Positions 1-64,000 of a stretch of 64,000 nucleotides of DNA are shown here, one piece after another. Source of the DNA: an uncultured Paracoccaceae bacterium (GTDB lineage Bacteria > Pseudomonadota > Alphaproteobacteria > Rhodobacterales > Rhodobacteraceae); assembly GCA_947502145.1 (NCBI GenBank), contig CANMYO010000001.1, positions 1,667,501 to 1,731,500 on the forward strand, in the 5' to 3' direction. Under the pieces are notes generated by a model. That model had not been told where the DNA came from and did not search any database. It saw only the letters and a list, made by a program, of their open reading frames with translations. Made by a program: the position numbers and the translations under genes. The stretch's first letter is position 1. Each line of letters starts with the position of its first letter.

Positions 1-893
1 ATCGCCGCATAGCCGGAGGCGACGCCCTTTGCCATGGTCACGATGTCAGGCTGCACGCCAAACTGCTGATAGCCAAACCATGTGCCGGTCCGGCCGACAC
101 CACAGACAACTTCGTCGATGTGCAGCAGGATGTCGTACTTTTTGCAGATCTCCTGCACCTTTTCCCAATAACCCTTGGGTGGCACGATGATGCCGCCGCC
201 GGCGGTGATGGGTTCAAGGCAAAGTGCGCCGATGGTGTCGGCCCCTTCGCGCAGGATCACCGCTTCGATGGCTTCGGCAGCCTTAATCCCGTATTCCTCG
301 CCCGCGGTGCCGTCTTGCGCGCGGTATTCAAGGCAATGGGGCACCTGCACGAAGCCGGGGGTGAAGGGGCCGTACTGGGCATTGCGTTCTTCCTGACCGC
401 CTGCGGAGAGCGTAGCAATCGTGGTGCCGTGGTAGTCGCGTTCGCGGAACAGGATCTTGTGCTTTTTGCCGCCGTAGTGCTTGTGGCTGATCTGGCGCAC
501 CATCTTGAAGGCTTTCTCGTTCGCCTCTGACCCGGAGTTCGCGTAATAGACGCGGTCGAGGCCGGGCATTTTGTCGATCAGCATTTCAGAGAATGTCGCG
601 CCGGGGATGGTGCCCATGGTGCCGCCGAAAAAGCACATCTTGGTCAGCTGATCCGCAACCGCCTGCGAGATCCGCTCGCGGCCATAGCCGACGTTGACTG
701 TCCAGACGCCGCCGGAGACCGCGTCGATATGTTCCTTGCCGGTGATGTCCCAGACCTTGAGGCCCTTGCCTTCGACAATGATGCGCGGATCAATGGTTTC
801 GTAGGGCTTATGCTGGCTGAGGTGATGCCAGACGTGCGCGCGGTCTGCTTCGATGACCTTTTGTGGGTCATTGGTGAGGGTCTGCATATCCAT
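1..893 (-). CDS. tpa: Class III aminotransferase, probably taurine--pyruvate aminotransferase (5' part, truncated by window edge)
   Basis: A PLP-dependent class III aminotransferase, read from the ATG at 893 and leaving the window at base 1, so about 297 N-terminal residues are visible. It begins MDMQTLTNDPQKVIEADR. The visible part contains the family's GGVWTVNVGYG substrate segment, YYANSGSEANEKAFK phosphate-binding region, HIDEVVCGVGRTG (PLP-pyridine Asp near residue 259) and TMAKGVASGY (Schiff-base Lys near residue 289). The N-terminal sequence resembles taurine-pyruvate aminotransferases of roseobacters, which make sulfoacetaldehyde from taurine; this assignment is by recognition. It could be another omega-amino acid:pyruvate transaminase. 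Two CTGG-containing direct repeats lie about 100 bp upstream of the start. Confidence 0.72.
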   Translation of the reverse strand, partial: MDMQTLTNDPQKVIEADRAHVWHHLSQHKPYETIDPRIIVEGKGLKVWDITGKEHIDAVSGGVWTVNVGYGRERISQAVADQLTKMCFFGGTMGTIPGATFSEMLIDKMPGLDRVYYANSGSEANEKAFKMVRQISHKHYGGKKHKILFRERDYHGTTIATLSAGGQEERNAQYGPFTPGFVQVPHCLEYRAQDGTAGEEYGIKAAEAIEAVILREGADTIGALCLEPITAGGGIIVPPKGYWEKVQEICKKYDILLHIDEVVCGVGRTGTWFGYQQFGVQPDIVTMAKGVASGYAA

Positions 894-990
894 GTGGCGG
901 CTCCGTCTTTCAGGGTTCTAAGGTGGGCAGCGAATCCCTTTGGGGCATGGCGCTGCGATGCACCATTTTGGCGTGAGTTGGCACAAAAGC

Positions 991-1023
991 TATAGGGCCA
1001 GCGATGGATCAACTTATAGCCAG
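991..1023 (-). promoter_or_regulatory. Candidate direct-repeat operator upstream of the aminotransferase (TauR-like)
   Basis: On the minus strand CTGGCTATAA and CTGGCCCTAT occur as direct repeats whose starts are 22 bp apart, two helical turns. They resemble the CTGGACYTAA repeats described for TauR, the MocR/GntR activator of taurine genes. No TauR gene is in the window. The site lies between the divergent aminotransferase and NYN genes. The assignment is inference. Confidence 0.35.
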
Positions 1024-1065
1024 TTTTGGCTTGCCGTGGCGGCGGTTCCCTGATCTTGCTGCCGC

Positions 1066-1611
1066 ATGAGTGATGCGATGGTAATTGGCCTGTTTGCGGC
1101 GTTGCTGGGGGTGCTGTTCCTGTTGCTGCGCCTGCGGGTCTGGCTGCGCCGGTCATCGGGCAAGCCGCATGGGCGGGCGCGGGCGATCCTGATGGATGGC
1201 TCAAACGTGATGCACTGGGCCGGTGATCCCAGGCTGGCGGTTGTGAAGCGCGCCGTGGATGATCTGTTGGCAGAGGGGCTTTCACCAACGGTCTATTTTG
1301 ACGCCAATGTTGGATACAAATTGTACGGCACATTTTGCAGTGCCGCCGAATTGGCGCGGACGCTGCGATTGCGCCGGGCACAGGTTGTGGTCGCGCCGGG
1401 TGGCACAACAGCGGATGAGCTGATCCTTGAGAGGGCGCAGCGCGGCGGGCTTCAGGTTGTCAGCAACGATCGGTTTCGGGACTGGGCGGTGCGATACCCC
1501 TGGGTCAGGGATCACCGCCGATTTCGCCGTGGCAGCTGGCGCGAGGGTACGCTGATCTGGGCTGCCGGGCGATCACGGGCACAAGGCAAGCGCCGCCGCG
1601 CCAGCGCGTGA
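1066..1611 (+). CDS. Membrane-anchored NYN (Zc3h12a-like) ribonuclease-domain protein
   Basis: A 181-residue protein with one N-terminal transmembrane segment (residues about 5-24, AMVIGLFAALLGVLFLLL) and a basic linker. An NYN/PIN-like domain of the Zc3h12a type follows at about 40-160. Acidic residues that usually bind metal are present in ILMDGSNVMHW, TVYFDAN, GTTADELILE and VVSNDRFRDW. The fold is that of metal-dependent endoribonucleases; an RNase role on the cytoplasmic face of the membrane is inferred. It ends with a short basic tail. It is divergent from the aminotransferase and convergent with uvrB, with a hairpin between. The substrate is unknown. Confidence 0.75.
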   Translation: MSDAMVIGLFAALLGVLFLLLRLRVWLRRSSGKPHGRARAILMDGSNVMHWAGDPRLAVVKRAVDDLLAEGLSPTVYFDANVGYKLYGTFCSAAELARTLRLRRAQVVVAPGGTTADELILERAQRGGLQVVSNDRFRDWAVRYPWVRDHRRFRRGSWREGTLIWAAGRSRAQGKRRRASA

Positions 1612-1664
1612 AACGCCAGCGGGCTGCCATCGGTCGGATCGTTGTTGATATTCCAATATCGAAC

Positions 1665-1701
1665 GACCCGCTGACCCGCAGTTCGGGCCCGCAGCGGGGT
1701 C
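1665..1701. terminator. Hairpin between convergent genes, possible bidirectional terminator
   Basis: GACCCGCTG (1665-1673) pairs with CAGCGGGGTC (1692-1701) with one bulged G. The loop can form a smaller stem. It lies between the stop codons of the NYN gene and uvrB. There is no strong T-tract, so termination is only suggested. Confidence 0.35.
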
Positions 1702-1719
1702 TTGCCCAAGGGGGCAGGA

Positions 1720-3930
1720 TCAGCCGCCGCGTTTGCCACGCCGCTTGACACCGCCGCGCATGCCGCCGCGGCCCATGGAACTGCGGCCAGAGGCCTTGCT
1801 GGCGTCGTTCACGGCCTTGTCGACGGCATATTGCCGCGCCAGCGGGTCATCCGCAATGGTCAGCTCGACCGCTTCCAGACGCTTGACCTCATCGCGCAGT
1901 CGCGCGGCCTCTTCAAATTCGAGGTTCTCGGCAGCTTTGCGCATGTCGGCCCGCAGCCCGTCCAGCACGGCCTGCATGTTGGAGCCCTGCCGGTCGACCT
2001 TGGCGGTGACGCGGGATTGATCGGTGTCGCCTTTGTAAAGTCCGGCCAGAATATCCTCGACGTTCTTTTTTACCGTTGTCGGCGTGATCCCGTGTTCAAG
2101 GTTATAGGCCTGTTGCCGCGCCCGGCGGCGTTCAGTTTCCTTGATCGCCCGTTCCATGCTGCCGGTAATCCGGTCGGCGTACATGATCACACGGCCTTCG
2201 GCGTTCCGCGCGGCGCGGCCCACGGTCTGCACCAGCGAGGTTTCAGAGCGCAGGAAGCCTTCCTTGTCGGCGTCCAGAATGGCCACGAGGCCACATTCCG
2301 GGATGTCGAGACCTTCGCGCAGCAGGTTGATCCCGATCAGCACGTCAAAGGCCCCAAGGCGCAGGTCACGCAGGATTTCGATCCGCTCGAGCGTGTCGAT
2401 ATCAGAGTGCATGTAACGCACGCGGATGCCTTGTTCGTGCATGTATTCGGTCAAATCCTCGGCCATGCGTTTGGTCAGCGTCGTCACCAGTGTGCGGAAG
2501 CCATTCTCAGCCACGCGCCGCACCTCGTCCAGCAGATCATCGACCTGCATTTCAACCGGGCGGATTTCAATTTCAGGGTCGATCAGACCGGTTGGTCGAA
2601 TGATCTGTTCGGTAAAGACCCCACCGGCACGTTCCAGTTCCCAGGCGGCGGGCGTAGCGGAGACAAACACCGATTGCGGGCGCATCGCGTCCCATTCCTC
2701 AAATTTCAACGGGCGGTTATCCATGCAGGATGGCAAGCGGAACCCGTGTTCGGCCAGCGTAAATTTCCGCCGGTAGTCGCCTTTGTACATGCCGCCGATC
2801 TGCGGCACGGAGACGTGGGATTCATCGGCAAAGACGATGGCGTTGTCGGGGATGAATTCAAACAGCGTGGGCGGCGGTTCGCCCGGCGCGCGCCCGGTCA
2901 GATACCGGGAATAGTTTTCGATCCCGTTGCAGACGCCGGTGGCCTCGAGCATCTCGAGGTCAAAGTTGCAGCGTTGTTCAAGGCGCTGGGCCTCAAGCAA
3001 CTTGCCGTCCGCAACCAATTGGTCGAGCCGGATGCGCAGCTCTTTTTTGATCTCTTGAATGGCCTGCTGCATGGTCGGTTTCGGCGTCACGTAGTGCGAA
3101 TTTGCATAGACGCGAATTTTTTCAAACGTATCGGTCTTTTCCCCGGTCAGCGGATCAAATTCGGTAATATTTTCAAGCTCTTCGCCGAAGAATGACAATT
3201 TCCATGCGCGATCGTCAAGGTGGGCGGGCCAGATTTCAAGGCTGTCGCCGCGCACCCGGAATGTGCCGCGCTGAAAGGCCTGATCGTTGCGGCGGTATTG
3301 CTGGGCGATCAGGTCGGCCATGATCTTGCGTTGGTCATAAAGTTTGCCAACCGCGATGTCCTGCGTCATTGCCCCGTAGGTTTCCACCGAACCAATACCG
3401 TAGATGCAGGAGACGGATGCGACGATGATCACGTCGTCACGTTCCAGAAGCGCCCGCGTCGCAGAGTGGCGCATGCGGTCGATCTGTTCGTTAATCTGAC
3501 TTTCCTTTTCGATATAGGTGTCAGAGCGGGCGACGTAGGCCTCTGGCTGGTAGTAGTCGTAGAAGCTGACGAAATATTCGACGGCGTTGTCAGGAAAGAA
3601 CCCTTTGAATTCACCGTAAAGTTGCGCGGCGAGGGTCTTGTTCGGGGCAAGGATGATGGCAGGGCGTTGGGTTTCTTCGATCACCTTGGCCATGGTGAAG
3701 GTCTTGCCGGTGCCGGTCGCGCCAAGCAGGACCTGATCACGTTCGCCATCGTTGATCCCGCCGGTCAGTTCGGCAATCGCAGTGGGCTGGTCGCCTGCGG
3801 CCTCAAATTCCGTCACCAGCTTGAATCGTTTGCCGCCCTCCAGTTTTTCGCGCTCGCGCACGTTTGGCGCAGGGTTTGAGAGGTAGGCAGCGTCGTCGAG
3901 CACGCGCTTGTCGTTGTGGACATGGGCCAT
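1720..3930 (-). CDS. uvrB: Excinuclease ABC subunit B
   Basis: The damage-verification helicase-like subunit of nucleotide excision repair, which acts with UvrA and UvrC. The product is 736 residues, longer than the roughly 670 of the E. coli protein because of a 35-residue N-terminal lead and a Gly/Arg-rich C-terminal tail. Walker A is GATGTGKT (residues 70-77). The DNA-clamping beta-hairpin region follows (YYQPEAYV), then the DESH helicase motif in [12 protein letters not shown], and the late motifs [11 protein letters not shown] and RIIMY-type segment. The C-terminal UVR domain ([15 protein letters not shown], about 680-695) contacts UvrC. The gene is monocistronic and convergent with the NYN gene. 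No convincing LexA box of the GTTC-N7-GTTC type was found upstream. Confidence 0.98.
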
Positions 3931-4031
3931 GGGGAATCTCTTTACCGGGGTTGGTCTATATTTGTTCCTGATCTGCGCGGGATCAAGGTGGCTCCTGACA
4001 GGACATGTCAGGAGTGATTTTGACTTGTGAA

Positions 4032-4046
4032 ATACAATAGTTGTAT
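4032..4046. promoter_or_regulatory. Palindromic MarR-type operator
   Basis: ATACAA-TAG-TTGTAT is a perfect 6-bp inverted repeat with a 3-bp centre, immediately upstream of the MarR gene. This is the size and position expected for an autoregulatory MarR site. An in-frame TTG at 4041 lies inside it, which argues for the ATG at 4059 as the start. Confidence 0.55.
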
Positions 4047-4058
4047 ATTACACGTAAT

Positions 4059-4511
4059 ATGGAAGATTATCAGAACATCCCGCTGCACTGGATCAACCGG
4101 TTAAGCTTTCTGTCGCGCAGGACGCTGGCTGCGCGGTTCCGCGCGGCCGGGCATGTTGTCAGCCCGGAGGAATGGGCGGTTCTGCTGATCCTGTGGTCGC
4201 AGGGCGCGCAAAGCCCGGGTGCACTGGCAGATGCCACAATCCGGGACCGCACCACGCTGACGCGGTTGCTGGACGGTATGGTGGGGAAGGGTTTTGTTGT
4301 CCGGCGCGAAGATCCCGCTGATCGCCGCCGCCAATTGGTCGAGGTCACGGCCAGCGGGCAGGCGTTGCGGCATGATCTTGTGCCAATTGCCCGCGCATTG
4401 ATTGCCGAGGCTGCGGGCGACATTTCCCCGGCGGATTTGCAGACCACCGTCACGACGTTGCGGCAGATGTCAGCAAACCTGATGCAAACCACCAATCAAG
4501 GAGATCCGTGA
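4059..4511 (+). CDS. MarR family transcriptional regulator
   Basis: A winged-helix regulator of about 150 residues from the ATG at 4059. The HTH runs from LLILWSQGAQSPGALADAT through RDRTTLTRLLDGMVGKG, and the wing is VVRREDPADRRRQLVEVT with the family's D-x-R-D-R-R signature (here DPADRRR). MarR proteins usually repress oxidative-stress or efflux genes in response to phenolics or oxidants. The stop codon overlaps the ATG of the deiodinase-like redoxin gene (TGATG), so the two are translationally coupled and the redoxin is the likely target. A palindrome just upstream suggests autoregulation. An alternative TTG start at 4041 would add six residues. Confidence 0.88.
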   Translation: MEDYQNIPLHWINRLSFLSRRTLAARFRAAGHVVSPEEWAVLLILWSQGAQSPGALADATIRDRTTLTRLLDGMVGKGFVVRREDPADRRRQLVEVTASGQALRHDLVPIARALIAEAAGDISPADLQTTVTTLRQMSANLMQTTNQGDP

Positions 4512-5227
4512 TGGCTGATTACAATTACGATGCCTTTTCCAGCGAGGATTACGATTTCGACACCGAGCAGGGCCCGGCGGTTGGGCAAAAAGCGCCTGAT
4601 TTCACCCTGCGCACCAGTAACGGCACGGCCCGCAATCTGCTCGACTTTGACGGTGATTTTCTGGTGCTGGAGCTGGGCAGCATCACCTGTCCGCTGTTTC
4701 AGACCCGTCGTCCGGGGATGGCGGCGCTGGACCGGGATTACCCCAATGTGGCAAGCGCGGTGCTATATGTCCGCGAAGCGCACCCCGGCGCGCTGATCCC
4801 GGCGCATCGGGATCAGGCTGACAAGATCGCCTGTGCGGCCCGGCTGCGGCACGAGGACGGAGAAACGCGGCTGGTGCTGGTGGATGACCTCGCCGGGGCG
4901 GCGCATCAGGCTTATGGCGGCATGCCCAATGCGGTCTATATCATCAATCGGCATGGCTGCGTTGTGTTCAGGTCCGACTGGAATAACGCCGGTGCGACCC
5001 GCAAGGCGCTGGCGGCGCTTGTTGATGGCCGTCCGATCCGGGCAAAAAGCTATTTCCGGCCTTCGTGGCCCAGTGTGGCCCGGATGACCTTGGGGCGGGC
5101 CGGCAAGGGGTCGGCGGCGGATTTCCTGCGCAGCCTGCCGGCGCTGATCTGGGCCAATCTGATCAAGCGCAATCTGCGTTTGCTGCTGGGGCGGGTGCCG
5201 ACGGTGGCCCCGGACATGCGCTGTTAG
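4511..5227 (+). CDS. Deiodinase-like / peroxiredoxin-like thioredoxin-fold protein
   Basis: A 238-residue redoxin with AAGGAG seven bases before the ATG at 4511. The N-terminal half is thioredoxin-fold: GQKAPDFTLRTSNG, then LELGSITCPLFQTRRPGM near residue 60, then VLYVREAHPG near residue 90, and GGMPNAVYIINRHG with the family cis-Pro region. The GSITCPLF and YVREAHP segments match iodothyronine deiodinase-type proteins, with Cys where vertebrate enzymes have selenocysteine. The last 60 residues are basic and family-unusual. Reductive dehalogenation or peroxide reduction are both possible. It is coupled to a MarR gene, which fits an inducible stress or detoxification role. Confidence 0.7.
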   Translation: MADYNYDAFSSEDYDFDTEQGPAVGQKAPDFTLRTSNGTARNLLDFDGDFLVLELGSITCPLFQTRRPGMAALDRDYPNVASAVLYVREAHPGALIPAHRDQADKIACAARLRHEDGETRLVLVDDLAGAAHQAYGGMPNAVYIINRHGCVVFRSDWNNAGATRKALAALVDGRPIRAKSYFRPSWPSVARMTLGRAGKGSAADFLRSLPALIWANLIKRNLRLLLGRVPTVAPDMRC

Positions 5228-5313
5228 CGGTCTGCCTATCACCATGGGTCAGCCCCGTTGACGCGGCTGAATGATCACGTAGTTTGCAGCGAACCCCTGC
5301 AAGGAGCGCTGAC

Positions 5314-6552
5314 ATGTCCGACCATATTGATCCTAAAAAACTTGACCGTCTGGCCGAAGTTGCCGTGCGTATTGGTGTCAATCTGCGCAAGGGGCAGGAC
5401 CTTGTCATCACCGCGCCAACGGACGCCCTGCCCCTGGTGCAGCGGATTGCGGTGCATGCCTACAAGGCCGGTGCCGGGCTGGTGATCCCGTTGTTTTCAG
5501 ACGATCAAATCACGCTGGCCCGGTATCAACACGCGCCCGACGAAAGTTTTGACAGGGCGCCGGACTGGATGTTCGAGGCGATGGGCAAGGCCTTTGAGGG
5601 CGGTGCGGCGCGAATGGCGATTGCCAGCGAAGACCCGCTGCTGCTGGCTGACATCGACCCCGACAAGGTGGCCCGCGCCAGCAAGGCGCAATCCATCGCG
5701 CGTCAGCCCGCGATGAAGCCGATCGTCGGGTTTGAGGTGAACTGGAATATCGTCGCCTATCCCGGTGCGGCCTGGGCCAAGACCGTCTATCCCGACCTGC
5801 CCGTCGCCGAGGCACAGGGCAAATTGATGGATGCGATCTATGATGCATCGCGCCTTGCCGGGGACGACCCGGTCGCCAATTGGGAGGCCCACACCGCGGA
5901 GCTGAAAAAGCGGGTCAACTGGTTGAATGCGCAGAAGTTCGACGCCCTGCATTACACGGGTCCCGGCACGGATCTGATGCTGGGGTTGGCGGAAGGGCAC
6001 ATTTGGAAGGGCGGCGCATCCCCGGCGCTGAACGGGATCACCTGCCAACCTAACATCCCCACCGAAGAGGTATTCACCTGCCCCCATGCCTACCGCGTGG
6101 ACGGACGTGTGTCGGCGACAAAACCGCTGGCGCATCAGGGCACGGTGATCCGTGATATTTCGGTCAGGTTCGAAGCCGGGAAGATTGTGGAGGCAAGCGC
6201 CTCAGAAGGCGAGGACGTCTTTCGTGATCTGTTGAAAGTGGATGACGGTGCCAGCCGCATTGGCGAGGTTGCGCTGGTGCCGCACAGTTCGCCGATCAGT
6301 CAGTCGGGCACGTTGTTCTACAACACCTTGTTTGACGAAAACGCATCCTGCCATATCGCGCTGGGCCAGTCCTATGCCGATACCGTTGAGGGCGGATCAG
6401 AGCTTGCCCCCGAAGAGTTGAAGCAAAAGGGCGCAAACCAGAGCCTGATCCATGTGGATTGGATGATGGGGTCGGATGCCGTTGATATTGACGGTGTTAC
6501 CAAGACAGGTGAGCGGGTGCCGGTCATGCGCAGCGGAGAATGGGCCAACTGA
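5314..6552 (+). CDS. M29 family aminopeptidase
   Basis: A thermophilic-type (AmpS/aminopeptidase T, M29) metallo-aminopeptidase of 412 residues. The start ATG at 5314 has AAGGAG eight bases upstream. Putative metal ligands are the Glu pair in TEEVFTCPH, Glu in GASRIGEVALVPH, the His and Asp of FDENASCHIALG, and the His and Asp of IHVDWMMGSDAVDIDG. It is predicted to be cytosolic and to release N-terminal residues from peptides. The gene stands alone between the redoxin gene and a strong intrinsic terminator. Confidence 0.9.
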   Translation: MSDHIDPKKLDRLAEVAVRIGVNLRKGQDLVITAPTDALPLVQRIAVHAYKAGAGLVIPLFSDDQITLARYQHAPDESFDRAPDWMFEAMGKAFEGGAARMAIASEDPLLLADIDPDKVARASKAQSIARQPAMKPIVGFEVNWNIVAYPGAAWAKTVYPDLPVAEAQGKLMDAIYDASRLAGDDPVANWEAHTAELKKRVNWLNAQKFDALHYTGPGTDLMLGLAEGHIWKGGASPALNGITCQPNIPTEEVFTCPHAYRVDGRVSATKPLAHQGTVIRDISVRFEAGKIVEASASEGEDVFRDLLKVDDGASRIGEVALVPHSSPISQSGTLFYNTLFDENASCHIALGQSYADTVEGGSELAPEELKQKGANQSLIHVDWMMGSDAVDIDGVTKTGERVPVMRSGEWAN

Positions 6553-6558
6553 CGCGGG

Positions 6559-6584
6559 CTTGCGCCGCTCGCGCAAGTTTTATT
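6559..6584 (+). terminator. Rho-independent terminator after the aminopeptidase
   Basis: CTTGCGC (6559-6565), loop CGCTC, GCGCAAG (6571-6577), then TTTTATT. The stem is perfect over 7 bp and followed directly by a T-tract, starting seven bases after the stop codon. Confidence 0.88.
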
Positions 6585-6858
6585 CCACAGCCGCGCCGAC
6601 CTGTGATTAGGTTCCGCTTGTATTGCAACGCGGGGGATACAGCATTGGACAGATTTGCACGGCAGGATCTGCCTGTCGCGCCGGTGGTTGGCACGACCGT
6701 CGCGGGCTTGCGTTTTGCGGAGTCTTTGCGGCCGGATAGGGGACGGAATACGCTGCGGCGTCCAGGCGCAGCGCCTGGTCAGGTGGTCTTTGTGGCAACC
6801 GCGAGATGATGGCACCGGGCCAAGCGACCCTTGACTCGGTTTATTCATTACTATCAAG
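6585..6858. other. Non-coding leader upstream of the sugar/nucleoside operon
   Basis: Between the aminopeptidase terminator and the operator at 6859 I see no convincing gene; frames here lack family features. Including the stretch up to 7034, about 450 bp precede the first operon gene, enough for promoter and a long 5' leader. No riboswitch structure was recognised. Confidence 0.5.
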
Positions 6859-6870
6859 TTGTATATACAA
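6859..6870. promoter_or_regulatory. GntR/HutC-type operator of the plus-strand catabolic operon
   Basis: TTGTATATACAA is a perfect 12-bp palindrome. It has the TGTATATACA form known for HutC/UTRA GntR regulators. It lies 165 bp before the binding-protein gene. A near-identical site (TTGTAGATACAA) precedes the convergent operon that carries a GntR/UTRA gene, so this is its probable binding site. Confidence 0.7.
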
Positions 6871-7034
6871 ATTCATGGGGAGGAAGAGCGCACCGGTCGG
6901 CCCGCAGGGGCGAATCCGGCAAAGTGAATACCCATAAATCGTTGACGCGGTGCAGGATCGACACCTGCTGACGTCAAGGAATCCTCAACAACAGAGCTGC
7001 TGAAAAAGCGCTGAAAATGTCAAAGGGAATGAGA

Positions 7035-8267
7035 ATGAAACAGAGTTTGAAAATGGCCCTGATGGCCACGAGCCTTGTGTTGGCCCCGGTGAGCGGTTTT
7101 GCCGATACCGCCGATGGTGAAGCGCTGAATGCCATGTCATGGGATGAGATCGTTGAATTGGCCCGCGGCGGCGAAGTGAACTGGTTCCTGTGGGGCGGAT
7201 CAGACAACATCAACCAGTATGTCACTGAATACATCGGTGGGCGGTTGATGGATGAATACGGGGTCACCCTGAACCGCGTTGGTCTGAGCGACACCGTGGA
7301 AGCGGTGAACATTGTCCTTGGCGAAAAGGAATCCGGGGTGATGGATGCGGGGTCCGTCGACATGATCTGGATCAACGGAGAGAACTTTCGCACCATGAAA
7401 CAGGGTGGGCTGGCCTATTGCGGCTATACAGATGTCTTGCCCAACAATGCGTTTGTGGATTGGGACAACCCGGCGATTGCCAATGACTTTGGAGTGCCGG
7501 TCGAAGGTTGTGAAGTGCCCTGGTCCAAGGCGCAGTTTGCCTTTGCCTATGATACCGCCCGCACCGAGGTGCCGCCAAAGTCGATCGGAGAGCTGATCAC
7601 CTGGGTCGAGGAAAACCCCGGCCGCTTTACCTATCCGGCGCCGCCAGACTTTAACGGGTCGGTCTTTGTGCGGCACGTATTCTACCACGCCGCGGGCGGG
7701 GTGGATTCGCTGTTGGGCGATTTTGATCAAGCCAAATATGACGAGGTGGCCGCCAAGACATGGGATATCCTGAACGCGATGGAGCCGCATTTGTGGCGCG
7801 AGGGTCAGACCTATCCGGCATCAATTTCCGCGATGGAGCAGCTGTTTGCCAATTCAGAGGTTGATCTGACATTCAATTATGAACCCGCTGGCGTTGGGCT
7901 GAACATCGAAAACGGGGTCTTCCCGCCAACCACGCAGGGCTATGGGCTGACCGACGGGACAATCGGAAACACGAACTACACGATCATCCCGTTCAATTCG
8001 CCCAACAAGGCCGCGGCGCTGGTGTTGCAGAACCTCCTGTTGTCCGGTGAGGCGCAGTACGAAAAGGCGCGTCCTGCTGTCTGGGGAGCCGCCCCGGCCA
8101 TCGAAGTGGCACGCACCAGCGACGCGGTGCAGGCCGATTTTGCTACCATCGTGGCACACCCCAATGTTGTGCCTGCCGCAGAGCTGGCCAAGGCGGCGCT
8201 GCCGGAATTGCAGGCGTCATGGATTTCAGCCATCGAAAAGGGCTGGCTTGAAAACGTCGGTCAGTAG
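7035..8267 (+). CDS. ABC transporter periplasmic substrate-binding protein (YnjB-like)
   Basis: The solute receptor of an importer encoded with two permeases and an ATPase. It is 410 residues from the ATG at 7035, chosen because AAAGGGA lies 6 bases upstream; two closer upstream ATGs have no such spacing. The signal peptide is MKQSLKMALMATSLVLAPVS with likely cleavage after GFA. The mature protein begins with VNWFLWGGSDNINQYV and has the family's DMIWINGENFRTMKQGG and TYPAPPDFNGSVFVRH segments, as in the YnjB/spermidine-type group-2 binding proteins. Its gene is first in the operon. A hairpin just after it probably protects its transcript, so the receptor is made in excess. The ligand is unknown; context suggests a nucleoside-like or sugar compound. 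Confidence 0.88.
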   Translation: MKQSLKMALMATSLVLAPVSGFADTADGEALNAMSWDEIVELARGGEVNWFLWGGSDNINQYVTEYIGGRLMDEYGVTLNRVGLSDTVEAVNIVLGEKESGVMDAGSVDMIWINGENFRTMKQGGLAYCGYTDVLPNNAFVDWDNPAIANDFGVPVEGCEVPWSKAQFAFAYDTARTEVPPKSIGELITWVEENPGRFTYPAPPDFNGSVFVRHVFYHAAGGVDSLLGDFDQAKYDEVAAKTWDILNAMEPHLWREGQTYPASISAMEQLFANSEVDLTFNYEPAGVGLNIENGVFPPTTQGYGLTDGTIGNTNYTIIPFNSPNKAAALVLQNLLLSGEAQYEKARPAVWGAAPAIEVARTSDAVQADFATIVAHPNVVPAAELAKAALPELQASWISAIEKGWLENVGQ

Positions 8268-8286
8268 GTCCCGGCCTTCTGACCCG

Positions 8287-8311
8287 CCCACGCCGCATTG
8301 CGCGGCGTGGG
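8287..8311 (+). terminator. Intercistronic hairpin after the binding-protein gene
   Basis: CCCACGCCGC, loop ATTGC, GCGGCGTGGG: a perfect 10-bp GC stem between the binding-protein and first permease genes. No T-tract follows. Such stems usually attenuate or stabilise the receptor mRNA rather than end the operon. Confidence 0.65.
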
Positions 8312-8352
8312 GCACCCTGTCCCTGTGAAATAATCCCGCGAAAGTCAGCCAA

Positions 8353-9210
8353 GTGTCGGACCGCACCAAGATTTTCCTGCTGCTGTTGCCCGCCATGTTC
8401 ATCATTGTCGTCCTGTTCTTTGGTGGGTTGGCAATTGGGCTGATGCGCAGTTTCAACTATATGCCGGTGATCGGGCTGACCGAGCCTGATCTGAGCGCTT
8501 ATGTCTCTGTTTTCACGGACCGCGAATTTTATCTGTCTTTCCTGCTGACGTTCCATATCGCGTTTACGTCGACGTTGATTTCGTCAGTGCTGGCGATTGG
8601 GGCGGCCTTGCTGTTGCGGCGCAGTTTTGTGGGCCGCGGCATCGTGAATTTCCTGTTTCAGCTGAACCTGACCGTGCCGCATCTGGTGGGCGCAATCGGG
8701 ATGCTTTACCTGTTTTCGCAATCCGGGACGTTTGCCCGGTTGGCCAATGAATTCGGGATGATTGAAAAAACCAGCGATTTTCCCGCGCTGGTGTTTGACC
8801 CGTATGCGATTGGCATCATCCTGCAATATGTCTGGAAAGAGATCCCATTTATCGGGGTGATCGTACTGGCCAATATGCAGTCGATTGGCGAGGATTACGA
8901 AAGCGTCGCCCGCTCGCTTGGGGCAAGCAAATGGCAGACGTTTCGGTTTGTGTTGTTGCCGCTGATCTTTCCCGGGGTGCTGTCGGCCAGCGTCATGGTG
9001 TTTGCCTTTACGTTTGGGGCCTATGAAATTCCGGCCATTCTGGGTGCGAATTTTCCCGCCGCGCTGCCGGTGCTGGCCTATCGCAAATATACCGATGTTG
9101 ACCTTGCCGCGCGGCCAGAGGCGATGGCGATGGCGATTGTGATCGCCTTGCTGAGCGCGGTGATGATCTATTTTTACGTGCGCTATTCGCGCCGCAGGAT
9201 CAGGGGTTGA
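8353..9210 (+). CDS. ABC transporter permease (first)
   Basis: A 285-residue inner-membrane permease of the group-2 (spermidine/thiamine-like) type with about six transmembrane helices. The cytoplasmic EAA loop is ESVARSLGASKWQTFRFVLLPL-like (about residues 180-200), which docks the ATPase. The start is a GTG at 8353 (VSDRTKIFLLLL). Three bases separate it from the second permease, which confirms operon structure. It forms the channel with the next gene. Confidence 0.88.
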   Translation: MSDRTKIFLLLLPAMFIIVVLFFGGLAIGLMRSFNYMPVIGLTEPDLSAYVSVFTDREFYLSFLLTFHIAFTSTLISSVLAIGAALLLRRSFVGRGIVNFLFQLNLTVPHLVGAIGMLYLFSQSGTFARLANEFGMIEKTSDFPALVFDPYAIGIILQYVWKEIPFIGVIVLANMQSIGEDYESVARSLGASKWQTFRFVLLPLIFPGVLSASVMVFAFTFGAYEIPAILGANFPAALPVLAYRKYTDVDLAARPEAMAMAIVIALLSAVMIYFYVRYSRRRIRG

Positions 9211-9213
9211 GCG

Positions 9214-10038
9214 ATGAGCACACGTGAGGGCCTTCCGATGCGCAGTTTCCGGGTTCTGACCGGTGCGGTCTTGATCACATGGCTTGTCCTGCCGTTGATC
9301 CCGCTGGCGATCTGGTCGTTTGCGCGGGGCTGGTTCTATCCGGATCTGCTGCCAAAGACTTGGACCTTGCGGGCCTGGGACTATGCGATGTCGGATACGG
9401 CGGGCGTGCTGGACAGCCTGTGGCTGACGATCTGGATTTCGGTGGCGGCGACGGTCCTGTCGATCCTTGTCGGGGTGCCCGCGGGCCGGGCGCTGGGCAT
9501 GTATAAGTTCAGGGGCAAGGAGATCGTCGAACTGATGATCCTTGCGCCGACAATCGTGCCGGGCATTGCGGTGGTGCTGGGCATCCATTCGGTCTTTATT
9601 TCGCTGGGCCTGAACAACACGGTGTCAGGGGTAATCCTTGTCCACCTGATCCCGACGCTGCCCTATATGGTTCTGGTGATGTCGGGGATATTCGCGAACT
9701 ATGATCCGGCATATGAGGCACAGGCCCGCAGCCTTGGGGCGTCACCGCTCAAGACCTTTTGGTACGTGACGTTGCCCGCGATCCGCCCGGGCATCATCGT
9801 TGGCGGGCTATTCGCTTTTCTGGTGTCGTGGAGCCAGTACATCCTGACCTTGCTGATCGGCGGCGGGCGGGTTGAGACGCTGCCGCTGCTCTTGTTCAAC
9901 TTTGCGACGGCCGGTCGCAATGACATCACCGGTGCCATTGGCATGATCTATATCCTGCCCGGCATTCTCATTCTGCTGCTGACGGCCAAACATCTGTCCG
10001 GGCGCAGCGGGGCCGTCGGAGGCTTTGGACAAATTTGA
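9214..10038 (+). CDS. ABC transporter permease (second)
   Basis: A 274-residue permease, partner of the preceding gene, with about six membrane helices. The EAA loop is YEAQARSLGASPLKTFWYVTLP, here paraphrased as the segment near residues 168-188. The start ATG at 9214 follows the previous stop by three bases; an internal ATG at 9238 is a less likely alternative. Its stop codon overlaps the TTG start of the ATPase gene. Confidence 0.88.
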   Translation: MSTREGLPMRSFRVLTGAVLITWLVLPLIPLAIWSFARGWFYPDLLPKTWTLRAWDYAMSDTAGVLDSLWLTIWISVAATVLSILVGVPAGRALGMYKFRGKEIVELMILAPTIVPGIAVVLGIHSVFISLGLNNTVSGVILVHLIPTLPYMVLVMSGIFANYDPAYEAQARSLGASPLKTFWYVTLPAIRPGIIVGGLFAFLVSWSQYILTLLIGGGRVETLPLLLFNFATAGRNDITGAIGMIYILPGILILLLTAKHLSGRSGAVGGFGQI

Positions 10039-11072
10039 CCCATGTTTCGATCAAAGAGCTGACCAAGGTCTATCCGGGTTCAAGGGTGCCATCGCTGGAC
10101 CGGCTGTCGCTGGAAATTCCCAGCGGTGAGCTGACCGCGCTGCTGGGGCCGTCGGGGTGTGGCAAGACCACCACGATGAAAATGATCGCGGGGCTTTTGG
10201 AGCCCACCTCGGGTGATGTGACATTTGACGGGCGATCCGTGCTGCGGGACAAGCCGGAAGACCGCGGCGTGGTGATGGTGTTTCAGAACTACCTGCTGTT
10301 TCCTTACATGAGCGTTGCGGACAATGTCGGGTTCGGACTGAAAATGCGCAAGATCGACCCTGCCGAAATCAAGCGGCGCGTGGGAGAGATGCTGGACCTG
10401 GTCAAGCTGCCGGATCTGGGCGACCGCAAGCCAAGTGCGCTGTCGGGCGGGCAACAGCAGCGGGTCGCGCTGGCGCGGGCGCTGATCGTACAACCCAATG
10501 TGCTGTTGCTGGATGAGCCGTTGTCAAACCTTGACGCGCACCTGCGGTTCGAGATGCGCGACCTGATCCGGTCGCTGCAACAGGAGATGGGGATCACCAC
10601 CATTTTCGTCACACATGATCAGGAAGAGGCCGTTGTGCTGGCGGACCGTGTCGCGCTGATCCTTGACGGGCAGATGAAGCAATATGACCGGGCCGATGTC
10701 TTTTACAAGCGTCCCGTCGATGAGGCGACCGCGCGGTTCTTTGGCGGGCACAATTTCATTCCCGGCACCTCGGACGGGGAGACGTTTGACTGCGCGTTGG
10801 GCCGTGTGGCGTTGCCCGAGGGTGCGGCATTGGGGCGCGGCAAGCTGACATTCCGGCCCGAAAACGTGCGCATTGGCGCAAGCACCAACGGCGAAAACAC
10901 TTTGCAGGCAACGATCGTCGACGTGATTTACCTTGGCACCCAGACCCGGCTGAAGCTGCGGGTGGGCGAGACCGAGGTCGAGGCGGTGGTGAATCCAAAC
11001 GAGATCGAGAGCTACCGCGCCGGTGACGAGCTGACGATCCATATGCCCAAATCAACGTTATGGGTGATCTGA
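10035..11072 (+). CDS. ABC transporter ATP-binding protein
   Basis: A 345-residue ATPase of the importer. Walker A is GPSGCGKTT, the Q-loop is VFQNYLLFPYM, the signature is LSGGQQQR, Walker B is VLLLDEPLSNLD, and the switch His is in FVTHDQEEA. The C-terminal 100 residues form a TOBE-type domain (LTFRPENVRIG), as in MalK/PotA-like proteins. It begins with TTG at 10035, overlapping the permease stop (TTGA); no better start was seen. Its stop overlaps the next ATG at 11072. Confidence 0.92.
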   Translation: MTHVSIKELTKVYPGSRVPSLDRLSLEIPSGELTALLGPSGCGKTTTMKMIAGLLEPTSGDVTFDGRSVLRDKPEDRGVVMVFQNYLLFPYMSVADNVGFGLKMRKIDPAEIKRRVGEMLDLVKLPDLGDRKPSALSGGQQQRVALARALIVQPNVLLLDEPLSNLDAHLRFEMRDLIRSLQQEMGITTIFVTHDQEEAVVLADRVALILDGQMKQYDRADVFYKRPVDEATARFFGGHNFIPGTSDGETFDCALGRVALPEGAALGRGKLTFRPENVRIGASTNGENTLQATIVDVIYLGTQTRLKLRVGETEVEAVVNPNEIESYRAGDELTIHMPKSTLWVI

Positions 11073-11833
11073 TGGCAGTGAATTTCCGCTCCATTTTCGA
11101 GGTGACCCGCGCCGAATGGCTGGCTGGGCTGGGATTGTCTGAGGCGGAGATTCCCGATGTTGTCATCATGGAGGGATCATGGTGGCGCGCGGAGCGGCAA
11201 AAGCTGCGGCTGGCGCAGCTGACAGAGGTGCGGGAGTTGGATTTTCCCGATATTTTCTGGGGTCGGCATGGTGACAAGAAGGTCGTGTTTTGCATGGCCT
11301 ATGGTGCCCCCCGCGCGGTCGAAGTGAGCCAGATGTTCGCGCAGCTGGGGTGCAAACTGGTGATCCAGATCGGCACTTGCGGTGGGTTGCAATCGCATCT
11401 GGCCCCCGGTGATCTGATCATACCGGACGTGATCCGCTGCGAGGACGGCGTGGCAGAGCATTACGTGCAGGGCGACACGGTCAACGCTGATCCGGTCTGG
11501 GTGGCCCGCGCCAAGGACGCGCTGGAGATGTTGAACCGCAGGGTGCATGTGGGGCCGCATGTGACGTTTTCATCGCTGTTTGCGGAAACGGTTGAGATGT
11601 ACGAAGGCTGGCACAGGGACGGGTTGCTGAGCGTCGAGATGGAAGCCGCCACAAGCATTGCCGCTGCCGCGAAATTCGGCGTGCCCGGTGTGGCAATGGT
11701 GGTGGTCTGGGACGAACTGACAGCCGGACGCCGCTTCATGGACCCGATGACACCGGACGCCCTGCGCGACCTTGAAACCAGCAACGATGCGGTCTTTGCC
11801 GCCGCCCTGTCCCTGACCGAGGATGTCACATGA
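11072..11833 (+). CDS. Nucleoside phosphorylase family protein (PNP/UDP type)
   Basis: A 253-residue member of the PNP_UDP_1 family, which cleaves nucleosides with phosphate to base and (deoxy)ribose 1-phosphate. Visible features are FCMAYGAPRAVEVSQMF, VIQIGTCGGLQSHLAPGDLI (the phosphate/sugar-binding GTCG segment), and LLSVEMEAATSIAAAA, whose EMEA signature contacts the ribose hydroxyls. A late Asp in VWDELTAG is near where purine phosphorylases hold the base. Start ATG 11072 overlaps the ATPase stop. Its place next to an importer and sugar-converting genes suggests it opens the imported substrate. Which base it accepts cannot be read from the sequence. Confidence 0.85.
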   Translation: MAVNFRSIFEVTRAEWLAGLGLSEAEIPDVVIMEGSWWRAERQKLRLAQLTEVRELDFPDIFWGRHGDKKVVFCMAYGAPRAVEVSQMFAQLGCKLVIQIGTCGGLQSHLAPGDLIIPDVIRCEDGVAEHYVQGDTVNADPVWVARAKDALEMLNRRVHVGPHVTFSSLFAETVEMYEGWHRDGLLSVEMEAATSIAAAAKFGVPGVAMVVVWDELTAGRRFMDPMTPDALRDLETSNDAVFAAALSLTEDVT

Positions 11834-12666
11834 AATACGGGATTCACGCCGGTCTGTGGCAGGCCAGATGGACGGATGAGCTGACGCCGATCCTGAAAAC
11901 GGTTGCGGACCTTGGCTTTGACGGTGTTGAGGTGTCTCTGCTGGGGATGAACGATGACAAGGCCGCAGCGCTGGGACAGGCGGTCCGGGATCACGGGCTG
12001 GAGGTCACCTGCTCGGACGGTTTGGCCCCGGACAAGGACATCACCGCAACCGATCCTGATATCCGGGCTGCGGGCGTTGCCTATCTGAAATGGGCAATTG
12101 AAACGACAGCCAAAATCGGATCGCGCGGTCTTGCGGGCGTTGTCTTTGCGCCCTGGGGGCAGTTTGACCCGCTGCACAAGGCGGACCGCGCGCAGCGGTC
12201 AGCGGACAGCCTTGGCAGACTGCATGACACGCTGGTGGATCATGACGTCACGCTGGGGATCGAGATGCTGAACCGGTTTGAAACTGATCTGACCAACACC
12301 GCGGCAGAGGCGGTGGCCATCGCGGTGGCGTCGGGGTCCGACCGGGTGGGGGTGCTGCTGGATACGTTCCACCTGAACATCGAGGAAAAGGACATTCGCG
12401 CCGCCATTGCATCGTCCAAAGGCAAGCTGGCGCATTTCCATGTGTCCGACAATGACCGGGGGGTGCCGGGATCGGGGCATGTGCCGTGGGACGAGGTGAA
12501 GGCGGGGCTCGCGGATGTGGGCTATGACGGCTGGATTGTCGCAGAGATGTTCGTGATGGCGGGCAACCCGGCCAGTGCGGATCTGAACATCTGGCGCGAC
12601 ATTGAGCCTGCGCCGACAGATGCCGCCAGACGGGCGCTGGCCTTTATGAAAAGGCATTTCGGATGA
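11830..12666 (+). CDS. Sugar isomerase/epimerase TIM barrel, ketose 3-epimerase-like
   Basis: A 278-residue xylose-isomerase-like TIM barrel. The segment LGIEMLNRFETDLTNT (near residues 140-155) closely matches the metal-binding Glu region of D-tagatose/D-psicose 3-epimerases. Further probable ligands are Asp and His in VLLDTFHLNIEE, His in LAHFHVSDNDRGVPGSGH, and the late Glu in WIVAEMF. These enzymes invert C3 of a free ketose using Mn2+ or Co2+. ATGA overlaps join it to the genes on both sides. In this operon it would supply the ketose isomer that the DhaKL kinase and aldolase accept. Hydroxypyruvate isomerase-like activity is an alternative. Confidence 0.8.
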   Translation: MKYGIHAGLWQARWTDELTPILKTVADLGFDGVEVSLLGMNDDKAAALGQAVRDHGLEVTCSDGLAPDKDITATDPDIRAAGVAYLKWAIETTAKIGSRGLAGVVFAPWGQFDPLHKADRAQRSADSLGRLHDTLVDHDVTLGIEMLNRFETDLTNTAAEAVAIAVASGSDRVGVLLDTFHLNIEEKDIRAAIASSKGKLAHFHVSDNDRGVPGSGHVPWDEVKAGLADVGYDGWIVAEMFVMAGNPASADLNIWRDIEPAPTDAARRALAFMKRHFG

Positions 12667-13184
12667 AGGACTTCCTTGCCTTGTGCGTCACGCGTTTTGC
12701 AACGCTTGAGCCTGCGTTGAATGCGCTGGATGCGGCCACGGGCGACGGGGATCACGGGGCCACGATCCTGAAGGGATTGAAGGCCGCGGCAGCCGCGGAC
12801 GACGCCCCCGAAAAGGCGTTTCGCAAGGCAGCGGGCGGGGCCTCGGGGTCGTTGTTCGCGCAGGTGATTTCCGCGTTGGGCAAGGTCAGCGAAGGGGCGC
12901 AAATGGATGACGCACTGGCAGAGGCGGCGCGGCGGATCGCGATGCTGGGGCAGGCAGAGCCCGGCGACAAGACGATGCTGGATGCGCTGATCCCTGCCGC
13001 CCGGGCGCAGACCCCGGCAGAGGCCGCCGCCGCTGCCGCAAAGGGGCGGGACGCAACCCGCGAAATGGCCGCCAGGCGCGGGCGCGCACGCTATGTCGAA
13101 GGGGCCGGTGTGGGGCATTTGGATGCGGGGGCGACCTCGGTCGCGGAGCTGCTGGCGATTTTCGCGGCATGGAGGGATGGATGA
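12663..13184 (+). CDS. DhaL-type kinase subunit (ATP-binding)
   Basis: A 173-residue DAK2/DhaL domain that binds ATP-Mg for phosphorylation of a ketose held by DhaK. It has ATGDGDHGATIL (Mg-binding Asp cluster near residues 26-34), GGASGSLF, GDKTMLDALIPA, and ARRGRARYVEGAGVGHLDAG near the C-terminus. In single-chain DHA kinases this domain is fused to DhaK; here the order is dhaL then dhaK as separate coupled genes. No PTS-type DhaM is nearby, which favours ATP as donor. Confidence 0.88.
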   Translation: MKDFLALCVTRFATLEPALNALDAATGDGDHGATILKGLKAAAAADDAPEKAFRKAAGGASGSLFAQVISALGKVSEGAQMDDALAEAARRIAMLGQAEPGDKTMLDALIPAARAQTPAEAAAAAAKGRDATREMAARRGRARYVEGAGVGHLDAGATSVAELLAIFAAWRDG

Positions 13185-14197
13185 AAAAGCTGTTCAATTC
13201 CAAGGAGAAGATGCCCGATGACATGATCGACGGGTTCATCGCGGCCTATCCGGGGCTGGTGTGTCGTGGTGCAAATCCACGTGTCGTGCGGCGTCGGTCA
13301 CTGCGCACGGATGATGGCAAGGTTGCGCTGTTGATCGGCAATGGCAGCGGTCATGAACCCATCGCGATGGGGTTCGTCGGCGAGGGCTTGCTGGATGCCA
13401 ATGTGGTGGGGGACGTTTTTGCAGCGCCGTCGCCGGATGCCATTCTTGACGGCATCACGGAGGTCTGCGGCAGCGCGGGTGCGGTGCTGCTGATCTCGCG
13501 GCACGAAGGTGATGTGATCAACGGCAATGCCGCAGCGCTGATGGCGCAGGATGACGGGCACAATGTGCAGCCACTGCTGATGTATGACGACATATCGTCG
13601 GCGCCCAAAGGGCAGGAGGCTGACCGGCGCGGCGCGGCGGGCACAATGTTCATTTACAAGATTTTGGGGGCAGCGGCCGAACAGGGCATGCAGATTGATG
13701 ATCTGATGCGGTTGGGGGAAGCGGTACGGGCCGCGACACGCACCCTTGGTGCGGCGGTCAAGCCCGGCGTATCACCTTTGACCGGCGCGCCGATGTTCAC
13801 CCTGCCGGAGGACGAAATCTTTATCGGCATGGGGGTGCATGGTGAGCCGGGGGTCGGGCGGCGCAAGGTGGGTCCTGTGCATGCGCTTGTCGGTTACATG
13901 CTGGACGAATTGCTGCGCGACCGGCCCATTGCGGCAGGCACACCGACGGTGGTTCTTGTCAATGGCGCCGGTGGCACGACAATGATGGAACTGCTCACCG
14001 TCTATGGTGAGGTTGCAACGCAGCTTGCGGCGCATGGCATCACGCCGATTGCGCCGATGATCGGTTCTTATTCGACAACACAGGAGATGGGGGGATTTTC
14101 GATTTCCCTGTTTACGCCAACACCGCAGATGCTGGACCTTTGGCGCGCGCCGCATAAGGCCCCCCAATTCCCGCAGATCAGCGCGCAGGGAGGATAG
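13181..14197 (+). CDS. DhaK-type kinase subunit (ketose-binding)
   Basis: A 338-residue DAK1 domain that binds a ketone sugar covalently and passes it to the DhaL ATP site. GNGSGHEP (residues 53-60) lies in the substrate pocket. IGMGVHGEPG places the hemiaminal-forming His at residue 220. ATG 13181 overlaps the dhaL stop (ATGA). Known family substrates include dihydroxyacetone and D- or L-erythrulose; here the flanking ketose epimerase, isomerase and LacD-like aldolase suggest a 1-phosphorylated ketopentose or ketohexose derivative. That substrate is inference. Confidence 0.87.
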   Translation: MKKLFNSKEKMPDDMIDGFIAAYPGLVCRGANPRVVRRRSLRTDDGKVALLIGNGSGHEPIAMGFVGEGLLDANVVGDVFAAPSPDAILDGITEVCGSAGAVLLISRHEGDVINGNAAALMAQDDGHNVQPLLMYDDISSAPKGQEADRRGAAGTMFIYKILGAAAEQGMQIDDLMRLGEAVRAATRTLGAAVKPGVSPLTGAPMFTLPEDEIFIGMGVHGEPGVGRRKVGPVHALVGYMLDELLRDRPIAAGTPTVVLVNGAGGTTMMELLTVYGEVATQLAAHGITPIAPMIGSYSTTQEMGGFSISLFTPTPQMLDLWRAPHKAPQFPQISAQGG

Positions 14198-14199
14198 GC

Positions 14200-15096
14200 A
14201 TGGCAGATCGGATCCATGGTGTTGCGGTGGACGCGGGCAGCGGGCTGGAGGCGACCATCCGCAGCGCGCGTGGCACTGCGGCGCGCGCCGATGATCTGCT
14301 CACGTTCAAACGCGCGGTGCTGGAAACGCTGGCCCCGGATGCCAGCACGATCCTGCTGGATGCCTATAGCGGGCCCGCGCTGCTGGGCTGCTACCCGCAG
14401 GGATGTGCCCCGATGTTGGCCTTTGAAGCGGATGTCTATCACATCTCGGACGCGGATCGTATCACGGTTCTGCCCGACAACCTCACCGTTGCCCAATATC
14501 CTGAGTTGGGCGTGAAGCTATTGAAATTCTTCATGTATTACGCACCGGACGATGACCCGGAGCTGAATGCACGCAAAGAGATGCTGGTTGCCGATATTGG
14601 TCAGCGGTGCAAAGACGCCGGCATTCAATACTTGATGGAGCCGCTGGTCTATCACCCGGAAATAGCCGCGGGGACTGCGGCATATGCGGCGATCAAGCCT
14701 GACCTTGTGCGCCGGGCGACAGCGGTGTTTGCCGCGCCGCGGTTTCAGGTTGACGTTCTCAAGGTCGAGATCCCCGTTGATCTGAACTACGTCGCGGGCT
14801 TTGGCGCGGACGTCATGTCCCGCGCGGCGGCGCTGGATGCGTTCCGCGCCGCGGCGGCGTCCGCCAATGGGGTGCGGCTGGTTTATCTGAGCGCGGGTGT
14901 GGCGTTTGACTGGTTTGAGGCCTCGCTCAACCTTGCCGTTGAGGCCGGCGTGACGTTTGACGGATTTATGTGCGGGCGCGCGATTTGGTCGGATGGCGTG
15001 GCGCTGTTTGGGGCAGGGGGTGAGCCTGCGCTGCGCGACTGGCTGGCGCACACGGGGCGCGCGCGGTTGCACCGGTTGATCGCCGCCCTGGATTAG
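14200..15096 (+). CDS. LacD-type class I aldolase (tagatose-1,6-bisphosphate aldolase family)
   Basis: A 298-residue class I Schiff-base aldolase of the DeoC/LacD family. Matches include VKLLKFFMYYAPDDDPELNA (Lys109), QYLMEPLVY, FQVDVLKVEIPVDLNYV with the expected Schiff-base Lys188, RLVYLSAGV, and FDGFMCGRAIW. The family includes tagatose-1,6-bisphosphate aldolase and sulfofructose-1-phosphate aldolase, both of which release DHAP or a DHAP-like product. It starts two bases after dhaK. In this operon it should cleave the ketose 1-phosphate made by DhaKL to DHAP and an aldehyde; the aldehyde identity is open. Confidence 0.85.
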   Translation: MADRIHGVAVDAGSGLEATIRSARGTAARADDLLTFKRAVLETLAPDASTILLDAYSGPALLGCYPQGCAPMLAFEADVYHISDADRITVLPDNLTVAQYPELGVKLLKFFMYYAPDDDPELNARKEMLVADIGQRCKDAGIQYLMEPLVYHPEIAAGTAAYAAIKPDLVRRATAVFAAPRFQVDVLKVEIPVDLNYVAGFGADVMSRAAALDAFRAAAASANGVRLVYLSAGVAFDWFEASLNLAVEAGVTFDGFMCGRAIWSDGVALFGAGGEPALRDWLAHTGRARLHRLIAALD

Positions 15097-15105
15097 GAGA
15101 ACGGC

Positions 15106-15870
15106 ATGCTGTTAAGAGACAAGATCGCAATTGTGACCGGCGGCGCGAGCGGCAACGGCCGCGCGATTGCCGAGGCCTTTGTCGCGCAGGGCGCGCGGGT
15201 CGTTGTCGCCGACCTTCAGGCTGCGGGCCGTGAAGGGGGTACGCCAATCGTGGAGGCGCTGAACGCCGCAACGCCGGGGTCCGCAAAGTTTGTGCAGTGT
15301 AACGTCAGCGATGTGTCCGCACTGGAGGATCTGGTCGCAGTTGCAGAGAACTGGGGCGGGTTGGACATCATGGTCAACAACGCGGGCATCCTGCTGAAGG
15401 AGCCCATTCTGGACGCTACGGAAGCGACCTTTCACCGGATGCAGGACGTCAACGTCAAGAGCGTCTTTTTCGGATCGCAAATGGCGGCACGGGCCATGGT
15501 GAAGCGCAAGCGCGGGGTGATCATCAACATGTGTTCGATCGCGGGTATGCGCGGCACCGGTGGATTTGCGCATTACAATATGTCCAAGGGCGCGGTGCGC
15601 CTGCTGACCTATTCACTGGCTGATGAATTGGGGCCGCTTGGCATTCGGGTCAATAACGTCAATCCGGGGATCATGCGCACGCAGATGAACATCGTGGACG
15701 ACCCGGTGATCGGGACCGAAACCGGCGAAGGGTATCTGGATATGATTCCGGCCCGTCGCTGGGGCGAACCAAGCGAAGTTGCGGATGCCTGCGTCTACCT
15801 TGCCTCTGATCTGGCGAAATACGTGATGGGCACGTCATTGGTTGTTGACGGGGGATATCTGCGGATTTGA
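15106..15870 (+). CDS. Short-chain dehydrogenase/reductase
   Basis: A 254-residue classical SDR. The cofactor motif is TGGASGNG (residues about 11-18), followed by CNVSD, NNAG, catalytic Ser in NMCSIAG, and YNMSK with the Tyr-Lys pair. Asp after beta-2 (VVVADLQ) suggests preference for NAD over NADP. The C-terminal VVDGGYLRI is typical of the glucose/ribitol dehydrogenase group. Within the operon it could oxidise a sugar alcohol or sugar, or the aldehyde released by the aldolase; neither can be chosen from sequence. Confidence 0.88.
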   Translation: MLLRDKIAIVTGGASGNGRAIAEAFVAQGARVVVADLQAAGREGGTPIVEALNAATPGSAKFVQCNVSDVSALEDLVAVAENWGGLDIMVNNAGILLKEPILDATEATFHRMQDVNVKSVFFGSQMAARAMVKRKRGVIINMCSIAGMRGTGGFAHYNMSKGAVRLLTYSLADELGPLGIRVNNVNPGIMRTQMNIVDDPVIGTETGEGYLDMIPARRWGEPSEVADACVYLASDLAKYVMGTSLVVDGGYLRI

Positions 15871-15880
15871 GGGTAGTATC

Positions 15881-17302
15881 ATGAAAATCGGACTGATCCG
15901 GGCATCATTGCCAAGCTATTTCCCACAGAAACATGGCGTGTGGGCGGCCGCGGAAAAGGCGGTGCTTGCCCTGTGCGAGGCAGAGGGCATCGCGACCTTT
16001 CTGCCGCAGACGGTGCCGATGAACGCAGTCGAAACACAGGCTGTGCTGGACCGGTGCAGTGCAGAAGGTGTTGATTTCGTTTTGCTTTTGCATGGCGGAT
16101 TTACGATGGGGGATGTGGCGCGCACGGTTGCGGCCTCTGCCTTTCGTTGCGGAGTCTGGTCGGTGCCCGAACCGGTGCGCAGTGGAGATGTGCAGCTGAA
16201 CAATTTTGTGTCGCTGAACATGTCGCTGTCGATTGCCCGGCAGGTCCGCGACCTGTCACGCACTCCGATGCAATGGTATCACGGCGCGCCGGATTCAACG
16301 GCGCTGCAAAAGCGGCTGCGTCATACGCTGCGTGCGATCAAGGCTGCCACAACGTTGGAGGGTGCGCGGATCGGGGTCATTGGCGGGCTGGCGATGACGT
16401 TTTACAACATGGAGGTGCGCAGCGCAGACCTGCGCCGCCGGCTAGGCGTTGAGGTCGCCCACCATGACATGCACGAGCTGACTAGCCGCATGGCCGCGAT
16501 GGATGCCGGACGGGTCACGGCAGAGGTCACAGCGATGGCGGCAGCGGCAGAGGTTGTAGATGTGAGCGCCGCGCAGATGGCCCTGACCGCACAGGCCGCG
16601 CTGGCCCTGTCGGACATGGCGGCAGCGGGCGGATATGCCGCCCTCGCGGTCAGTGACTGGCCGGCGCTGCAAAATGATCCCGGTATGCATCCGGGGGCTG
16701 CGTTTTCCTGGCTGGAGGAAACAAAGGGATTGCCTGTCGCCTCTGAAGGGGACGTGCTGGGGGCCGTGAACCAGTTGGTCGCCAAATCAGTCACCGGGCG
16801 GGTTGGCTATCTGCTGGATATGACGGAGCCCGATCTTGATGCGGGTCAGTTGTTGATGTGGCATGGCGGCGGCGGGCCGCTTTATCTGGCGGACGGGAAT
16901 GGCGCGCGCTGGGTCAATCATCCGATGATCGGGCGCGGCACCGCAGAGGGTCCGGTCTATGGCGCGATCAGTGATCTGGTCTTTCAGGACGGTCCGGTCA
17001 GCGTGTTTCGCATTGCCCGCAACGCCGGGGCCTTTTTCGGCATGACGGCCAACATCGCAGGGCGCGACCCCAGCGGGTTCACGGGCTGTCGCGGCTGGTT
17101 GCAGGGGTTTGACATGGACGGGCAGGCGGCCAGTCTTGAGGATGTCGTCGCCACGGTCATGGCGCATGGGCTTGAACATCACTTTGTGCTGGTGCCGGGG
17201 GATGTTTCGCCGGTTCTGACAGAATTTGCGTCATGGACCGGCATGGACATTCTGGGGCGTGTCGCGATGAAGGATCACCTTGACCGCCGCGATTTCACCT
17301 AG
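15881..17302 (+). CDS. L-fucose/L-arabinose isomerase-like protein
   Basis: A 473-residue protein of the fucose/arabinose isomerase fold, starting at ATG 15881 (MKIGLIRASLPSYFPQKHG). The N-terminal part has the Rossmann-like LLHGGFTMGD and the conserved sugar-binding WSVPEPVRSGDVQLNNFVSLN. The C-terminal catalytic part includes YLLDMTEPDLDAGQLLMWHGGGGPLYLAD, with the His-Gly segment typical of the family. Such enzymes interconvert aldoses and ketoses with Mn2+. It is the last gene of the operon and its stop lies 8 bp inside the end of the convergent nucleoside hydrolase gene. The substrate is unknown. Confidence 0.75.
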   Translation: MKIGLIRASLPSYFPQKHGVWAAAEKAVLALCEAEGIATFLPQTVPMNAVETQAVLDRCSAEGVDFVLLLHGGFTMGDVARTVAASAFRCGVWSVPEPVRSGDVQLNNFVSLNMSLSIARQVRDLSRTPMQWYHGAPDSTALQKRLRHTLRAIKAATTLEGARIGVIGGLAMTFYNMEVRSADLRRRLGVEVAHHDMHELTSRMAAMDAGRVTAEVTAMAAAAEVVDVSAAQMALTAQAALALSDMAAAGGYAALAVSDWPALQNDPGMHPGAAFSWLEETKGLPVASEGDVLGAVNQLVAKSVTGRVGYLLDMTEPDLDAGQLLMWHGGGGPLYLADGNGARWVNHPMIGRGTAEGPVYGAISDLVFQDGPVSVFRIARNAGAFFGMTANIAGRDPSGFTGCRGWLQGFDMDGQAASLEDVVATVMAHGLEHHFVLVPGDVSPVLTEFASWTGMDILGRVAMKDHLDRRDFT

Positions 17303-18377
17303 CAGCAGCGGCGGCGAGTTTGTCATAGAAATCAAGGAAGATGGCGTCGCGCTGGACATCGTGCGCCTCGCGCATGGGGTGGCGGGTCTTGTCGGTCTGC
17401 CAGTAGAGATCAACATCCAGCACCGGCGAGGTGGTCAGCATGGTGGGCACCCAGTCGGGATTGATCAACCAGGCGATATTGATGATGTCCCAGATGACCC
17501 AGGTGCGCCGTTCACGATCCGAGATCGCAAACATGTCGTGTAGCGGATTGTGGGTAAACAGGTGGTAGAGGTAATCGCCGATGGCGCCTTGGCCTTTGAC
17601 AAAGGCGGCCATTTCGGGGCGTGAAATCTTGAGCTGGGCGCCAACATGATAGCCTGGAAGATAGACATGCGGCACGCCGCTATCAAAGATGATCCGCGCG
17701 GCATGCACATCCTGCACAAGGTTCAGTGACGGGCGATTGCAATGCGGCGCGTCAGACGGGTAGGCCGACGTCCAGATCACCACGATCCGGTCACGGATTT
17801 CGGGAGCTTTCAGCAGGGCTGCCGCGATATTGGTGACGCAGCCCATGGCCGCGATATATAGCGGTGCGTCCCCTTGCGTGGCAAGGTGGATGATCGTGTC
17901 GACCGCTTCGGAATCGACAATGTCATCAGGGGTTTGCATGTAACGTTGCGCACCGCGAAAGACCTTGCCATCGGACGCCATGCCAAGTTTGTCGTAGATG
18001 GTGCAGATTTCGGCATAGCTGCGCTCCATCCCTTCGGGGGGCATCACAAAGGACAGATCAGCCGCGCGGCGGCCCTGGGCGTGCAGTCGGTCGATCCAGC
18101 CCTGAAACCCGCCGACCAGGTGTTCCTTGCGGGTGGTGCCCGCCTCGATCGCGCGTTCGGCGGCCAAAAGCTCTGGCTGGTGGTGAGCAAAGGAATAGGG
18201 CACGGCGGTGATCGCTTCGACCTGCATGTGTTCGGGCGACAGAAGTGCCCATGCGATTGCGAACTGATCGTCGATTTCATTCGCCGCGTCGGTGTCAATC
18301 AAAAGCCGCACCGGCCCGCCATTGGGCAGGGCAAGGCGCTGGGTCATCAGGTCGGCCGGCAGCGGGGTAAACGTCAT
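17295..18377 (-). CDS. Nucleoside hydrolase (IUNH family)
   Basis: A 360-residue inosine/uridine-preferring nucleoside hydrolase-type enzyme. The Ca2+ site is LLIDTDAANEIDDQFAIAWAL (paraphrased; DTD at residues about 28-30 and DD about 36-37). Further features are YIAAMGCVTNIAAAL and a late WVIWDIINIAW Asp where the family has a metal or base contact. It hydrolyses N-ribosides to base and free sugar. It is the last gene of the GntR operon and faces the isomerase gene tail to tail. Together with the phosphorylase in the opposite operon it makes two independent glycosidic-bond-cleaving enzymes in one locus. Confidence 0.88.
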   Translation of the reverse strand: MTFTPLPADLMTQRLALPNGGPVRLLIDTDAANEIDDQFAIAWALLSPEHMQVEAITAVPYSFAHHQPELLAAERAIEAGTTRKEHLVGGFQGWIDRLHAQGRRAADLSFVMPPEGMERSYAEICTIYDKLGMASDGKVFRGAQRYMQTPDDIVDSEAVDTIIHLATQGDAPLYIAAMGCVTNIAAALLKAPEIRDRIVVIWTSAYPSDAPHCNRPSLNLVQDVHAARIIFDSGVPHVYLPGYHVGAQLKISRPEMAAFVKGQGAIGDYLYHLFTHNPLHDMFAISDRERRTWVIWDIINIAWLINPDWVPTMLTTSPVLDVDLYWQTDKTRHPMREAHDVQRDAIFLDFYDKLAAAAAR

Positions 18378-18389
18378 GGAAGGTCCCTT

Positions 18390-19145
18390 TCATACATGGC
18401 GGGGCGACCGGCCGGATTGCGAAAGATTGAAGCTGACGGAGCCGGGCCGGTAGACGTCTTCGTGAAAGACCATGCGCCCGGCGTCATCAAAGGCAGAGCA
18501 GGCCTGTTTCAGCAGCGGCTGGCCGACCGATATTTCAAATGTGTCGGCCATGGCGGTATCGGCAAGGATCGGGCTGATATCTTCGCAGGCTGCCGACCAC
18601 TCAAGACCAAAGCGGGCGCTGAGAATGCGCAGGATGGATTGCCCCGGCCCACGTTCGGGAAAGTCGACTGGCCGCGCGTCTTTGAGCAGGTCGCGCGGTG
18701 CGTAGGTCATCACCAACATACTGGGTTTTTCGTCCACGAGGCGCAGGCGCACCACACGGCTGACCGCGATCCCGCGCAGTTCCGCAGGCAGGGCAGCGAC
18801 CTCAGCCGCGCCAGCCTCAAAGTGATCAAGCGAGATAAAGCGCGATGACGGGTCATGACCAGAGCGCAGCATCGCGTCGGTAAAGGAGGTCAGACAGGTG
18901 TCAGAGGCGGGCGACAGGGTCAGCACGCGATAGCCGCTGCCCTGTTTGCTTTCGACGTAGCCATCCTGCACCAGCATATCGAGCGCGCGGCGAATGGTAA
19001 CGCGGCTGACCGCGAAATGCGTCGCCAGTTCGCTTTCCGTGGGCATGCGCCCCCCGACCGGATAGCGCCCGGATTTCAACCGTTGCAGGATCACCCGATA
19101 GGCGTGTTCGTATTTTGGCTGTGTTTCAGTCTGCATTCTGGCCAT
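18390..19145 (-). CDS. GntR family regulator, HutC/UTRA subfamily
   Basis: A roughly 250-residue regulator with an N-terminal winged helix (YRVILQRLKSG, GRMPTESELATHFAVSRVTI, DGYVESKQGSGYRV) and a C-terminal UTRA effector domain (residues about 95-245). The start is uncertain: GTG 19157, ATG 19145 and ATG 19136 all overlap the end of the ligase gene. It is embedded in the operon, not alone, so it should be autoregulated. The TTGTA-N2-TACAA palindromes at 6859 and 22416 fit the consensus of this subfamily, so it probably represses both operons and the MFS gene until a pathway intermediate binds the UTRA domain. Confidence 0.9.
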   Translation of the reverse strand: MARMQTETQPKYEHAYRVILQRLKSGRYPVGGRMPTESELATHFAVSRVTIRRALDMLVQDGYVESKQGSGYRVLTLSPASDTCLTSFTDAMLRSGHDPSSRFISLDHFEAGAAEVAALPAELRGIAVSRVVRLRLVDEKPSMLVMTYAPRDLLKDARPVDFPERGPGQSILRILSARFGLEWSAACEDISPILADTAMADTFEISVGQPLLKQACSAFDDAGRMVFHEDVYRPGSVSFNLSQSGRSPRHV

Positions 19146-20805
19146 CTTGTCGTTCACTCATTTTCTGTTCGGCTTCGCGCAGAGCGCGGCGGTTGATCTT
19201 GCCTGATGAGGTCATGTCGAAGCGGTCGACATAGGTAAATTCACGCGGCGCCTTGTACCCGGCAAGGCGGGTTTTCACATGGTCGCGCAGGGCGTTGGAC
19301 AGGGCATCATCTGCGGTGACACCGGCGGTCAGTTTGACCACCGCCTTGACGATGGCGCCGCGGTCTGCGTCCGGTTTTCCGATCACTGCGACCTCGGCAA
19401 CGCTGGGATGGGACAACAGGCAGTCTTCGACTTCGGCGGGGCCAATGCGAAAGCCGGAGGATTTGATCAAGTCATCCGCGCGGCCCTTGTACCAGAAGTA
19501 TCCATCCGCATCGCGCACCGCGAGGTCATGGGTACGCAGGTAGGAGCCAAGGTGCATTTCGGCTGTTTTCTCAGGGTTATGGAGATAGCCCAGAAACCGG
19601 GTCGGTGAGGTCGCCAGTGTCACGATTTCACCCGGTTCGCCGTCCGCGACGGCGGCGCCGTCAGCGTCCACAAGCTGCACCGTATGACCGGGATAGGCGC
19701 GCCCCATGGAGCCGGGCCGTCGGGGATAGAGTGCGGCGCAATTGCCGATCAGATGGTTCACCTCGGTCATGCCGTAAAATTCGTTGCAGACGACGCCGAG
19801 TTTGGTCTCGGCCCAGTTGAGGGTTTCCGCGGCGAGCGCCTCGCCCCCGGTGCAGATCACCCTGAGCGCCAGATCGTAGTCATTGCGGGGCGCAGGGGTT
19901 TGCGCGAGACGTTTGATCGCGGTCGGGGCGAGAAAGGTATGTGTGACCTTGTGGCGCGACATGAAGGCATAGGCCTGCGCGGCCGAGAACCGGTCGAGCG
20001 AGGTCGCGATCGGGCGGCCGGCCATCCAGGCGGGGAACAGCATGTCGAGCAGCCCGCCGACCCAGGCCCAGTCCGACGGCGACCAAAAGACCGCATCGGG
20101 GTCATTCATCGACAGATCAAAGAACAGATTGATCGAGGGTGTATAGGCGGCCAGGATCCGATGCGCATGCAAGATTCCTTTGGGTTTCCCCGTCGACCCT
20201 GAGGTATACATCAGTAGCGCCGGGTCATCGGCGCGGCCATAATCCGGGGCGAAACCGGGGGCATCATTGGTCATTGCCCGGCCAAGGTCGATATCACCGG
20301 CACCGGGATCACGGCACAGGATATGCTTAAGGTGCGGAAAATCCTGCGCCGCCGTTTTGCGCATCGGACCCCAGGCCCCATTGTCAGTCAGAATAACCGA
20401 GAGGGCACAGTCATTTAACGCATGGCGCACTGTATCGGGACCGTAGAGCTGTGACAATGTGACTGCCACTCCGCCAAGTTTGCAGACCGCCATATGGGCA
20501 ATCGCCGTATCGGGGTGCTGGCCATTGTGCAGACCGATCAGACTGCCCCGCCCATAACCAAGATCGCGCAGGGTTGCGGCAAGATTTCTGGCCGCATGAT
20601 CCACCTGCGCAAAGGTCTGGACATGGGTCTGTCCGGCGGCGTCCTGAAAGATCATTGCCGGCTTGTCGCGGCTGGCTTTGCCCAGATGCCGCCCCAGCGT
20701 CATGTGGAAGATGTTGGCATCATCCGGCCAGGTCACGGCATAGCCCGCACCCGCGGGACGCAAGTTCAGCCAGGGCAGCAGGTGATCTGGAATGGATGTG
20801 GTCAT
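19126..20805 (-). CDS. AMP-dependent acyl-CoA synthetase
   Basis: A 559-residue ANL-superfamily ligase resembling acetyl-/medium-chain acyl-CoA synthetases. The P-loop TSGSTGKPKG is at residues 201-210, FYGMTEVN is the A5 motif, and the adenylation Lys is K536 in SSGKINRRALR. It should convert an organic acid, ATP and CoA to acyl-CoA, AMP and PPi. Its 5' end overlaps the DUF35 gene by 4 bp (ATGA) and its 3' end overlaps gntR, so it is fully within the operon. Its acid is presumably the substrate activated for the thiolase-fold/DUF35 pair. Confidence 0.9.
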   Translation of the reverse strand: MTTSIPDHLLPWLNLRPAGAGYAVTWPDDANIFHMTLGRHLGKASRDKPAMIFQDAAGQTHVQTFAQVDHAARNLAATLRDLGYGRGSLIGLHNGQHPDTAIAHMAVCKLGGVAVTLSQLYGPDTVRHALNDCALSVILTDNGAWGPMRKTAAQDFPHLKHILCRDPGAGDIDLGRAMTNDAPGFAPDYGRADDPALLMYTSGSTGKPKGILHAHRILAAYTPSINLFFDLSMNDPDAVFWSPSDWAWVGGLLDMLFPAWMAGRPIATSLDRFSAAQAYAFMSRHKVTHTFLAPTAIKRLAQTPAPRNDYDLALRVICTGGEALAAETLNWAETKLGVVCNEFYGMTEVNHLIGNCAALYPRRPGSMGRAYPGHTVQLVDADGAAVADGEPGEIVTLATSPTRFLGYLHNPEKTAEMHLGSYLRTHDLAVRDADGYFWYKGRADDLIKSSGFRIGPAEVEDCLLSHPSVAEVAVIGKPDADRGAIVKAVVKLTAGVTADDALSNALRDHVKTRLAGYKAPREFTYVDRFDMTSSGKINRRALREAEQKMSERQDGQNAD

Positions 20806-21182
20806 CGCGCATTCCTCGCGCCCCTGGCCCCAAGGCAGAGCCCTGGCTGGCCGCCGGTCGATGCGATGATATGGCCGCCGCTGGCGTCCGCCGCGACATC
20901 GACCAACTTCACTGTGCTTTGGGTTGTCGCACCATCAAAGCTGACCAGCGCGAAATCGCCGTCCTGCCCGGTTGTGCGCAGGGTGATGGTTGCGGTGCCT
21001 GGCAGGGTGACCCATTCCCCCGCATCGCTGCCGCAGGCGCAGGTTCTGACCGGCGGAAAGCTGGTTGCGGCACAGGCCGCACAGCGCCGCGCGATGGCCT
21101 GACCCTGCAAGAGGCCGGTCACAAAAGGGCCCAACCAACCGGGGTTGAGCGCATAGTCCAATGTGATCTGGTGGCGGATCAT
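20802..21182 (-). CDS. DUF35 Zn-ribbon/OB-fold protein (ChsH2-like partner)
   Basis: A 126-residue protein with an N-terminal helix, a rubredoxin-like Zn ribbon (RRCAACAATSFPPVRTCACGS; Cys pairs C-x2-C and C-x-C) and an OB fold (WVTLPGTATITLRTT, FALVSFDGA). DUF35 proteins associate with thiolase-superfamily enzymes; with Ltp2-type partners the complex acts as a steroid side-chain retro-aldolase. It overlaps both neighbours by 4 bp, which supports a 1:1 complex with the thiolase-fold protein encoded just upstream. Confidence 0.88.
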   Translation of the reverse strand: MIRHQITLDYALNPGWLGPFVTGLLQGQAIARRCAACAATSFPPVRTCACGSDAGEWVTLPGTATITLRTTGQDGDFALVSFDGATTQSTVKLVDVAADASGGHIIASTGGQPGLCLGARGARNAR

Positions 21183-22360
21183 CCGGCTGTCCCCCCTTGC
21201 GCGAGGATCGTGACCGCCGCCGTGGTACAGACCCCGCCATGGGTGTCGGCAACCGCGTATCGGGGCAGAATGCGCGGTTGCAGTGCCGCGTGATAGCGCC
21301 CTTCAAGGATCAGGGCGCAGGTCGCCGTCTGTGCAACGCCTATGGCACCCACCGGCGCGCCTTGTCCCATCAACCCGCCAGACAGGTTGATCGGACAGCG
21401 GCCTTCAGGGGCAAAAACGCCCCGCGAAAGATCGTTTGAAAGATCATCGGACAAACCGAGGGCGCTGATGGCCTGAAGCTGGGCCCCGGCATAGGCGTCG
21501 TAGATCTCTGCCAGGTCGATGTCTTGTGGCGAAATCTCTGCCGCGGCGCAGGCGCGCGCCATGGCCATTGTCTTGGCGGTAAAGTCACCGGGGTCGGCGC
21601 GGTGGCTGAGATGCATATGATCGCTGGCCGCGCCCGCGCCGATGATCTGTGGCGCCGCATTTCGGTTGGCGGGGACACGGGCGGGGGCCGAGAGGATCAG
21701 GGCGGCGGCCCCGTCAGACAGCGGCGAGCAATGCAGGCGGTGATAGGGGCTGGCGATCACCGGGCTTTGGCCAATGGCGGCGGCGCTGTCGCTGCGGGGC
21801 AAATGGGCGTTCGGATTGCCACCTGCATTGCCCCGGTTCTGGATCGTGACCGCAGCAAGGTCGTCCATTGTCGTGCCGTGCCGCTTGGCAAAGGCCTGAT
21901 ATGACAGGGCATAAAGCGCGGTCGCAGTCAGCCCGGTCATCCCGTCGGTCCAGCCATCAAAGGAAAAGCCGTAAAGGTCGCGGATTGCGTCACCCGAAAG
22001 GCTGGACGCAGAGGGATCAACGCCAAGCACCACCGCATGGCGCGCCGCGCCGGATTGTACCGCCCGCAGGGCTGCATGGACCGCAAGTTGCCCCGATGCG
22101 CCGCCACCTTCACACCGGGTGGCGGCCACGCCGACGAGGCCCAGTTCACTGGCAAGGATCGAGGCGGGATTAAGTTGAAAATGGAAGAAATCGCTTTCGG
22201 AGGCGACAAAGAGCGCATCAATGTCGCCGGCGGTCAGCCCTGATTGTGCAAGTGCTGCATCAAATGCTGACTTTGCCCAGTCGCGGAAACCGGAGCCATC
22301 TTTGCGGCGGTCAAATCGGGTGAGCGCGGCCCCGGTCACTGTGACATTCCTGATTGGCAT
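21179..22360 (-). CDS. Thiolase-superfamily protein lacking catalytic Cys and His (possible CoA-dependent retro-aldolase)
   Basis: A 393-residue thiolase-fold protein of the SCP2/lipid-transfer type, starting at ATG 22360 (an in-frame ATG at 22402 would add 14 residues). In active thiolases the nucleophile sits in a CASG motif; here the aligned residues 87-90 are GASG. The second motif, normally GHPxGATG, is GQGAPVGAIG, with Ala335 replacing His. The overall fold signatures remain (GVDPSASS, LSDGAAALIL, NLSGGLMGQG). Ltp2-type aldolases that pair with DUF35 proteins also lack these residues. Its DUF35 partner overlaps it by 4 bp. I infer retro-aldol cleavage of a beta-hydroxyacyl-CoA rather than thiolysis. 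Confidence 0.82.
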   Translation of the reverse strand: MPIRNVTVTGAALTRFDRRKDGSGFRDWAKSAFDAALAQSGLTAGDIDALFVASESDFFHFQLNPASILASELGLVGVAATRCEGGGASGQLAVHAALRAVQSGAARHAVVLGVDPSASSLSGDAIRDLYGFSFDGWTDGMTGLTATALYALSYQAFAKRHGTTMDDLAAVTIQNRGNAGGNPNAHLPRSDSAAAIGQSPVIASPYHRLHCSPLSDGAAALILSAPARVPANRNAAPQIIGAGAASDHMHLSHRADPGDFTAKTMAMARACAAAEISPQDIDLAEIYDAYAGAQLQAISALGLSDDLSNDLSRGVFAPEGRCPINLSGGLMGQGAPVGAIGVAQTATCALILEGRYHAALQPRILPRYAVADTHGGVCTTAAVTILAQGGTAG

Positions 22361-22415
22361 CTGCTGGGCACACTCACAATCTTCTGGATCACCCGAATAC
22401 ATTGACCTAACATAT

Positions 22416-22427
22416 TTGTAGATACAA
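22416..22427. promoter_or_regulatory. GntR/HutC-type operator shared by the minus-strand operon and the MFS gene
   Basis: TTGTAGATACAA matches the perfect palindrome at 6859-6870 at 11 of 12 positions. It lies between the divergent thiolase-fold and MFS genes, 56 bp from one start and 85 bp from the other, so one bound GntR dimer could control both. Confidence 0.68.
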
Positions 22428-22511
22428 GTTAATATTGGCCGTCGCTTTCCGGGTCCTAGCGCCCAGACGCGCGTGACATGTGACCAGCAGCCAACGGGCA
22501 AGGATTTTGAG

Positions 22512-23645
22512 GTGAACCTGCGCGCGATTTTGACATCGGGACTGGTCTGCTTTTTTGCCGGGGCGCTTTATGGGTGGAGCGCGCTGATCGGGCCGCTGCA
22601 GGACAGGTTCGGGGTCAGCACCGGTAGGACGGGGCTGGTTTTTTCGTTGGCGATTGTCAGCTTTACTTGCGCGGTGATCCTGATCCCCTGGGTGATGCGG
22701 CATGCGGCCACGCCGCGCACTGTTGCCTGCCTTGGCCTGCTTGGCGCGGTATGTGTTTTTGCCGCTGCCCGCGTGGGCGGGCTGGCGCCTTTTCTGGCGC
22801 TCTTCAGCGGCGGGTTCGGATTTGCCAGCGGCGGCGTCTATATTGCCGCGCTGGGCGTTGCGGGGCGCAGCCCGCGCCACAGGGTCGCCACCCCGGCGAT
22901 GGTCGCGTCATTTGGATTGGGGGGCGCGATCTTTGGCCCGTTATGGCGGCAAATGGACGCGCGGGGCTGGGGGTTAGACGGGTTGGATGTCCTGGCGGTG
23001 GGACTTTTGGTGACATCTGTCGCGGCATTGTTTGTGCAGCAAGCGGAGACCGCAGCGCCGAAGGATATCGGCAGACCAGAGACGCAGCAGGGCGACACGC
23101 CAATCCCTGTCACGCAGCTTTGGCTGGTGTTTGCCTTTGGTTCGTTTGGCGGGCTGATGGTGCTGGGGCTGGCCGCTAAGATGCTGGATGCGGGAGAGGT
23201 CGGGCTGGGCATGGCAAGCCTGACGCTGGCGGGCGTTGCGGTTGGCAATACGCTGGGGCGTCTGTCTGTCGCGGTGTTGGTCAGGCAATTGCCACTAAGG
23301 GGCTGCCTGATGCTGGCCATGGGGCTGACCCTGCTGGGCCTGTGCGCTGCGATTTGGCAAACCAGCGCGGCGTTGCTTTGCGCCGGGCTGGTGCTGGTGG
23401 CCGCGGGCTATGGCATTGTTGCGGCGGCGGTTCCGGTCCTGACCCGCGCGGCATTTGGGGCCGTCCTGTTTCAGCGCCGGTTTGCGCTGGTCTTTTCGGC
23501 GTGGGGCGTCGCAGGGTTCATGGCACCCTGGGCGGGCGGGGCGTTGTTTGACTTGCGCGGCAGCTTTGCCATGCCGCTGGTGCTGGCGGGTCTGTCTTCG
23601 GTGATCTGTCTGGTGCTGGTGCGCAGGATGGCAAAATTCGTATAG
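22512..23645 (+). CDS. MFS transporter (OFA-like)
   Basis: A 377-residue major facilitator with about 12 transmembrane helices. The chosen start is GTG 22512, which has AAGGA seven bases upstream. Early features are [22 protein letters not shown] and [15 protein letters not shown], as in oxalate/formate antiporter-like carriers of organic acids. It is divergent from the thiolase-fold operon and shares the GntR operator, so it likely moves a substrate or product of that pathway, possibly the acid activated by the ligase. Direction and substrate are not determinable. Confidence 0.85.
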
Positions 23646-23728
23646 GGCACACGAACATTTGCCAAATGCCGCCACTTGCGTGCGCGCAAAGATTGCCGGA
23701 TAAAGCGACCAACCAATGGAGTTTTACC

Positions 23729-24040
23729 ATGCGCGCCAGAATCTATCGCCCAGCCAGAACAGCGATGTCGTCGGGAACGGCAAAGACAAAGTTTTGGGTG
23801 TTGGATTATGAAAAGGACAGCGCCCGCGCGATTGACCCGCTGATGGGGTGGACGTCTTCGGATGACACGCAGTCGCAGGTACGCCTGACATTTGACTCCA
23901 AAGAGGCGGCCCTCGCCTACGCCAAGGAACATGGGATTGATGCGGTCGTGACAGAGCCGAAGGTGCGCAAGCCCAAACTGCGACCGGGTGGGTATGGCGA
24001 CAACTTTGCCACCAATCGCCGCGGTGTCTGGACCCACTAA
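23729..24040 (+). CDS. NADH dehydrogenase accessory subunit, NDUFS4-like (ETC complex I family)
   Basis: A 103-residue protein starting [18 protein letters not shown], with [24 protein letters not shown] and the ending [12 protein letters not shown]. This is the alphaproteobacterial homologue of the mitochondrial 18-kDa (AQDQ/NDUFS4) accessory subunit, which binds the peripheral arm of complex I at the membrane. The start at 23729 has GGAG nine bases upstream. It stands apart from any nuo operon, as is common for this gene. Confidence 0.92.
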
Positions 24041-24285
24041 CCGTCTAAAATGCGGTCATCATCACGCGCGGGATAATGTCAACAATCGGCCTGCGGGCGT
24101 CTTGCCGGGACTTTCGGTCAAACCGATTGCGCGTCGGATCGGCGTCGGCGACGACCCGGTAGCGATGCAGGGCCGCGCTGGGATGATCCATTCCTGAACC
24201 CATGCGCGGCATCAGCGAAACCCTATGTGTCTTGCAGATCGCCGCCGCCCCGATTGCAGCACCAGGGCAACATTGCTGATTCCGA

Positions 24286-25128
24286 TCAGGCGGGGCGCAG
24301 CCCAAGGATGTCGCGCGCCTGCGCGACACTCGCAACCGGGCGGTCATATTTGGCGCAGAGATCCGCGGCGCGCGCGATCAGGGCCGCGTTTGACGGGGCA
24401 AGCCGGTGTCGATCAAGTCTGATGTTATCTTCGAGCCCGGCCCGGGTATGCCCACCCGCCGCGATGGCCCATTCGTTGACCGTGATCTGTGCGGCACCAA
24501 CCCCCGCTGCACACCACTCTGCCGTTGGTGCGCGGGTGCGCATGATGTGAACGTAGAAATCGAAAACTTCACGGTCCAGAGGCATCGCATTTTTGACCCC
24601 CATGACGAATTGGACATAAAGCTTGCCATAAAGCGCGCCGGTCGCGCTCATCTCAAGCGCATGCAGGATGTGGCTCAGGTCGAAGGCCTCCACTTCGGGG
24701 GTGATGTGATAGCTGCGCATTTCAGAGGCCAGCCAAGCGACCAGATCAGGTGAGTTTTCATAAACGCGGGTTGGAAAGTTGTTGGACCCGACCGAGAGGG
24801 AGGCCATATCAGGCCGCAGCGGCAACATGCCCCCGCGTTCCCGTCCTGCACCGGACCGCCCGCCGGTGGAGAACTGAAGGATGATGCCGGGGCAGTGTTT
24901 TTCAAGCCCTTCCTTGAGTGCTGCAAACCTGTCTGGCGCGCTTGTCGGGGTGCCGTCATCGGCGCGGACATGGGCATGTATGATCGACGCACCCGCCTCG
25001 ACCGCGGCGTGGCTGCTTTCGATCTGTTCGCTCACCGTTATGGGAACCGCCGGATTGTCGGATTTGCGCGGTACGGATCCGGTGATGGCACAGCATAGAA
25101 TGCAGGGTTTGCCCGCTATATCAGACAT
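24286..25128 (-). CDS. BKACE family beta-keto acid cleavage enzyme (DUF849)
   Basis: A 280-residue TIM barrel of the 3-keto-5-aminohexanoate cleavage (Kce) family. It condenses a beta-keto acid with acetyl-CoA to give acetoacetate and a new CoA ester. The Zn site begins with ASIIHAHVR (His51 and His53); the conserved LQFSTGGRSGAGRERGG loop and EVEAFDLSHI segment are present. The longer upstream reading frame lacks family similarity, so ATG 25128 is used. The gene is isolated. Carnitine-derived dehydrocarnitine is one known family substrate, but specificity is not readable here. Confidence 0.9.
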   Translation of the reverse strand: MSDIAGKPCILCCAITGSVPRKSDNPAVPITVSEQIESSHAAVEAGASIIHAHVRADDGTPTSAPDRFAALKEGLEKHCPGIILQFSTGGRSGAGRERGGMLPLRPDMASLSVGSNNFPTRVYENSPDLVAWLASEMRSYHITPEVEAFDLSHILHALEMSATGALYGKLYVQFVMGVKNAMPLDREVFDFYVHIMRTRAPTAEWCAAGVGAAQITVNEWAIAAGGHTRAGLEDNIRLDRHRLAPSNAALIARAADLCAKYDRPVASVAQARDILGLRPA

Positions 25129-25480
25129 TGAAAAACACCGTTTCGATTGGGCCCTGAGGGTAGACGAGGTGAGTGTAGCCGGTCTCGGACGGTCTGGCGA
25201 CCAGCGAGTCAACACGCCGACCGCGGGGATAGATGCAGGATCGCACTTGTTGTCCCCATCTGAGAGACGGTGGCGGGCGGTCAGGTCATCGACCGGCACT
25301 GTCGCGTCAATTCGGGTCGCCCTATGACATGCCGCGCATGCGCCGACGTCCGCATTTTCGCCCTGAGTGATCGCAACTGGAGCGCTGCTGAAGGGCCGCC
25401 GTGCGGTGGTTGCGACCTGGGACTGTTGCATTGGTGCCATGGCCAAGGCAGACTGCAGGGCAGGCTGTGGGGTGCCGCCA
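25129..25480. other. Intergenic region between BKACE and catalase-like genes
   Basis: About 350 bp between divergent starts. Open frames exist on both strands but show no recognisable domain and mostly extend the flanking genes. No repeat or strong operator was seen. Confidence 0.5.
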
Positions 25481-26734
25481 ATGACATTTATCTGGATTAT
25501 TCTCTTTCTGATTGCTGCCTACGTGATTTATGGGCTTGCCGCTCCGCACCCATATCGGCGCATATTTGCAAGTGATTTGCCCGACAACGCGCGCAGCGAC
25601 GGTTACCTTTCCCCGCACGAAGTCATTGATCCTGACGAAGATGTTATTGCACAGCGGGTCAGCGACGCTTTTTCAGCGCAGACCAGTCGATATGAAAAGA
25701 ATGCGGGCAAGGGTGACACTGCGTTTCACGAACCTCATTGGGGGCATACGAACGGGATCCTGCACGGAACACTTAGCATCGGCAGTATCGAAAATTTGCC
25801 AGAACAATTCCGCGTCGGGCTTTTTGCGACGGATCGCAACTATCCCGTGGTGGTGCGCAGCGGGGTGAGTGAGGATCGCGACCTTGGTTTTGCGGTCAAT
25901 CGATTGGCTGTGAAACTTGACTACCCGGAACCCGTTCCCAACGTCTATGCATCAGATGGAACGGCGAACGAACTTGATTTGCTTTTTGTTGCAGGCTCGT
26001 CGGAAACGAATGCGCTGGACCATACGTTTTTCGTGCGCGACGCGCGACAGATGAACGTCGCGGCTGGTCTTAAACCTCTATCCTTTGAAACGTTTAAGAC
26101 ACTCGCCAACTGGCGCAACCTCGCGCTTTTGCTGGGTGTCCGTAATCGGGTGAGGAAACTGATGGCGCCCCATCGGCAACCGCCCGAGAACAACAAGGGT
26201 TGGGCAGGAAAGCCCTATTACTCGATTGGGCCATTTGCATTGGGGGATGGTGCGATGAAGTTTCGCCTTGATCCGGAAACCCAGCACATCGTGGCAGCGC
26301 ATGATCCAAGAAAACGGGATGTCACATCGGTCTACAAGGACAACATGGACGCGTGGATGAAGGCTGGCGAAGACGTTGTCTTTCGGTTGGGTGTTCAGCT
26401 TGCGACACGCGACTGCATTCCCGAACCGGCAGCTGGTGATCCGCCAAAGTCGGCGATGGTGGCCGAATATTGCGACATTCAGTGGGACGAGACGGCATCG
26501 CCATATATTGATGTTGGCACTCTCACACTGAAGGCGGATACGTCTTTAAACACGGCTGACGTCTGGGAAAAACTTCAGTTCAATGCATGGAACACGCTTC
26601 CATCAATGCGTCCGCTGGGGCAATTGTTTCGGCTACGCAAACACGTACACAAAGCACACAGCAATACGCGGCTGGCGCATATCTACGGCAACCAGCCGGG
26701 CGAGTTGACCGGGAAATGCCCATTTCAGCATTGA
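25481..26734 (+). CDS. Membrane-anchored catalase-superfamily protein
   Basis: A 417-residue protein with an N-terminal transmembrane helix (MTFIWIILFLIAAYVIYGLA) followed by a catalase-like heme-domain fold. The HTNGILHGTLSIGSIENLP segment resembles the distal-side region of the catalase-related SrpA-like group. RVGLFATDRNYPVVVRSG and the FAVNRLAVKL stretch are also family-like. Minimal catalase homologues of this kind may act as peroxidases or peroxygenases. The start ATG at 25481 is preferred because upstream residues look unrelated. Base composition from here onward is less GC-rich than the left flank. Confidence 0.68.
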   Translation: MTFIWIILFLIAAYVIYGLAAPHPYRRIFASDLPDNARSDGYLSPHEVIDPDEDVIAQRVSDAFSAQTSRYEKNAGKGDTAFHEPHWGHTNGILHGTLSIGSIENLPEQFRVGLFATDRNYPVVVRSGVSEDRDLGFAVNRLAVKLDYPEPVPNVYASDGTANELDLLFVAGSSETNALDHTFFVRDARQMNVAAGLKPLSFETFKTLANWRNLALLLGVRNRVRKLMAPHRQPPENNKGWAGKPYYSIGPFALGDGAMKFRLDPETQHIVAAHDPRKRDVTSVYKDNMDAWMKAGEDVVFRLGVQLATRDCIPEPAAGDPPKSAMVAEYCDIQWDETASPYIDVGTLTLKADTSLNTADVWEKLQFNAWNTLPSMRPLGQLFRLRKHVHKAHSNTRLAHIYGNQPGELTGKCPFQH

Positions 26735-26950
26735 CCGATTGTCGGGTTGGCCATGTGCATTTTGGCCCAGTCGCACTGGTGCCAGCGGCAGACAGCAAAC
26801 ATGCGTGCGCCGTTGGTCAGACGGTGTCCTGCCCGACAGCCACCTTTTCACCGCAGGTTCAACGACGCCAGCGTAGCGGATAACAGCTGTGGGTGCGCAT
26901 CACAGCATGCCAGACGGGCCAGAAATGGTCGCTGGGGCGGCCCTTTCCAT

Positions 26951-27532
26951 CTACGTGCCCGTCGACTGCCCATGCTGCGTGGTTGCTGAAGGCCGTGGCG
27001 CGCGCCAAAACACCGAGTTCAGCCCGCTTTTCGAAATCCCGGACAAAATCATTCCATGGGTGCGCGTATTAATTGTACGGCCAACAGGATCGGCTGTAAC
27101 GGCAGAAACTCGCACGATGTTTTCCGCGCCCGTCATCTTTGCCGTTGCGATGACATTGGAAGCTTGTACTTCCGCAAACGGGTTGGCCGCCGAGATCAAC
27201 ACGACCGTTTCGATTCCATCCAGTGCGGTGGTGAGGGTCTTGTGATCCTCAAACGCGCCGACAACTGGCTGAATGCCCAGGGCTGTAACTGACGCGGCCT
27301 TGTCTGGATCATGGAGCAGAGCCTTCACGGCAGTCCCGCCCCTCTGGCCAAAGAGGCGCAAGACCTCCATGCCACCGTATTTGGATCGCCATTTGTAGAA
27401 GTTCGCGCTGCTCATCCCGTGCTCACGGCACAAATCAGAGACAGGCACACCATTCTCGGCCTGCTTCAGGATCGCCATGATCTGCGCGTCGCTGTACTTT
27501 GATTTCTTTATCAGAATTTCCTCTTCCATCAT
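26951..27532 (-). pseudogene. Chimeric ORF: IS3-family OrfA N-terminus fused to a truncated NmrA-like NAD(P)-binding protein
   Basis: The 193-codon frame begins with an IS3-family OrfA helix-turn-helix (residues about 8-55, KYSDAQIMAILKQAENGVPV and REHGMSSANFYKWRSKYGG). It then continues in frame into an NmrA/atypical-SDR segment (VKALLHDPDKAASVTALG, LDGIETVVLISAANPFAEVQASNVI). The NmrA part lacks its N-terminal GxxGxxG nucleotide motif, and after about residue 150 it drifts from the family, as if frameshifted. It looks like the scar of an insertion sequence that hit an NmrA-like gene. A functional protein is unlikely but the frame is intact. Confidence 0.72.
27371..27532 (-). mobile_element. 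IS3-family insertion sequence remnant (start of orfA)
   Basis: About 54 codons of an IS3-family OrfA transposase HTH, ending at KYGGM before the leucine-zipper region. No OrfB with a DDE domain follows. A short CCCC-AAGTTT-GGGG-like inverted stretch occurs near 27557-27572, just outside; whether it is a terminal repeat is unclear. Confidence 0.65.
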
Positions 27533-27614
27533 TCGAGAAAATTCTACTTCCGCACACCCCTAAGTTTCGGGGGGATTACCGATCTAATTGCGGCAGGGGC
27601 CAAATTGGAAGAGC

Positions 27615-28370
27615 CTACTCGAGTGGCAAGCCCTGAGAAATAAATACTGCTGCTACATCTGGATGTGCCCGGGCGAGCAATCCGGGCGTTTCAAGTAATT
27701 CAGAGAAGGCTTCTGTGTCAGCGCCCTGCTCGATAAGAAACAGGGTCGTAGCCGGATGCACGCCAAAGGCCGCCAGATGAAGAGCGGTTGTGCCGACACT
27801 GGAGGATGCGTCAACTGACACGCCCGACTCCAAGAAGAGACGCACCACATCCGTCTCACCCGCTGACGCGGCCCAATGTATCGGCAAAGTCGCATAGCCA
27901 TTGCTCACTTCAATGCTTGGGTCAGCGCCGATTTCTAGAAGTAGAGCGACCACGTCGGTATGACCTTGCCCTGCCGCGATGTGTAGCGCAGTTCCACTGC
28001 CTTCGTGTTCTCCGTATGTGACGTCAGCACCTGCTGCGACTAACTGCTCCACTGTCGCCACCGATCCGCCAGTTGCGGCCAACTGCAAAGGCGTGAATTT
28101 GTCGGCGGTTGACCCTATGGCGTCAACTGGCGTTCCGGCCTCCAGCAATAGCTGGACAACTTCAGAATGTCCTCGCGCTGCTGCCCAATGCAAAGGCGTG
28201 CCGACAGCCTTGTCCAATTCAAGCACATCAGCACCATTGGCAATTAAGGCACTTACGGCTTCGATATCGCCGGATCTCGCCACCTTGTGAAGCTCATTTG
28301 CGTAAGCTGACGCAGTCGTCAGAGAAAACCACAAAACCGAATAGAGGAGTGCACGTGAATTTGAGTTCAA
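27615..28370 (-). CDS. Exported ankyrin-repeat protein
   Basis: A 251-residue protein with a signal peptide (residues 1-24, ending ASAYA) and about six ankyrin repeats. Repeat cores include GTPLHWAAARGHSEVVQLLLEAG, TPLQLAATGGSVATVEQLVAAG, TALHIAAGQGHTDVVALLLEIG and LPIHWAASAGETDVV, each paraphrased here by position 55-220. The start is a TTG at 28370 because no in-frame ATG gives a signal peptide. A protein-protein binding role in the periplasm is inferred. One copy of the 70-bp dispersed repeat lies 60 bp upstream. Confidence 0.82.
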   Translation of the reverse strand: MNSNSRALLYSVLWFSLTTASAYANELHKVARSGDIEAVSALIANGADVLELDKAVGTPLHWAAARGHSEVVQLLLEAGTPVDAIGSTADKFTPLQLAATGGSVATVEQLVAAGADVTYGEHEGSGTALHIAAGQGHTDVVALLLEIGADPSIEVSNGYATLPIHWAASAGETDVVRLFLESGVSVDASSSVGTTALHLAAFGVHPATTLFLIEQGADTEAFSELLETPGLLARAHPDVAAVFISQGLPLE

Positions 28371-28429
28371 CTACTTCATCCATATCATGTCAGTGTACTG
28401 GCCACATAATACCACAGACCTTTGGCTTT

Positions 28430-28499
28430 GTCCGTAGACCTCCCGTTGACGTCAAGAATTGGTCTGCCGCGCCGCGGCAAGTCTGGTTAGAGCGCAAAG
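28430..28499 (+). repeat. 70-bp dispersed repeat, copy 1
   Basis: First of five copies, all in plus orientation. It contains the palindromes TTGACGTCAA and TGCCGCGCCGCGGCA. This copy lies between two minus-strand genes. Confidence 0.88.
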
Positions 28500-28508
28500 C
28501 TACATTTT

Positions 28509-28958
28509 TCAGCCGTTGACAAAATGTGCTTCGTAAGCTGCTTCGCAAAGCTCAAACTTACTTTCTGCAACCTGCCAAGCAAGCACTGCCGACAACAATC
28601 GCGCCGCCATAAATGATGCGCACGCGTCTTCGACGTTTCCCGCTTCGTCCGCCGTGAAATAGCAGTCATCAAGAGCATCAACCTGATTTTGGGAAACGCT
28701 ATAAGGCCGAATTTCAAAGTTTTTTGGCAATAGTTGAGCGGCTTTGTCCGGCAACATCGCCAGTCTTTCCGTAAGTATCGACATCACTTCGACTTTTGCT
28801 TCACTCAAAGCAGAAGAATTGAGTTGTTCGGCAAGTTCGGGGTTCAGTGTTTCGAGGCGCGATTGCATGGCGAAGGTATATGTCTCGCAGCGGCGCTCGT
28901 ATAGTGTAAACGGCAGCTCAGTCCGCTGAGCCGCCGTTGTGGCCGCTATTCGGGTCAC
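28509..28958 (-). CDS. Hypothetical protein
   Basis: A 149-residue, mostly helical, acidic protein starting with GTG 28958 (TAAGG four bases upstream). It has two Cys-rich helical segments (RRCETYTFAMQSRLETLN and DDCYFTADEAGNVEDACASF) and no signal peptide or recognised domain. Its stop codon lies ten bases from repeat copy 1, so the C-terminus might have been altered by repeat insertion. I do not recognise the family. Confidence 0.5.
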   Translation of the reverse strand: MTRIAATTAAQRTELPFTLYERRCETYTFAMQSRLETLNPELAEQLNSSALSEAKVEVMSILTERLAMLPDKAAQLLPKNFEIRPYSVSQNQVDALDDCYFTADEAGNVEDACASFMAARLLSAVLAWQVAESKFELCEAAYEAHFVNG

Positions 28959-29040
28959 AGAACCTTACCGAAAGCGTCATATGTCCGCTGTGAGCCGATA
29001 TCGACGGATGCTGCGGAAAGTATGAATGACAGCTATGGAG

Positions 29041-29706
29041 CTACAAGCTCTTCAGGTAATCTGCAAACTCCTTGCCTTTTTCCTTCCTAAATATTTCACC
29101 GTTTTCGCTGATTTCGCCGAGCCGGTCTAATCTGAAGTTTCTAAAGTCATGCCTGAGTTCGCACCATGCGGTTAGCACCCAAACGGTTTCGAATGCGGTC
29201 AACCCAAGTGGCCGCAAAATACGTTCACTCTGGCTCTCATGAGCATCTTCATAGGTGACGGCGAGCTTTTTCCTGTGTCTGATAGCGGTTCTGATAGCGC
29301 TTAGCCCTGATGCGGTGTCTGCCTTGTTCTCTCCACCAACGGCCAGCAGTGGCTGTTGAAGGTGCCGCCGGTCCTCTGACAAGACAGTTTCGATCTTCCC
29401 GAAGAGCCTCTGTGCGGCTTGCCCAAGGGCTTCATCGCCGCGCGCTGTGACCATACGGATCCCGAGCAGCAACGCATCAAGCTCATCCGGGTCGAAATGC
29501 AACGGCGGGAGGAAATAGCCTGCCTCGATCTGGTATCCGATGCCACCCTCACCCCGAATGGGCGCGCCCATGGACTGCAACGTGGCGATGTCGCGATAGA
29601 TGGTTCTAACCGAAACATTCAGGTCGGCGGCGAGCGAATCTGCGGTCAACGGCGTTCGACGCCCGCGCAGATGATCGAGGATCGAAAAAAGTCTTGTAGT
29701 CCGCAT
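29041..29706 (-). CDS. YafY-type HTH/WYL-domain transcriptional regulator
   Basis: A 221-residue regulator with an N-terminal HTH (FSILDHLRGRRTPLTADSLA, NVSVRTIYRDIATL, APIRGEGGIGYQI) and a C-terminal WYL-type ligand domain (about 130-215), containing RPLGLTAFETVWVLTAWCE where WYL is typical. ATG 29706 has AGGGG five bases upstream. It is divergent from the duplicated-barrel protein gene; a TTGACA -35 element lies between. It probably regulates that neighbour. Confidence 0.88.
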   Translation of the reverse strand: MRTTRLFSILDHLRGRRTPLTADSLAADLNVSVRTIYRDIATLQSMGAPIRGEGGIGYQIEAGYFLPPLHFDPDELDALLLGIRMVTARGDEALGQAAQRLFGKIETVLSEDRRHLQQPLLAVGGENKADTASGLSAIRTAIRHRKKLAVTYEDAHESQSERILRPLGLTAFETVWVLTAWCELRHDFRNFRLDRLGEISENGEIFRKEKGKEFADYLKSL

Positions 29707-29775
29707 GCTGCCCCTGACGAAAATTGACAACCCTCTTCATTAGTAGCTGGGCTGCATCAAATGAAAGGACTTTCT

Positions 29776-30414
29776 ATGCTACGGAAAAATATTGGCCCAG
29801 TAACTGTGATGGGATTTGCGCGATACTCTGCCAAGCCCGGAGTTGATCCGGCCAACTTGATTGCTGCCACCCGGGTTTGGCAATCAGAGTTTTTGGCGCA
29901 CCAGCCAGGTATCGCGATGCACTGCTTTCTGGGAAATCTGAAAGGTGACTTCGCAGACGCAATTCTTGCGACTGACGAAGCGTCATTTATCGCCATGGCG
30001 CAAGAACACCCAAATGCACCTTCCACTGGACCTGTTATGGAAATGCTGGACCGAGATAGCATTCGGTTGGCTAAAAACAACCTGCTTGGCGGGCCCGTAC
30101 CGCTGCCGATTGACTTCTCATGTGTGGAGTTTGGGACGTTCTCCCCGAATGATCCGAAGTCGTTCACTGAAGGAGGGCTATTGGACGCATCCCGCAAAAT
30201 CGAAGGAACTTACCTTGCAAATTTTGAAGAGGCGAAATCCCACTTCGTTGCTCGGGTAGATGAGAACACCTACTCGGAAATCGCCTTTGTAGAGACGTCA
30301 GGCGCAGCACGTGAAATCTGTGGAGGATATACGGGCAACAAAGATTGTACCCCCATGTTGGAGATGTTCGATCCAAAGTCGGTAGATTTAGATTTCTGGC
30401 ACGTGTTGGCTTAA
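29776..30414 (+). CDS. Protein with two tandem dimeric alpha-beta-barrel-like halves
   Basis: A 212-residue protein, start ATG 29776 with AAAGGA six bases upstream (an ATG at 29761 is also in frame). Two halves look homologous: residues about 5-95 end in MEMLDRDSIRL and residues about 105-210 end in LEMFDPKSVDL, each preceded by a beta-alpha-beta pattern like antibiotic-monooxygenase/EthD barrels. An internal duplication forming a pseudo-dimer is inferred. The gene is divergent from a YafY regulator, a common arrangement for small-molecule-modifying or -binding proteins. No catalytic residue is recognised. Confidence 0.6.
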   Translation: MLRKNIGPVTVMGFARYSAKPGVDPANLIAATRVWQSEFLAHQPGIAMHCFLGNLKGDFADAILATDEASFIAMAQEHPNAPSTGPVMEMLDRDSIRLAKNNLLGGPVPLPIDFSCVEFGTFSPNDPKSFTEGGLLDASRKIEGTYLANFEEAKSHFVARVDENTYSEIAFVETSGAAREICGGYTGNKDCTPMLEMFDPKSVDLDFWHVLA

Positions 30415-30460
30415 ATGAACCAAAGCTGCCGTTGATGTGCCAGCATCAAACGGCAGCAAA

Positions 30461-30530
30461 GTCCCACAGACCTCCTGTTGACGTCAAGAATTGGCCCGCC
30501 GCGCCGCGGCAAGTCTGGTTAGAGCCCAAA
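30461..30530 (+). repeat. 70-bp dispersed repeat, copy 2
   Basis: Lies between convergent genes. Both palindromes (TTGACGTCAA and TGCCGCG-C-CGCGGCA type) are intact apart from a C/G change near the second. Confidence 0.88.
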
Positions 30531-30582
30531 CCTACCGAATGCTGCGCCCCGCACGAACGACTGCTCTGTTACGGATGAAGTT

Positions 30583-31407
30583 TCACGTCTCGGTTCGTCT
30601 ATTTGACATGATCGCAACTGCAACGGCAGCAAGGGCTATGTTGATGCCGACATAAACATAGAGGCCAAACTGCGGACCCGCATCATCCAGACGATACACT
30701 GGCAGGACAATCAGGACGGTGTTTTGCACCCCATGCATGATCCAAGGGATCGCGAGCTTGTAACCAGAAAGCTGAAACAGCCAAAGCATTTGCACTGAAA
30801 ACGCCATGGTGAAGACAACGAAGACTAGGAACGGGATGAAGATGTGCGGGTCTCCGGGAATGATCCAAAGTGGCAGGTGCCAGAGTCCCCAGATTGCCCC
30901 AAGCAGCAGGCTCGATTTCACAAATCCAAATCTATCTTGCATTGGCTCTTGGGCGTACCCACGCCACCCAAACTCCTCCTGACCACCTCCAAAAATCATC
31001 ATCGATAGGAATGCGGGGATAAGCCAAACGACCACAGGATATGGAAGGTCGGTTGGAACCATACTATCTGGAAGAGCGTCCGCACCTGTAATTGAAACAA
31101 CGGTTGTGGCCAGCCATGCAGAAGCGACAGGAAGCGCGATGGCAGCAATCAGCATCAGCGGTTTGATGCGAAGGTCAAATGCACTCTTGACCAGTCTCCA
31201 CGCAGATTTCCAGCCACCGTCGCGCCACAACAGGATCAAAGCGGCAGCCATGGGCCCAAAAGTCGACATGAAACCGGCAAAGCCGTTGTAACCGTTACCG
31301 CTCAGCGGCGTGGATAGCCCGCGCCAGTCCAGAAATGTCGGGATGAAGAAAACCCAAGAGAGGCCGAATGTCAGGAGGAAGAACGTGCGCAGCCTAGCAT
31401 TGTGCAT
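30583..31407 (-). CDS. CPBP family intramembrane metalloprotease (CAAX protease-like)
   Basis: A 274-residue membrane protein with about seven to eight helices. The catalytic motifs of the Rce1/CPBP family are present: GGGQEEFGWRGY (Glu-Glu and Arg), GAIWGLWHLPLW (His) and WIMHGVQN (His). The start ATG 31407 has AGAGGAAA nine bases upstream; an ATG at 31428 is possible. In bacteria these proteins process or confer immunity to small peptides, or act on prenylated or lipidic substrates. It is divergent from a TetR gene with a large inverted repeat between, so TetR control is likely. Confidence 0.88.
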   Translation of the reverse strand: MHNARLRTFFLLTFGLSWVFFIPTFLDWRGLSTPLSGNGYNGFAGFMSTFGPMAAALILLWRDGGWKSAWRLVKSAFDLRIKPLMLIAAIALPVASAWLATTVVSITGADALPDSMVPTDLPYPVVVWLIPAFLSMMIFGGGQEEFGWRGYAQEPMQDRFGFVKSSLLLGAIWGLWHLPLWIIPGDPHIFIPFLVFVVFTMAFSVQMLWLFQLSGYKLAIPWIMHGVQNTVLIVLPVYRLDDAGPQFGLYVYVGINIALAAVAVAIMSNRRTET

Positions 31408-31466
31408 TACTAGTTTCCTCTCGTTCATCGCGTGGCTCTCTTGCGCATCGAGCCTGTGACGCTAAG

Positions 31467-31516
31467 AACATACCCGTGGTCAGTTTCCATGAGCAAATAC
31501 TGACCGTCGGTATGTT
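31467..31516. promoter_or_regulatory. Large inverted-repeat operator between CPBP protease and TetR genes
   Basis: AACATACCCGTGGTCAGT (31467-31484) and ACTGACCGTCGGTATGTT (31499-31516) are inverted relative to each other at 15 of 18 positions, with a 14-bp spacer. Each arm also contains a small ACC-N3-GGT palindrome, so two TetR dimers could bind. Confidence 0.65.
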
Positions 31517-31540
31517 TGTAAAGGGAGACGCCCAATCGAA

Positions 31541-32260
31541 GTGTCTGTTCGCCGAAAGAACTTGAAGCCGGAGGAACGCCGCAGTCAGATTTTTGACTGT
31601 GCACAGGAGTTATTTTTGACGAAAGGCTTCGCGCGCACATCGATCAACGACATTATGAACGCAGCAAGCGTCTCGAAAGGGGCCTTCTACCATCATTTCG
31701 ACTCGAAAGAGGCGATGGTTGAGGGGCTGATGGACCGGTACTCAAACCAAATCAGGGGCGCATACGACGCAGTGATCGAGACCGAAGGCCTCGACGCGAT
31801 GGCGAGGTACATGATGTATCTGGAGATCCTTCGCGACCGGCAGAAGATTGCGGAACCAAAGTCAATGATGCTGGTCATCACATCACTGCTCAATGAAGAG
31901 GATGTGGCGTTTCAAGATCGACTGATGGAAGCCGTCGTGGCCGCTGTGGTGCCAGTCTTCTCGGAAGTCTTACGACTTGGAATCGAAGAAGGCACATTTC
32001 AAATTGATGACCATCAGACGGCGGCGCCGTTAATCGTGCGAATAGCCAATCAGCATCGCTACGTACTCAGGTCTGCTTTCGCGGCAAGGACACCGGAGGA
32101 ACAAAAGGATGCTGTGCAACGTATCAATGACAGTCTGAACATGCAGGGATTGGCCATTGATCGACTGCTTGGAATCCCGGACGGCTCGACCCAGCTAAGG
32201 AATGACGATTACGCTAAAGACTTTGTCGGCAACCTGCGGCAGGCCGCCTCGTCACAGTGA
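31541..32260 (+). CDS. TetR family transcriptional regulator
   Basis: A 239-residue regulator starting with GTG 31541. The HTH is FARTSINDIMNAASVSKGAFYHHFDSKEAMVE (paraphrased; residues about 30-60). The C-terminal ligand domain is about 180 residues and not assigned. It is divergent from the CPBP protease and faces the inverted repeat at 31467-31516. Repeat copy 3 follows the gene. Confidence 0.88.
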   Translation: MSVRRKNLKPEERRSQIFDCAQELFLTKGFARTSINDIMNAASVSKGAFYHHFDSKEAMVEGLMDRYSNQIRGAYDAVIETEGLDAMARYMMYLEILRDRQKIAEPKSMMLVITSLLNEEDVAFQDRLMEAVVAAVVPVFSEVLRLGIEEGTFQIDDHQTAAPLIVRIANQHRYVLRSAFAARTPEEQKDAVQRINDSLNMQGLAIDRLLGIPDGSTQLRNDDYAKDFVGNLRQAASSQ

Positions 32261-32328
32261 CTTCTCCATTTTTCTAGATCAAACGACCCACAAGCAGCCA
32301 TTGGGGCAAAAATGTGAACGGCAGCTTC

Positions 32329-32398
32329 GTCCGCAGACCTCCTGTTGACGTCAAGAATTGCTCTGCCGCGCCGCCGCAAGTCCGGTTTGAGCTCAAAG
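32329..32398 (+). repeat. 70-bp dispersed repeat, copy 3
   Basis: Lies between the convergent TetR and DUF6653 genes. The second palindrome is degraded (CCGCCGC instead of CCGCGGC). Confidence 0.87.
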
Positions 32399-32484
32399 TG
32401 TTTGCATACTGCATCGCGGCGAAGGTCTGCGTCCAATTTCCCATTACCCGAGTATCCTCAATGCCAGCGGGCTAACAAGAATTC

Positions 32485-32973
32485 TCAGGGCGCGAACGTA
32501 TCGCCCATATCAGCGTGCAACCACACCATGCGGTCCAGAAACCAGAGCTTGGCCCCCATGGCGAGCGTGAGCCCCATGATGAGCCAACCAAGTTCGAACT
32601 TCCAAAGCCCGTAGGCAAGTATGAGTGCTCCGCTACCAGCAAAGTAGGTCAAGAGGGTGGCAACCCGAATGTGATGGGTCGGGACTGGGTGTGCGTCGCG
32701 AGCCAACCATAAGCGCTCACCCAGTACGGCCTTTGTCATCCAGGTTTCGTGATGCAGCGGTGGACCAAACAGACGTGGATTGGTCCAGGTCCAAGCGACT
32801 ACTGCAAGCACCGGCCAAAGCGCACCCCAACCCAGCCAGACACGCGACCAGATAGCCAGGCACAGAAGCGGGAGAATCGTGATGCGGGACCAACCGCTCC
32901 ACGGGTTTGCGTGGCGTTCCCAAGTTGCATCGTCCATGCCCATGAGGCGTTCAGATAGTCTTGCGATTTCCAT
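32485..32973 (-). CDS. DUF6653 family membrane protein
   Basis: A 162-residue membrane protein with four predicted helices. The N-terminal MDDATWERHANPWSGWSR segment is characteristic of the DUF6653 family. The function is unknown. ATG 32973 begins one base after the stop of the 134-residue membrane protein; ATG 32991 or TTG 32997 are alternatives. It is the last gene of a five-gene coupled operon headed by a MATE exporter. Confidence 0.72.
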   Translation of the reverse strand: MEIARLSERLMGMDDATWERHANPWSGWSRITILPLLCLAIWSRVWLGWGALWPVLAVVAWTWTNPRLFGPPLHHETWMTKAVLGERLWLARDAHPVPTHHIRVATLLTYFAGSGALILAYGLWKFELGWLIMGLTLAMGAKLWFLDRMVWLHADMGDTFAP

Positions 32974-32974
32974 C

Positions 32975-33379
32975 CTATGACTTTGCCCCATATCCAAGTT
33001 TCAGCGACACCAGTTCGGCTAAAATGCCGCCGCCATGTATCACAAAACTGAGCGGAATAGCAGGAGCGATCGGGCTGTCCATGATCGGACCCCAAAGCAT
33101 CATCAGCGCGGAAACCGGAACGCAGTGCGCTGCAATTGCAAGCACGCTATAGCGTCTAGGCGTGCAACCGCCCGAGCCCATCCACATTGAAACCGCGACA
33201 AGCCCCATCAATGGATATGCCTGAACAAGGCCCACGATGGCCATGTCGTTTCCGGAAAGTCCGCCGTAGGGACCCATCCCTGTAAACCCGCCAAAGTAGG
33301 TGGCGCATGTCAGGATTGGGGTGAGGATCATGAGGGCTTTACCATGCCACTGCAATATCTGACGTCCGTTAAATTTCAT
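32975..33379 (-). CDS. Small four-helix membrane protein, unknown function
   Basis: A 134-residue protein with four hydrophobic segments (about 14-33, 47-68, 79-97 and 105-128). The last has a His-Gly-Gly-Gly turn (VIHGGGILAELVSLKLGYG). I do not recognise the family. It overlaps the SRPBCC gene by 11 bp and abuts the DUF6653 gene, so the three are co-translated. Confidence 0.68.
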   Translation of the reverse strand: MKFNGRQILQWHGKALMILTPILTCATYFGGFTGMGPYGGLSGNDMAIVGLVQAYPLMGLVAVSMWMGSGGCTPRRYSVLAIAAHCVPVSALMMLWGPIMDSPIAPAIPLSFVIHGGGILAELVSLKLGYGAKS

Positions 33380-33896
33380 CTGTTTGTCCTCTCTTGAGTT
33401 GGGCGAATGCAGGAATTCGCCTTGTCGTGGTGTTCGGTGCTTTCTGGGTGTGATTTGCCGGCGTGGGGTTTGACTGCGAAACCGTCTCGCACCAGCGCTT
33501 TAGTCCTCGGTTCTCTTGCATCAGGGCAAGCCAGATCAGTGGGGCAAGAAAGGCTGCGCAAATCATGGCGACGGGCCCGACCAGCTTGACTGTCAGGGTG
33601 CAGTTGGTCCCGTTCTCGTGAGTGGCCAGCCGATGGGTTGCCCGCATGCGAATGGCTTTGCCAGAGGTCTCCCACACAAAGAACTGGCCATCAGTGATCT
33701 CTGTCACGGTCCAGACCGTTCTGGATTGCATCGGTTGTTTGATGATGGCCTGACTGCCAACACCAAAACCCAAGTTGTCCAAGCGGCGTGCAGTTTGCAC
33801 GGTTGGGGCCCAGTCAGGCCAACTGCTAATATCTGTTGTTGTTTCCCAGACCTGTTGGATGGGACTGGCAATGAATGTGCTGTGTGTAATCAACAT
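33369..33896 (-). CDS. SRPBCC family protein
   Basis: A 175-residue START/Bet v1-like lipid- or ligand-binding fold. The N-terminal FIASPIQQVWETTTDISSWPDWAPTV is the standard SRPBCC opening, followed by WTVTEITDGQFFVWE and a late hydrophobic stretch (AMICAAFLAPLIWLALM). The family binds hydrophobic small molecules, some catalytically. ATG 33896 directly follows the stop of the 61-residue gene. Confidence 0.8.
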   Translation of the reverse strand: MLITHSTFIASPIQQVWETTTDISSWPDWAPTVQTARRLDNLGFGVGSQAIIKQPMQSRTVWTVTEITDGQFFVWETSGKAIRMRATHRLATHENGTNCTLTVKLVGPVAMICAAFLAPLIWLALMQENRGLKRWCETVSQSNPTPANHTQKAPNTTTRRIPAFAQLKRGQTDEI

Positions 33897-34082
33897 TTAG
33901 TCGGTCTCCTGTTTAGCGGGATTAGTGCTTGAGGCTGAAAGTAGCCATGAGGCAAATGCGCCCTGGCCATAGCGAGCATCGGGAAATTGAACGTTCCCGA
34001 TTCCGAAGAGCCGCAACGCTTGGGTGACCTTCCGAGGTCTGATCGCAATTGCATAAGCGCATTTGAGTCCGACGTCGTTCAT
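33897..34082 (-). CDS. Short coupled ORF (61 residues), unknown
   Basis: ATG 34082 overlaps the MATE stop (ATGA) and its TAA abuts the SRPBCC ATG, so it is probably translated. The sequence MNDVGLKCAYAIAIRPRKV... is short and not recognised. It could be a remnant of a larger membrane or reductase gene. Confidence 0.5.
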   Translation of the reverse strand: MNDVGLKCAYAIAIRPRKVTQALRLFGIGNVQFPDARYGQGAFASWLLSASSTNPAKQETD

Positions 34083-35488
34083 ACCGCCCTCCGCATGCGA
34101 AAAAGGCGCGGCCAAGGCATCCGCGGGCGTCCTACGGTTTGGGCAAGGCGCGCTATGGTCAAAAGCGTTGTCACAGCCATTCCAACCAATAGACCTGTCC
34201 AAACACCGGTAATCCCCAACTGCTGAACGTCACAAAGATAGAGGCCCAAGGGCGCACCGATGACCCAGTTCCCAGCGATGGTGAACAGCATCGGAGCACG
34301 GGTATCTTTGCGCCCGCGCAGTAGGCCGGCCGCTGCCAGACAGGGGCTTTCGAACAACTCGATGACACCGAGCAAGAGCAGAAGTCCTGCGGCGAGCCCG
34401 GCGGCTGCGCCGATTTGATCTGCGCCGAGGAATGCCGTCGAAAGGGGATCGGCCACCGCAGCCAAACCTGCAAACAGCAACAATCCACTGCCCAAACCCA
34501 GAAAAATACTGGATCGGATGACTTCGTTTTGCATTGCAGGATCAGCCAGCGTTTCGGCCCGCGCCATACGCACCATCGAAGCCTGAAGCAGCGCCATCGG
34601 GATTGCATAGGCCACGCCTGCGACCCGCAGTGCCAGAACATGCGCAGCCGCATCGGCAGCGCCGAGCGTCGCGGCATAAAGTGTCGCACCGAGATAAACG
34701 CCAACTTCAGCAACGGCGGTGATGCCAATTGGCAGCCCCACCCGCAATACTGCGAATAGCTCGCTCCAATCGAACTGGATGGGGATCGGCGTGCTTGTCT
34801 TGACCCGGCTAATGACCGCCAGCACGACAAGAATGGCCGTTGCCACGAGAAGGGAGGAAATGCCTGCGCCCGTAACGCCAAGCCCGGGCACAGGACCGGC
34901 GCCCATCATCAGTACGTAGTTGAATGCCGCGTTCAGGGGCAGCATGGCAAGCGTGACGCAAAGAAAGACACGCGGTCTTTCTGCGGCAGTCAGTACTGTC
35001 CGGTAGAGCACCACTCCCAACATCGGAATGAGGGTCACCGCCATCGCCTGGGTATAACCCCGGCCCTGCTCAAGGAGCGCGGGTTCGATCCCCATGGGGC
35101 GCAGCCAGTCCGGGGCGCTCCACACGAGTGGAACGAGAAGGGCAGCGACAAGCATGACACTGACCCAGCCGATCCGTTGCAAGCGGAGTTGCGCAATTGC
35201 GTCGGCACGGACCACCGCGGCGGTATAGAATGGGGCGAGACCGCTGATAATACCGACGCCGAAATAATAAAGGATCGAGTAAAGGTCGCTGCCTACGGCC
35301 AAGGCTGCCAAAGCGTCAGCGCCGAACAAGCGCGCGACCATAGCCGCATCAGTTACACTCATACCCATCGAGACCAGCGCGATTGCCGCGATCGGAGCAG
35401 TAAGGCGAATGAGCGATCGCAATTCTGAAAATCTGGCGGGTCTTGCAGCACCATCGGGGTGCAGAAATGAGGTGTTGGAGGAATTCAT
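34079..35488 (-). CDS. MATE family efflux transporter
   Basis: A 469-residue, 12-helix MATE (NorM-like) exporter, start ATG 35488 (MNSSNTSFLHPDG). The two-fold MATE repeat is visible in LIRLTAPIAAIALVSMGMSV with DAAMVARLFGADALAAL, and again in VLRVGLPIGITAVAEVG. These proteins expel cationic or aromatic compounds with Na+ or H+. It heads a coupled minus-strand operon with a 61-residue ORF, an SRPBCC protein, a small membrane protein and a DUF6653 protein. Confidence 0.9.
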   Translation of the reverse strand: MNSSNTSFLHPDGAARPARFSELRSLIRLTAPIAAIALVSMGMSVTDAAMVARLFGADALAALAVGSDLYSILYYFGVGIISGLAPFYTAAVVRADAIAQLRLQRIGWVSVMLVAALLVPLVWSAPDWLRPMGIEPALLEQGRGYTQAMAVTLIPMLGVVLYRTVLTAAERPRVFLCVTLAMLPLNAAFNYVLMMGAGPVPGLGVTGAGISSLLVATAILVVLAVISRVKTSTPIPIQFDWSELFAVLRVGLPIGITAVAEVGVYLGATLYAATLGAADAAAHVLALRVAGVAYAIPMALLQASMVRMARAETLADPAMQNEVIRSSIFLGLGSGLLLFAGLAAVADPLSTAFLGADQIGAAAGLAAGLLLLLGVIELFESPCLAAAGLLRGRKDTRAPMLFTIAGNWVIGAPLGLYLCDVQQLGITGVWTGLLVGMAVTTLLTIARLAQTVGRPRMPWPRLFRMRRAV

Positions 35489-35700
35489 GATGATACCAGG
35501 TAATGGATTGCAACCGTCCATTCTCAGAACGACGCAAAGATGTTTGTGAAAGCAGTGATGGCAATCGGCGGGCGGGAGCACGCCGACTGCTAAGTCATTG
35601 GAAAACAAGAGGCAGAGTTGAGAACCCAGCGAGCGGTTCTTCCTCTTAGGGCAGTGGCATCGCTTTATCGGCGTGCGACGGATTGCCCTTCCTTCTGTGG

Positions 35701-36249
35701 CTATGATCCGTCCTGTTGCTGGCCAAGCTCCATCTGCAGGCGCACACCGTAGCCATCGGTCATGCCAAGCATCACTTGTCTGATCTCTGCCGGTGCGTCT
35801 GCATAATCGCCCGTCCCGCCCGTGACAGCGCGTGTGACAGAGACGTCAACGTCCGCCAGTTCGGGGCCCTGGGTGATCAAGAGATCACCGTCATTGAACC
35901 GGATGATCTGGCGTGTGATGACGATAGTGCCGGTTTCAGTGCGCATGCCATCGCCCACCAGGTAACCGTCACAAGTCCAAGTGCCGATCACGAAATCCGG
36001 AAATGCAGGTTTTCCGTCAGGAAGAGTGCCTTCAAGGCCGCCATCCAGCGTACCAGCAGGATAGACATAGCCTTGGGTGATGAATGGGTTGCCGTAGGCT
36101 GGCATTCCGTCGTCAAACACCGGTGCTTCGGCGAAGACAAATCGGCTGAGGTCTTCGGCTACATCAAAGGACGTAAGCATGCTGTCAGCGTGCGCCGAGA
36201 ACGCAGTCGAGGCCAGCGTGGCAGCCAGAATGAATTTGAGGGGTTTCAT
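35701..36249 (-). CDS. Secreted protein with an allene-oxide-cyclase/dirigent-like barrel
   Basis: A 182-residue exported protein, start ATG 36249 with AAGGAATA upstream. The signal peptide is residues 1-21 (cleavage near AHA-DSM). The C-terminal half has an alternating beta pattern with TETGTIVITRQIIRFNDG and VTRAVTGGTGDYADAPAE, similar to the GGTG-x-Y-A-x-A turn of allene-oxide-cyclase/dirigent barrels. Function unknown. It stands alone. Confidence 0.6.
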   Translation of the reverse strand: MKPLKFILAATLASTAFSAHADSMLTSFDVAEDLSRFVFAEAPVFDDGMPAYGNPFITQGYVYPAGTLDGGLEGTLPDGKPAFPDFVIGTWTCDGYLVGDGMRTETGTIVITRQIIRFNDGDLLITQGPELADVDVSVTRAVTGGTGDYADAPAEIRQVMLGMTDGYGVRLQMELGQQQDGS

Positions 36250-36378
36250 TGGGTATTCCTTTTTTCGTTTCAAGTTTGGGTTTGGGTTTGCGGTAGTGTC
36301 GTTTTGGCACGTCGCTCTGTGTCGGCCCGCGTGGGGTGCAGGCCGGTACTCTTTGGAAATGTCGCTCCGCAGGATCGG

Positions 36379-36582
36379 CTAGTAGCCGAAGATGCCTGGA
36401 CTGGACCGTGGCGTGATCAGGTCTTCGCAGCCGATGTCACGCAGAAGGTGATCGGGAAACTTGGAGATGTTCCTGATGTCTCGGCGGTGCTGCAGATGAG
36501 CCCGGAAACGTTCTGTCCAGTGGCGCAAGGTCGTCAGAAAACCGGAGGACGCGGGACCGTGTGGGTTCAATGTCTGTTCCAT
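36379..36582 (-). CDS. DUF1127 (YjiS-like) small protein
   Basis: A 67-residue protein with the C-terminal DUF1127 motif RDIRNISKFPDHLLRDIGCE. Small Arg-rich DUF1127 proteins in alphaproteobacteria have been linked to RNA and phosphate or stress metabolism. It lies in the same strand block as the MddA-like and homocysteine methyltransferase genes. Confidence 0.82.
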   Translation of the reverse strand: MEQTLNPHGPASSGFLTTLRHWTERFRAHLQHRRDIRNISKFPDHLLRDIGCEDLITPRSSPGIFGY

Positions 36583-36634
36583 AATTTATTCCTTTGAAAT
36601 GTGGCGGACGCACCGATGCGCCCGGTTGAGCTGA

Positions 36635-37384
36635 TCAGTCGCGAAGGTTGGCCATTTGCTTTGAGACCCGGGGCAGGCGTGGCACCAGCATTGGCACGCG
36701 ACGGCGGTAGGCTGCGTATTCGTCGCCGTACAAGCGAAGGAGTGCGCGTTCTTCGAATTGCAGACCGATCAACATGTAGGCGAGCATGACGGCGCCAAAG
36801 AGTAGGCCCCCGCCGGTCATCTCCGGCACCGAAAATACGGCCAGCAAGATCCCGAGTTGCAAGGGATGACGCACGATCCTGTAAGGCAGCGGCGTGCGAA
36901 AACGATCAGTGGCCGCGGAGGTGCCATTCGGATTACTCCAGGCCTGTCGCAGTCCGGTGAATTCGAAATGGTCAAGTGCAAACGTCGCGACGACGATCAG
37001 CACCAACCCGGCGGCGAAAACGGACAGCAATACGAATTCTGCAAGACCATCGGCGCGCCAGATCACATGCGGGATCGACTGCCAGAACAGCATGATCACC
37101 GCCAACAGCGCCGAAGATTGCAGCACATAGGTGGCGCGTTCCGCCGATTTAGGAATGATCTTCGTCCATTGCCGCTTGAACGCCGGTCGCGCCATGACGC
37201 TGTGTACCAGACCGAAGATCGAGATCAGAAGGATGTTGATCGCGGCCGCCTGAGGCACTGGTGTGCCAGCATTTGCGGTTCGGATCGAACCGACATCAAG
37301 CAGAAACGCCACAAGCCAAAGGAAGACGGCCAGGAAGGCGACATACGATGTGATGGCGTAGGCTATGATGAGGATGCGGGACAC
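36635..37384 (-). CDS. mddA: Methanethiol S-methyltransferase-like membrane protein (MddA/NnrU family)
   Basis: A 249-residue membrane protein with six or seven helices. The C-terminal SAM-binding region RFRTPLPYRIVRHPLQLGILL, MLAYMLIGLQFEERALLRLYGDEY and VPMLVPRL matches the methanethiol S-methyltransferase (MddA) and isoprenylcysteine methyltransferase-like family. MddA makes dimethylsulfide from methanethiol with SAM. The nearby homocysteine S-methyltransferase-like gene on the same strand supports a sulfur one-carbon context. A general NnrU-family methyltransferase is the alternative. Confidence 0.68.
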   Translation of the reverse strand: MSRILIIAYAITSYVAFLAVFLWLVAFLLDVGSIRTANAGTPVPQAAAINILLISIFGLVHSVMARPAFKRQWTKIIPKSAERATYVLQSSALLAVIMLFWQSIPHVIWRADGLAEFVLLSVFAAGLVLIVVATFALDHFEFTGLRQAWSNPNGTSAATDRFRTPLPYRIVRHPLQLGILLAVFSVPEMTGGGLLFGAVMLAYMLIGLQFEERALLRLYGDEYAAYRRRVPMLVPRLPRVSKQMANLRD

Positions 37385-37422
37385 TTTTCACGCTCCTTTC
37401 TAATGATTTCAGTGGTTTGGCC

Positions 37423-37605
37423 TTAAGGCCTCGACAAAAGCCAATGGCGCATTTGCAGTTTCGGGCGCGCCGGAGGGAACCCCAACTCGGTCAAGGCTTC
37501 GGCGTCCAAATACCTGGTGAGCGCCTTAGACTTTCTGCGGGCGGTCCACTTTCCAAGAATTCGGCGGAGCGAGGCAGGAAACAGATGGGTCACTGGGTTT
37601 CTCAT
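37423..37605 (-). CDS. DUF1127-like small basic protein
   Basis: A 60-residue protein from ATG 37605, five bases after the stop of the homocysteine methyltransferase gene. The KALTRYLDAEALTELGFPPARP segment resembles the DUF1127 core. It is probably co-transcribed with the methyltransferase. A longer start at 37620 would overlap the upstream gene. Confidence 0.58.
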   Translation of the reverse strand: MRNPVTHLFPASLRRILGKWTARRKSKALTRYLDAEALTELGFPPARPKLQMRHWLLSRP

Positions 37606-37609
37606 TCGA

Positions 37610-38554
37610 TCAGTCGGCATGCAGTGCGTCGCAAATCTTGGCGACGTGTCGATGATCGGTCCCGCAACAACCGCCAAAGACGTTCAGCTTGGGCAAGAGA
37701 CGCGTGATTTCCGAATACTGCTGTGCAAGCTCCAGCGGGTTGCCGTCATCCAGTTCTTCGCAACAGTCGAGTTCCGCATGGGACATGCGCGACGCATTGC
37801 AACGCAACCCCTGGATGCGGTGCACCCAATCTCCGGCCTGCTGCAACATGCCGGTGAAATGGTCCGGGTGCGCGCAATTGATCATGTAATAGGCGGGCTT
37901 GCGGGAACAGCTTGCGTCGACCTCTGCGATGGCATGCGCCAGCGTCTCGCCAGTTGGCAGGCGCCCATCAGTTTCCAGTGTGAAGCTGATCGCGCCGGGC
38001 AGACCACGATCCCCAGCCGCACGCGCAATTCCAATCGCTTCGGGCGTGTTGGTCATGGTGAGCGCGGAGACCATGTCCACGCCACTGTCGGCAAAAATGC
38101 CGACCTGAAAGGCGTGGTAGTCCTCAGCCTCGGTTGCGGTCATGATACTTGACGGGTCATAACCATCGCCGCGTGGACCGATCACACCATTGACAATGAC
38201 GTCTGCACCGCTGCCGAATTCCCGGCGAAGCCCCTGGGCAAACGCCACGGCCTCTCGGTTAATTTCGACGTGATCGCGCTTGGCGTAGCCAAGCAAGTCC
38301 AGCCAGTCAGGGCTGGACCGCCACGTGTTGGTGTCGAGGATGAAACCCGCATTGTGTTGACGTGCCGTCTCCATGAACGGCGCGATATATTCCCGCATGG
38401 CAGCGCGGCCGTCTTCGGTGCGCAGCATCGGGAAGAACGCGAAATGGGGCATGTCATAGCCCTTGTGGAACAGCATTGAGGTTTCAAAACCTGCGTCCGT
38501 GACGAATTTCCGGTCAGTCTGGTGGGGCAGGGTGTGGCTTTTCGATTTGGTCAT
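37610..38554 (-). CDS. Homocysteine S-methyltransferase family protein
   Basis: A 314-residue TIM barrel of the MmuM/BHMT type. Zn ligands are the Cys in YYMINCAHPDHF and the Cys pair in VFGGCCGTDHRH. It transfers a methyl group from a donor (S-methylmethionine, betaine or a dimethylsulfonio compound) to homocysteine or another thiol. It is divergent from the SARP-hydrolase regulator gene and upstream of the DUF1127-like and MddA-like genes on the same strand. Confidence 0.88.
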   Translation of the reverse strand: MTKSKSHTLPHQTDRKFVTDAGFETSMLFHKGYDMPHFAFFPMLRTEDGRAAMREYIAPFMETARQHNAGFILDTNTWRSSPDWLDLLGYAKRDHVEINREAVAFAQGLRREFGSGADVIVNGVIGPRGDGYDPSSIMTATEAEDYHAFQVGIFADSGVDMVSALTMTNTPEAIGIARAAGDRGLPGAISFTLETDGRLPTGETLAHAIAEVDASCSRKPAYYMINCAHPDHFTGMLQQAGDWVHRIQGLRCNASRMSHAELDCCEELDDGNPLELAQQYSEITRLLPKLNVFGGCCGTDHRHVAKICDALHAD

Positions 38555-38613
38555 TTCTTAGTCTCCGGTCTGAATCTGTTGAGACCGTTCTGACGGCTGA
38601 CCGTGTGCACCAG

Positions 38614-38658
38614 CGTTGTAACGAGCGTTGAAATTTACTAGAATTCCCGTTGAAATTT
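38614..38658. promoter_or_regulatory. SARP-type direct-repeat operator
   Basis: CGTTG occurs at 38614, 38626 and 38648; the last two extend to CGTTGAAATTT and are 22 bp apart, the other spacing is 12 bp. SARP regulators bind direct repeats with about 11- or 22-bp period. The site is just before the SARP-hydrolase gene and within the divergent intergenic region. Confidence 0.55.
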
Positions 38659-38674
38659 GAAGGTTCTCAAAAAA

Positions 38675-40294
38675 ATGTCCTCTCTTTTGCGCATGTCTCT
38701 GTTGGGCGAACTGACGGTTGCTGCCGACAGCGGTGAGATCGCGCTACCGGCGTCTCGAAAGACGCGCGCGCTGTTCGGCTATCTTGCGGCGACTGGGCGA
38801 CCGATCCGCCGCGAACGCCTTTGTGAGTTGTTTTGGGACCTGCCTGACGATCCGCGGGCGTCCCTTCGCTGGGCGTTGAGCAAGCTGCGCAAAGTTGTCG
38901 ATCGGGACGGCGTAAGACGCATCATCGCAGATAGGGAACGTGTCACTCTAGACTTGGACGAACTGCATGTTGAACTGCGACATATCTGGGTCAGATTGAA
39001 TGATGACCCGCCGTTTATTCCACCACCCGAACTGCGGGACATGGCCGAGTTGTTTGAACGTCCCTTTCTTGAGGGATTGGAAAGCGCGGGGACTGAAATC
39101 TTCCAACATTGGATTGTCTCTGAACGCGAAAATGTGCGGTTGATGCAGCTCAATGTTCTGCGGCGTCTGGCCCTTCATCCAGAGCTTTCACTGGAAGAAC
39201 GCGCTATGTGGGCCCGTCGGTGGCAAGAAGAAACACCGGTTGAAGAGGAGGCTGCGCGTAGCCTTATTGAGGCATTGGCGAAGTCCGGTCGACTTGACGA
39301 AGCACGCGAGTCTGAAGCCGACTTTCATAGAGCAGCACGAGAGGCGGGGTTACCCGCGACCGGATCGCTTCTGCCTGATATTCAAGAAAATTCAAATGGG
39401 GAGATTGTTCACGAACGCCCCATTGAGACAACTTCGCGCCGCATGCTGCGCAAGCAGAAAATCGGTTTCTGTCGGGCCCGTGATGGGGCGCGAATTGCTT
39501 TTGCAACCGTTGGTGAAGGTCCACCGCTGGTTAAAGCAGCCAATTGGCTGAACCACCTTGAACTTGATTGGGACAGCCCGATCTGGGGTCCCACATTCGC
39601 GGCTTGCGCGAATGAGCGGACCTTTGTGCGTTATGATGAGCGCGGTAACGGTCTTTCAGATTGGAACGTCAACGACATCGGATTTGAAGCCTTCGTGCGT
39701 GATCTGGAAACCGTCGTTGATGCACTTGGACTTGAACGGTTCCCGCTTTTGGGGATCTCGCAGGGATGCGCCGTTTCAATCGCGTATGCCGTGCGCCATC
39801 CCGAACGGGTTTCAGGACTGATCCTGATTGGTGGATATGCAACCGGATGGCGCATTGGTGCGAGTGCTGAGGAACAAGCGCGTCGTGAAGCGGTATTGAC
39901 GCTCACGCAACACGGGTGGGGGACCTCAAATCCTGCTTATCGGCACATCTTTTCGCAAACGTTCATGCCGGATTCAAAACCGGAAGATCTGGAATGGTTT
40001 GACGAGTTCCAACGCCAGACAACCTCACCTGAAAACGCTGTTCGGTTTCAGGAGGCCTTTGGGCATATCGATGTGCGGGAGAGCCTTTCCAAAGTAAGTG
40101 TACCTACCATTGTTTTCCACGCCCGGGAGGATCAGCGGATTTCCATCGATCAAGGGCGTGAACTCGCCATCGCAATTCCCGGAGCGGAGTTTGTTCCTTT
40201 GGAAAGTAAGAACCACATTCTATTGGGGCATGAACCGGCGTGGTTGCGATGCGTTGAGGAAACCGCAGCATTTTTGACAAAGCACGGGATATGA
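38675..40294 (+). CDS. SARP/BTAD-type DNA-binding domain fused to an alpha/beta-hydrolase
   Basis: A 539-residue fusion, start ATG 38675. Residues about 3-95 are an OmpR-like winged helix as in SARPs (LRMSLLGELTVAA, KTRALFGYLAATGR, RERLCELFWDLPDDPRASLRWALSKLR). A helical BTAD-like region follows to about 240. Residues about 265-535 are an alpha/beta-hydrolase with nucleophile Ser362 in LLGISQGCA, Asp486 in AREDQR and His514 in KNHILL. The triad is complete. I infer a one-component regulator whose hydrolase binds or cleaves its ligand. It is divergent from the homocysteine methyltransferase operon. Confidence 0.82.
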   Translation: MSSLLRMSLLGELTVAADSGEIALPASRKTRALFGYLAATGRPIRRERLCELFWDLPDDPRASLRWALSKLRKVVDRDGVRRIIADRERVTLDLDELHVELRHIWVRLNDDPPFIPPPELRDMAELFERPFLEGLESAGTEIFQHWIVSERENVRLMQLNVLRRLALHPELSLEERAMWARRWQEETPVEEEAARSLIEALAKSGRLDEARESEADFHRAAREAGLPATGSLLPDIQENSNGEIVHERPIETTSRRMLRKQKIGFCRARDGARIAFATVGEGPPLVKAANWLNHLELDWDSPIWGPTFAACANERTFVRYDERGNGLSDWNVNDIGFEAFVRDLETVVDALGLERFPLLGISQGCAVSIAYAVRHPERVSGLILIGGYATGWRIGASAEEQARREAVLTLTQHGWGTSNPAYRHIFSQTFMPDSKPEDLEWFDEFQRQTTSPENAVRFQEAFGHIDVRESLSKVSVPTIVFHAREDQRISIDQGRELAIAIPGAEFVPLESKNHILLGHEPAWLRCVEETAAFLTKHGI

Positions 40295-40434
40295 AGTGGT
40301 TTTATCTGCCTGGTACTGTCTGCATCCTTAGAATCCGTTCTTTGAAAGCCCGGAAATAACTTTGCCGACATTCCGATTGTGACGAAATAGAGAACCACAG
40401 ATTATGCACAACGTCCGAACGAATACGGCGTACT

Positions 40435-41301
40435 CTATGTGGCTGATCGACTTGCACGAGCTGCCAAGGCAGCCCCAAGAGTGATAAACACACTTGCCAC
40501 AAGCAACGCCCACGTCATGTTGGCGATACCGGCGACCACAAGAACGAATGTCGAAAGCAACGGCGCGGCATAAGACGCGACGCCCAACAATTGAATATCG
40601 CCTTGTTTCACACCCACATCCCAAACGAAAAATGCCAGACCAACAGGACCGACGCCCAAACCAATAACGGCAAGCCAGGCGCTTGTCTCAGCCGGCCAAA
40701 TTGTCGTCTCCAGGCCAATATGTGCGATGCCGGACAAGAGCGACGTCGCTAGGCAGAATACCGCGACGCTTGATGTCGGTGTCTGACCCAACCTGCGAGA
40801 CATAACCGAGTAACCTGACCACGTGACAGCACACAAAAAAGCTAACCCATATCCCAGTCCTGCACTCGCCTCAAAATGTGTTTCGCCTTGCGTTACAACG
40901 ACGGCGGCCCCCGCAAAACCAATCAGACCACCAATGATGTGCCCTGATTTGAGACGCTCGCCGGGCAGAAGGCCCGACAGCAATACGATCAGGAGAGGCC
41001 AAAGATAGGCAATGAGCCCCGCTTCTGCGGCCGGAGCGAGCCGCAATGCCGAAAAGTAGAAGAAATGATAGCCAAACAACCCAGCTGTCCCAAAGGCATA
41101 GATCTTCCAACTCACTCCCCCGAGTGACTTGACCTCGCCCGTGATGATAACCCAGCAAAGGCCAAGCACGCCACCAACAGCAAATGACATGGAGGTCAGT
41201 TGAAAGGGTGGAATCGGCACTGTCTTAACCGTGAGTAGCGCAAGCAGCGCCCACATCAGCACAGCACCAAATCCCAATACAGTTGCTCGTGCTTTGGTCA
41301 T
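40435..41301 (-). CDS. EamA/DMT family transporter (YddG-like)
   Basis: A 288-residue, ten-helix drug/metabolite exporter. Two EamA repeats are visible, with features like LAPAAEAGLIAYLWPLLIVLLSG and KQGDIQLLGVASYAAPLLSTFVLV that match the aromatic amino acid exporter YddG group. The start ATG 41301 excludes a 49-residue upstream extension that lacks family similarity. It is convergent with the SARP-hydrolase gene. Confidence 0.85.
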   Translation of the reverse strand: MTKARATVLGFGAVLMWALLALLTVKTVPIPPFQLTSMSFAVGGVLGLCWVIITGEVKSLGGVSWKIYAFGTAGLFGYHFFYFSALRLAPAAEAGLIAYLWPLLIVLLSGLLPGERLKSGHIIGGLIGFAGAAVVVTQGETHFEASAGLGYGLAFLCAVTWSGYSVMSRRLGQTPTSSVAVFCLATSLLSGIAHIGLETTIWPAETSAWLAVIGLGVGPVGLAFFVWDVGVKQGDIQLLGVASYAAPLLSTFVLVVAGIANMTWALLVASVFITLGAALAARASRSAT

Positions 41302-41395
41302 GTTGTTTGCCACAATTTTCTTGTTGCGGGGCTGATTTGTTCTGCTGCCAAACCAGCCTCGGCGGATGTGCGTCGTTGGTATGATATGCGCCGGC

Positions 41396-42790
41396 TTACG
41401 CCAATGGCAGGATGTTCTGATTGAATCGGAAGCGGTTCTGCGGATCATACTTCGTCTTTATTTCAACAAGCCGGTCATAGTTCGCACCGAAAGTTGCTCG
41501 CGTTAGTGTCGCGCTGTCTTCACCATGTCCCGGAAAATTCAGGTAGGCACGCCCAAGGTGGCCAAATCGGTCGCAATTGGACCAGCCCTCGCGTGACCAT
41601 GCGATGTTTGCATCATCGTCATCAGGGTCGGTCCAGACGCCATCGAGTGAATACATCCATCCCATCGACCTGTCGCCAAAGGCAGTGGCATCCGCCGCTA
41701 CTTTCGCGGTTGCTCCGCCAAAATTCCAGAGTGAAGACAGCGAATTATCCGAAGGCGCCGCCAAAGCATTGGCCATAGCCAGATCAATCATTTCGTCAGT
41801 GAGGTCAGTCAGATAGCGGGCCTTCCAGTAACAACGGAAATCTCCGGCAGGCATGAGCGTGTCAAACAGCTGCTGAACATCGCAATAATTCATCCGCCCA
41901 GAAAAATCGGTGACCAGGTTTCCAAACTCGCTGAGTGGCTTGAGAAGCGCCTCACCCTCACCCGCCTCGCCGTTGTAGACGCAGGCCAAGGTGTAGACCC
42001 TTTTTCCCCAGTGTTCCTCTGGGAAGTCTTCGCCACCTGCAGTAGAAAACTCGCACAAGGAGCCGACGAAATCGCCGTGTTTGGCCAGAAAGTCGCGCCA
42101 TGCGCGAATGGGCTCTGGCCCGTCCTCAACAGCATAGATCGGGGCTGCGAACATAACTTCCGGACCGATCGGATGAAGTGCGAATTCGAAACCGACCACG
42201 ACACCGAAATTGCCGCCCCCACCTTGCAGGGCCCAAAGCAATTCGGGATTCTCCCTTGCGCTTGTGTGGATAAGCGCCCCGTCAGCGGTGACAACGTCGG
42301 CCGCCATAAGATTGTCGATTGCCAAACCATGCTGGGCCCGCAACCAACCTATGCCACCCGAAAGCGTCAATCCGGCGACACCGGTGTCAGAGATCAACCC
42401 GCCTGGCGTCGCCAGCCCATGAACCTGAGTCGCAGTGTCCACATCGCGCCAGAGCGCGCCGCCCTGCACCTTTGCCACACGTGCCGAAGCATCAACGGAC
42501 ACGCCGCGCATGAGCGAAAGGTCGATCATCACACCGCCATCACAGACCGCATGACCCGCAACATTGTGCCCACCTCCACGGATCGCAATCGGCAGGTCAC
42601 GGGCAACGGCGAGATTGACCGCGGTTTGCACGTCTCCAGCCGTTCTACATTGAGCGATCAGGACAGGGCGGCGATCAATCATCGCATTCCAGACACCACG
42701 CACCGCATCAAATCGCGCATCTTCCGGACCGATCATCTCGCCACTGAATTCGCGTGAAAGTGTATCTAGCGTTTGTGTCAAATCATCCAT
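41396..42790 (-). CDS. FAD-binding (berberine-bridge/VAO-type) oxidoreductase
   Basis: A 464-residue flavoprotein with a PCMH-type FAD domain (LPIAIRGGGHNVAGHAVCDGG, VQGGALWRDVD, GLTLSGGIGWL) and the C-terminal BBE motif RFRFNQNILPL. The His of GGGHNVAG is the usual covalent FAD attachment site; the usual second Cys is not evident, so mono-covalent linkage is likely. ATG 42790 has AGAGGA eight bases upstream. It is divergent from a GlxA-type regulator that probably controls it. The substrate is unknown. Confidence 0.88.
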   Translation of the reverse strand: MDDLTQTLDTLSREFSGEMIGPEDARFDAVRGVWNAMIDRRPVLIAQCRTAGDVQTAVNLAVARDLPIAIRGGGHNVAGHAVCDGGVMIDLSLMRGVSVDASARVAKVQGGALWRDVDTATQVHGLATPGGLISDTGVAGLTLSGGIGWLRAQHGLAIDNLMAADVVTADGALIHTSARENPELLWALQGGGGNFGVVVGFEFALHPIGPEVMFAAPIYAVEDGPEPIRAWRDFLAKHGDFVGSLCEFSTAGGEDFPEEHWGKRVYTLACVYNGEAGEGEALLKPLSEFGNLVTDFSGRMNYCDVQQLFDTLMPAGDFRCYWKARYLTDLTDEMIDLAMANALAAPSDNSLSSLWNFGGATAKVAADATAFGDRSMGWMYSLDGVWTDPDDDDANIAWSREGWSNCDRFGHLGRAYLNFPGHGEDSATLTRATFGANYDRLVEIKTKYDPQNRFRFNQNILPLA

Positions 42791-42937
42791 TATAGGCATC
42801 CTCTTTTCTGAGTTCCTTTTCACGCTAACCCGTCATCTCGCATGAAGAGAGTGGCATTTTAGCCAGGCGCAAGGCATACTAGACAAGTGACCACGGCAAA
42901 TCCGCCAATACCGTGCCTAATTGGACAAGGATCAATC

Positions 42938-43975
42938 ATGACCCAAGCCAAGAAGCCTCTGATTGTACTGCTCGCTGCACCAGAAACATCAGCGTCCGTT
43001 CTTTATGGATTGTACGATGTCTTGCTCTCTGTAGGGGCAGTTTATTCTGACATGGTATCAGGAACGCCAGGTGACGAGCTGTTGGACATCAGGATTGCGT
43101 CGGCAGACGGCAAACCATTTCATTGTATTGGGAACATACCGGTTGAGCCGCATATGTCGGCCAACAATCAAGCCGAACCTGATGCCGTTGTCATATGCGA
43201 CATGTATACGTCGATCTACGATGTGCCGAAGGGCCGATACGCGCGCGAAATTGCGTGGTTGCGAAAGATGCACAGGGATGGGGCCATCCTCACGTCCGTC
43301 TGTTCAGGATCGCTCCTTCTTGCCGAAGCGGGATTGTTGGACGGGAAGGAGGCGACAGCCCATTGGGCGTACCGTGATATGTTCCAACGACACTATCCAA
43401 AAGTTGCCTTTCGCAATGAATCTATCTTGTGTCTGTCAGCCGCAGCCGACCGCATTGTGACGGCGGGTGGGGTCAGCGCGTGGCATGATCTGGCTGTTTA
43501 TCTGATCGCTAGGTTCTGCGGATACCAGCAGGCGATTGAAACTGCAAAAGTGTTTCTAATCAGCGGGCACTCGGAAGGCCAGTCACCATACTCAGTCATG
43601 ACCCGTCCAATGGAAACCTCGGATGCGCAGATTTCTGACTGCCAGGTTTGGATAGCTGACAATTACGCGCTCACCAAGCCAGTGGAAAAGATGGTTGCGC
43701 GATCCGGCTTGAACCCGAGAACTTTTTCCCGCCGGTTCCGGTCGGCAACCGGTTTTGCGCCGATTGAATATGTGCAAGCGCTCCGGATCGAAGAAGCCAA
43801 GCAGATGCTCGAGACAGATGTCCACTCCATTGACGATGTTGGTGCTTCAGTTGGTTACGAAGACCCCGCTTCGTTCCGTCGTGTATTTAAACGAGGCGTT
43901 GGCCTTTCACCTGCAGCCTATCGAAAGAAGTTCCAACGTATATCCCAAATTGCCAAGCCTGTTGCAGCAGAATGA
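42938..43975 (+). CDS. GlxA-type AraC family regulator with DJ-1/PfpI domain
   Basis: A 345-residue regulator, ATG 42938 with AAGG seven bases upstream. Residues about 5-195 form a DJ-1/PfpI-like domain with the nucleophile-elbow Cys in ILTSVCSGSLLLAEAGLL. Residues about 235-335 form the AraC DNA-binding domain (VEKMVARSGLNPRTFSRRF and SIDDVGASVGYEDPASFRRVF paraphrased). It is divergent from the BBE-like oxidoreductase. Repeat copy 4 follows. Confidence 0.9.
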   Translation: MTQAKKPLIVLLAAPETSASVLYGLYDVLLSVGAVYSDMVSGTPGDELLDIRIASADGKPFHCIGNIPVEPHMSANNQAEPDAVVICDMYTSIYDVPKGRYAREIAWLRKMHRDGAILTSVCSGSLLLAEAGLLDGKEATAHWAYRDMFQRHYPKVAFRNESILCLSAAADRIVTAGGVSAWHDLAVYLIARFCGYQQAIETAKVFLISGHSEGQSPYSVMTRPMETSDAQISDCQVWIADNYALTKPVEKMVARSGLNPRTFSRRFRSATGFAPIEYVQALRIEEAKQMLETDVHSIDDVGASVGYEDPASFRRVFKRGVGLSPAAYRKKFQRISQIAKPVAAE

Positions 43976-44029
43976 CGTCGAGCTCTTCACAAAGCGGTCA
44001 TTCGCGCATACGCAGCGAATTCACACTTT

Positions 44030-44099
44030 GTCCCGCAGGCCTCCCGTTGACGTCAAGAATTGGCCTGCCGCGCCGCCGCAAGTCCGGTTTGAGCCCAGA
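44030..44099 (+). repeat. 70-bp dispersed repeat, copy 4
   Basis: Lies between convergent genes. TTGACGTCAA is intact; the second palindrome is degraded (CCGCCGC). Confidence 0.87.
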
Positions 44100-44191
44100 T
44101 CAACAGATGCTGCATTCGGCACAAACGTCAGCTTTGGGACTCCTTGCCGGCTATGCAGGGCCGAATTTTCAATGCAGACTTCACGAATTTC

Positions 44192-45196
44192 TCACTCAGA
44201 AATCCTTACAATGATTTTGCCGCGCGCTCGCCCCGTTTCGAGATGATCAATTGAATCCCTGATTTCGCTGAACGTATAGACGCGATCAATAACGGATTTG
44301 AGAGCGCCGGAGGCGAGCATTGCCGTGAACTTTTCAATATCCGGCTGGGTTCGCGTGGCCATGAAAACCATCGCTTGCTGCTTTGAAAACTTAAAGGAAA
44401 GAAGCGCATTCAACATGTGAGCCACGGGACCCAGGAAAAATCCTTTCTGGCCTCCAACGACAACGTAGCGCCCGGTCGGCTTAAGGCACTTCTTGTACTG
44501 GTACATTCTCTTGTTTCCGACGTTGTCGAGAATGACATCATAGGTACTGCGGGTATGGGTGAAATCCGCCTTGCTGTAATCAATAACATGATCGGCCCCG
44601 AGCTCTTTGACCAAATCGACATTTGTTGGCCCGCAGATACCCGTGACCTTGGCACCCAAAGCCTTGGCAATTTGCACTGCAAAGGTTCCCACACCACCTG
44701 ATGCCCCGTTTATCAGGACGTGTTGATCGGCCTGGACATCGGCATTGTTCACAAGGCCCTGAAGGGCTGTTAGCGCCGCAACAGGAGCTGCCGCTGCCTC
44801 ATCAAAAGAAAGGCAGTCCGGTATTTTTGCAAGCTCAATTTGTTTGGCGCAAACGTATTCGGCGAAGCAACCGTCGGCGAAACCGAAAACCTTGTCTCCT
44901 GACTTAAAGCGGCTGACGTTTTCACCCACGTTTTCGACCACGCCCGAAACATCGACACCCAACCGGCTTGCCTTCGGGCGCCTCAATCCACCCGAAAGCC
45001 GTACAGGAAGCGGAGTCCCTGTCATGTTGTGCCAGTCATACGGATTCACCGACACGGACCTTACGGCAACAAGTACCTCATCCGGGCCGCAGATTGGGCG
45101 AACAGCGTCTTTAATCTTAAGTTCTTTGGCTGGTCCATAGCGGTCATGCGCGACAGTTCGCATCATCGGTGCTTGGCCAATGTGGTTCTGATGCAT
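44192..45196 (-). CDS. NAD(P)-dependent MDR alcohol dehydrogenase / quinone oxidoreductase
   Basis: A 334-residue medium-chain dehydrogenase/reductase without the structural-zinc Cys cluster. Features are GVDVSGVVENVGENVSRFKSGD, LINGASGGVGTFAVQIAKALGA (Rossmann GxxGxxG) and VIDYSKADFTH. ATG 45196 has AAGGAA seven bases upstream. It probably reduces quinones or unsaturated ketones with NADPH. It is divergent from a TetR gene across two palindromic operators, which suggests electrophile or xenobiotic induction. Confidence 0.88.
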   Translation of the reverse strand: MHQNHIGQAPMMRTVAHDRYGPAKELKIKDAVRPICGPDEVLVAVRSVSVNPYDWHNMTGTPLPVRLSGGLRRPKASRLGVDVSGVVENVGENVSRFKSGDKVFGFADGCFAEYVCAKQIELAKIPDCLSFDEAAAAPVAALTALQGLVNNADVQADQHVLINGASGGVGTFAVQIAKALGAKVTGICGPTNVDLVKELGADHVIDYSKADFTHTRSTYDVILDNVGNKRMYQYKKCLKPTGRYVVVGGQKGFFLGPVAHMLNALLSFKFSKQQAMVFMATRTQPDIEKFTAMLASGALKSVIDRVYTFSEIRDSIDHLETGRARGKIIVRISE

Positions 45197-45223
45197 CTCA
45201 ATTCCTTCGGCAAAATATCCCTA

Positions 45224-45273
45224 TACGTACACTGTACGTATGTAGAAATATACCTAGACGTACAGTGTACGTT
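45224..45273. promoter_or_regulatory. Paired TetR operators between the MDR oxidoreductase and TetR genes
   Basis: ACGTACACTGTACGTA (45225-45240) and ACGTACAGTGTACGTT (45258-45273) are near-perfect palindromes sharing 14 of 16 bases. Their centres are 33 bp apart, three helical turns. This arrangement fits cooperative TetR binding and control of both divergent genes. Confidence 0.8.
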
Positions 45274-45305
45274 CGTCAATACAGAATTGACGGGTAAGAG
45301 ATCGA

Positions 45306-45974
45306 ATGAACGCAAGATCATCTAACAAAAAACAATTTCTGGATCGGCCACGTATCATCGACGTCGCGATCGGTTTCGCTGACGTGCATGGCGTTGAAGA
45401 CATGACCATGCGCAAGATCGCGGGAGAGCTGAATTGCGGGGTGATGTCCCTTTATAATCATGTTGCCAACAAGGAAGAACTTCTCACAGCCATGCTGGAT
45501 GCGGTCGTCGGAAAGTTCGACACACCCGATTTCGAAAGTGACTGGAAGGTTGCGATGCGGGCATCGGCGCGATCTGCGAACAAGGTGCTGCTGTGTCATC
45601 ACTGGGCCGTTCGGGAATGGAACCTGCGCATGCCGGGCCCCAACCGAACGCGTTACATGGATTCCATTCTTGGGGCGTTGACACGCGCAAATTTGGACGA
45701 CGCGATCATTTATCGCGGGTATCACGCCATCACCATGCATATAGTTGGGTTTTCGCAGCAGCAAATCGGGTATCAGAAAGTCCTCGGTCCGGATTTCCAC
45801 GAAACTGTAGAGGGCTTTCTAAGCGGGCTAGGGGGGAACTATCCTTACCTGGCCGACCATGTCCGCGCCCATCTCGACGGGCCGGACGACTGCGATGAAT
45901 TCCTGTTTGTGCTCGACTTAATACTCGATGGATTGGAAAGAGCCGTCCCTTGTTCGCCGGGCGAGACGAAGTAG
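45306..45974 (+). CDS. TetR family transcriptional regulator
   Basis: A 222-residue regulator, start ATG 45306. The HTH is GVEDMTMRKIAGELNCGVMSLYNHVANKEELL (paraphrased; residues about 29-60), with a C-terminal all-helical ligand domain of the TetR_C_11-like type. Two palindromes lie upstream. It probably represses itself and the divergent oxidoreductase. Confidence 0.9.
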   Translation: MNARSSNKKQFLDRPRIIDVAIGFADVHGVEDMTMRKIAGELNCGVMSLYNHVANKEELLTAMLDAVVGKFDTPDFESDWKVAMRASARSANKVLLCHHWAVREWNLRMPGPNRTRYMDSILGALTRANLDDAIIYRGYHAITMHIVGFSQQQIGYQKVLGPDFHETVEGFLSGLGGNYPYLADHVRAHLDGPDDCDEFLFVLDLILDGLERAVPCSPGETK

Positions 45975-46449
45975 CAAGTCCGGTAACAGCGAAGGTTGCC
46001 GTTAGGACTCACCCAAGGACTACGGCAAGGAAAACGAGCGGAACACTGACCTATCAAGACGAGATGTTTATCCGAACAGCAAAAGCGGCCCTTCGTCCGG
46101 TTGCAGCGAATGCCCCCGTCGTCCCGCTGAGAGTGAATTCGTCGACATAGAAGCCTCGCGCCTGCGGCGCATGTCCGGAATGCGGGCTGCGTCCGCAGCA
46201 TCCTCACCGGTATGTGGACGGCGGGCATGGGCCGTCCGTGAAAACTGCTAGACTGGACTTCCACAGGAAGCGCGAGTTCCTCGATCAAGCGAGCCGATGG
46301 ACCTTTGCGCCTAGTTGCGGTTCCATGTGCCTTCGACCAGTGTTTTCCTGATCGGCAAAGCAGCGACCCTACAGGGTGCCGCGAATGCGCAATGCGTTGG
46401 GATTTATGCGCCGATAGGCAGGGCCGGCATATGACGAAATTCCTTATTT
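45975..46449. other. Intergenic region upstream of the phytase-like gene
   Basis: About 475 bp before the Pho box. Short frames exist but none shows a domain. It has GC-rich runs with short self-complementary stretches (for example around 46150-46240) similar in style to the flanks of the dispersed repeats, but no full copy. Confidence 0.45.
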
Positions 46450-46478
46450 TGTCATGCCTGTGTCATCCCACTGTTACG
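46450..46478 (+). promoter_or_regulatory. Three-unit Pho box
   Basis: TGTCATG (46450), TGTCATC (46461) and TGTTACG (46472) are direct repeats at exact 11-bp spacing, each a 7-bp PhoB half-site with 4-bp linkers. They lie 65-93 bp before the phytase-like gene and predict induction under phosphate starvation. Confidence 0.75.
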
Positions 46479-46542
46479 ATCTGCCTTTTGGTGTGCGGGG
46501 GTGGGAGCAATTGGTCTCCCCATGACATTCACCGGGGGAAAC

Positions 46543-48678
46543 ATGATTTTTCGACTAACACTGACTTCTGTGATCGCGTTGGCGACAACGCCAGCGATGT
46601 CACAAGAGATGAACTTCAATCGCATCGCCTCGTTTATGGTGGCACAGAACGCACCAGACGCAGAGGAAAGCTCAGCCGAGATCATCTCCGTCACCGAGGA
46701 CGGCATGACGCTCGTCTACACCGATGGACCGGCGGAGGTCGTGGGCTTCATCGATATCACGGATCCTGCCAACCCGGCCGCGCTGGGGGCGATTGAGCTG
46801 GCCGGCGAGCCGACCAGCGTTTCCGTGAAGGGCATGACCGCCTTTCTAGGAGAGAACACCTCAGAAGATTACATCAACGTCTCGGGCGTGCTTCACGCGG
46901 TGGACGTCCCCAGCCAGACCGTTCTGGCCTCCTGCGATCTGGGGGGGCAGCCTGACAGCGTCGCTGTTTCGCCCGATGGCACTTTTGTTGCCGTTGCCAT
47001 TGAGAACGAGCGGGACGAGGATCTGGGCGATGGCCGCGTGGGCCAGATGCCCGCAGGCTATGTGGCGATCGTGCCCACCACCGCGGGCAGTCTCAACTGT
47101 GACGGCATGATCATTGCCGACATCGCAGGGCTGGCCGATGTGGCCCCGGAAGATCCGGAGCCGGAATTCGTCGCGATCAACGAGGAAAACGAGATCGTCG
47201 TCAGCTTGCAGGAAAACAACCATTTGGTTGTGCTGGCCGCTAATGGGTCTGTCCTCAGCCACTTCTCCGCGGGCGACGTTGAGCTTGTCGGCGTGGACAC
47301 CGGGGAAGAAGGCGCCCTGAACTTCAATGAGACGATCACCGTTGTACGCGAGCCTGACTCGGTTACGTGGATCGACAACACGCACTTCGCCACCGCCAAC
47401 GAGGGCGACATGGATGGCGGCTCCCGCGGGTGGACGATCTTCAGCCAAACAGGGGACGTGGTCTACGAGAGCGGCGTCTCGTTCGAGCACGCGATCGTCG
47501 AGGTCGGCCACTACCCGGAAGAGCGTTCCGGCAACAAGGGCGTGGAGCCCGAGAGCGTGACCTTCGACGTCTTCAACGGGACGCCCTACCTTTTTGTCGG
47601 CGCCGAGCGGTCCTCGATTGTCGGTGTTTACAACGTCACCGATCTGGCCAATCCGGTGTTGGAGCAACTGCTGCCGTCCGGCATCGGGCCGGAAGGCTAC
47701 GTGACGATCCCGGAGCGAAACCTGCTGATCTCCGCCAACGAGACAGACGATGCGGGCGCGCGCGCGCACGTGATGCTGTTCGAATATCAGGACGCCCCGG
47801 CTGTCTATCCGCACCTGACTTCTGCCGGCATGGATGAGCTGACAGGCTGGGGCGCAATCTCCGGCCAGGTGATGGCCGAGGACGGGACGATCTTTGCCGT
47901 CTCCGACAGCTTCTACGGGATGCAGCCGACAATCTTCCAGGTCGATGTCAGCGAAACGCCGGCTCGTATCGTGGACTCCATCCGCGTCACCCGCGAAGGC
48001 CAGCCCGCTCAGTTGATGGACATGGAAGGGATCGCGCTGGACGGCGAAGGCGGCTTCTGGATCGCCTCCGAGGGTCGCTCTGACCGTCTGGTGCCGCACG
48101 CGATCTACCACGTGAGTGCCGAAGGTGCGATCAAGGACTACATCGCCCTGCCGAACGAGCTGCTGGCGGTTGAGCGTCGCTTTGGCTTTGAAGGCATTAC
48201 CCGGGTCGGTGACATGCTCTATGTCGCCGTGCAGCGTGAATGGCGCGACGATCCGGCCAACCATGTCAAGGTTCTGGGCTACAACCTGGAGACCGAGGCG
48301 TGGTCGGTGATCCATTACGCCAAGACAGAGCCTGCCACAGGTTGGGTCGGTTTGTCGGAGATCGTGGCCTACGGGGACTTCATGTACTTCATCGAGCGCG
48401 ACAATCAGCACGACGCCCGCGCCGTGACCAAGTTGATCACCCGCGTGCCAATGTCAGCCATGAAAGACATGGTTGCGCTTAGGGAGACACCTGCCGTTCT
48501 GCAGCCGGAAACGGTGGTTGATTTGCTCCCCTTGCTGACTTCTACCGGCGGCTATGTGCTGGATAAGGTCGAGGGCCTCGCGATTGCCGAAGACGGTACG
48601 ATGTGGGTCTCCACCGACAATGACGGTGTGGATGACCATTCCGGTGAGACGATGTTCTTTTCGGTGAAAGCCAAATAG
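46543..48678 (+). CDS. Secreted choice-of-anchor/phytase esterase-like protein
   Basis: A 711-residue exported protein, start ATG 46543 with a signal peptide ending near PAMS-QEM. Residues about 20-400 form a beta-propeller-like region with SPDGTFVAVAIENERDED and GPEGYVTIPERNLLISANE, as in choice-of-anchor I proteins. Residues about 430-700 match the esterase-like-activity-of-phytase family (LDMEGIALDGEGGFWIASEG-like segment and VEGLAIAEDGTMWVSTDNDG). It likely binds Ca2+ and hydrolyses phosphate esters outside the cytoplasm. The Pho box upstream supports a phosphate-scavenging role. Codon use is more GC-rich than in neighbouring genes. Confidence 0.82.
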   Translation: MIFRLTLTSVIALATTPAMSQEMNFNRIASFMVAQNAPDAEESSAEIISVTEDGMTLVYTDGPAEVVGFIDITDPANPAALGAIELAGEPTSVSVKGMTAFLGENTSEDYINVSGVLHAVDVPSQTVLASCDLGGQPDSVAVSPDGTFVAVAIENERDEDLGDGRVGQMPAGYVAIVPTTAGSLNCDGMIIADIAGLADVAPEDPEPEFVAINEENEIVVSLQENNHLVVLAANGSVLSHFSAGDVELVGVDTGEEGALNFNETITVVREPDSVTWIDNTHFATANEGDMDGGSRGWTIFSQTGDVVYESGVSFEHAIVEVGHYPEERSGNKGVEPESVTFDVFNGTPYLFVGAERSSIVGVYNVTDLANPVLEQLLPSGIGPEGYVTIPERNLLISANETDDAGARAHVMLFEYQDAPAVYPHLTSAGMDELTGWGAISGQVMAEDGTIFAVSDSFYGMQPTIFQVDVSETPARIVDSIRVTREGQPAQLMDMEGIALDGEGGFWIASEGRSDRLVPHAIYHVSAEGAIKDYIALPNELLAVERRFGFEGITRVGDMLYVAVQREWRDDPANHVKVLGYNLETEAWSVIHYAKTEPATGWVGLSEIVAYGDFMYFIERDNQHDARAVTKLITRVPMSAMKDMVALRETPAVLQPETVVDLLPLLTSTGGYVLDKVEGLAIAEDGTMWVSTDNDGVDDHSGETMFFSVKAK

Positions 48679-48685
48679 AGAGGTC

Positions 48686-48718
48686 TGGGCCCACATTGAT
48701 CGGTGCGATGTGGGCCCA
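48686..48718 (+). terminator. Terminator-like hairpin after the phytase-like gene
   Basis: TGGGCCCACAT (48686-48696) and ATGTGGGCCCA (48708-48718) form a perfect 11-bp stem with an 11-nt loop, eight bases after the stop codon. No T-tract follows. Confidence 0.65.
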
Positions 48719-48971
48719 ACAACACAGGGAAGTCTGCTTGGGACTCCGGTTCGATGATGCGCTCATCGCCTCGGTTGACCGCCACCGCGCGACCTTTGTG
48801 CGAGTTCGTGAAACCATACCAAGAGGCCGTTGGAACTCCAAATTTTGAACAGCGGATTTGTCCCGCGGTCTGTGAGTTCGAGCTTGCTCGGATTTCGCGC
48901 TTGCGGTGAATGTTTCTTTCGACGGGCCGCGCACTGCTCGGGTGAATGACCGCAATTGGCCGTGCGTGATG

Positions 48972-49256
48972 CTACACGCCCCGAAAAAGGCTGATAAGAA
49001 GCCGACCGATGATAAGAAATAGCATCCAAAGGCACAAGCCGCCGAGGATGATCCAGTTCGAAAAGATCGCAGTGACGCCATATTGCAAGTGGAAGATCGT
49101 CAATGCGGACAACATGCACAGTATTGCGTAGGCAATGTTTGCTGCCGCGCTGTATCCGAATGGCGCGAGAAAACGCGTTCTGGTTTGGCCTAGGATCAAA
49201 TGGGCCATTGCGTTCATCATCAGAAAGCCGATGGCTGGGTCCCCAAGAAATGACAT
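48972..49256 (-). CDS. Small membrane protein, unknown
   Basis: A 94-residue protein with three hydrophobic segments, start ATG 49256 with GGGAGG upstream. It begins MSFLGDPAIGFLMMNAMAHL and ends in LIIGRLLISLFRGV. No family is recognised. It is downstream of the Old Yellow Enzyme gene on the same strand and may share its transcript. Confidence 0.6.
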   Translation of the reverse strand: MSFLGDPAIGFLMMNAMAHLILGQTRTRFLAPFGYSAAANIAYAILCMLSALTIFHLQYGVTAIFSNWIILGGLCLWMLFLIIGRLLISLFRGV

Positions 49257-49350
49257 GAATGCCTCCCGTTTGGAAGTATTGGTGCAAGAAGGTAGGAGTG
49301 GCCGGCCGCCATCCGTCCAAGCGGATAAGCCGACCACTCCATGGCGCGCG

Positions 49351-50433
49351 CTACAGGCTAGGATAGTCGGTATAGCCCTTGACGCCCGGCGTATAGAATG
49401 TCGCCGGATCCGGATTGGCAAGTTCGGCGCCGCTTCTGTATCGCTCGACAAGGTCCGGGTTGGCGATAAAGGGTACGCCAAACGCAACGGCGTCCGCTTT
49501 CCCGGCTTTTATCAGTGCCTCCGCAGATGCCGGTGTCTGCCCACCGTTCTGGATCAACACGCCGCTGTAAGCATCGCGGATGTGATGGCTGATGCTGGGA
49601 ACGTCGGTCTTCATGGGATGGTCGCCGTCGATCAGCGGCTCCAGAAGATGCAGGTACGCCAGTTTGCGCGAGGAGAGCTCACCCGCTGCGTGAACGAACA
49701 GGGCAGCAGGATCGCTGTCGGAAATCCCAAAGACACTGTTTGTTGGCGAAAAGCGAACGCCGATCTTTTCGCTTCCGATTTCTGCGCTTACCGCGTCCAC
49801 AACTTCAAGCAGGAAGCGGGTCCGGTTTTGGATTGAGCCGCCGTAGACATCTGCCCGCTCGTTAGCGCCGTCGCGTAGAAAGGCATCAATCAGGAAGTTG
49901 TTGGCCGCGTGAATCTCAACCCCATCGATCCCGGCGACGATCGCCCGTTTCGCGGCGATGGCAAAGTCGGCAATGGTCTCTGCGATTTCGGACAAGGTCA
50001 TTTCCTGGGGTGTTTCGAATTTGGTCGGTATGCCCCGAGAATTGGGGATCTCGCCTGCGGCGGGAATGGATGAGGGGGCCAGTGGTTTCTGCCCGTCGAT
50101 GTACTCGCTAAGAACGCTGCGGCCCATGTGCCAGATCTGCATGAAAATTCGACCGCCATTGGCGTGAACAGTGTCGGCGACCCGTTCCCAACCCGCCTGT
50201 TGGGCATCGGTGTAGATACCCGGCGCACCGGGCCAGCCATCGCCGCGCGCGTTGATTGCTGTGGCCTCGGTGATGATTAGTCCCGCTGTCGCGCGTTGAC
50301 TGTAATAGTTCGCGACGATTTCCGTTGGCACACCACTTGCCCCACTGCGCCCGCGGGTCATCGGGGCCATGATAATTCGGTTGGGCAACGTGAGGCTGCC
50401 GATCTCAATTGGTTCGAAAAGTTTCGATGTCAC
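49351..50433 (-). CDS. Old Yellow Enzyme family NADH:flavin oxidoreductase
   Basis: A 360-residue FMN TIM barrel. It begins LFEPIEIGSLTLPNRIIMAPMTRGRS with the conserved Thr near residue 26. The substrate-binding pair is seen as GVEIHAANNFLIDAFLRDG (His and Asn), followed by YGGSIQNRTRFLLEVVDAV. It reduces activated C=C bonds or nitro groups with NAD(P)H. It is divergent from a LysR gene, a typical arrangement for substrate-induced reductases. Confidence 0.92.
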   Translation of the reverse strand: MTSKLFEPIEIGSLTLPNRIIMAPMTRGRSGASGVPTEIVANYYSQRATAGLIITEATAINARGDGWPGAPGIYTDAQQAGWERVADTVHANGGRIFMQIWHMGRSVLSEYIDGQKPLAPSSIPAAGEIPNSRGIPTKFETPQEMTLSEIAETIADFAIAAKRAIVAGIDGVEIHAANNFLIDAFLRDGANERADVYGGSIQNRTRFLLEVVDAVSAEIGSEKIGVRFSPTNSVFGISDSDPAALFVHAAGELSSRKLAYLHLLEPLIDGDHPMKTDVPSISHHIRDAYSGVLIQNGGQTPASAEALIKAGKADAVAFGVPFIANPDLVERYRSGAELANPDPATFYTPGVKGYTDYPSL

Positions 50434-50532
50434 AGGAAAGCTCTCCTTTGTTTGCTTCCCCGTTGACCTAGAGAGTCGAATGGCATGTTATAATAATCCA
50501 AAACTGAAAAATACTATTACTGGTGAACAATA

Positions 50533-51450
50533 ATGAAAGCGGAAGGACTGTCAGAATTTCTTGCAGTTGCGCGCGCAGGTGGGTTTTCGCGTGCTGCTGC
50601 GACCATGGACGTCTCGGTGGCCCATATTAGCCGTCAGGTCGCGCGTTTGGAGAAACAACTTAACGTCCGGTTGTTTGAGCGCAGCACACGTTCAGTCAGT
50701 CTTACACCTGCCGGAGAGCGGTTGCGGGACAAGGTCGAACCGTTGCAGAGCGCCATAGCTGACGCCCTCTCGGACGCAACACAGGGTTCGCGGGCGATGT
50801 CAGGAAAAGTGCGTATCGCTTCTTTGACCAGTTCCTTCGCTGACACCGTTGTAACCCCGACGCTGCTGGATATCTCGGAAGATTTTCCTGATCTCGAAAT
50901 TCAGATCGACTACGAAGCGCGTCAAGTCGATCTGATCCGTGAAGGGTATGACCTTGCATTGAGGAGTGGTCCGTTGCGGGACAGTTCCCTCGTCGCAGTC
51001 CCGTTGGCCCGCCGACTATTTGTTGCGGCGGCCAGCGAAGAGTACCTTCACAAATACGGAGAGCCCGGTCATCCCAGTGAACTGACTGACCACAGGTGCA
51101 TCGGCATTCGCAGTGACCGTTGGGCCTTCACCGAAAACGACAAACCATTAACCGTATCTATTTCCTCAAACCTGCGCTTGAATGCTGGCCCTGCAATCGC
51201 GGAAGCTTGCCGTCGCGGTCTTGGCATTGCCTATATGGCGAACACGGGGTTCGGCGATCTCATTTCGAGCGGAGCGATCAAGCCGATTCTGGCCCCGTAC
51301 TGGCGTTGCGAGATGTCGATATTCGCGGTGCGTGCCAACCGCGACTTTTTGCCGAATCGCGTGCGTCTGGTCATTGATCGGCTGGCCGAGGCGTCCGCTC
51401 GATTTGAAGAAGGCGAAGCGCGGTTGGTTTCAAAGCTGATGGGCACTTGA
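50533..51450 (+). CDS. LysR family transcriptional regulator
   Basis: A 305-residue LysR protein. The HTH is FLAVARAGGFSRAAATMDVSVAHISRQVARLEKQL (paraphrased; residues about 6-41), followed by the LysR substrate-binding domain with SSFADTVVTPTLLDISEDFPDLEI. It belongs to the CrgA/DsdC-like clade. It is divergent from the OYE gene and likely controls it. Confidence 0.92.
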   Translation: MKAEGLSEFLAVARAGGFSRAAATMDVSVAHISRQVARLEKQLNVRLFERSTRSVSLTPAGERLRDKVEPLQSAIADALSDATQGSRAMSGKVRIASLTSSFADTVVTPTLLDISEDFPDLEIQIDYEARQVDLIREGYDLALRSGPLRDSSLVAVPLARRLFVAAASEEYLHKYGEPGHPSELTDHRCIGIRSDRWAFTENDKPLTVSISSNLRLNAGPAIAEACRRGLGIAYMANTGFGDLISSGAIKPILAPYWRCEMSIFAVRANRDFLPNRVRLVIDRLAEASARFEEGEARLVSKLMGT

Positions 51451-51467
51451 GCGAACGCCCACCGATG

Positions 51468-52373
51468 CTAAAGCCTTACGGTCTGGCCGCTATCCCCTTT
51501 GAGAAGGCCAGCAAGCCTGGGCATGGCCTCAACGAGATGGGCGCTGAGCGCGCGCACGCGCGCATTGCCGCGAAGATCGGCGTGACGAAGCAACCAAAGG
51601 TTCTGTCGCGGAACAAATTCCGGATCGGTGATCCGCAATAGATTTGGGTCAGGATCACATAGGACACAAGGCAGCATGACCATTCCAATCCCCGCGTGAC
51701 AGGCCACCATTTGCGTCCGCATATCGCTTGCACGCAAGTTGGTTGGCAATTCGGGGTAGGGCGTGCTTTTCTTCCATGTCTCGCGACTGCCAAACGGACT
51801 GAAGCTGATCCAACCAGCGCCGTCGCCATACAGGTCACCCTCCAGACCATCGAGATAAGACTGCGAAACGTAGATAGCACGAGCCGTTTCCGTCAGACGC
51901 CGTCCCACGAGATGATCGCTTGGGCTCTCACCAAAACGCAGAGCGAGGTCTGCATCGCGGCGGTCAAGATCGGAGAGCGAGGCGCTGGTGATAAGGCGTA
52001 AATCGACATTCGGGTGCGCGCGGCGAAAGTCATCGAGGATGGACAACAGGGGCGGCACGGACAGCACGTCACCCGCGGCAAGAGTGACCGAACCCACAAG
52101 CTGTCGATCTGCACCAAAGGCACGCCGGTCCAGCGCAACGATCTGGTCCTCAATCGCGACCGCCGTCTCATAGAAATCCCGACCTGCTGGCGTCAGTTCG
52201 ATACGGCCGCCAACGCGTTGATGGAGCGGTGAGCCGACCGTTGCGCTAAGGCTCTCTAGTTTTCGCGCGACGGTCGAGTGGCTGACACCGAGCGCCTCGC
52301 CTGCCGCACGGGTTGATCCACTGCGGAAGAATAGCAGGAATAGCCTCAGATCATCCCAATCTCTTTGTCTCAT
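51468..52373 (-). CDS. LysR family transcriptional regulator
   Basis: A 301-residue LysR protein from ATG 52373 (MRQRDWDDLRLFLLFF). The HTH is GSTRAAGEALGVSHSTVARKLESL; the effector domain contains GSVTLAAGDVLSVPPLLSILDDF. It is divergent from the DUF1330-like/dehalogenase-like gene pair and may regulate them. It converges with the other LysR gene with 17 bp between stops. Confidence 0.9.
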   Translation of the reverse strand: MRQRDWDDLRLFLLFFRSGSTRAAGEALGVSHSTVARKLESLSATVGSPLHQRVGGRIELTPAGRDFYETAVAIEDQIVALDRRAFGADRQLVGSVTLAAGDVLSVPPLLSILDDFRRAHPNVDLRLITSASLSDLDRRDADLALRFGESPSDHLVGRRLTETARAIYVSQSYLDGLEGDLYGDGAGWISFSPFGSRETWKKSTPYPELPTNLRASDMRTQMVACHAGIGMVMLPCVLCDPDPNLLRITDPEFVPRQNLWLLRHADLRGNARVRALSAHLVEAMPRLAGLLKGDSGQTVRL

Positions 52374-52520
52374 TGGTGCACCATGATGTCTCAAGTTGGC
52401 AAATTGTGTTGCGAATTCGAGACTACTAGCTTCACCTCCATCGCGCAACAAAGCGCGTCACTGCCACGGTCAAGTGATTGCTGGCTGAGGAAAATGAAAC
52501 CAGAGACTGGAGTCCAGATC

Positions 52521-52835
52521 ATGACCTATATCCTTTTCGACATTCTGCCGATCAAAGACGGAAAAACCGTCGATGACGCGCTGGCGTACTTTGACAAGGT
52601 GCGACCAGCCATGGAACGCAACGGCCTGCGCCGTGTCGATGCCCCGTTTGAGGCGCACAAAATTCTGCGCGGGACCCAGCAAGCAAACCTCGTGAACCTC
52701 TTCGAAACGGACGATCCCGAGGCCTCGATGAAGGGCATGGGAGGAGATCCGGACTATCAGGCGCACGTCGACCTGCGGGACACCATTTTCGACCTCGAAA
52801 ATGCGTCGATCATCCTGTCAACTCGACGCGACTAG
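52521..52835 (+). CDS. Small dimeric alpha-beta-barrel protein (DUF1330/EthD-like)
   Basis: A 104-residue protein, chosen start ATG 52521 (MTYILFDILPIKDGKTVDDAL). It has a beta-alpha-beta pattern with GGDPDYQAHVDLRDTIFDLENA. Proteins of this size and fold bind or isomerise small molecules. It lies upstream of the dehalogenase-like gene on the same strand. Confidence 0.62.
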   Translation: MTYILFDILPIKDGKTVDDALAYFDKVRPAMERNGLRRVDAPFEAHKILRGTQQANLVNLFETDDPEASMKGMGGDPDYQAHVDLRDTIFDLENASIILSTRRD

Positions 52836-52911
52836 TCCCGTACAGCCGCAATGCCGGGGGGCAGCGATACGTCGCTCCCCCGCAGACATCAAACACCAAG
52901 GAGCCTAAGAC

Positions 52912-53892
52912 ATGAGACACTCTAGAACCATTCTCACACTTGCTGCTTCTGCTGCCCTTGCCGTGGCTGCAGGATTTGCAGAGGCCGATGACAGAAAGTT
53001 GCCTCAACCAAAAATCTCAGAAGAACTCACGCTCGAGCTAAAAAGCGTTGAAGTCCTTTCGACGACGATGACCTACCTGGAAGACGGCGCCGGTGACACC
53101 GTCTTGTTTATTCATGGCAACCCGACGTCCAGCTATCTCTGGCGCAACGTCATACCTCACGTCTCCGACACGCATCGCGCGATTGCCGTCGATCTGATTG
53201 GCATGGGCGCGTCGGGCAAGCCTGACAACGACTACACCTTCGCCGATCATGCATCCTATCTCGACGCCTTCGTCGAAGAGTTGGGTTTGACCGATCTCAC
53301 ACTTGTCGGACATGACTGGGGCGCGGCACTGGCGTGGGACTTTGCGCGCCGGCATCCGGGCAAGGTAGAACGTCTGACCTTCATGGAAGGGGTTTTGCCG
53401 CCCGCCATGCCCCAGCCAAGTTATGAGGCCATGGGTGACGAGATGGGTGGAATGTTCCGCGCACTTCAGGACCCGGAGCAAGGATATGAAATGGTGATGG
53501 AAGGAAACTTCTTTGTCGAAGGTATCCTGCCGATGATGATCGACCGTTCGCTGGGCAAAGCTGCGATGGCGGCATATGGCGCACCTTACCAGACCGTCGC
53601 AAGTCGCTTGCCGACATGGATGTGGCCACGAGAAGTGCCGATCGGAGGTTCCCCTGAAGGCAACGTCCAATTGATGGACGACATCCGTCAGTTCATGGGC
53701 GAGACCGATATGCCGGTGCTGCTGACTTACGCCGATCCCGGCGTTCTTGTCCCGCCGCAGGCCGTTCCGTTCTATAGCGGCCTGATAGAAAATCTCGAAG
53801 CTGCTTACATTGGACGGGGGCTTCACTTCATCCAAGAGGATCAACCAGACGCGATTGGACGCGCTATTTCGGATTGGCTCCGCAGAAACTAA
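52912..53892 (+). CDS. Exported haloalkane dehalogenase-like alpha/beta-hydrolase
   Basis: A 326-residue protein with a Sec signal peptide (residues 1-25, ending FAEA). The body matches haloalkane dehalogenase subfamily II: FIHGNPTSSYLWRN (halide-stabilising Asn70), VGHDWGAALAW (nucleophile Asp135, halide-stabilising Trp136), LTFMEGVLPP (Glu159) and GLHFIQEDQPDAIG (His305). All catalytic positions are present. Most characterised members are cytosolic, so export is unusual. It follows the small barrel gene and may be LysR-controlled. Confidence 0.88.
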   Translation: MRHSRTILTLAASAALAVAAGFAEADDRKLPQPKISEELTLELKSVEVLSTTMTYLEDGAGDTVLFIHGNPTSSYLWRNVIPHVSDTHRAIAVDLIGMGASGKPDNDYTFADHASYLDAFVEELGLTDLTLVGHDWGAALAWDFARRHPGKVERLTFMEGVLPPAMPQPSYEAMGDEMGGMFRALQDPEQGYEMVMEGNFFVEGILPMMIDRSLGKAAMAAYGAPYQTVASRLPTWMWPREVPIGGSPEGNVQLMDDIRQFMGETDMPVLLTYADPGVLVPPQAVPFYSGLIENLEAAYIGRGLHFIQEDQPDAIGRAISDWLRRN

Positions 53893-54110
53893 AGCTTTCG
53901 GCCGAGCGTATGCGTTTTCCGCTCGGCCGACTTGTCTGGCACCTGAAAGCAGGCTGCCCCGGTTGGGCTTTTGTCATGTCGGGCAACGTCCACTTTGGAC
54001 CGTCCTCGGCCTGCAGATTTCAACACATCCGTAAGTTGATGCAACCGACCAAACAACGGCTGTGAGCCCGAAGTCGACCTTCCGTGACGCCTAGGTTTCG
54101 CGAGCCATAC

Positions 54111-54707
54111 TCACTTACTGCCAAATTGCCGCGTCATCCAGGCCGCGGTCTCTGCAGACTGCTCCGCACTGAGCCCAAGATAGTCTTGCCAATAAAGATG
54201 GCACATCGGGGAGGTCAGCAAGAGCATCGCTCGCAACAAATGCTCGCCCTCCTCCTCTGACAACGCGCCCAGTTCCCGGCTCAGCACAGACCTCAGAAGC
54301 GGCAGTCGCTGTTCAGCAGATGGTCGTATCGCGTCTTCTTTTGGCGCAGTTAGGTTCCAGCGCGCCACGGCCTCGTTTTTCGCATTGAAATCGTAAAGCG
54401 AGGGTAAAAAATTGATCAGTTCGGATAGATCGGCGGGAGGGGCTTCCAGCGCGGCCTTGTTGTAGAGCTCGGCCCCAAGAGCCGCGAACAACTTTTTCTT
54501 GGAGGGGAAATGGCGATAGAGCGTTGGCTCCGAAACGCCGGCTTTTGCGGCGACCGCTGCCATCGTCACCTCCATTGGGTGCCTAATTTCGATCAACTCG
54601 GCCAGAGCGGTGATGATTCGACTGCGCGTCAGGGACAACTGCTGCTCTCTCAATGACATAACCTTCTGATTTTTTTGATGTGTTTTGCTGGGCTGCTCGT
54701 TTGTCAT
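54111..54707 (-). CDS. TetR family transcriptional regulator
   Basis: A 198-residue regulator, ATG 54707 with AAGGAAA upstream. The HTH is VTMAAVAAKAGVSEPTLYRHFPSKKKLFAAL (paraphrased; residues about 48-78). It is divergent from an SRPBCC gene across a perfect palindrome at 54722. It probably represses both. Confidence 0.9.
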   Translation of the reverse strand: MTNEQPSKTHQKNQKVMSLREQQLSLTRSRIITALAELIEIRHPMEVTMAAVAAKAGVSEPTLYRHFPSKKKLFAALGAELYNKAALEAPPADLSELINFLPSLYDFNAKNEAVARWNLTAPKEDAIRPSAEQRLPLLRSVLSRELGALSEEEGEHLLRAMLLLTSPMCHLYWQDYLGLSAEQSAETAAWMTRQFGSK

Positions 54708-54721
54708 CGATTTTCCTTGAC

Positions 54722-54756
54722 GATAGTAATACTATCATGAATATAGTAACGATATC
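54722..54756. promoter_or_regulatory. TetR operator between TetR and SRPBCC genes
   Basis: GATAGTAATACTATC (54722-54736) is a perfect 15-bp palindrome with a single central base. A weaker half-site copy (TATAGTAACGATATC) follows at 54742-54756. The pair spans the divergent promoter region. Confidence 0.75.
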
Positions 54757-54773
54757 ATAATTCGGGAGAAGCG

Positions 54774-55259
54774 ATGATGGCAACAACATTGACAGAAGTC
54801 CTAAACATTAATTGCCATCCGGCTATGGCCTTCGATCTCATGGCAGACGTCAGGCACATAACCGAGTGGAACGCGGGCGCTTCGCACTGCGAAATGCTGA
54901 CCGACGAACCCATTGGCGCGGGAACCAGGTTCGTGACCGTCAACCGAGGTCAGGAGATGTCGTCAAAGATTACAACCTACGACCGTGCACAACACCTTGA
55001 GTTTGCGGTTGAAAGCAAGGCCATGGACGTCCAGGCAACATTTCTCTTTTCGGAAGCTGGATCCGGTACCCAGTTGGACATCCAGTTTGAACCGCGTCCA
55101 AAAGGTATCATGAAGGTGCTGTTTCCGCTCCTTCGACCCCTGATCCGGAGAGACTTGATCAAACAGCATATCAAATTCAAAACATACTGTGAGACGCGAG
55201 GTTCATTGCCATCCAGTGGCGTCAATGACTTCGGCCAACAGCTTTCCACGACCCATTGA
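54774..55259 (+). CDS. SRPBCC family protein
   Basis: A 161-residue START/polyketide-cyclase-like protein with the pattern HPAMAFDLMADVRHITEWNAGA and GAGTRFVTVNRGQEMSSKITTY. A late basic hydrophobic helix (VLFPLLRPLIRRDLIKQH) is typical. GGGAG precedes the start. It is the probable target of the divergent TetR regulator. Function unknown. Confidence 0.8.
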   Translation: MMATTLTEVLNINCHPAMAFDLMADVRHITEWNAGASHCEMLTDEPIGAGTRFVTVNRGQEMSSKITTYDRAQHLEFAVESKAMDVQATFLFSEAGSGTQLDIQFEPRPKGIMKVLFPLLRPLIRRDLIKQHIKFKTYCETRGSLPSSGVNDFGQQLSTTH

Positions 55260-55339
55260 TGGATTTGTGAGGTCTGTTTGGGATCGTTCCGACGCAGCGC
55301 ATTCGTACCGCCGTCAAGTACTGAGCGCATGTCCGCTCC

Positions 55340-55409
55340 GTCCGCAGACCACCCGTTGACGTCAAGAATTGGCCTGCCGCGCCGCGGCAAGTCCGGTTTG
55401 AGCCCAAAG
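55340..55409 (+). repeat. 70-bp dispersed repeat, copy 5
   Basis: Between two plus-strand genes. Both palindromes are intact. It matches copy 4 over most of its length, with the GCGGCA arm restored. Confidence 0.88.
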
Positions 55410-55498
55410 TGACTAATGCTGCATTGTGTTGGAATGCCGGCTTTGAAGTTTCTGAAATTCTCACTAATCTATGTCTGCGTGAAAGGGGGGCTTTGAAA

Positions 55499-56059
55499 AT
55501 GGGTGAGTATTCAGTTGAGGAATATGTCAGTGATATTCGCGCGATTGTCGGCGCGGAAACCGAGATCGGGGCGATCACTGATCGGATAAAACCGCTTGCG
55601 GTCAGGCTTGCTTCGGACCCAAGCTGGTTCAAAGAGAAGTACCGCTACACCGATCCAGAGCGGGGCGTAGGGCTACATCTTTTGCACGAAGAAGAGAACC
55701 ATGACCTCGCCGTCTTCGCCATTGCCTGGGCGCCAGGGCGGGGCGTCGAGGCGCACAATCATAAAACATGGGCGGTTGTATCAGGGATTGAAGGGCAAGA
55801 ACATGAAACGACTTACAAGCGTCTGGACGACGGATCCAAACCTGGATTTGCGGACCTCATAGCGACTGGCGAAGAGACCCTCCATCCAGGAACCGCTGTT
55901 TGCTGCATGCCTGAAGATATTCACAGCGTCGTTAACAACGGTGAAAAAGTTGCAGTATCCCTCCACACCTACGGGCGCCATTTGAACCACACCGGACGTT
56001 CGACTTTTGATGTGGAATCAAAGACTGAAACTCCGCTGTTTCTAAAAATCGAAGAATAG
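55499..56059 (+). CDS. Cysteine dioxygenase-like cupin
   Basis: A 186-residue cupin, start ATG 55499 with AAAGGGGG upstream. The metal motif is EAHNHKTWAVVSG (two His) and the third His is in PEDIHSVVNNG, as in cysteine and 3-mercaptopropionate dioxygenases and related predicted metal enzymes. It may oxidise a thiol to a sulfinic acid. The assignment to the broader COG5553-like group is equally possible. It is convergent with a SAM-methyltransferase, 35 bp away. Confidence 0.72.
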   Translation: MGEYSVEEYVSDIRAIVGAETEIGAITDRIKPLAVRLASDPSWFKEKYRYTDPERGVGLHLLHEEENHDLAVFAIAWAPGRGVEAHNHKTWAVVSGIEGQEHETTYKRLDDGSKPGFADLIATGEETLHPGTAVCCMPEDIHSVVNNGEKVAVSLHTYGRHLNHTGRSTFDVESKTETPLFLKIEE

Positions 56060-56094
56060 CGCCCCAACTCAGACGCAATCGAAACGGGTTTTTT

Positions 56095-56880
56095 CTAACG
56101 CAGTCCTCGTACGGCCCACGCCCGGGCCGCAAGCAAGATCATTCCATCTGGGTCAGTTGGCAACGTTTCTATCAATCGCGCCTTCAGCCGCTGGCGCGCA
56201 GCTTCATCCAATGAAGCGCAATAGCCCGGTGCAGGTGCAATGCCGGACAGGAATGGGGTCCAGTAATCATCAAAATCATCAAATGGCGTCAGGATATCGA
56301 TAGGCGCGGTCACGACATCGCTAAGGCCTGCCTTGGTAAACAGTTCTGCAAGCGCGTTCGGGCGACAAATTGGAAACCGAATGCCTTCGTCTTTCTCTCG
56401 TGCATCTGGGTCAAGCTCAATGGCGGCGTCCCAGAAGTATCGCATGAACTGAACATGCCCAGAATAATCCCACACATATGCGGCAACGGTTCCACCAACA
56501 TCAACACAGCGCATCATCTGCGCCATTGCCTGCTCTTTATCTGGGATGAAGTTCAAGACGAGGCCCGAAACCGCCACGTCGACCGCGCTGTCACCTAAGG
56601 GAAGCGCAGCGCCGGAACCTTGGAGGAATTGCGCACGATCATCGCTATTTCCGTCTTGCGCGAGTGCAAGAAAACCTTCGGATGGTTCGACACCGACAAC
56701 GGATATCGGAGCACAGTTTTGGAGTATCTGGGACGTGAGCGCGCCCGTTCCGCAGCCAAGGTCCAACCATCGCTGTCCTTCCGGAACGTCCAACCAGGAT
56801 AGGAATTTCTGGCCTACCTTCCGGCTCCACCTTCCGACGTACATCTCGTATGCGTCACCGTCGTTCCATTTGTCCTGCAC
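56095..56880 (-). CDS. SAM-dependent class I methyltransferase
   Basis: A 261-residue methyltransferase with SAM motif I WLDLGCGTGALTSQIL and a VGVEPSEGFL motif II-like segment. VDVAVSGLVLNFIPD is the motif IV region. The first residues (KWNDGDAYEMYVGRWSRKVG) are typical of the Methyltransf_11 group with unknown small-molecule substrates. It is convergent with the cupin gene. Confidence 0.88.
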   Translation of the reverse strand: MQDKWNDGDAYEMYVGRWSRKVGQKFLSWLDVPEGQRWLDLGCGTGALTSQILQNCAPISVVGVEPSEGFLALAQDGNSDDRAQFLQGSGAALPLGDSAVDVAVSGLVLNFIPDKEQAMAQMMRCVDVGGTVAAYVWDYSGHVQFMRYFWDAAIELDPDAREKDEGIRFPICRPNALAELFTKAGLSDVVTAPIDILTPFDDFDDYWTPFLSGIAPAPGYCASLDEAARQRLKARLIETLPTDPDGMILLAARAWAVRGLR

Positions 56881-57536
56881 AATATTTTCCTATCGCTGAT
56901 TGGCGTCATCATTTGATAACACGAAATCTAGGCCAAGTCTGTTCAGCCCTCTTTCAGGGAGCCTTGGGCAACCAAATCGTGTTGTTGGAAAAGGTGTTCT
57001 TTCGACCGGCAGTGCTGTGACAAATCTCAACAGACAGTACCAAGCAACTGATATCTGGAGCTAACAAGAATGCGTCAACTGGTATCAGCCGGGAAGCCGA
57101 TGGAAGAAATCGTCGGTTTCAGAACCCCTGACGGGGACAGATCTGCAACCTAACGGGTCTTGCTTCTGCACCTGACGCATTGCTTGCCGTCAAACGTTCT
57201 GTCCCCTCTTGACCGTGCATCAGAGCGTGCTTGATCGGGTAATGGCATGGCGGGCCTGTCGCCTCAACGAGCGGGAGTTCGGAAAGACGGGCGCCGCAGA
57301 CCAAATTCTTCTTCGACTTTGAATCCGATCTCAATGACGGCGTAGATTTCGGCGACCGATTCCGCGTCGAGGGAAAGGAGATCAGGCCAGTACGAGCGGT
57401 CTGTCAGTCTTTGTCTCATCCGGCATGCCCCGGGTCGGGCCAGTTACAGCGATTTGTCGGCGGAAACAGTGCCCTAACTCGGTTATGCCCGATTGTGCCA
57501 TCTTCGCCAATCGTTTAGACGTCAGGTCGCGCCGCA
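56881..57536. other. Long intergenic region before tRNA-Arg
   Basis: About 650 bp with no recognised gene except a possible 51-residue frame at 57264-57419. No full copy of the dispersed repeat. This stretch marks the change from the accessory block to the GC-rich right flank. Confidence 0.5.
57264..57419 (-). CDS. Possible small protein (51 residues)
   Basis: From ATG 57419 a frame reads MRQRLTDRSYWPDLLSLD and continues with AESVAEIYAVIEIGFKVEEEF. The amphipathic pattern looks coding, but there is no recognised domain and no strong ribosome-binding site. It may be a remnant of a larger gene. Confidence 0.28.
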   Translation of the reverse strand: MRQRLTDRSYWPDLLSLDAESVAEIYAVIEIGFKVEEEFGLRRPSFRTPAR

Positions 57537-57610
57537 GGCCCCTTAGCTCAACTGGATAGAGCAGTCGACTTCTAATCGACAGGTTGAGGGTTCGAGTCCT
57601 TCAGGGGCCG
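57537..57610 (+). tRNA. tRNA-Arg (anticodon TCT)
   Basis: The cloverleaf is complete: acceptor GGCCCCT/AGGGGCC, D-arm GCTC/GAGC, anticodon arm GTCGA-CTTCTAA-TCGAC with anticodon TCT, T-arm GAGGG-TTCGAGT-CCTTC, discriminator G. CCA is not encoded. It reads AGA codons, which are rare in GC-rich genomes. Confidence 0.97.
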
Positions 57611-57699
57611 CGCCGTGAGCCAATTGCCTCGCAATTGCATAGTGACAAAAAACGCGGCTCAAACTGCTTGGTTTCTAAGCGGTTGGGGGCGTAAGTCAG

Positions 57700-57748
57700 T
57701 GACTTTCTATTCAGCCGGCTGAGGGTCCGTGTCCTCTACGGATCGCCA
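57700..57748 (+). pseudogene. Degenerate tRNA-like fragment downstream of tRNA-Arg
   Basis: GTGACTTTCTATTCAGCC, GGCTGAGGGTCCGTGTCC and TCTACGGATCGCC resemble the anticodon arm to 3' end of a tRNA, including a GAGGG-TCCGTGT-CCTCT T-arm-like segment. The 5' acceptor and D-arm cannot be paired. It may be a decayed duplicate or integration scar. Confidence 0.4.
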
Positions 57749-57813
57749 GTTATTCAAGGCCCTTTGCAGTTTTCACCGCCGTTTGTGGAGGAAGGCGGAG
57801 CGATGTGAGGTGA

Positions 57814-58782
57814 TCACGCCGCCCATAGGTACCGGGTCAGGTGATAGAAGATCGGCGCCGCGAAGATCACGCTGTCAAGCTGATCAACAAAGCCGCCTTG
57901 CCCAGGAATGAGATGTGACCAATCCTTGACCCCGCGGTCCTTTTTGATCGCTGCGAAAACCAGATTCCCGAACATGCCGACAAGCGAGGCCGTGGCCGCC
58001 ATCAACATCGCGCCGGGCACGCCAAACGGCGTGATGCCGGACAACAGGCCGCCGATGATGGCAGCAGATACGACACCGCAGGCCATGCCCTCCCATGTCT
58101 TGGGGGACAAGCTGTGGGCGATGCGGGTCCTGCCGATACGACGGCCAAAGAAGAAATCGAGAAGGTCGCCAAGCTGCACGACAATGACCAAATAGGCGAT
58201 CAGCAGGACAGTTCTGTCGCCATAACCGGGAAGATCAAGTGACATCAGCGCCGGGACGTGGCTGACACAGAACACGGTAATCATAAGCCCCCACTGGGTT
58301 TCAGCAACGCGCGTCATGAAGCGCGTTGCATTCCCGCGCAACGCGCTGACAATGGGCAGCAGGAGAAACGCATAGACCGGAATGAAAACGGTAAAGATGC
58401 CGTGCAGACCCAGCCAGACAAAAAGATATTGCAGCGGCAAGACCACAAAGAACGCCAGCGCGAGCGAGATATGGTCGGCGCGGTTCTTGGCAGTGAGGGT
58501 CAGAAATTCACGCATCGCAGCAAAGGATGCAAAGAGGAACAGCAGGCTGACGCCAAACCGACCGGTCAATAACGCCAGCGCAATCAGCGCCACCATGCCC
58601 CACCAGCTTTCGACGCGGGTCATATAGGTTTCAAGAACCGGGTTGGGCGCGTCCTTTGGCTGGCGATGGCGTAGCACTTCGCCAAATAATGTCAGCGCAA
58701 GCAGGATGGCAAAGCCGCCAAGGCTGAGCATGATGATGCTGCCTGTTGGGCCCGCCATGGCGAGGTCAATCGTCGGAGTCAT
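57814..58782 (-). CDS. Phosphatidate cytidylyltransferase family protein
   Basis: A 322-residue, roughly eight-helix CdsA-type protein that makes CDP-diacylglycerol from phosphatidate and CTP. The C-terminal signature is IKKDRGVKDWSHLIPGQGG followed by VDQLDSVIFAAP, the family's conserved Lys, Asp and Gly pattern. LSPKTWEG precedes it. It overlaps the plsC-like gene by 4 bp, so acylation and CMP transfer are coupled. It is larger than the housekeeping CdsA and resembles the YnbB-like paralogue group. Confidence 0.88.
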   Translation of the reverse strand: MTPTIDLAMAGPTGSIIMLSLGGFAILLALTLFGEVLRHRQPKDAPNPVLETYMTRVESWWGMVALIALALLTGRFGVSLLFLFASFAAMREFLTLTAKNRADHISLALAFFVVLPLQYLFVWLGLHGIFTVFIPVYAFLLLPIVSALRGNATRFMTRVAETQWGLMITVFCVSHVPALMSLDLPGYGDRTVLLIAYLVIVVQLGDLLDFFFGRRIGRTRIAHSLSPKTWEGMACGVVSAAIIGGLLSGITPFGVPGAMLMAATASLVGMFGNLVFAAIKKDRGVKDWSHLIPGQGGFVDQLDSVIFAAPIFYHLTRYLWAA

Positions 58783-59426
58783 GGTTTAACCTCGCGTGGG
58801 CGCAGGTCGGCCAGCGCATCAGCGGCACGCTGCAGGAAATCATCCATGCTTTCATCTTCATGCACGTGGATTGGCGCACCAAATGTGACCGTGCAGATGA
58901 GGGGCAAGGGGATGATTTCGCCCTTTGGCATGATCTCGTTCAGATTGGCAACCCAGGTCGGTACGAGGTCGACGTCAGGCCGCGCCTTTCCCATGTTGTA
59001 CAACCCGGCCTTGAACGGCAGCAGCGGGTCCTCTGTCATGTTACGATTGCCTTCGGGAAAGATTATCAACGAGGCGCCGTCTTCCATCGCAGCAAGGATC
59101 TTGGCCATCGGGTCATCGTTGACCTCGCGGCGGCGGTCAATCAGCACCGCCTTGAAAACTTCGCCCCCGGCGAAAGCGCGCAATTTGTTCTTGAGCCAAT
59201 AGTCGGCTGCGGCAACGGGGCGGGTTTCGCGGCGCAGGGCGGGCGGGAGAACCGACCAGATCATCGGCATGTCACCGTTTGAGGTGTGATTGGCAAAATA
59301 AACCCGCTGCTTCTGCACCGGTTCAATGCCTTTCCAGTCGGCCCGCACGGCTGTCAGAAAACGGACCAAAAGGCGGATGACGTTGCCGGTGATGTCGGCG
59401 GCAAGGGTGCGCAACAGGTGTTTCAT
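58779..59426 (-). CDS. 1-acylglycerol-3-phosphate acyltransferase-like protein (PlsC family)
   Basis: A 215-residue acyltransferase, ATG 59426. The catalytic HX4D motif is in YFANHTSNGDMPMIW and the phosphate-binding motif is LIIFPEGNRN. It should acylate lysophosphatidate at the membrane. Its stop overlaps the cdsA-like start. An upstream extension without family similarity was excluded. Confidence 0.9.
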   Translation of the reverse strand: MKHLLRTLAADITGNVIRLLVRFLTAVRADWKGIEPVQKQRVYFANHTSNGDMPMIWSVLPPALRRETRPVAAADYWLKNKLRAFAGGEVFKAVLIDRRREVNDDPMAKILAAMEDGASLIIFPEGNRNMTEDPLLPFKAGLYNMGKARPDVDLVPTWVANLNEIMPKGEIIPLPLICTVTFGAPIHVHEDESMDDFLQRAADALADLRPREVKP

Positions 59427-59650
59427 GCTCGAATCTTTGCCGGGGTTGCAGGGCTTTGCAAGACATTCCGCCCGGAGCGCCGCGCCTGGGGCAGGGTTAT
59501 GTGTCAGGCCGCGCGGGATTTCGGCTGCGAATCCCAATTGTGGCGGCGATGCGCAGGCGGGCTTTGGCCCTTTTTTTGTGCCTGCGCGGGGGTGTGAGGG
59601 TTCATGTCCGCGCGTGCTGCACGGCGGTTAAGCCCGCCAGTGTCGGGGGC

Positions 59651-60244
59651 CTATTGTGTGGTGATATTGGTCAGGACAGCAGCGATCATTTTTTCGATCT
59701 GATCCACAGGCACGCCAGAGATGCGTTTTTCAAGGCCGAGCAGAACGATCCCATGCACAGATGAAAACAACGCGCGGGTCATCAGGTCGATCTGGTCCTG
59801 ATCCCAGTCGGGGAAAATGGCAGAGATGGGTTTGCCGATCAGTGCAAACAATGCGCCAAGTTCGCGCAGATACCACTGCGGCACGGCCATATCGGTCGAC
59901 ATCTTGAGGTCAAACAGCGCCCGCCAGGCGAGTGTGTTTTCATGGGCAAATTCAAGGTAGGCGCCCGACATGATGATCAGTTGTTCCTGCGGCGTGGCTT
60001 CTGAACCATCAAGTGCATCGGCAACGGTTGCACCCAAGCGCCGGAATGTCCGCCCGTTCACGGCCATGACCAGTTCGTTGAGGTCGTGAAAAACATTGTA
60101 AATCGCGCCGACAGAGCATCCGACCATCCCGGCCAGATCGCGGGCTTTGATCGCCCGCACGCCATGGGTAACGATGATCTGCTCTGCCGCGTTGGTCAGA
60201 TTTTCGCGCAGGTCCTCGCGCCGCTTTTCGGTTTTGCTGGCCAT
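59651..60244 (-). CDS. TetR family transcriptional regulator
   Basis: A 197-residue regulator with HTH VRAIKARDLAGMVGCSVGAIYNVFHDLNELV (paraphrased; residues about 29-59) and a TetR_C-like ligand domain (HENTLAWRALFDLKMST). It lies upstream of the plsC-cdsA pair on the same strand and may regulate lipid or membrane genes. Confidence 0.9.
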   Translation of the reverse strand: MASKTEKRREDLRENLTNAAEQIIVTHGVRAIKARDLAGMVGCSVGAIYNVFHDLNELVMAVNGRTFRRLGATVADALDGSEATPQEQLIIMSGAYLEFAHENTLAWRALFDLKMSTDMAVPQWYLRELGALFALIGKPISAIFPDWDQDQIDLMTRALFSSVHGIVLLGLEKRISGVPVDQIEKMIAAVLTNITTQ

Positions 60245-60334
60245 CCGTGTCGCCCCATGTGAACGGAGTTCAACCTAGCTGGATGCCGCGGATGTGGAAA
60301 GGGGCGTTGCCCGTCGCAACAGCAATTTCGGCAA

Positions 60335-61567
60335 TTAGGCGCGCGGGTTTCGTTTGACGGGCGCGCCGCCTGCAAAGGTATTGACCGCGTGGTAGCTGAT
60401 GGGTTCCTCCTGCATTTGCAGGTGCAGGCCGTCGTCGGTGTAGGGATGAGCAAGGGCAAGGGCTTCGTCCACGTCGATGCCGAGACCAGGGGCCGTAGGG
60501 ACAGGGATATAGCCATTGTCCACCGTAAGCGCGTTCTTGATCAGCGCAAAGTGAAAGTCTGTCTCGATGGTTTCGGCCATCAGGATGTTGGGTACCGCCG
60601 CGCCAAGCTGGACATTGGCCGCCCATTCGATCGGACCGGCATAGAGATGCGGTGCGATTTGCGCGTTATGGGCCTGCGCGAGTGTGGCGAGTTTGACGCC
60701 CTCCCAGATGCCGCCGGCCCGCCCCAATGCGGGCTGCAATATCCGCGCACCCTGTCGCAGCGCGGTTGCAAACTCCGCCATCGTGGTGAGCCGTTCACCG
60801 GTCGCAACAGGGATCGTGGTATGCGCGGCAACGTCCGAAAGGTCGGCGTCCGGGGGGATGGGTTCTTCGAACCAGAGCGGTTGGTAGGGTTCAAGTGCCT
60901 TCGCAAGTCTGATCGCGCCGCCGGTCGAAAACTGTCCGTGGGTGCCGAAAAGCAGATCCGCCTTGTGACCAACGGCCTTGCGGATGGTAGCGCAGAACTG
61001 CTTTGACAGGTCAATATCGTAGAGCGACGGCTGGTGCCCGCCCCGGATGGTGTAGGGACCGGCGGGGTCGAATTTCACTGCCGTATAGCCATCTGCCACG
61101 CGGTCCGCTGCTGATTGTGCAGCCATCTCTGGGTCAGCCCAAAACGCTGGCAGCGGATGGTCATCGCGTGGGTAGAGATAAGTATAGGCGCGGATGCGGT
61201 CATTCATGCGACCGCCAATCAGCGCGTGCACGGGCCGGTCGCGATCTTTTCCCAGGATGTCCCAACAGGCCATTTCAAGTCCCGAAAATGCCCCCATGAC
61301 TGTCAGATCAGGGCGTTGGGTGAACCCCGCAGAATAGGCGCGGCGAAACATCAGCGCGATGTTTTCCGGATTTTCCTCTGCCATATGCCGGGCAAAGACA
61401 TCCCGGATCACATGGGTCATGGCGGCGGGACCGACGCTGCTGGCATAGCATTCGCCCCATCCGGTAATGCCGGTATCGGTCGTGACCTTGACCAGTATCC
61501 AGTAGCGTCCGCCCCAACCCGGTGCCGGGGGGGCTGTTTCGATGATGTCAAGGTCACTAAGTTTCAT
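60335..61567 (-). CDS. Mandelate racemase/muconate lactonizing enzyme family protein, probable sugar-acid dehydratase
   Basis: A 410-residue enolase-superfamily member, ATG 61567 (MKLSDLDIIETAPPAPGWGG). The barrel contains YTAVKFDPAGPYT (base Lys), LLFGTHGQF, PLWFEEPIPP (metal Glu), IPVATGERLT (metal Glu) and QIAPHLYAGP (base His). The pattern resembles aldonate/aldarate dehydratases or cycloisomerases such as the galactarolactone group. It should convert a sugar acid to a 2-keto-3-deoxy acid or lactone. It is divergent from a GNAT gene. Exact substrate unknown. Confidence 0.87.
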   Translation of the reverse strand: MKLSDLDIIETAPPAPGWGGRYWILVKVTTDTGITGWGECYASSVGPAAMTHVIRDVFARHMAEENPENIALMFRRAYSAGFTQRPDLTVMGAFSGLEMACWDILGKDRDRPVHALIGGRMNDRIRAYTYLYPRDDHPLPAFWADPEMAAQSAADRVADGYTAVKFDPAGPYTIRGGHQPSLYDIDLSKQFCATIRKAVGHKADLLFGTHGQFSTGGAIRLAKALEPYQPLWFEEPIPPDADLSDVAAHTTIPVATGERLTTMAEFATALRQGARILQPALGRAGGIWEGVKLATLAQAHNAQIAPHLYAGPIEWAANVQLGAAVPNILMAETIETDFHFALIKNALTVDNGYIPVPTAPGLGIDVDEALALAHPYTDDGLHLQMQEEPISYHAVNTFAGGAPVKRNPRA

Positions 61568-61592
61568 GACACAAACCCATTTGGAGGTATTC

Positions 61593-62024
61593 ATGCCCGA
61601 GCAGAGCACGCTTCGTGTTTTGGGTCCAGATGATCTTGACCTGTTGATGTCCGTCACTCCGGGACTGTTTGATGCGCCGATGGACCGGGTGCAATCAGCG
61701 GCGTTCCTGCGCGATCCACTGCATGAGATCGTGCTGGCGTTTGACGCAGACCTGGCCGTTGGGATGGCAACGGGGACGGTGCTGCTGCACCCAGACAAAC
61801 CCCCGGCGATGTTCATCAACGAAATCGGCGTGCGCGATGGTTATCTGCGCCGGGGCATCGCCACACGTGTCACCGAAAAGTTGATCGAGATCGCCCGTGG
61901 GCGGGGATGTCGGGGGATATGGCTTGGCACCGAAAGCGACAATGACGCCGCACTTGGGCTTTATCGCAGCATGAAGGCCGACGAGGTAACGGGTTCGTTT
62001 TTCGGCTGGGACGATGCGTTGTAG
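61593..62024 (+). CDS. GNAT family N-acetyltransferase
   Basis: A 143-residue GNAT, ATG 61593 with GGAGG five bases upstream. The acetyl-CoA loop is RRGIATRVTEKLIEIARGRG and the catalytic-strand region is FINEIGVRDGYL. The size and NEIGV...LYRSM pattern resemble AAC(3)-I-type aminoglycoside acetyltransferases, but a resistance role is not established. Confidence 0.82.
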   Translation: MPEQSTLRVLGPDDLDLLMSVTPGLFDAPMDRVQSAAFLRDPLHEIVLAFDADLAVGMATGTVLLHPDKPPAMFINEIGVRDGYLRRGIATRVTEKLIEIARGRGCRGIWLGTESDNDAALGLYRSMKADEVTGSFFGWDDAL

Positions 62025-62027
62025 TGG

Positions 62028-62702
62028 TCAGGTGCCGGGCCCAAGGGCGGCGGCGCGCTGACGCAACTTGGCTGCGGCCACCGGGTCCGGGTCACGGCCG
62101 GTAAAGCCCTGCAAGTAGGGTTCAAGCCGGGACATGCGCAGCGCCATCGTCTCGCGCACTTCAAGCGCGTGATACCCAAGTTGCATGAAATACAGTATCC
62201 GCGCGCGCGCATCGGCATCAACAGGCGCATAGTCGTGGCGCAGGAACATGTCGCGGATGGCGTCCAGCCGCGCATCGTCGGCGGCGTCCACGCGGGCGCG
62301 CAGAGCAGTGTCGCGCCGGGACCATTCGCGCACTGCGAAATCCAACCCGCTGTCAAACAGGGCGGGGTTGATGAAACAAAAGAAGAAGTTGCACAGCGCG
62401 CCTGAAATGTTCTGCGCCGGCTGCGCACAGTGTTCAACAATCTGGGCGGTGTTACGGGCCGACCATTCATCCAGAAGGGCATTCAGCAAATCGCCGCGCC
62501 CTTCAAAATACCAATAGAAGCTGGATCGTGATACGCCCAGTTTTTGACTGAGAGAGAGGATCTTTACCTCTGCCACACCATCATTGACAAGCGCGTCCCG
62601 CGCGATGTTCAGCCAGTCATTCCGGGTTACCTTGATGTGGCCGACAAGGGGTTCCTTGTCGGGGTCATTGCGATGCAGCATGGGCGTTGCGCGACTGGAC
62701 AT
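62028..62702 (-). CDS. TetR family transcriptional regulator
   Basis: A 224-residue regulator. The HTH is EVKILSLSQKLGVSRSSFYWYFEGRGDLLNA (paraphrased; residues about 45-75). The C-terminal domain includes DFAVREWSRRD. It lies between the sugar-acid dehydratase region and the mannitol-dehydrogenase gene and is 3 bp from the convergent GNAT stop. Confidence 0.9.
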   Translation of the reverse strand: MSSRATPMLHRNDPDKEPLVGHIKVTRNDWLNIARDALVNDGVAEVKILSLSQKLGVSRSSFYWYFEGRGDLLNALLDEWSARNTAQIVEHCAQPAQNISGALCNFFFCFINPALFDSGLDFAVREWSRRDTALRARVDAADDARLDAIRDMFLRHDYAPVDADARARILYFMQLGYHALEVRETMALRMSRLEPYLQGFTGRDPDPVAAAKLRQRAAALGPGT

Positions 62703-62833
62703 GCGCTGCTTTCTGAAGGCGTGACGGCGGTTCCCGCCCGCGTATGGATTGCATGATGCAAGTCTGTGAGGTGGGATTCGTCAAGTACTACGGGGCAGAC
62801 GTGGCCATTGCGGTGGCGTGGCGTCCTGCGGGG

Positions 62834-64000
62834 TCAGGGATCTGGCAGCGCCTGGATCAGCGCGTCAATGCGCTTTGACCGGGGGCCGCCGGCGTTTGCA
62901 ATGGCCAGCAGGGCGTCCGCATTTGGGTCGGCCAAGGCATCCTTGCGTGCGGCCTTGTCGATCACAAACTCTGCCCAGGCGGGCAATACCGATGCGGCCG
63001 CGGGTGCAGAGGCCGCCGCTTTGATCGTTGTCAGAATGCGAATCGGCAGCTTGAGCGATCCGTCCATCGCGATTTGGTCAAGGCGATGTGCAAGAGAGGC
63101 GTTTTCGAACCGCATCACAAGAGAATTTGCGTATTGGTCTGCATCTGCAGCGCTTGCCATTGGCAGTGTGCTTGCGGCTTCGGCCATCAATTGCGAGGCG
63201 GCGGCGCGCAGGTTCGGGTCGGCAATCGCCTCGTGCACGTAGGTGTGTCCAGAGCGCAGACCTTGATAGGCCAAGAGTGAATGCGCACCGTTCAGCATGC
63301 GTAGCTTGCGCAGCTCGAACGGGGCAACATCGGGGACAAATTGCACGCCCACGGCCTGCCAGTCGGGGTAGGGGGCGTGCAGGCAGTCTTCGACCACCCA
63401 TTCGGTGAAGGCCTCGGTCGCGACGGGGCAGGCATCGGATCGGCCGGTATCCGCCCTGACGGTCTCAATGAAATCCGATGAGGTTGCCGGGACGATCCGG
63501 TCAACCATGGTGTTTGGGAATGCGACCTTTGAGTCCAGATAGGATTGCAGCGACAGCCCTGCCGCCTGTGCAAATTGGGCCACGGCCGCGGCGAGCTTTG
63601 ATCCGTTGCTGGGCAGATTGTCGCAGCTGATCACGTTAATCGGGGCATCGGTTGCCGCCGCACGCGCCGCGAGACCGCGCGCCAGAAAACCGATCGCGGT
63701 GCAGGGCGTGGTGCCAGCCACATCCCGCGCGATCCCGTCATCTGCAAGGTCCAGCGCCCCCCCCGGTGTCAGCGCATAGCCATTTTCGGTGATCGTGAGG
63801 GTCACGGTCGAGACATCAGGTGCCGCAATGGTCGCAATGATGTCGTCCGCATCGGTCGCGCCGGCCAGGACACTGTCGTGCACGTCGATCCAGCGATACT
63901 GCGCGCCATCCGCGTCATTGACCGCCAGCGTGTAGCCGAACCCCTGCGGCGCGAGCAGGTCGCGCATCCTTGTGCTGCGCAATGAGGCCCCAATGATCCG
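62834..64000 (-). CDS. Mannitol dehydrogenase/fructuronate reductase family protein (5' end outside window)
   Basis: At least 389 residues of a polyol-specific long-chain dehydrogenase are visible, entering from the right edge. In-frame residues upstream (RIIGASLRSTRMRDLL) show that the true start is beyond 64000. Motifs are TLTITENGYALT, INVISCDNLPSNG, VAFPNTMVDRIVP and the catalytic LRKLRMLNGAHSLLAYQGL. It interconverts a ketose/keto-acid and its polyol/aldonate with NAD(H). The nearby enolase-superfamily dehydratase suggests a hexuronate or sugar-acid pathway. Confidence 0.88.
   Translation of the reverse strand, partial: RIIGASLRSTRMRDLLAPQGFGYTLAVNDADGAQYRWIDVHDSVLAGATDADDIIATIAAPDVSTVTLTITENGYALTPGGALDLADDGIARDVAGTTPCTAIGFLARGLAARAAATDAPINVISCDNLPSNGSKLAAAVAQFAQAAGLSLQSYLDSKVAFPNTMVDRIVPATSSDFIETVRADTGRSDACPVATEAFTEWVVEDCLHAPYPDWQAVGVQFVPDVAPFELRKLRMLNGAHSLLAYQGLRSGHTYVHEAIADPNLRAAASQLMAEAASTLPMASAADADQYANSLVMRFENASLAHRLDQIAMDGSLKLPIRILTTIKAAASAPAAASVLPAWAEFVIDKAARKDALADPNADALLAIANAGGPRSKRIDALIQALPDP

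Follow-up and report, generated by a model that had tools for sequence, protein, structure and literature searches.

The region described here probably forms one GntR-controlled regulon for the uptake and degradation of pentofuranosides in which C5 of the pentose is closed to phosphorylation, most likely because that carbon carries another group (X). The region comprises about 16 kb of the window (the whole stretch of DNA that was analysed, 64,000 nucleotides) and holds two operons, one at 7017-17302 on the plus strand, in which the importer genes span 7017-11072, and one at 22360-17295 on the minus strand (Table 1). If this reading is right in outline, the genes would encode a complete pathway for 5-substituted pentoses, built from a new combination of families; one of its enzymes would be a thiolase-fold protein recruited to act on a sugar-derived acyl-CoA.

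Profile searches of the window located, each in its place, the importer, phosphorylase/hydrolase, epimerase, kinase, aldolase and SDR families that a preliminary description had named at this locus; the aldose isomerase that it had also named is without a Pfam match but was recovered by structure prediction as an L-arabinose isomerase fold. Close relatives of the SDR occur in 15 of 66 related loci, every one of type A (see below). A BKACE gene at 24286-25446 was considered as a cluster member and rejected: nothing corresponding to it appears in the list of recurrent neighbours, and it lies outside the operator-bounded region.

Table 1. Genes and operator sites of the two operons in window coordinates.
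Feature	Position	Strand	Evidence or remark
Operator TTGTATATACAA	6859..6870		5' of the import/sugar operon; one of two TTGTANNTACAA copies in the genome
Periplasmic binding protein, PRK11622 subfamily (presumably YnjB-type)	7017..8267	+	NF008633, 462.7 bits (cut-off 203)
ABC permease 1	8353..9210	+	BPD_transp_1
ABC permease 2	9214..10038	+	BPD_transp_1
ABC ATPase with TOBE domain	10035..11072	+	Profile match
PNP_UDP_1 protein, probably purine-nucleosidase-like	11060..11833	+	IQIGTCG replaces the DeoD Arg motif
Ketose 3-epimerase, D-tagatose/D-psicose 3-epimerase family, xylose-isomerase-like	11830..12666	+	Profile matches
DhaL-type ATP subunit of ketose 1-kinase	12663..13184	+	Dak2
DhaK-type ketose-binding subunit	13169..14197	+	Dak1, 319 bits
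LacD-like (LacD/DeoC) class I aldolase	14200..15096	+	NF009498, 232.6 bits (cut-off 184)
SDR oxidoreductase	15106..15870	+	Profile match
Aldose-ketose isomerase, L-arabinose/L-fucose isomerase fold	15881..17302	+	Predicted structure
Divergent nucleoside-hydrolase-fold glycosidase (NucH)	17295..18377	-	IU_nuc_hydro, 71.6 bits (cut-off 34.2)
GntR/UTRA regulator, presumed binder of both operators	18390..19157	-	Profile match; operators confined to regulon
AMP-forming acyl-CoA ligase	19126..20805	-	AMP-binding, 215.7 bits
DUF35/zf-ChsH2 partner, four conserved Cys	20802..21182	-	20.1 bits, slightly under cut-off 23.2
Putative thiolase-fold C-C (or C-X) lyase without thiolase nucleophile	21179..22360	-	Alignment and fold comparison
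Operator TTGTAGATACAA	22416..22427		Between thiolase-like and MFS genes
MFS transporter, divergent from thiolase-like gene	22473..23645	+	Profile match

Conservation of the core genes and a common operator

Two exact peptide patterns retrieved at least 66 related loci, a set that is not phylogenetically independent, includes near-duplicate genomes (e.g. L070/L086 and L046/L048) and has six loci whose contigs, judged by their length, are those of the six other genomes of the family. Two loci (L041 and L042) belong to a second system and were kept in the 66, L041 also among the 52 retrieved loci with a length of 19 kb or more, which serve as the denominator for co-occurrence counts; the type A and B labels, the tblastn identity thresholds and the choice of ORFs were set within this analysis. 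The carrier records are named as Rhodobacteraceae, Rhizobiales, SAR116 and Granulosicoccaceae, that is, scattered proteobacteria. All ten core genes occur together in 43 of the 52 loci, and this gathering is more than chance. The thiolase-like and LacD-like genes are both present in 44 of the 52, with the thiolase-like gene alone in four, the LacD-like gene alone in one and neither in three, and 24 of 29 type B loci carry a single co-directional gene set. DhaK and LacD are joined in one open frame in L078 and L151, the former frame being a possible artefact as several other L078 genes are fragmented. In three genomes (those of L043, L047 and L049) the system is divided, with the ligase/thiolase half at one place and the DhaK/LacD half at another. 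Eleven genomes whose loci lack a LacD-like gene were checked for one, and none was found in five of them (G269, G270, G271, G273 and G279, most of them MAG records and G273 representing another system).

The palindrome TTGTANNTACAA precedes each of the two operons, and these two promoter copies are the only ones in the 4.03-Mb genome. It occurred in none of 100 shuffles of the window (one set of sequence shuffles preserved base composition alone), and a reversed control pattern has four copies in the same genome; related genomes contain two to four operator sites and zero to five copies of the reversed control, i.e. no excess. It is where the two sites lie, rather than how many there are, that carries the argument. 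Sites of the form TTGTN4ACAA recur close to cluster-gene starts in the related loci, with 21 of 27 type A loci and 25 of 29 type B loci having one, and in two genomes with a split system (L043/L148 and L049/L149) such a site is found in both halves. A scan of related genomes for other operator-controlled genes gave one suggestive site, in Tateyamaria (L110), where it lies upstream of genes for another binding protein and for a metallophosphoesterase, and the genes adjacent to three other sites inspected in related genomes were judged by eye to be unrelated. On the basis of the co-occurrence of the thiolase-like and LacD-like genes and of the common operator, we regard the thiolase operon as part of the same system; the two operons probably make up a single regulon, with the GntR regulator presumed to bind both operators. 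The preliminary description had named usual separation of the two operons as grounds for refutation, and the opposite was found.

A predicted route from furanoside to DHAP

From the gene content, its conservation, the operator, the isomerase fold and the active-site residues, we infer the reactions given below, the order of oxidation, CoA ligation and cleavage, and the substrate. The ABC importer would take up the furanoside, from which the divergent NucH or the PNP-like nucleosidase (or, in a variant, a GH51-type furanosidase) would release the free 5-X-pentose. The arabinose-isomerase-fold enzyme would then convert this aldose into a ketose, which would be epimerised at C3, phosphorylated at position 1 by DhaKL and split by the LacD-like enzyme, in a Schiff-base aldol cleavage, into DHAP and X-CH2-CHO. 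This core route of glycoside cleavage, aldose isomerase, 3-epimerase, DhaKL and LacD-type aldolase, already outlined in the preliminary description, draws good support from family membership, conserved residues and gene neighbourhoods. Among the best-ranked matches listed from the open-licence literature we found neither an account of the core route nor anything relevant to the enzyme combination, in agreement with the preliminary description, which knew of no pathway with exactly this set.

In the profile searches, no core sugar or CoA enzyme reached the equivalog cut-off of a characterised function. The isomerase sequence has no real match among solved structures and its fold was settled by the AlphaFold2 model alone (pLDDT 93.4), for which the ten best Foldseek matches are all L-arabinose isomerases (probability 1.00, TM 0.78-0.81); its one NCBIfam match in all is the sulfoquinovose isomerase SftI (NF048012), at 108.3 bits and short of the cut-off of 700. 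Conserved acidic and His residues that are candidate metal ligands lie in SEGD (65/65 rows), WHGG and EHHF (63/65 each). The 3-epimerase missed the D-psicose 3-epimerase equivalog NF051856 (225.6 versus 300 bits), and its candidate metal-ligand motifs are conserved in the alignment. The DhaL motif GDGDHG is invariant across 58 rows, as is GVHGEPG of DhaK (59/59), in which the DhaK His is conserved. The Lys of LK.E.P in the LacD-like aldolase is conserved and aligns with that of LacD structures; the enzyme passed the broad subfamily model NF009498 alone, missed the equivalog TIGR01232 (169.5 versus 432 bits) and also weakly matches YihT-type sulfofructose-phosphate aldolases.

Several known systems share parts of this logic. 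The DHAP shunt (Pfs/MtnP, MtnK, MtnA, Ald2) and 5-deoxyribose salvage (DrdK, DrdI, DrdA) likewise release a 5-deoxypentose, form a ketose 1-phosphate and cleave it to DHAP and an aldehyde, but as described they begin with phosphorylation of the aldose, isomerise the 1-phosphate and rely on a class II aldolase for the cleavage (PMC10986504, PMC6079011). By contrast, the prediction for the cluster is isomerisation of the free aldose, 3-epimerisation, phosphorylation by DhaKL and cleavage by a LacD-type aldolase of class I, with a CoA-dependent module that deals with the aldehyde; in place of the hallmarks of the shunt (an MtnK/DrdK 1-kinase or MTA phosphorylase, an MtnA-type isomerase and a class II aldolase) we found Dak1/Dak2, the arabinose isomerase fold and a LacD/DeoC class I enzyme. 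Fucose and rhamnose catabolism and sulfoglycolysis have in common with it a free-aldose isomerase (of arabinose/fucose isomerase fold or SftI-like), 1-phosphorylation and cleavage to DHAP, but differ in kinase and aldolase families and have no counterpart of the additional 3-epimerase, of the furanosidase-type front ends or of the CoA module.

The front-end hydrolases bear on the nature of the glycoside. The NucH proteins pass the Pfam cut-off and conserve D.D.ANEIDDQ and WD, but carry SLNLVQD in 55/55 rows. The canonical relatives compared, L112, L118 and L121 (three of five, the others being L122 and L124), have AEFNIYVD at this place, so that SLN with WD stands against AEFN with HD. In IU nucleoside hydrolases the AEFN Glu contacts the 5'-OH, and the HD pair likewise has a recognised role. 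Judged by these motifs, the cluster NucH proteins are a divergent subgroup without this Glu. In DeoD the phosphate-binding Arg sits in an R-V-G-S-C-G motif; it is replaced by Gln in the window protein and in 17/17 PNP-like proteins listed, the gene being present in 18 of the 66 loci. A GH51-type furanosidase gene, whose product has alpha-L-arabinofuranosidases as nearest solved relatives, is embedded in one variant operon. Because of the NucH divergence, the Gln for Arg in the "phosphorylase" and this furanosidase, O-furanosides appear at least as likely as N-nucleosides. Glycoside cleavage as proposed in the preliminary description is retained, and its restriction to nucleosides is probably too narrow; its overall interpretation is partly supported, in that the sugar core route stands, and the possible separateness of the thiolase operon is not borne out.

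The CoA module and a predicted fate of the aldehyde

As the operons appear to be one regulon, the pathway probably extends through an aldehyde dehydrogenase, the CoA ligase and the thiolase-fold/DUF35 pair. The dehydrogenase would oxidise X-CH2-CHO to X-CH2-COOH, the ligase would form X-CH2-CO-SCoA, a retro-aldol-type cleavage by the thiolase-fold/DUF35 pair would yield acetyl-CoA and X, and an MFS carrier would export X. An aldehyde dehydrogenase gene is present in 25 of the 66 loci, lying within the gene run in 23 of the loci displayed; none was found in the other 41 (some of them truncated) or in the window's cluster, and in these cases the enzyme is presumably encoded elsewhere. Hydrolase types differ among clusters (NucH, PNP-like, GH51-type, sulfatase, phosphoesterase) while the ligase and thiolase-fold genes are constant, and the latter therefore better fit the constant, sugar-derived part of the substrate.

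In an alignment with thiolase 7yvy, EGGG replaces EAAC and YDAY replaces HDAF in the thiolase-like protein; the column of the thiolase Cys (EAACASG in 7yvy) is Gly in 54/54 rows, and the Tyr of YD.[FY], His in 7yvy, is likewise found in 54/54. Loss of the thiolase Cys and gain of a Tyr mark the Sal/Ltp2 retro-aldolases, which act on beta-hydroxyacyl-CoA (PMC12329534). Like the steroid side-chain aldolases Ltp2-ChsH2(DUF35) and Sal-Shy(DUF35), the pair combines a thiolase fold with an adjacent DUF35 gene, Cys to Gly (as in Sal) and the Tyr of YD.[YF] (PMC12329534), and C..C and C.C pairs of a zinc ribbon are present in 52/52 DUF35 rows. It differs in its sugar context, in the lack of a MaoC hydratase from the core set and in being nearer to acetoacetyl-CoA thiolases: 6et9 and 7yvy are the nearest solved structures by fold and sequence, and TM reaches 0.90 with archaeal acetoacetyl-CoA thiolases versus 0.80-0.82 with Ltp2/Sal. 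The second acid of Ltp2/Sal was not found in the alignment rows, where the position of Cys304 (Sal) is Ala, Ser or Pro and no equivalent of Tyr344 (Ltp2) was identified. The pair is probably a retro-aldolase-like lyase acting on a sugar-derived acyl-CoA. Oxidative deoxyribose/deoxyribonate pathways also combine sugar catabolism with CoA ligation and, in one form, a thiolase, but as described 2-deoxyribonate is oxidised at C3 and cut by a thiolase or beta-keto acid cleavage enzyme, with no isomerase, DhaKL or LacD (PMC6365646).

Competing readings and the identity of X

An ordinary pentose could be freed from a furanoside and converted to DHAP and glycolaldehyde, leaving the ligase and the thiolase-fold/DUF35 pair to degrade a carboxylic, beta-hydroxy aglycone. 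We think this unlikely, given that C5 is the usual phosphorylation site of ordinary pentoses, that NucH is without the Glu ligand of the 5'-OH and that the hydrolases vary while the ligase and thiolase-fold genes do not, even though the arabinofuranosidase kinship of the GH51-type protein and the separation of the two halves in the genomes that carry L043, L047 and L049 would suit it. The beta-hydroxyacyl-CoA substrates of Ltp2/Sal-kind enzymes (PMC12329534) would suit it as well. A DHAP-shunt variant for imported 5'-deoxyadenosine or methylthioadenosine (X = H or SCH3) would share logic and product class, 5-deoxypentose to DHAP and aldehyde, and would account for the PNP-like genes, but is quite improbable: the pathways as described use other families and feature no 3-epimerase, CoA ligase or thiolase-fold lyase (PMC10986504, PMC6079011), a retro-aldolase would be needless for acetate or methylthioacetate, and the sulfatase and GH51-type genes would go unexplained.

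The SftI match of the isomerase and the YihT match of the aldolase invite the reading that the route parallels sulfoglycolysis (isomerase, 1-kinase, YihT/LacD-type aldolase) at the pentose level, with a sulfonate or phosphonate as X. Their scores are far under the cut-offs, however, no sulfonate or phosphonate lyase is among the recurrent neighbours listed, and we know of no 5-sulfo-pentofuranoside that is a common metabolite, which makes this very improbable. It is hardly credible that two unrelated catabolic operons are neighbours by accident: in the window they are transcribed separately, from opposite strands, and the halves are apart in the three divided genomes named above, but this is outweighed by their joint occurrence, by their co-direction in type B loci and by the common operator, present at both halves in two split genomes. 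Two other substrates were rejected: with apiose the 3-epimerase would be idle, as apulose has no epimerisable C3, and plain hexofuranoses or 6-deoxyhexoses would by our reasoning give aldehydes that lead to glycerate or lactate, making the CoA module needless.

For the favoured 5-X-pentofuranoside, the best-fitting X would be dimethylarsinoyl, the substrates being arsenosugars and the end product dimethylarsinic acid. 5-Deoxy-5-dimethylarsinoyl-ribofuranosides are seaweed metabolites (PMC6656958), and as a substrate class the arsenosugars metabolised by algae, animals and bacteria fit; their link to the cluster is one that we infer. The aglycone removed would be glycerol, its sulfate- or phosphate-bearing variants, or adenine. 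5-Deoxy-5-dimethylarsinoyl-ribose would be converted to its xylulose 1-phosphate and this to DHAP and dimethylarsinoylacetaldehyde, which would be oxidised and CoA-activated; the thiolase-fold/DUF35 lyase would then split the As-C bond, As(V)-O standing in for the beta-hydroxyl or carbonyl group, and an ArsK-related or other MFS carrier would export dimethylarsinic acid. That the regulon is a dedicated bacterial arsenosugar pathway ending in acetyl-CoA and dimethylarsinic acid is a tentative proposal, to which we give somewhat less than an even chance; were it true, the genes would turn seaweed arsenosugars into dimethylarsinic acid and offer a new way to break the As-C bond. Arsenosugar products in human urine include DMA and thio forms of dimethylarsenoethanol and dimethylarsenoacetic acid, and against this proposal gut bacteria merely thiolated an arsenosugar, no DMA being formed, in the work described (PMC6656958). 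Bacterial genes for arsenosugar degradation were not found among the matches listed from the open-licence literature, and an unsystematic look at the clusters noticed no other arsenic genes.

The MFS carriers are of more than one group. The window MFS is not ArsK-related, and its relatives stand at the equivalent place in 14 of 27 loci of type A and in 3 of 29 of type B. Among the type B loci, 17 of 29 have a gene of the ArsK-related MFS2 group immediately before the thiolase-like gene; 9 of these 17 genes were scored for their relatedness to ArsK, and no MFS2 protein reached the ArsK cut-off (NF033733, 400 bits). ArsK is the best match of five MFS2-group proteins (53.3-210.4 bits), and an ArsK match occurred in 1 of 14 control genomes.

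Two operons and their operator

Pfam and NCBIfam scans of the window, which belongs to a 4.03-Mb genome in 22 contigs, recovered all the protein families named in the preliminary description, in which a nucleoside-like compound was proposed to be converted to DHAP. The genes fall into two operons on opposite strands (table below), one of which ends with a divergent protein of the nucleoside-hydrolase fold (NucH).

Features of the pathway cluster, in window coordinates
Feature	Position	Strand	Basis
Import/sugar operon: binding protein, two permeases, ATPase, PNP_UDP_1, xylose-isomerase-like epimerase, DhaL, DhaK, LacD-like aldolase, SDR, isomerase	7017-17302	+	Pfam/NCBIfam scans
Isomerase gene start	15881	+	
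CoA-end operon: thiolase-like, DUF35/zf-ChsH2, AMP-forming CoA ligase, GntR/UTRA, nucleoside-hydrolase-fold protein	22360 down to 17295	-	Pfam/NCBIfam scans
Thiolase-like gene start codon	22360	-	
MFS gene, divergent	start 22473		
Palindrome, first operon	6859-6870		
Palindrome, second operon	22416-22427		

The palindrome TTGTANNTACAA stands in front of both operons and occurs nowhere else in the whole genome, compared to four copies of the reversed control pattern, and it did not arise in 100 shuffles of the window. Since 12 related genomes, searched whole, hold 2 to 4 operator sites each and 0 to 5 of the reversed pattern, it is the position rather than the number of sites that carries weight. 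Among related loci, the relaxed form TTGTN4ACAA is found close to where a cluster gene starts (up to 350 bp ahead of it or 150 bp into the gene) in 21 of 27 with the window-like gene order (type A) and in 25 of 29 with an order that begins with the thiolase-like gene (type B: thiolase-DUF35-ligase-epimerase-DhaL-DhaK-LacD-GntR-isomerase-ABC-NucH). The strict pattern was counted 26 times and the relaxed one 70 times across 66 loci, versus 0.55 and 11.6 in composition-only shuffles. Of the 29 loci of type B, 24 are co-directional from the thiolase-like gene through NucH; in four others the thiolase and ligase genes are encoded on the opposite strand, and one locus is incomplete. The possibility, initially kept in view, that the two operons are separate systems is therefore set aside: on the basis of the common operator and the conserved neighbourhood, both operons are one regulon.

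In Tateyamaria (L110:3026-5997), a third operator stands upstream of a second binding protein, which shares its Pfam family with that of the cluster and is followed by a metallophosphoesterase; the gene for a large RTX-repeat protein lies on the operator's other side.

Distribution and variant forms of the gene set

The rarity of two of its genes indicates that the cluster is patchily distributed. A LacD-like gene is present in 7 of 248 genomes of the family (the window's own counted) and in one of six of the genus, again the window's own, the other five being without the cluster's LacD. Strong isomerase matches among 385 genomes of the class are confined to the window's own genome (two, of 833 and 719 bits), with weaker ones of 85-141 bits in four others. 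The whole set is present in all six other LacD-positive family genomes.

A scan of genome contigs with the isomerase alignment yielded the 66 loci, six of which are, judging from their equal lengths, the same contigs as in those six genomes; the loci are named mostly Rhodobacteraceae and Rhizobiales, also SAR116 and Granulosicoccaceae, and include Devosia rhodophyticola and D. algicola. Tateyamaria pelophila DSM 17270 and Marinovum algicola FF3 are examples of cultured strains that bear the cluster. By tblastn, the isomerase (the query) was found in all 66, DhaK in 58, the epimerase and DhaL in 57 each, NucH in 55, the thiolase-like gene in 54, the ligase and DUF35 in 53 each, and LacD and GntR in 52 each. 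Less frequent are ALDH (25), the PNP-like gene and the window-type MFS (18 each), a distinct MFS group related to ArsK (MFS2; 17), SDR (15) and a sulfatase (5). Of the loci, 52 span at least 19 kb, and 43 of these have all ten core genes of the proposed pentofuranoside regulon; the nine others are L032, L037, L038, L039, L041, L047, L049, L050 and L087.

DhaK and LacD lie at another place in the genomes of L041, L043, L047 and L049. The second loci L148, L149, L150 and L151 belong to the genomes of L043, L049, L041 and L082, respectively; a strict operator is present in L148, L149 and L150 and a relaxed one in L151, and at the partner loci a relaxed site is present in L043 and L049 and none in L041. 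The genomes of L032, L039, L050, L042 and L065 yielded no LacD-like gene; L042 belongs to a different system, as does the first locus of L041. A single open frame holds both DhaK and LacD at L078:7240-9162 (640 residues) and L151:5689-7677 (662 residues), as expected for consecutive steps. This could be a kinase-aldolase fusion, with sequence errors possible in L078, where other genes are in pieces.

The window's genome encodes a second isomerase paralogue, 53% identical (L158:7576-19893, at about 790-802 kb on contig G000:C1), in a cluster that looks like another undescribed pathway. By eye, it includes an RbsABC-like sugar transporter, TIM-barrel and Tm-1-like conserved proteins and a flavin monooxygenase-like protein, besides an SDR and an old-yellow-enzyme flavoprotein. 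Relatives of all these genes occur in L041 and of part of them in L042, in the vicinity of genes for a CoA ligase and a thiolase.

Residue conservation in the proposed enzymes

The isomerase has no family in the Pfam scan of the window protein, and its only NCBIfam match, sulfoquinovose isomerase, reaches 108.3 bits versus a cut-off of 700. A Foldseek search with its AlphaFold2 model (pLDDT 93.4; 32-sequence alignment) returned L-arabinose isomerases first (ten best at probability 1.00, TM 0.78-0.81) and then L-fucose isomerases; its candidate metal-ligand motifs are conserved. DhaK retains GVHGEPG in 59 of 59 rows and can be aligned with structures of E. coli DhaK, in which the His of this motif holds the ketone covalently, and the LacD-like aldolase aligns with tagatose-bisphosphate aldolase structures through the LKVE.P motif that contains the Lys, the residue that forms the Schiff base in LacD.

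At the glycoside-cleaving end, NucH was compared with three canonical nucleoside hydrolases from the same and related genomes (two more were missed by the script): the Asp cluster is kept, with SLN versus AEFN and WD versus HD, and SLNLVQD is invariant in 55 NucH rows. The Glu of AEFN is a ligand of the ribose 5'-OH in nucleoside hydrolases. The PNP-like proteins (that of the window and all 17 listed) have Gln where DeoD has Arg, a phosphate ligand; judging from this replacement, the product would be the free sugar rather than the 1-phosphate, which would be the form that the next enzyme needs.

Compared to thiolase 7yvy, the thiolase-like protein of the window reads EGGGASG for EAACASG, YDAY for HDAF and GAP for GHP; the Gly and the Tyr are shared by all 54 of the 54 rows. 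By fold the protein comes closest to acetoacetyl-CoA thiolases; its model has a pLDDT of 85.3, and confidence is low at residues 56-61 and 330-334. Passages on the steroid aldolases Ltp2 and Sal describe the Tyr of their YDHF/YDCY motif as the catalytic base, the replacement of the nucleophilic Cys by Gly in Sal, and a DUF35 partner for both (PMC12329534). The thiolase-like protein resembles Sal in the Gly, and both aldolases in the Tyr motif and DUF35 partner, whereas their second catalytic residue was not found in it. We conclude that it probably acts like a retro-aldolase rather than a thiolase, and do not claim membership of the Ltp2/Sal group. ALDH stands within the gene run in 23 of the 25 loci that bear it, between LacD and GntR (or the isomerase) or between GntR and the ligase, which suggests the order aldehyde, acid, acyl-CoA.

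A GMC-type oxidoreductase gene near the cluster in L037, L070, L085, L086 (by clustering) and L150 may serve the oxidation of an alcohol by-product.

Possible arsenosugar substrate and neighbouring genes

As outlined in passages of PMC10986504 and PMC6079011, the DHAP shunt, 5-deoxyribose salvage and the fucose and rhamnose routes share one logic for sugars without a free terminal OH: the sugar is phosphorylated at C1 and split by an aldolase to give DHAP, and the remaining fragment is processed further. Retro-aldol cleavage of X-CH2-CO-SCoA would need X, the group on C5 of the pentose, to be an oxygen-bearing electrophile. Arsenosugars are 5-deoxy-5-dimethylarsinoyl-beta-ribofuranosides. PMC6656958 calls AsSug328 universal in seaweeds and lists DMA, together with thio forms of dimethylarsenoethanol and of dimethylarsenoacetic acid, in human urine after ingestion, although the gut bacteria studied there did no more than thiolate it. 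In arsenosugar synthesis, a radical SAM enzyme is described as adenosylating arsenic (PMC12159101). The pathway outline is supported, and we hypothesize that an arsenosugar is the substrate; among the best-ranked open-licence literature matches, none described the pathway outlined here.

The front end of the system varies in its sulfatase, phosphoesterase and GH51-type genes, in contrast to the constant sugar and CoA modules. A sulfatase-family gene lies beside the thiolase-like gene in four SAR116-type loci (L046, L048, which carries the name Flavobacteriales, L059 and L079) and near the cluster in L080; in these five it has a CMPAR motif and adjoins, or lies close to, the cluster's thiolase or NucH end. 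L148 has a gene like GH51-type alpha-L-arabinofuranosidases between permease and ATPase (PF06964, 56.8 bits; best solved relative 3s2c, 252.9 bits), which an ORF at the equivalent position in L150 resembles by eye. Arsenosugars include sulfate and phosphate forms, which would explain the sulfatase and phosphoesterase genes.

The position of MFS2 is an observation independent of the sugar-logic reasoning. In 17 of the 29 loci of type B, a gene of MFS2, a group other than that of the window's own MFS, lies immediately upstream of the thiolase-like gene and on the same strand. ArsK was the best NCBIfam family for all five MFS2-group proteins scanned, at 53.3-210.4 bits versus a cut-off of 400, the 210-bit protein (L040) not being one of the 17, since its gene is some 2.5 kb away from the thiolase-like one. 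ArsK-family matches (E <= 1e-10) were obtained in 9 of 12 cluster genomes versus 1 of 14 control genomes, and in all seven type B genomes among those with a match, one lies at the cluster edge by coordinates (70-104 bits).

Beyond the conserved cluster, and hence rejected as a member, lies a BKACE protein at 24286-25446 (462.2 bits versus a cut-off of 350 for 3-oxoadipate:acetyl-CoA acetyltransferase). An ORF at 26951-27532, 3-4 kb beyond the MFS gene, has matches to both transposase HTH and NAD-binding domains and is possibly an insertion-element remnant. The G+C content of the window, 0.62 at 22-24 kb, is down to 0.53 at 28-30 kb.
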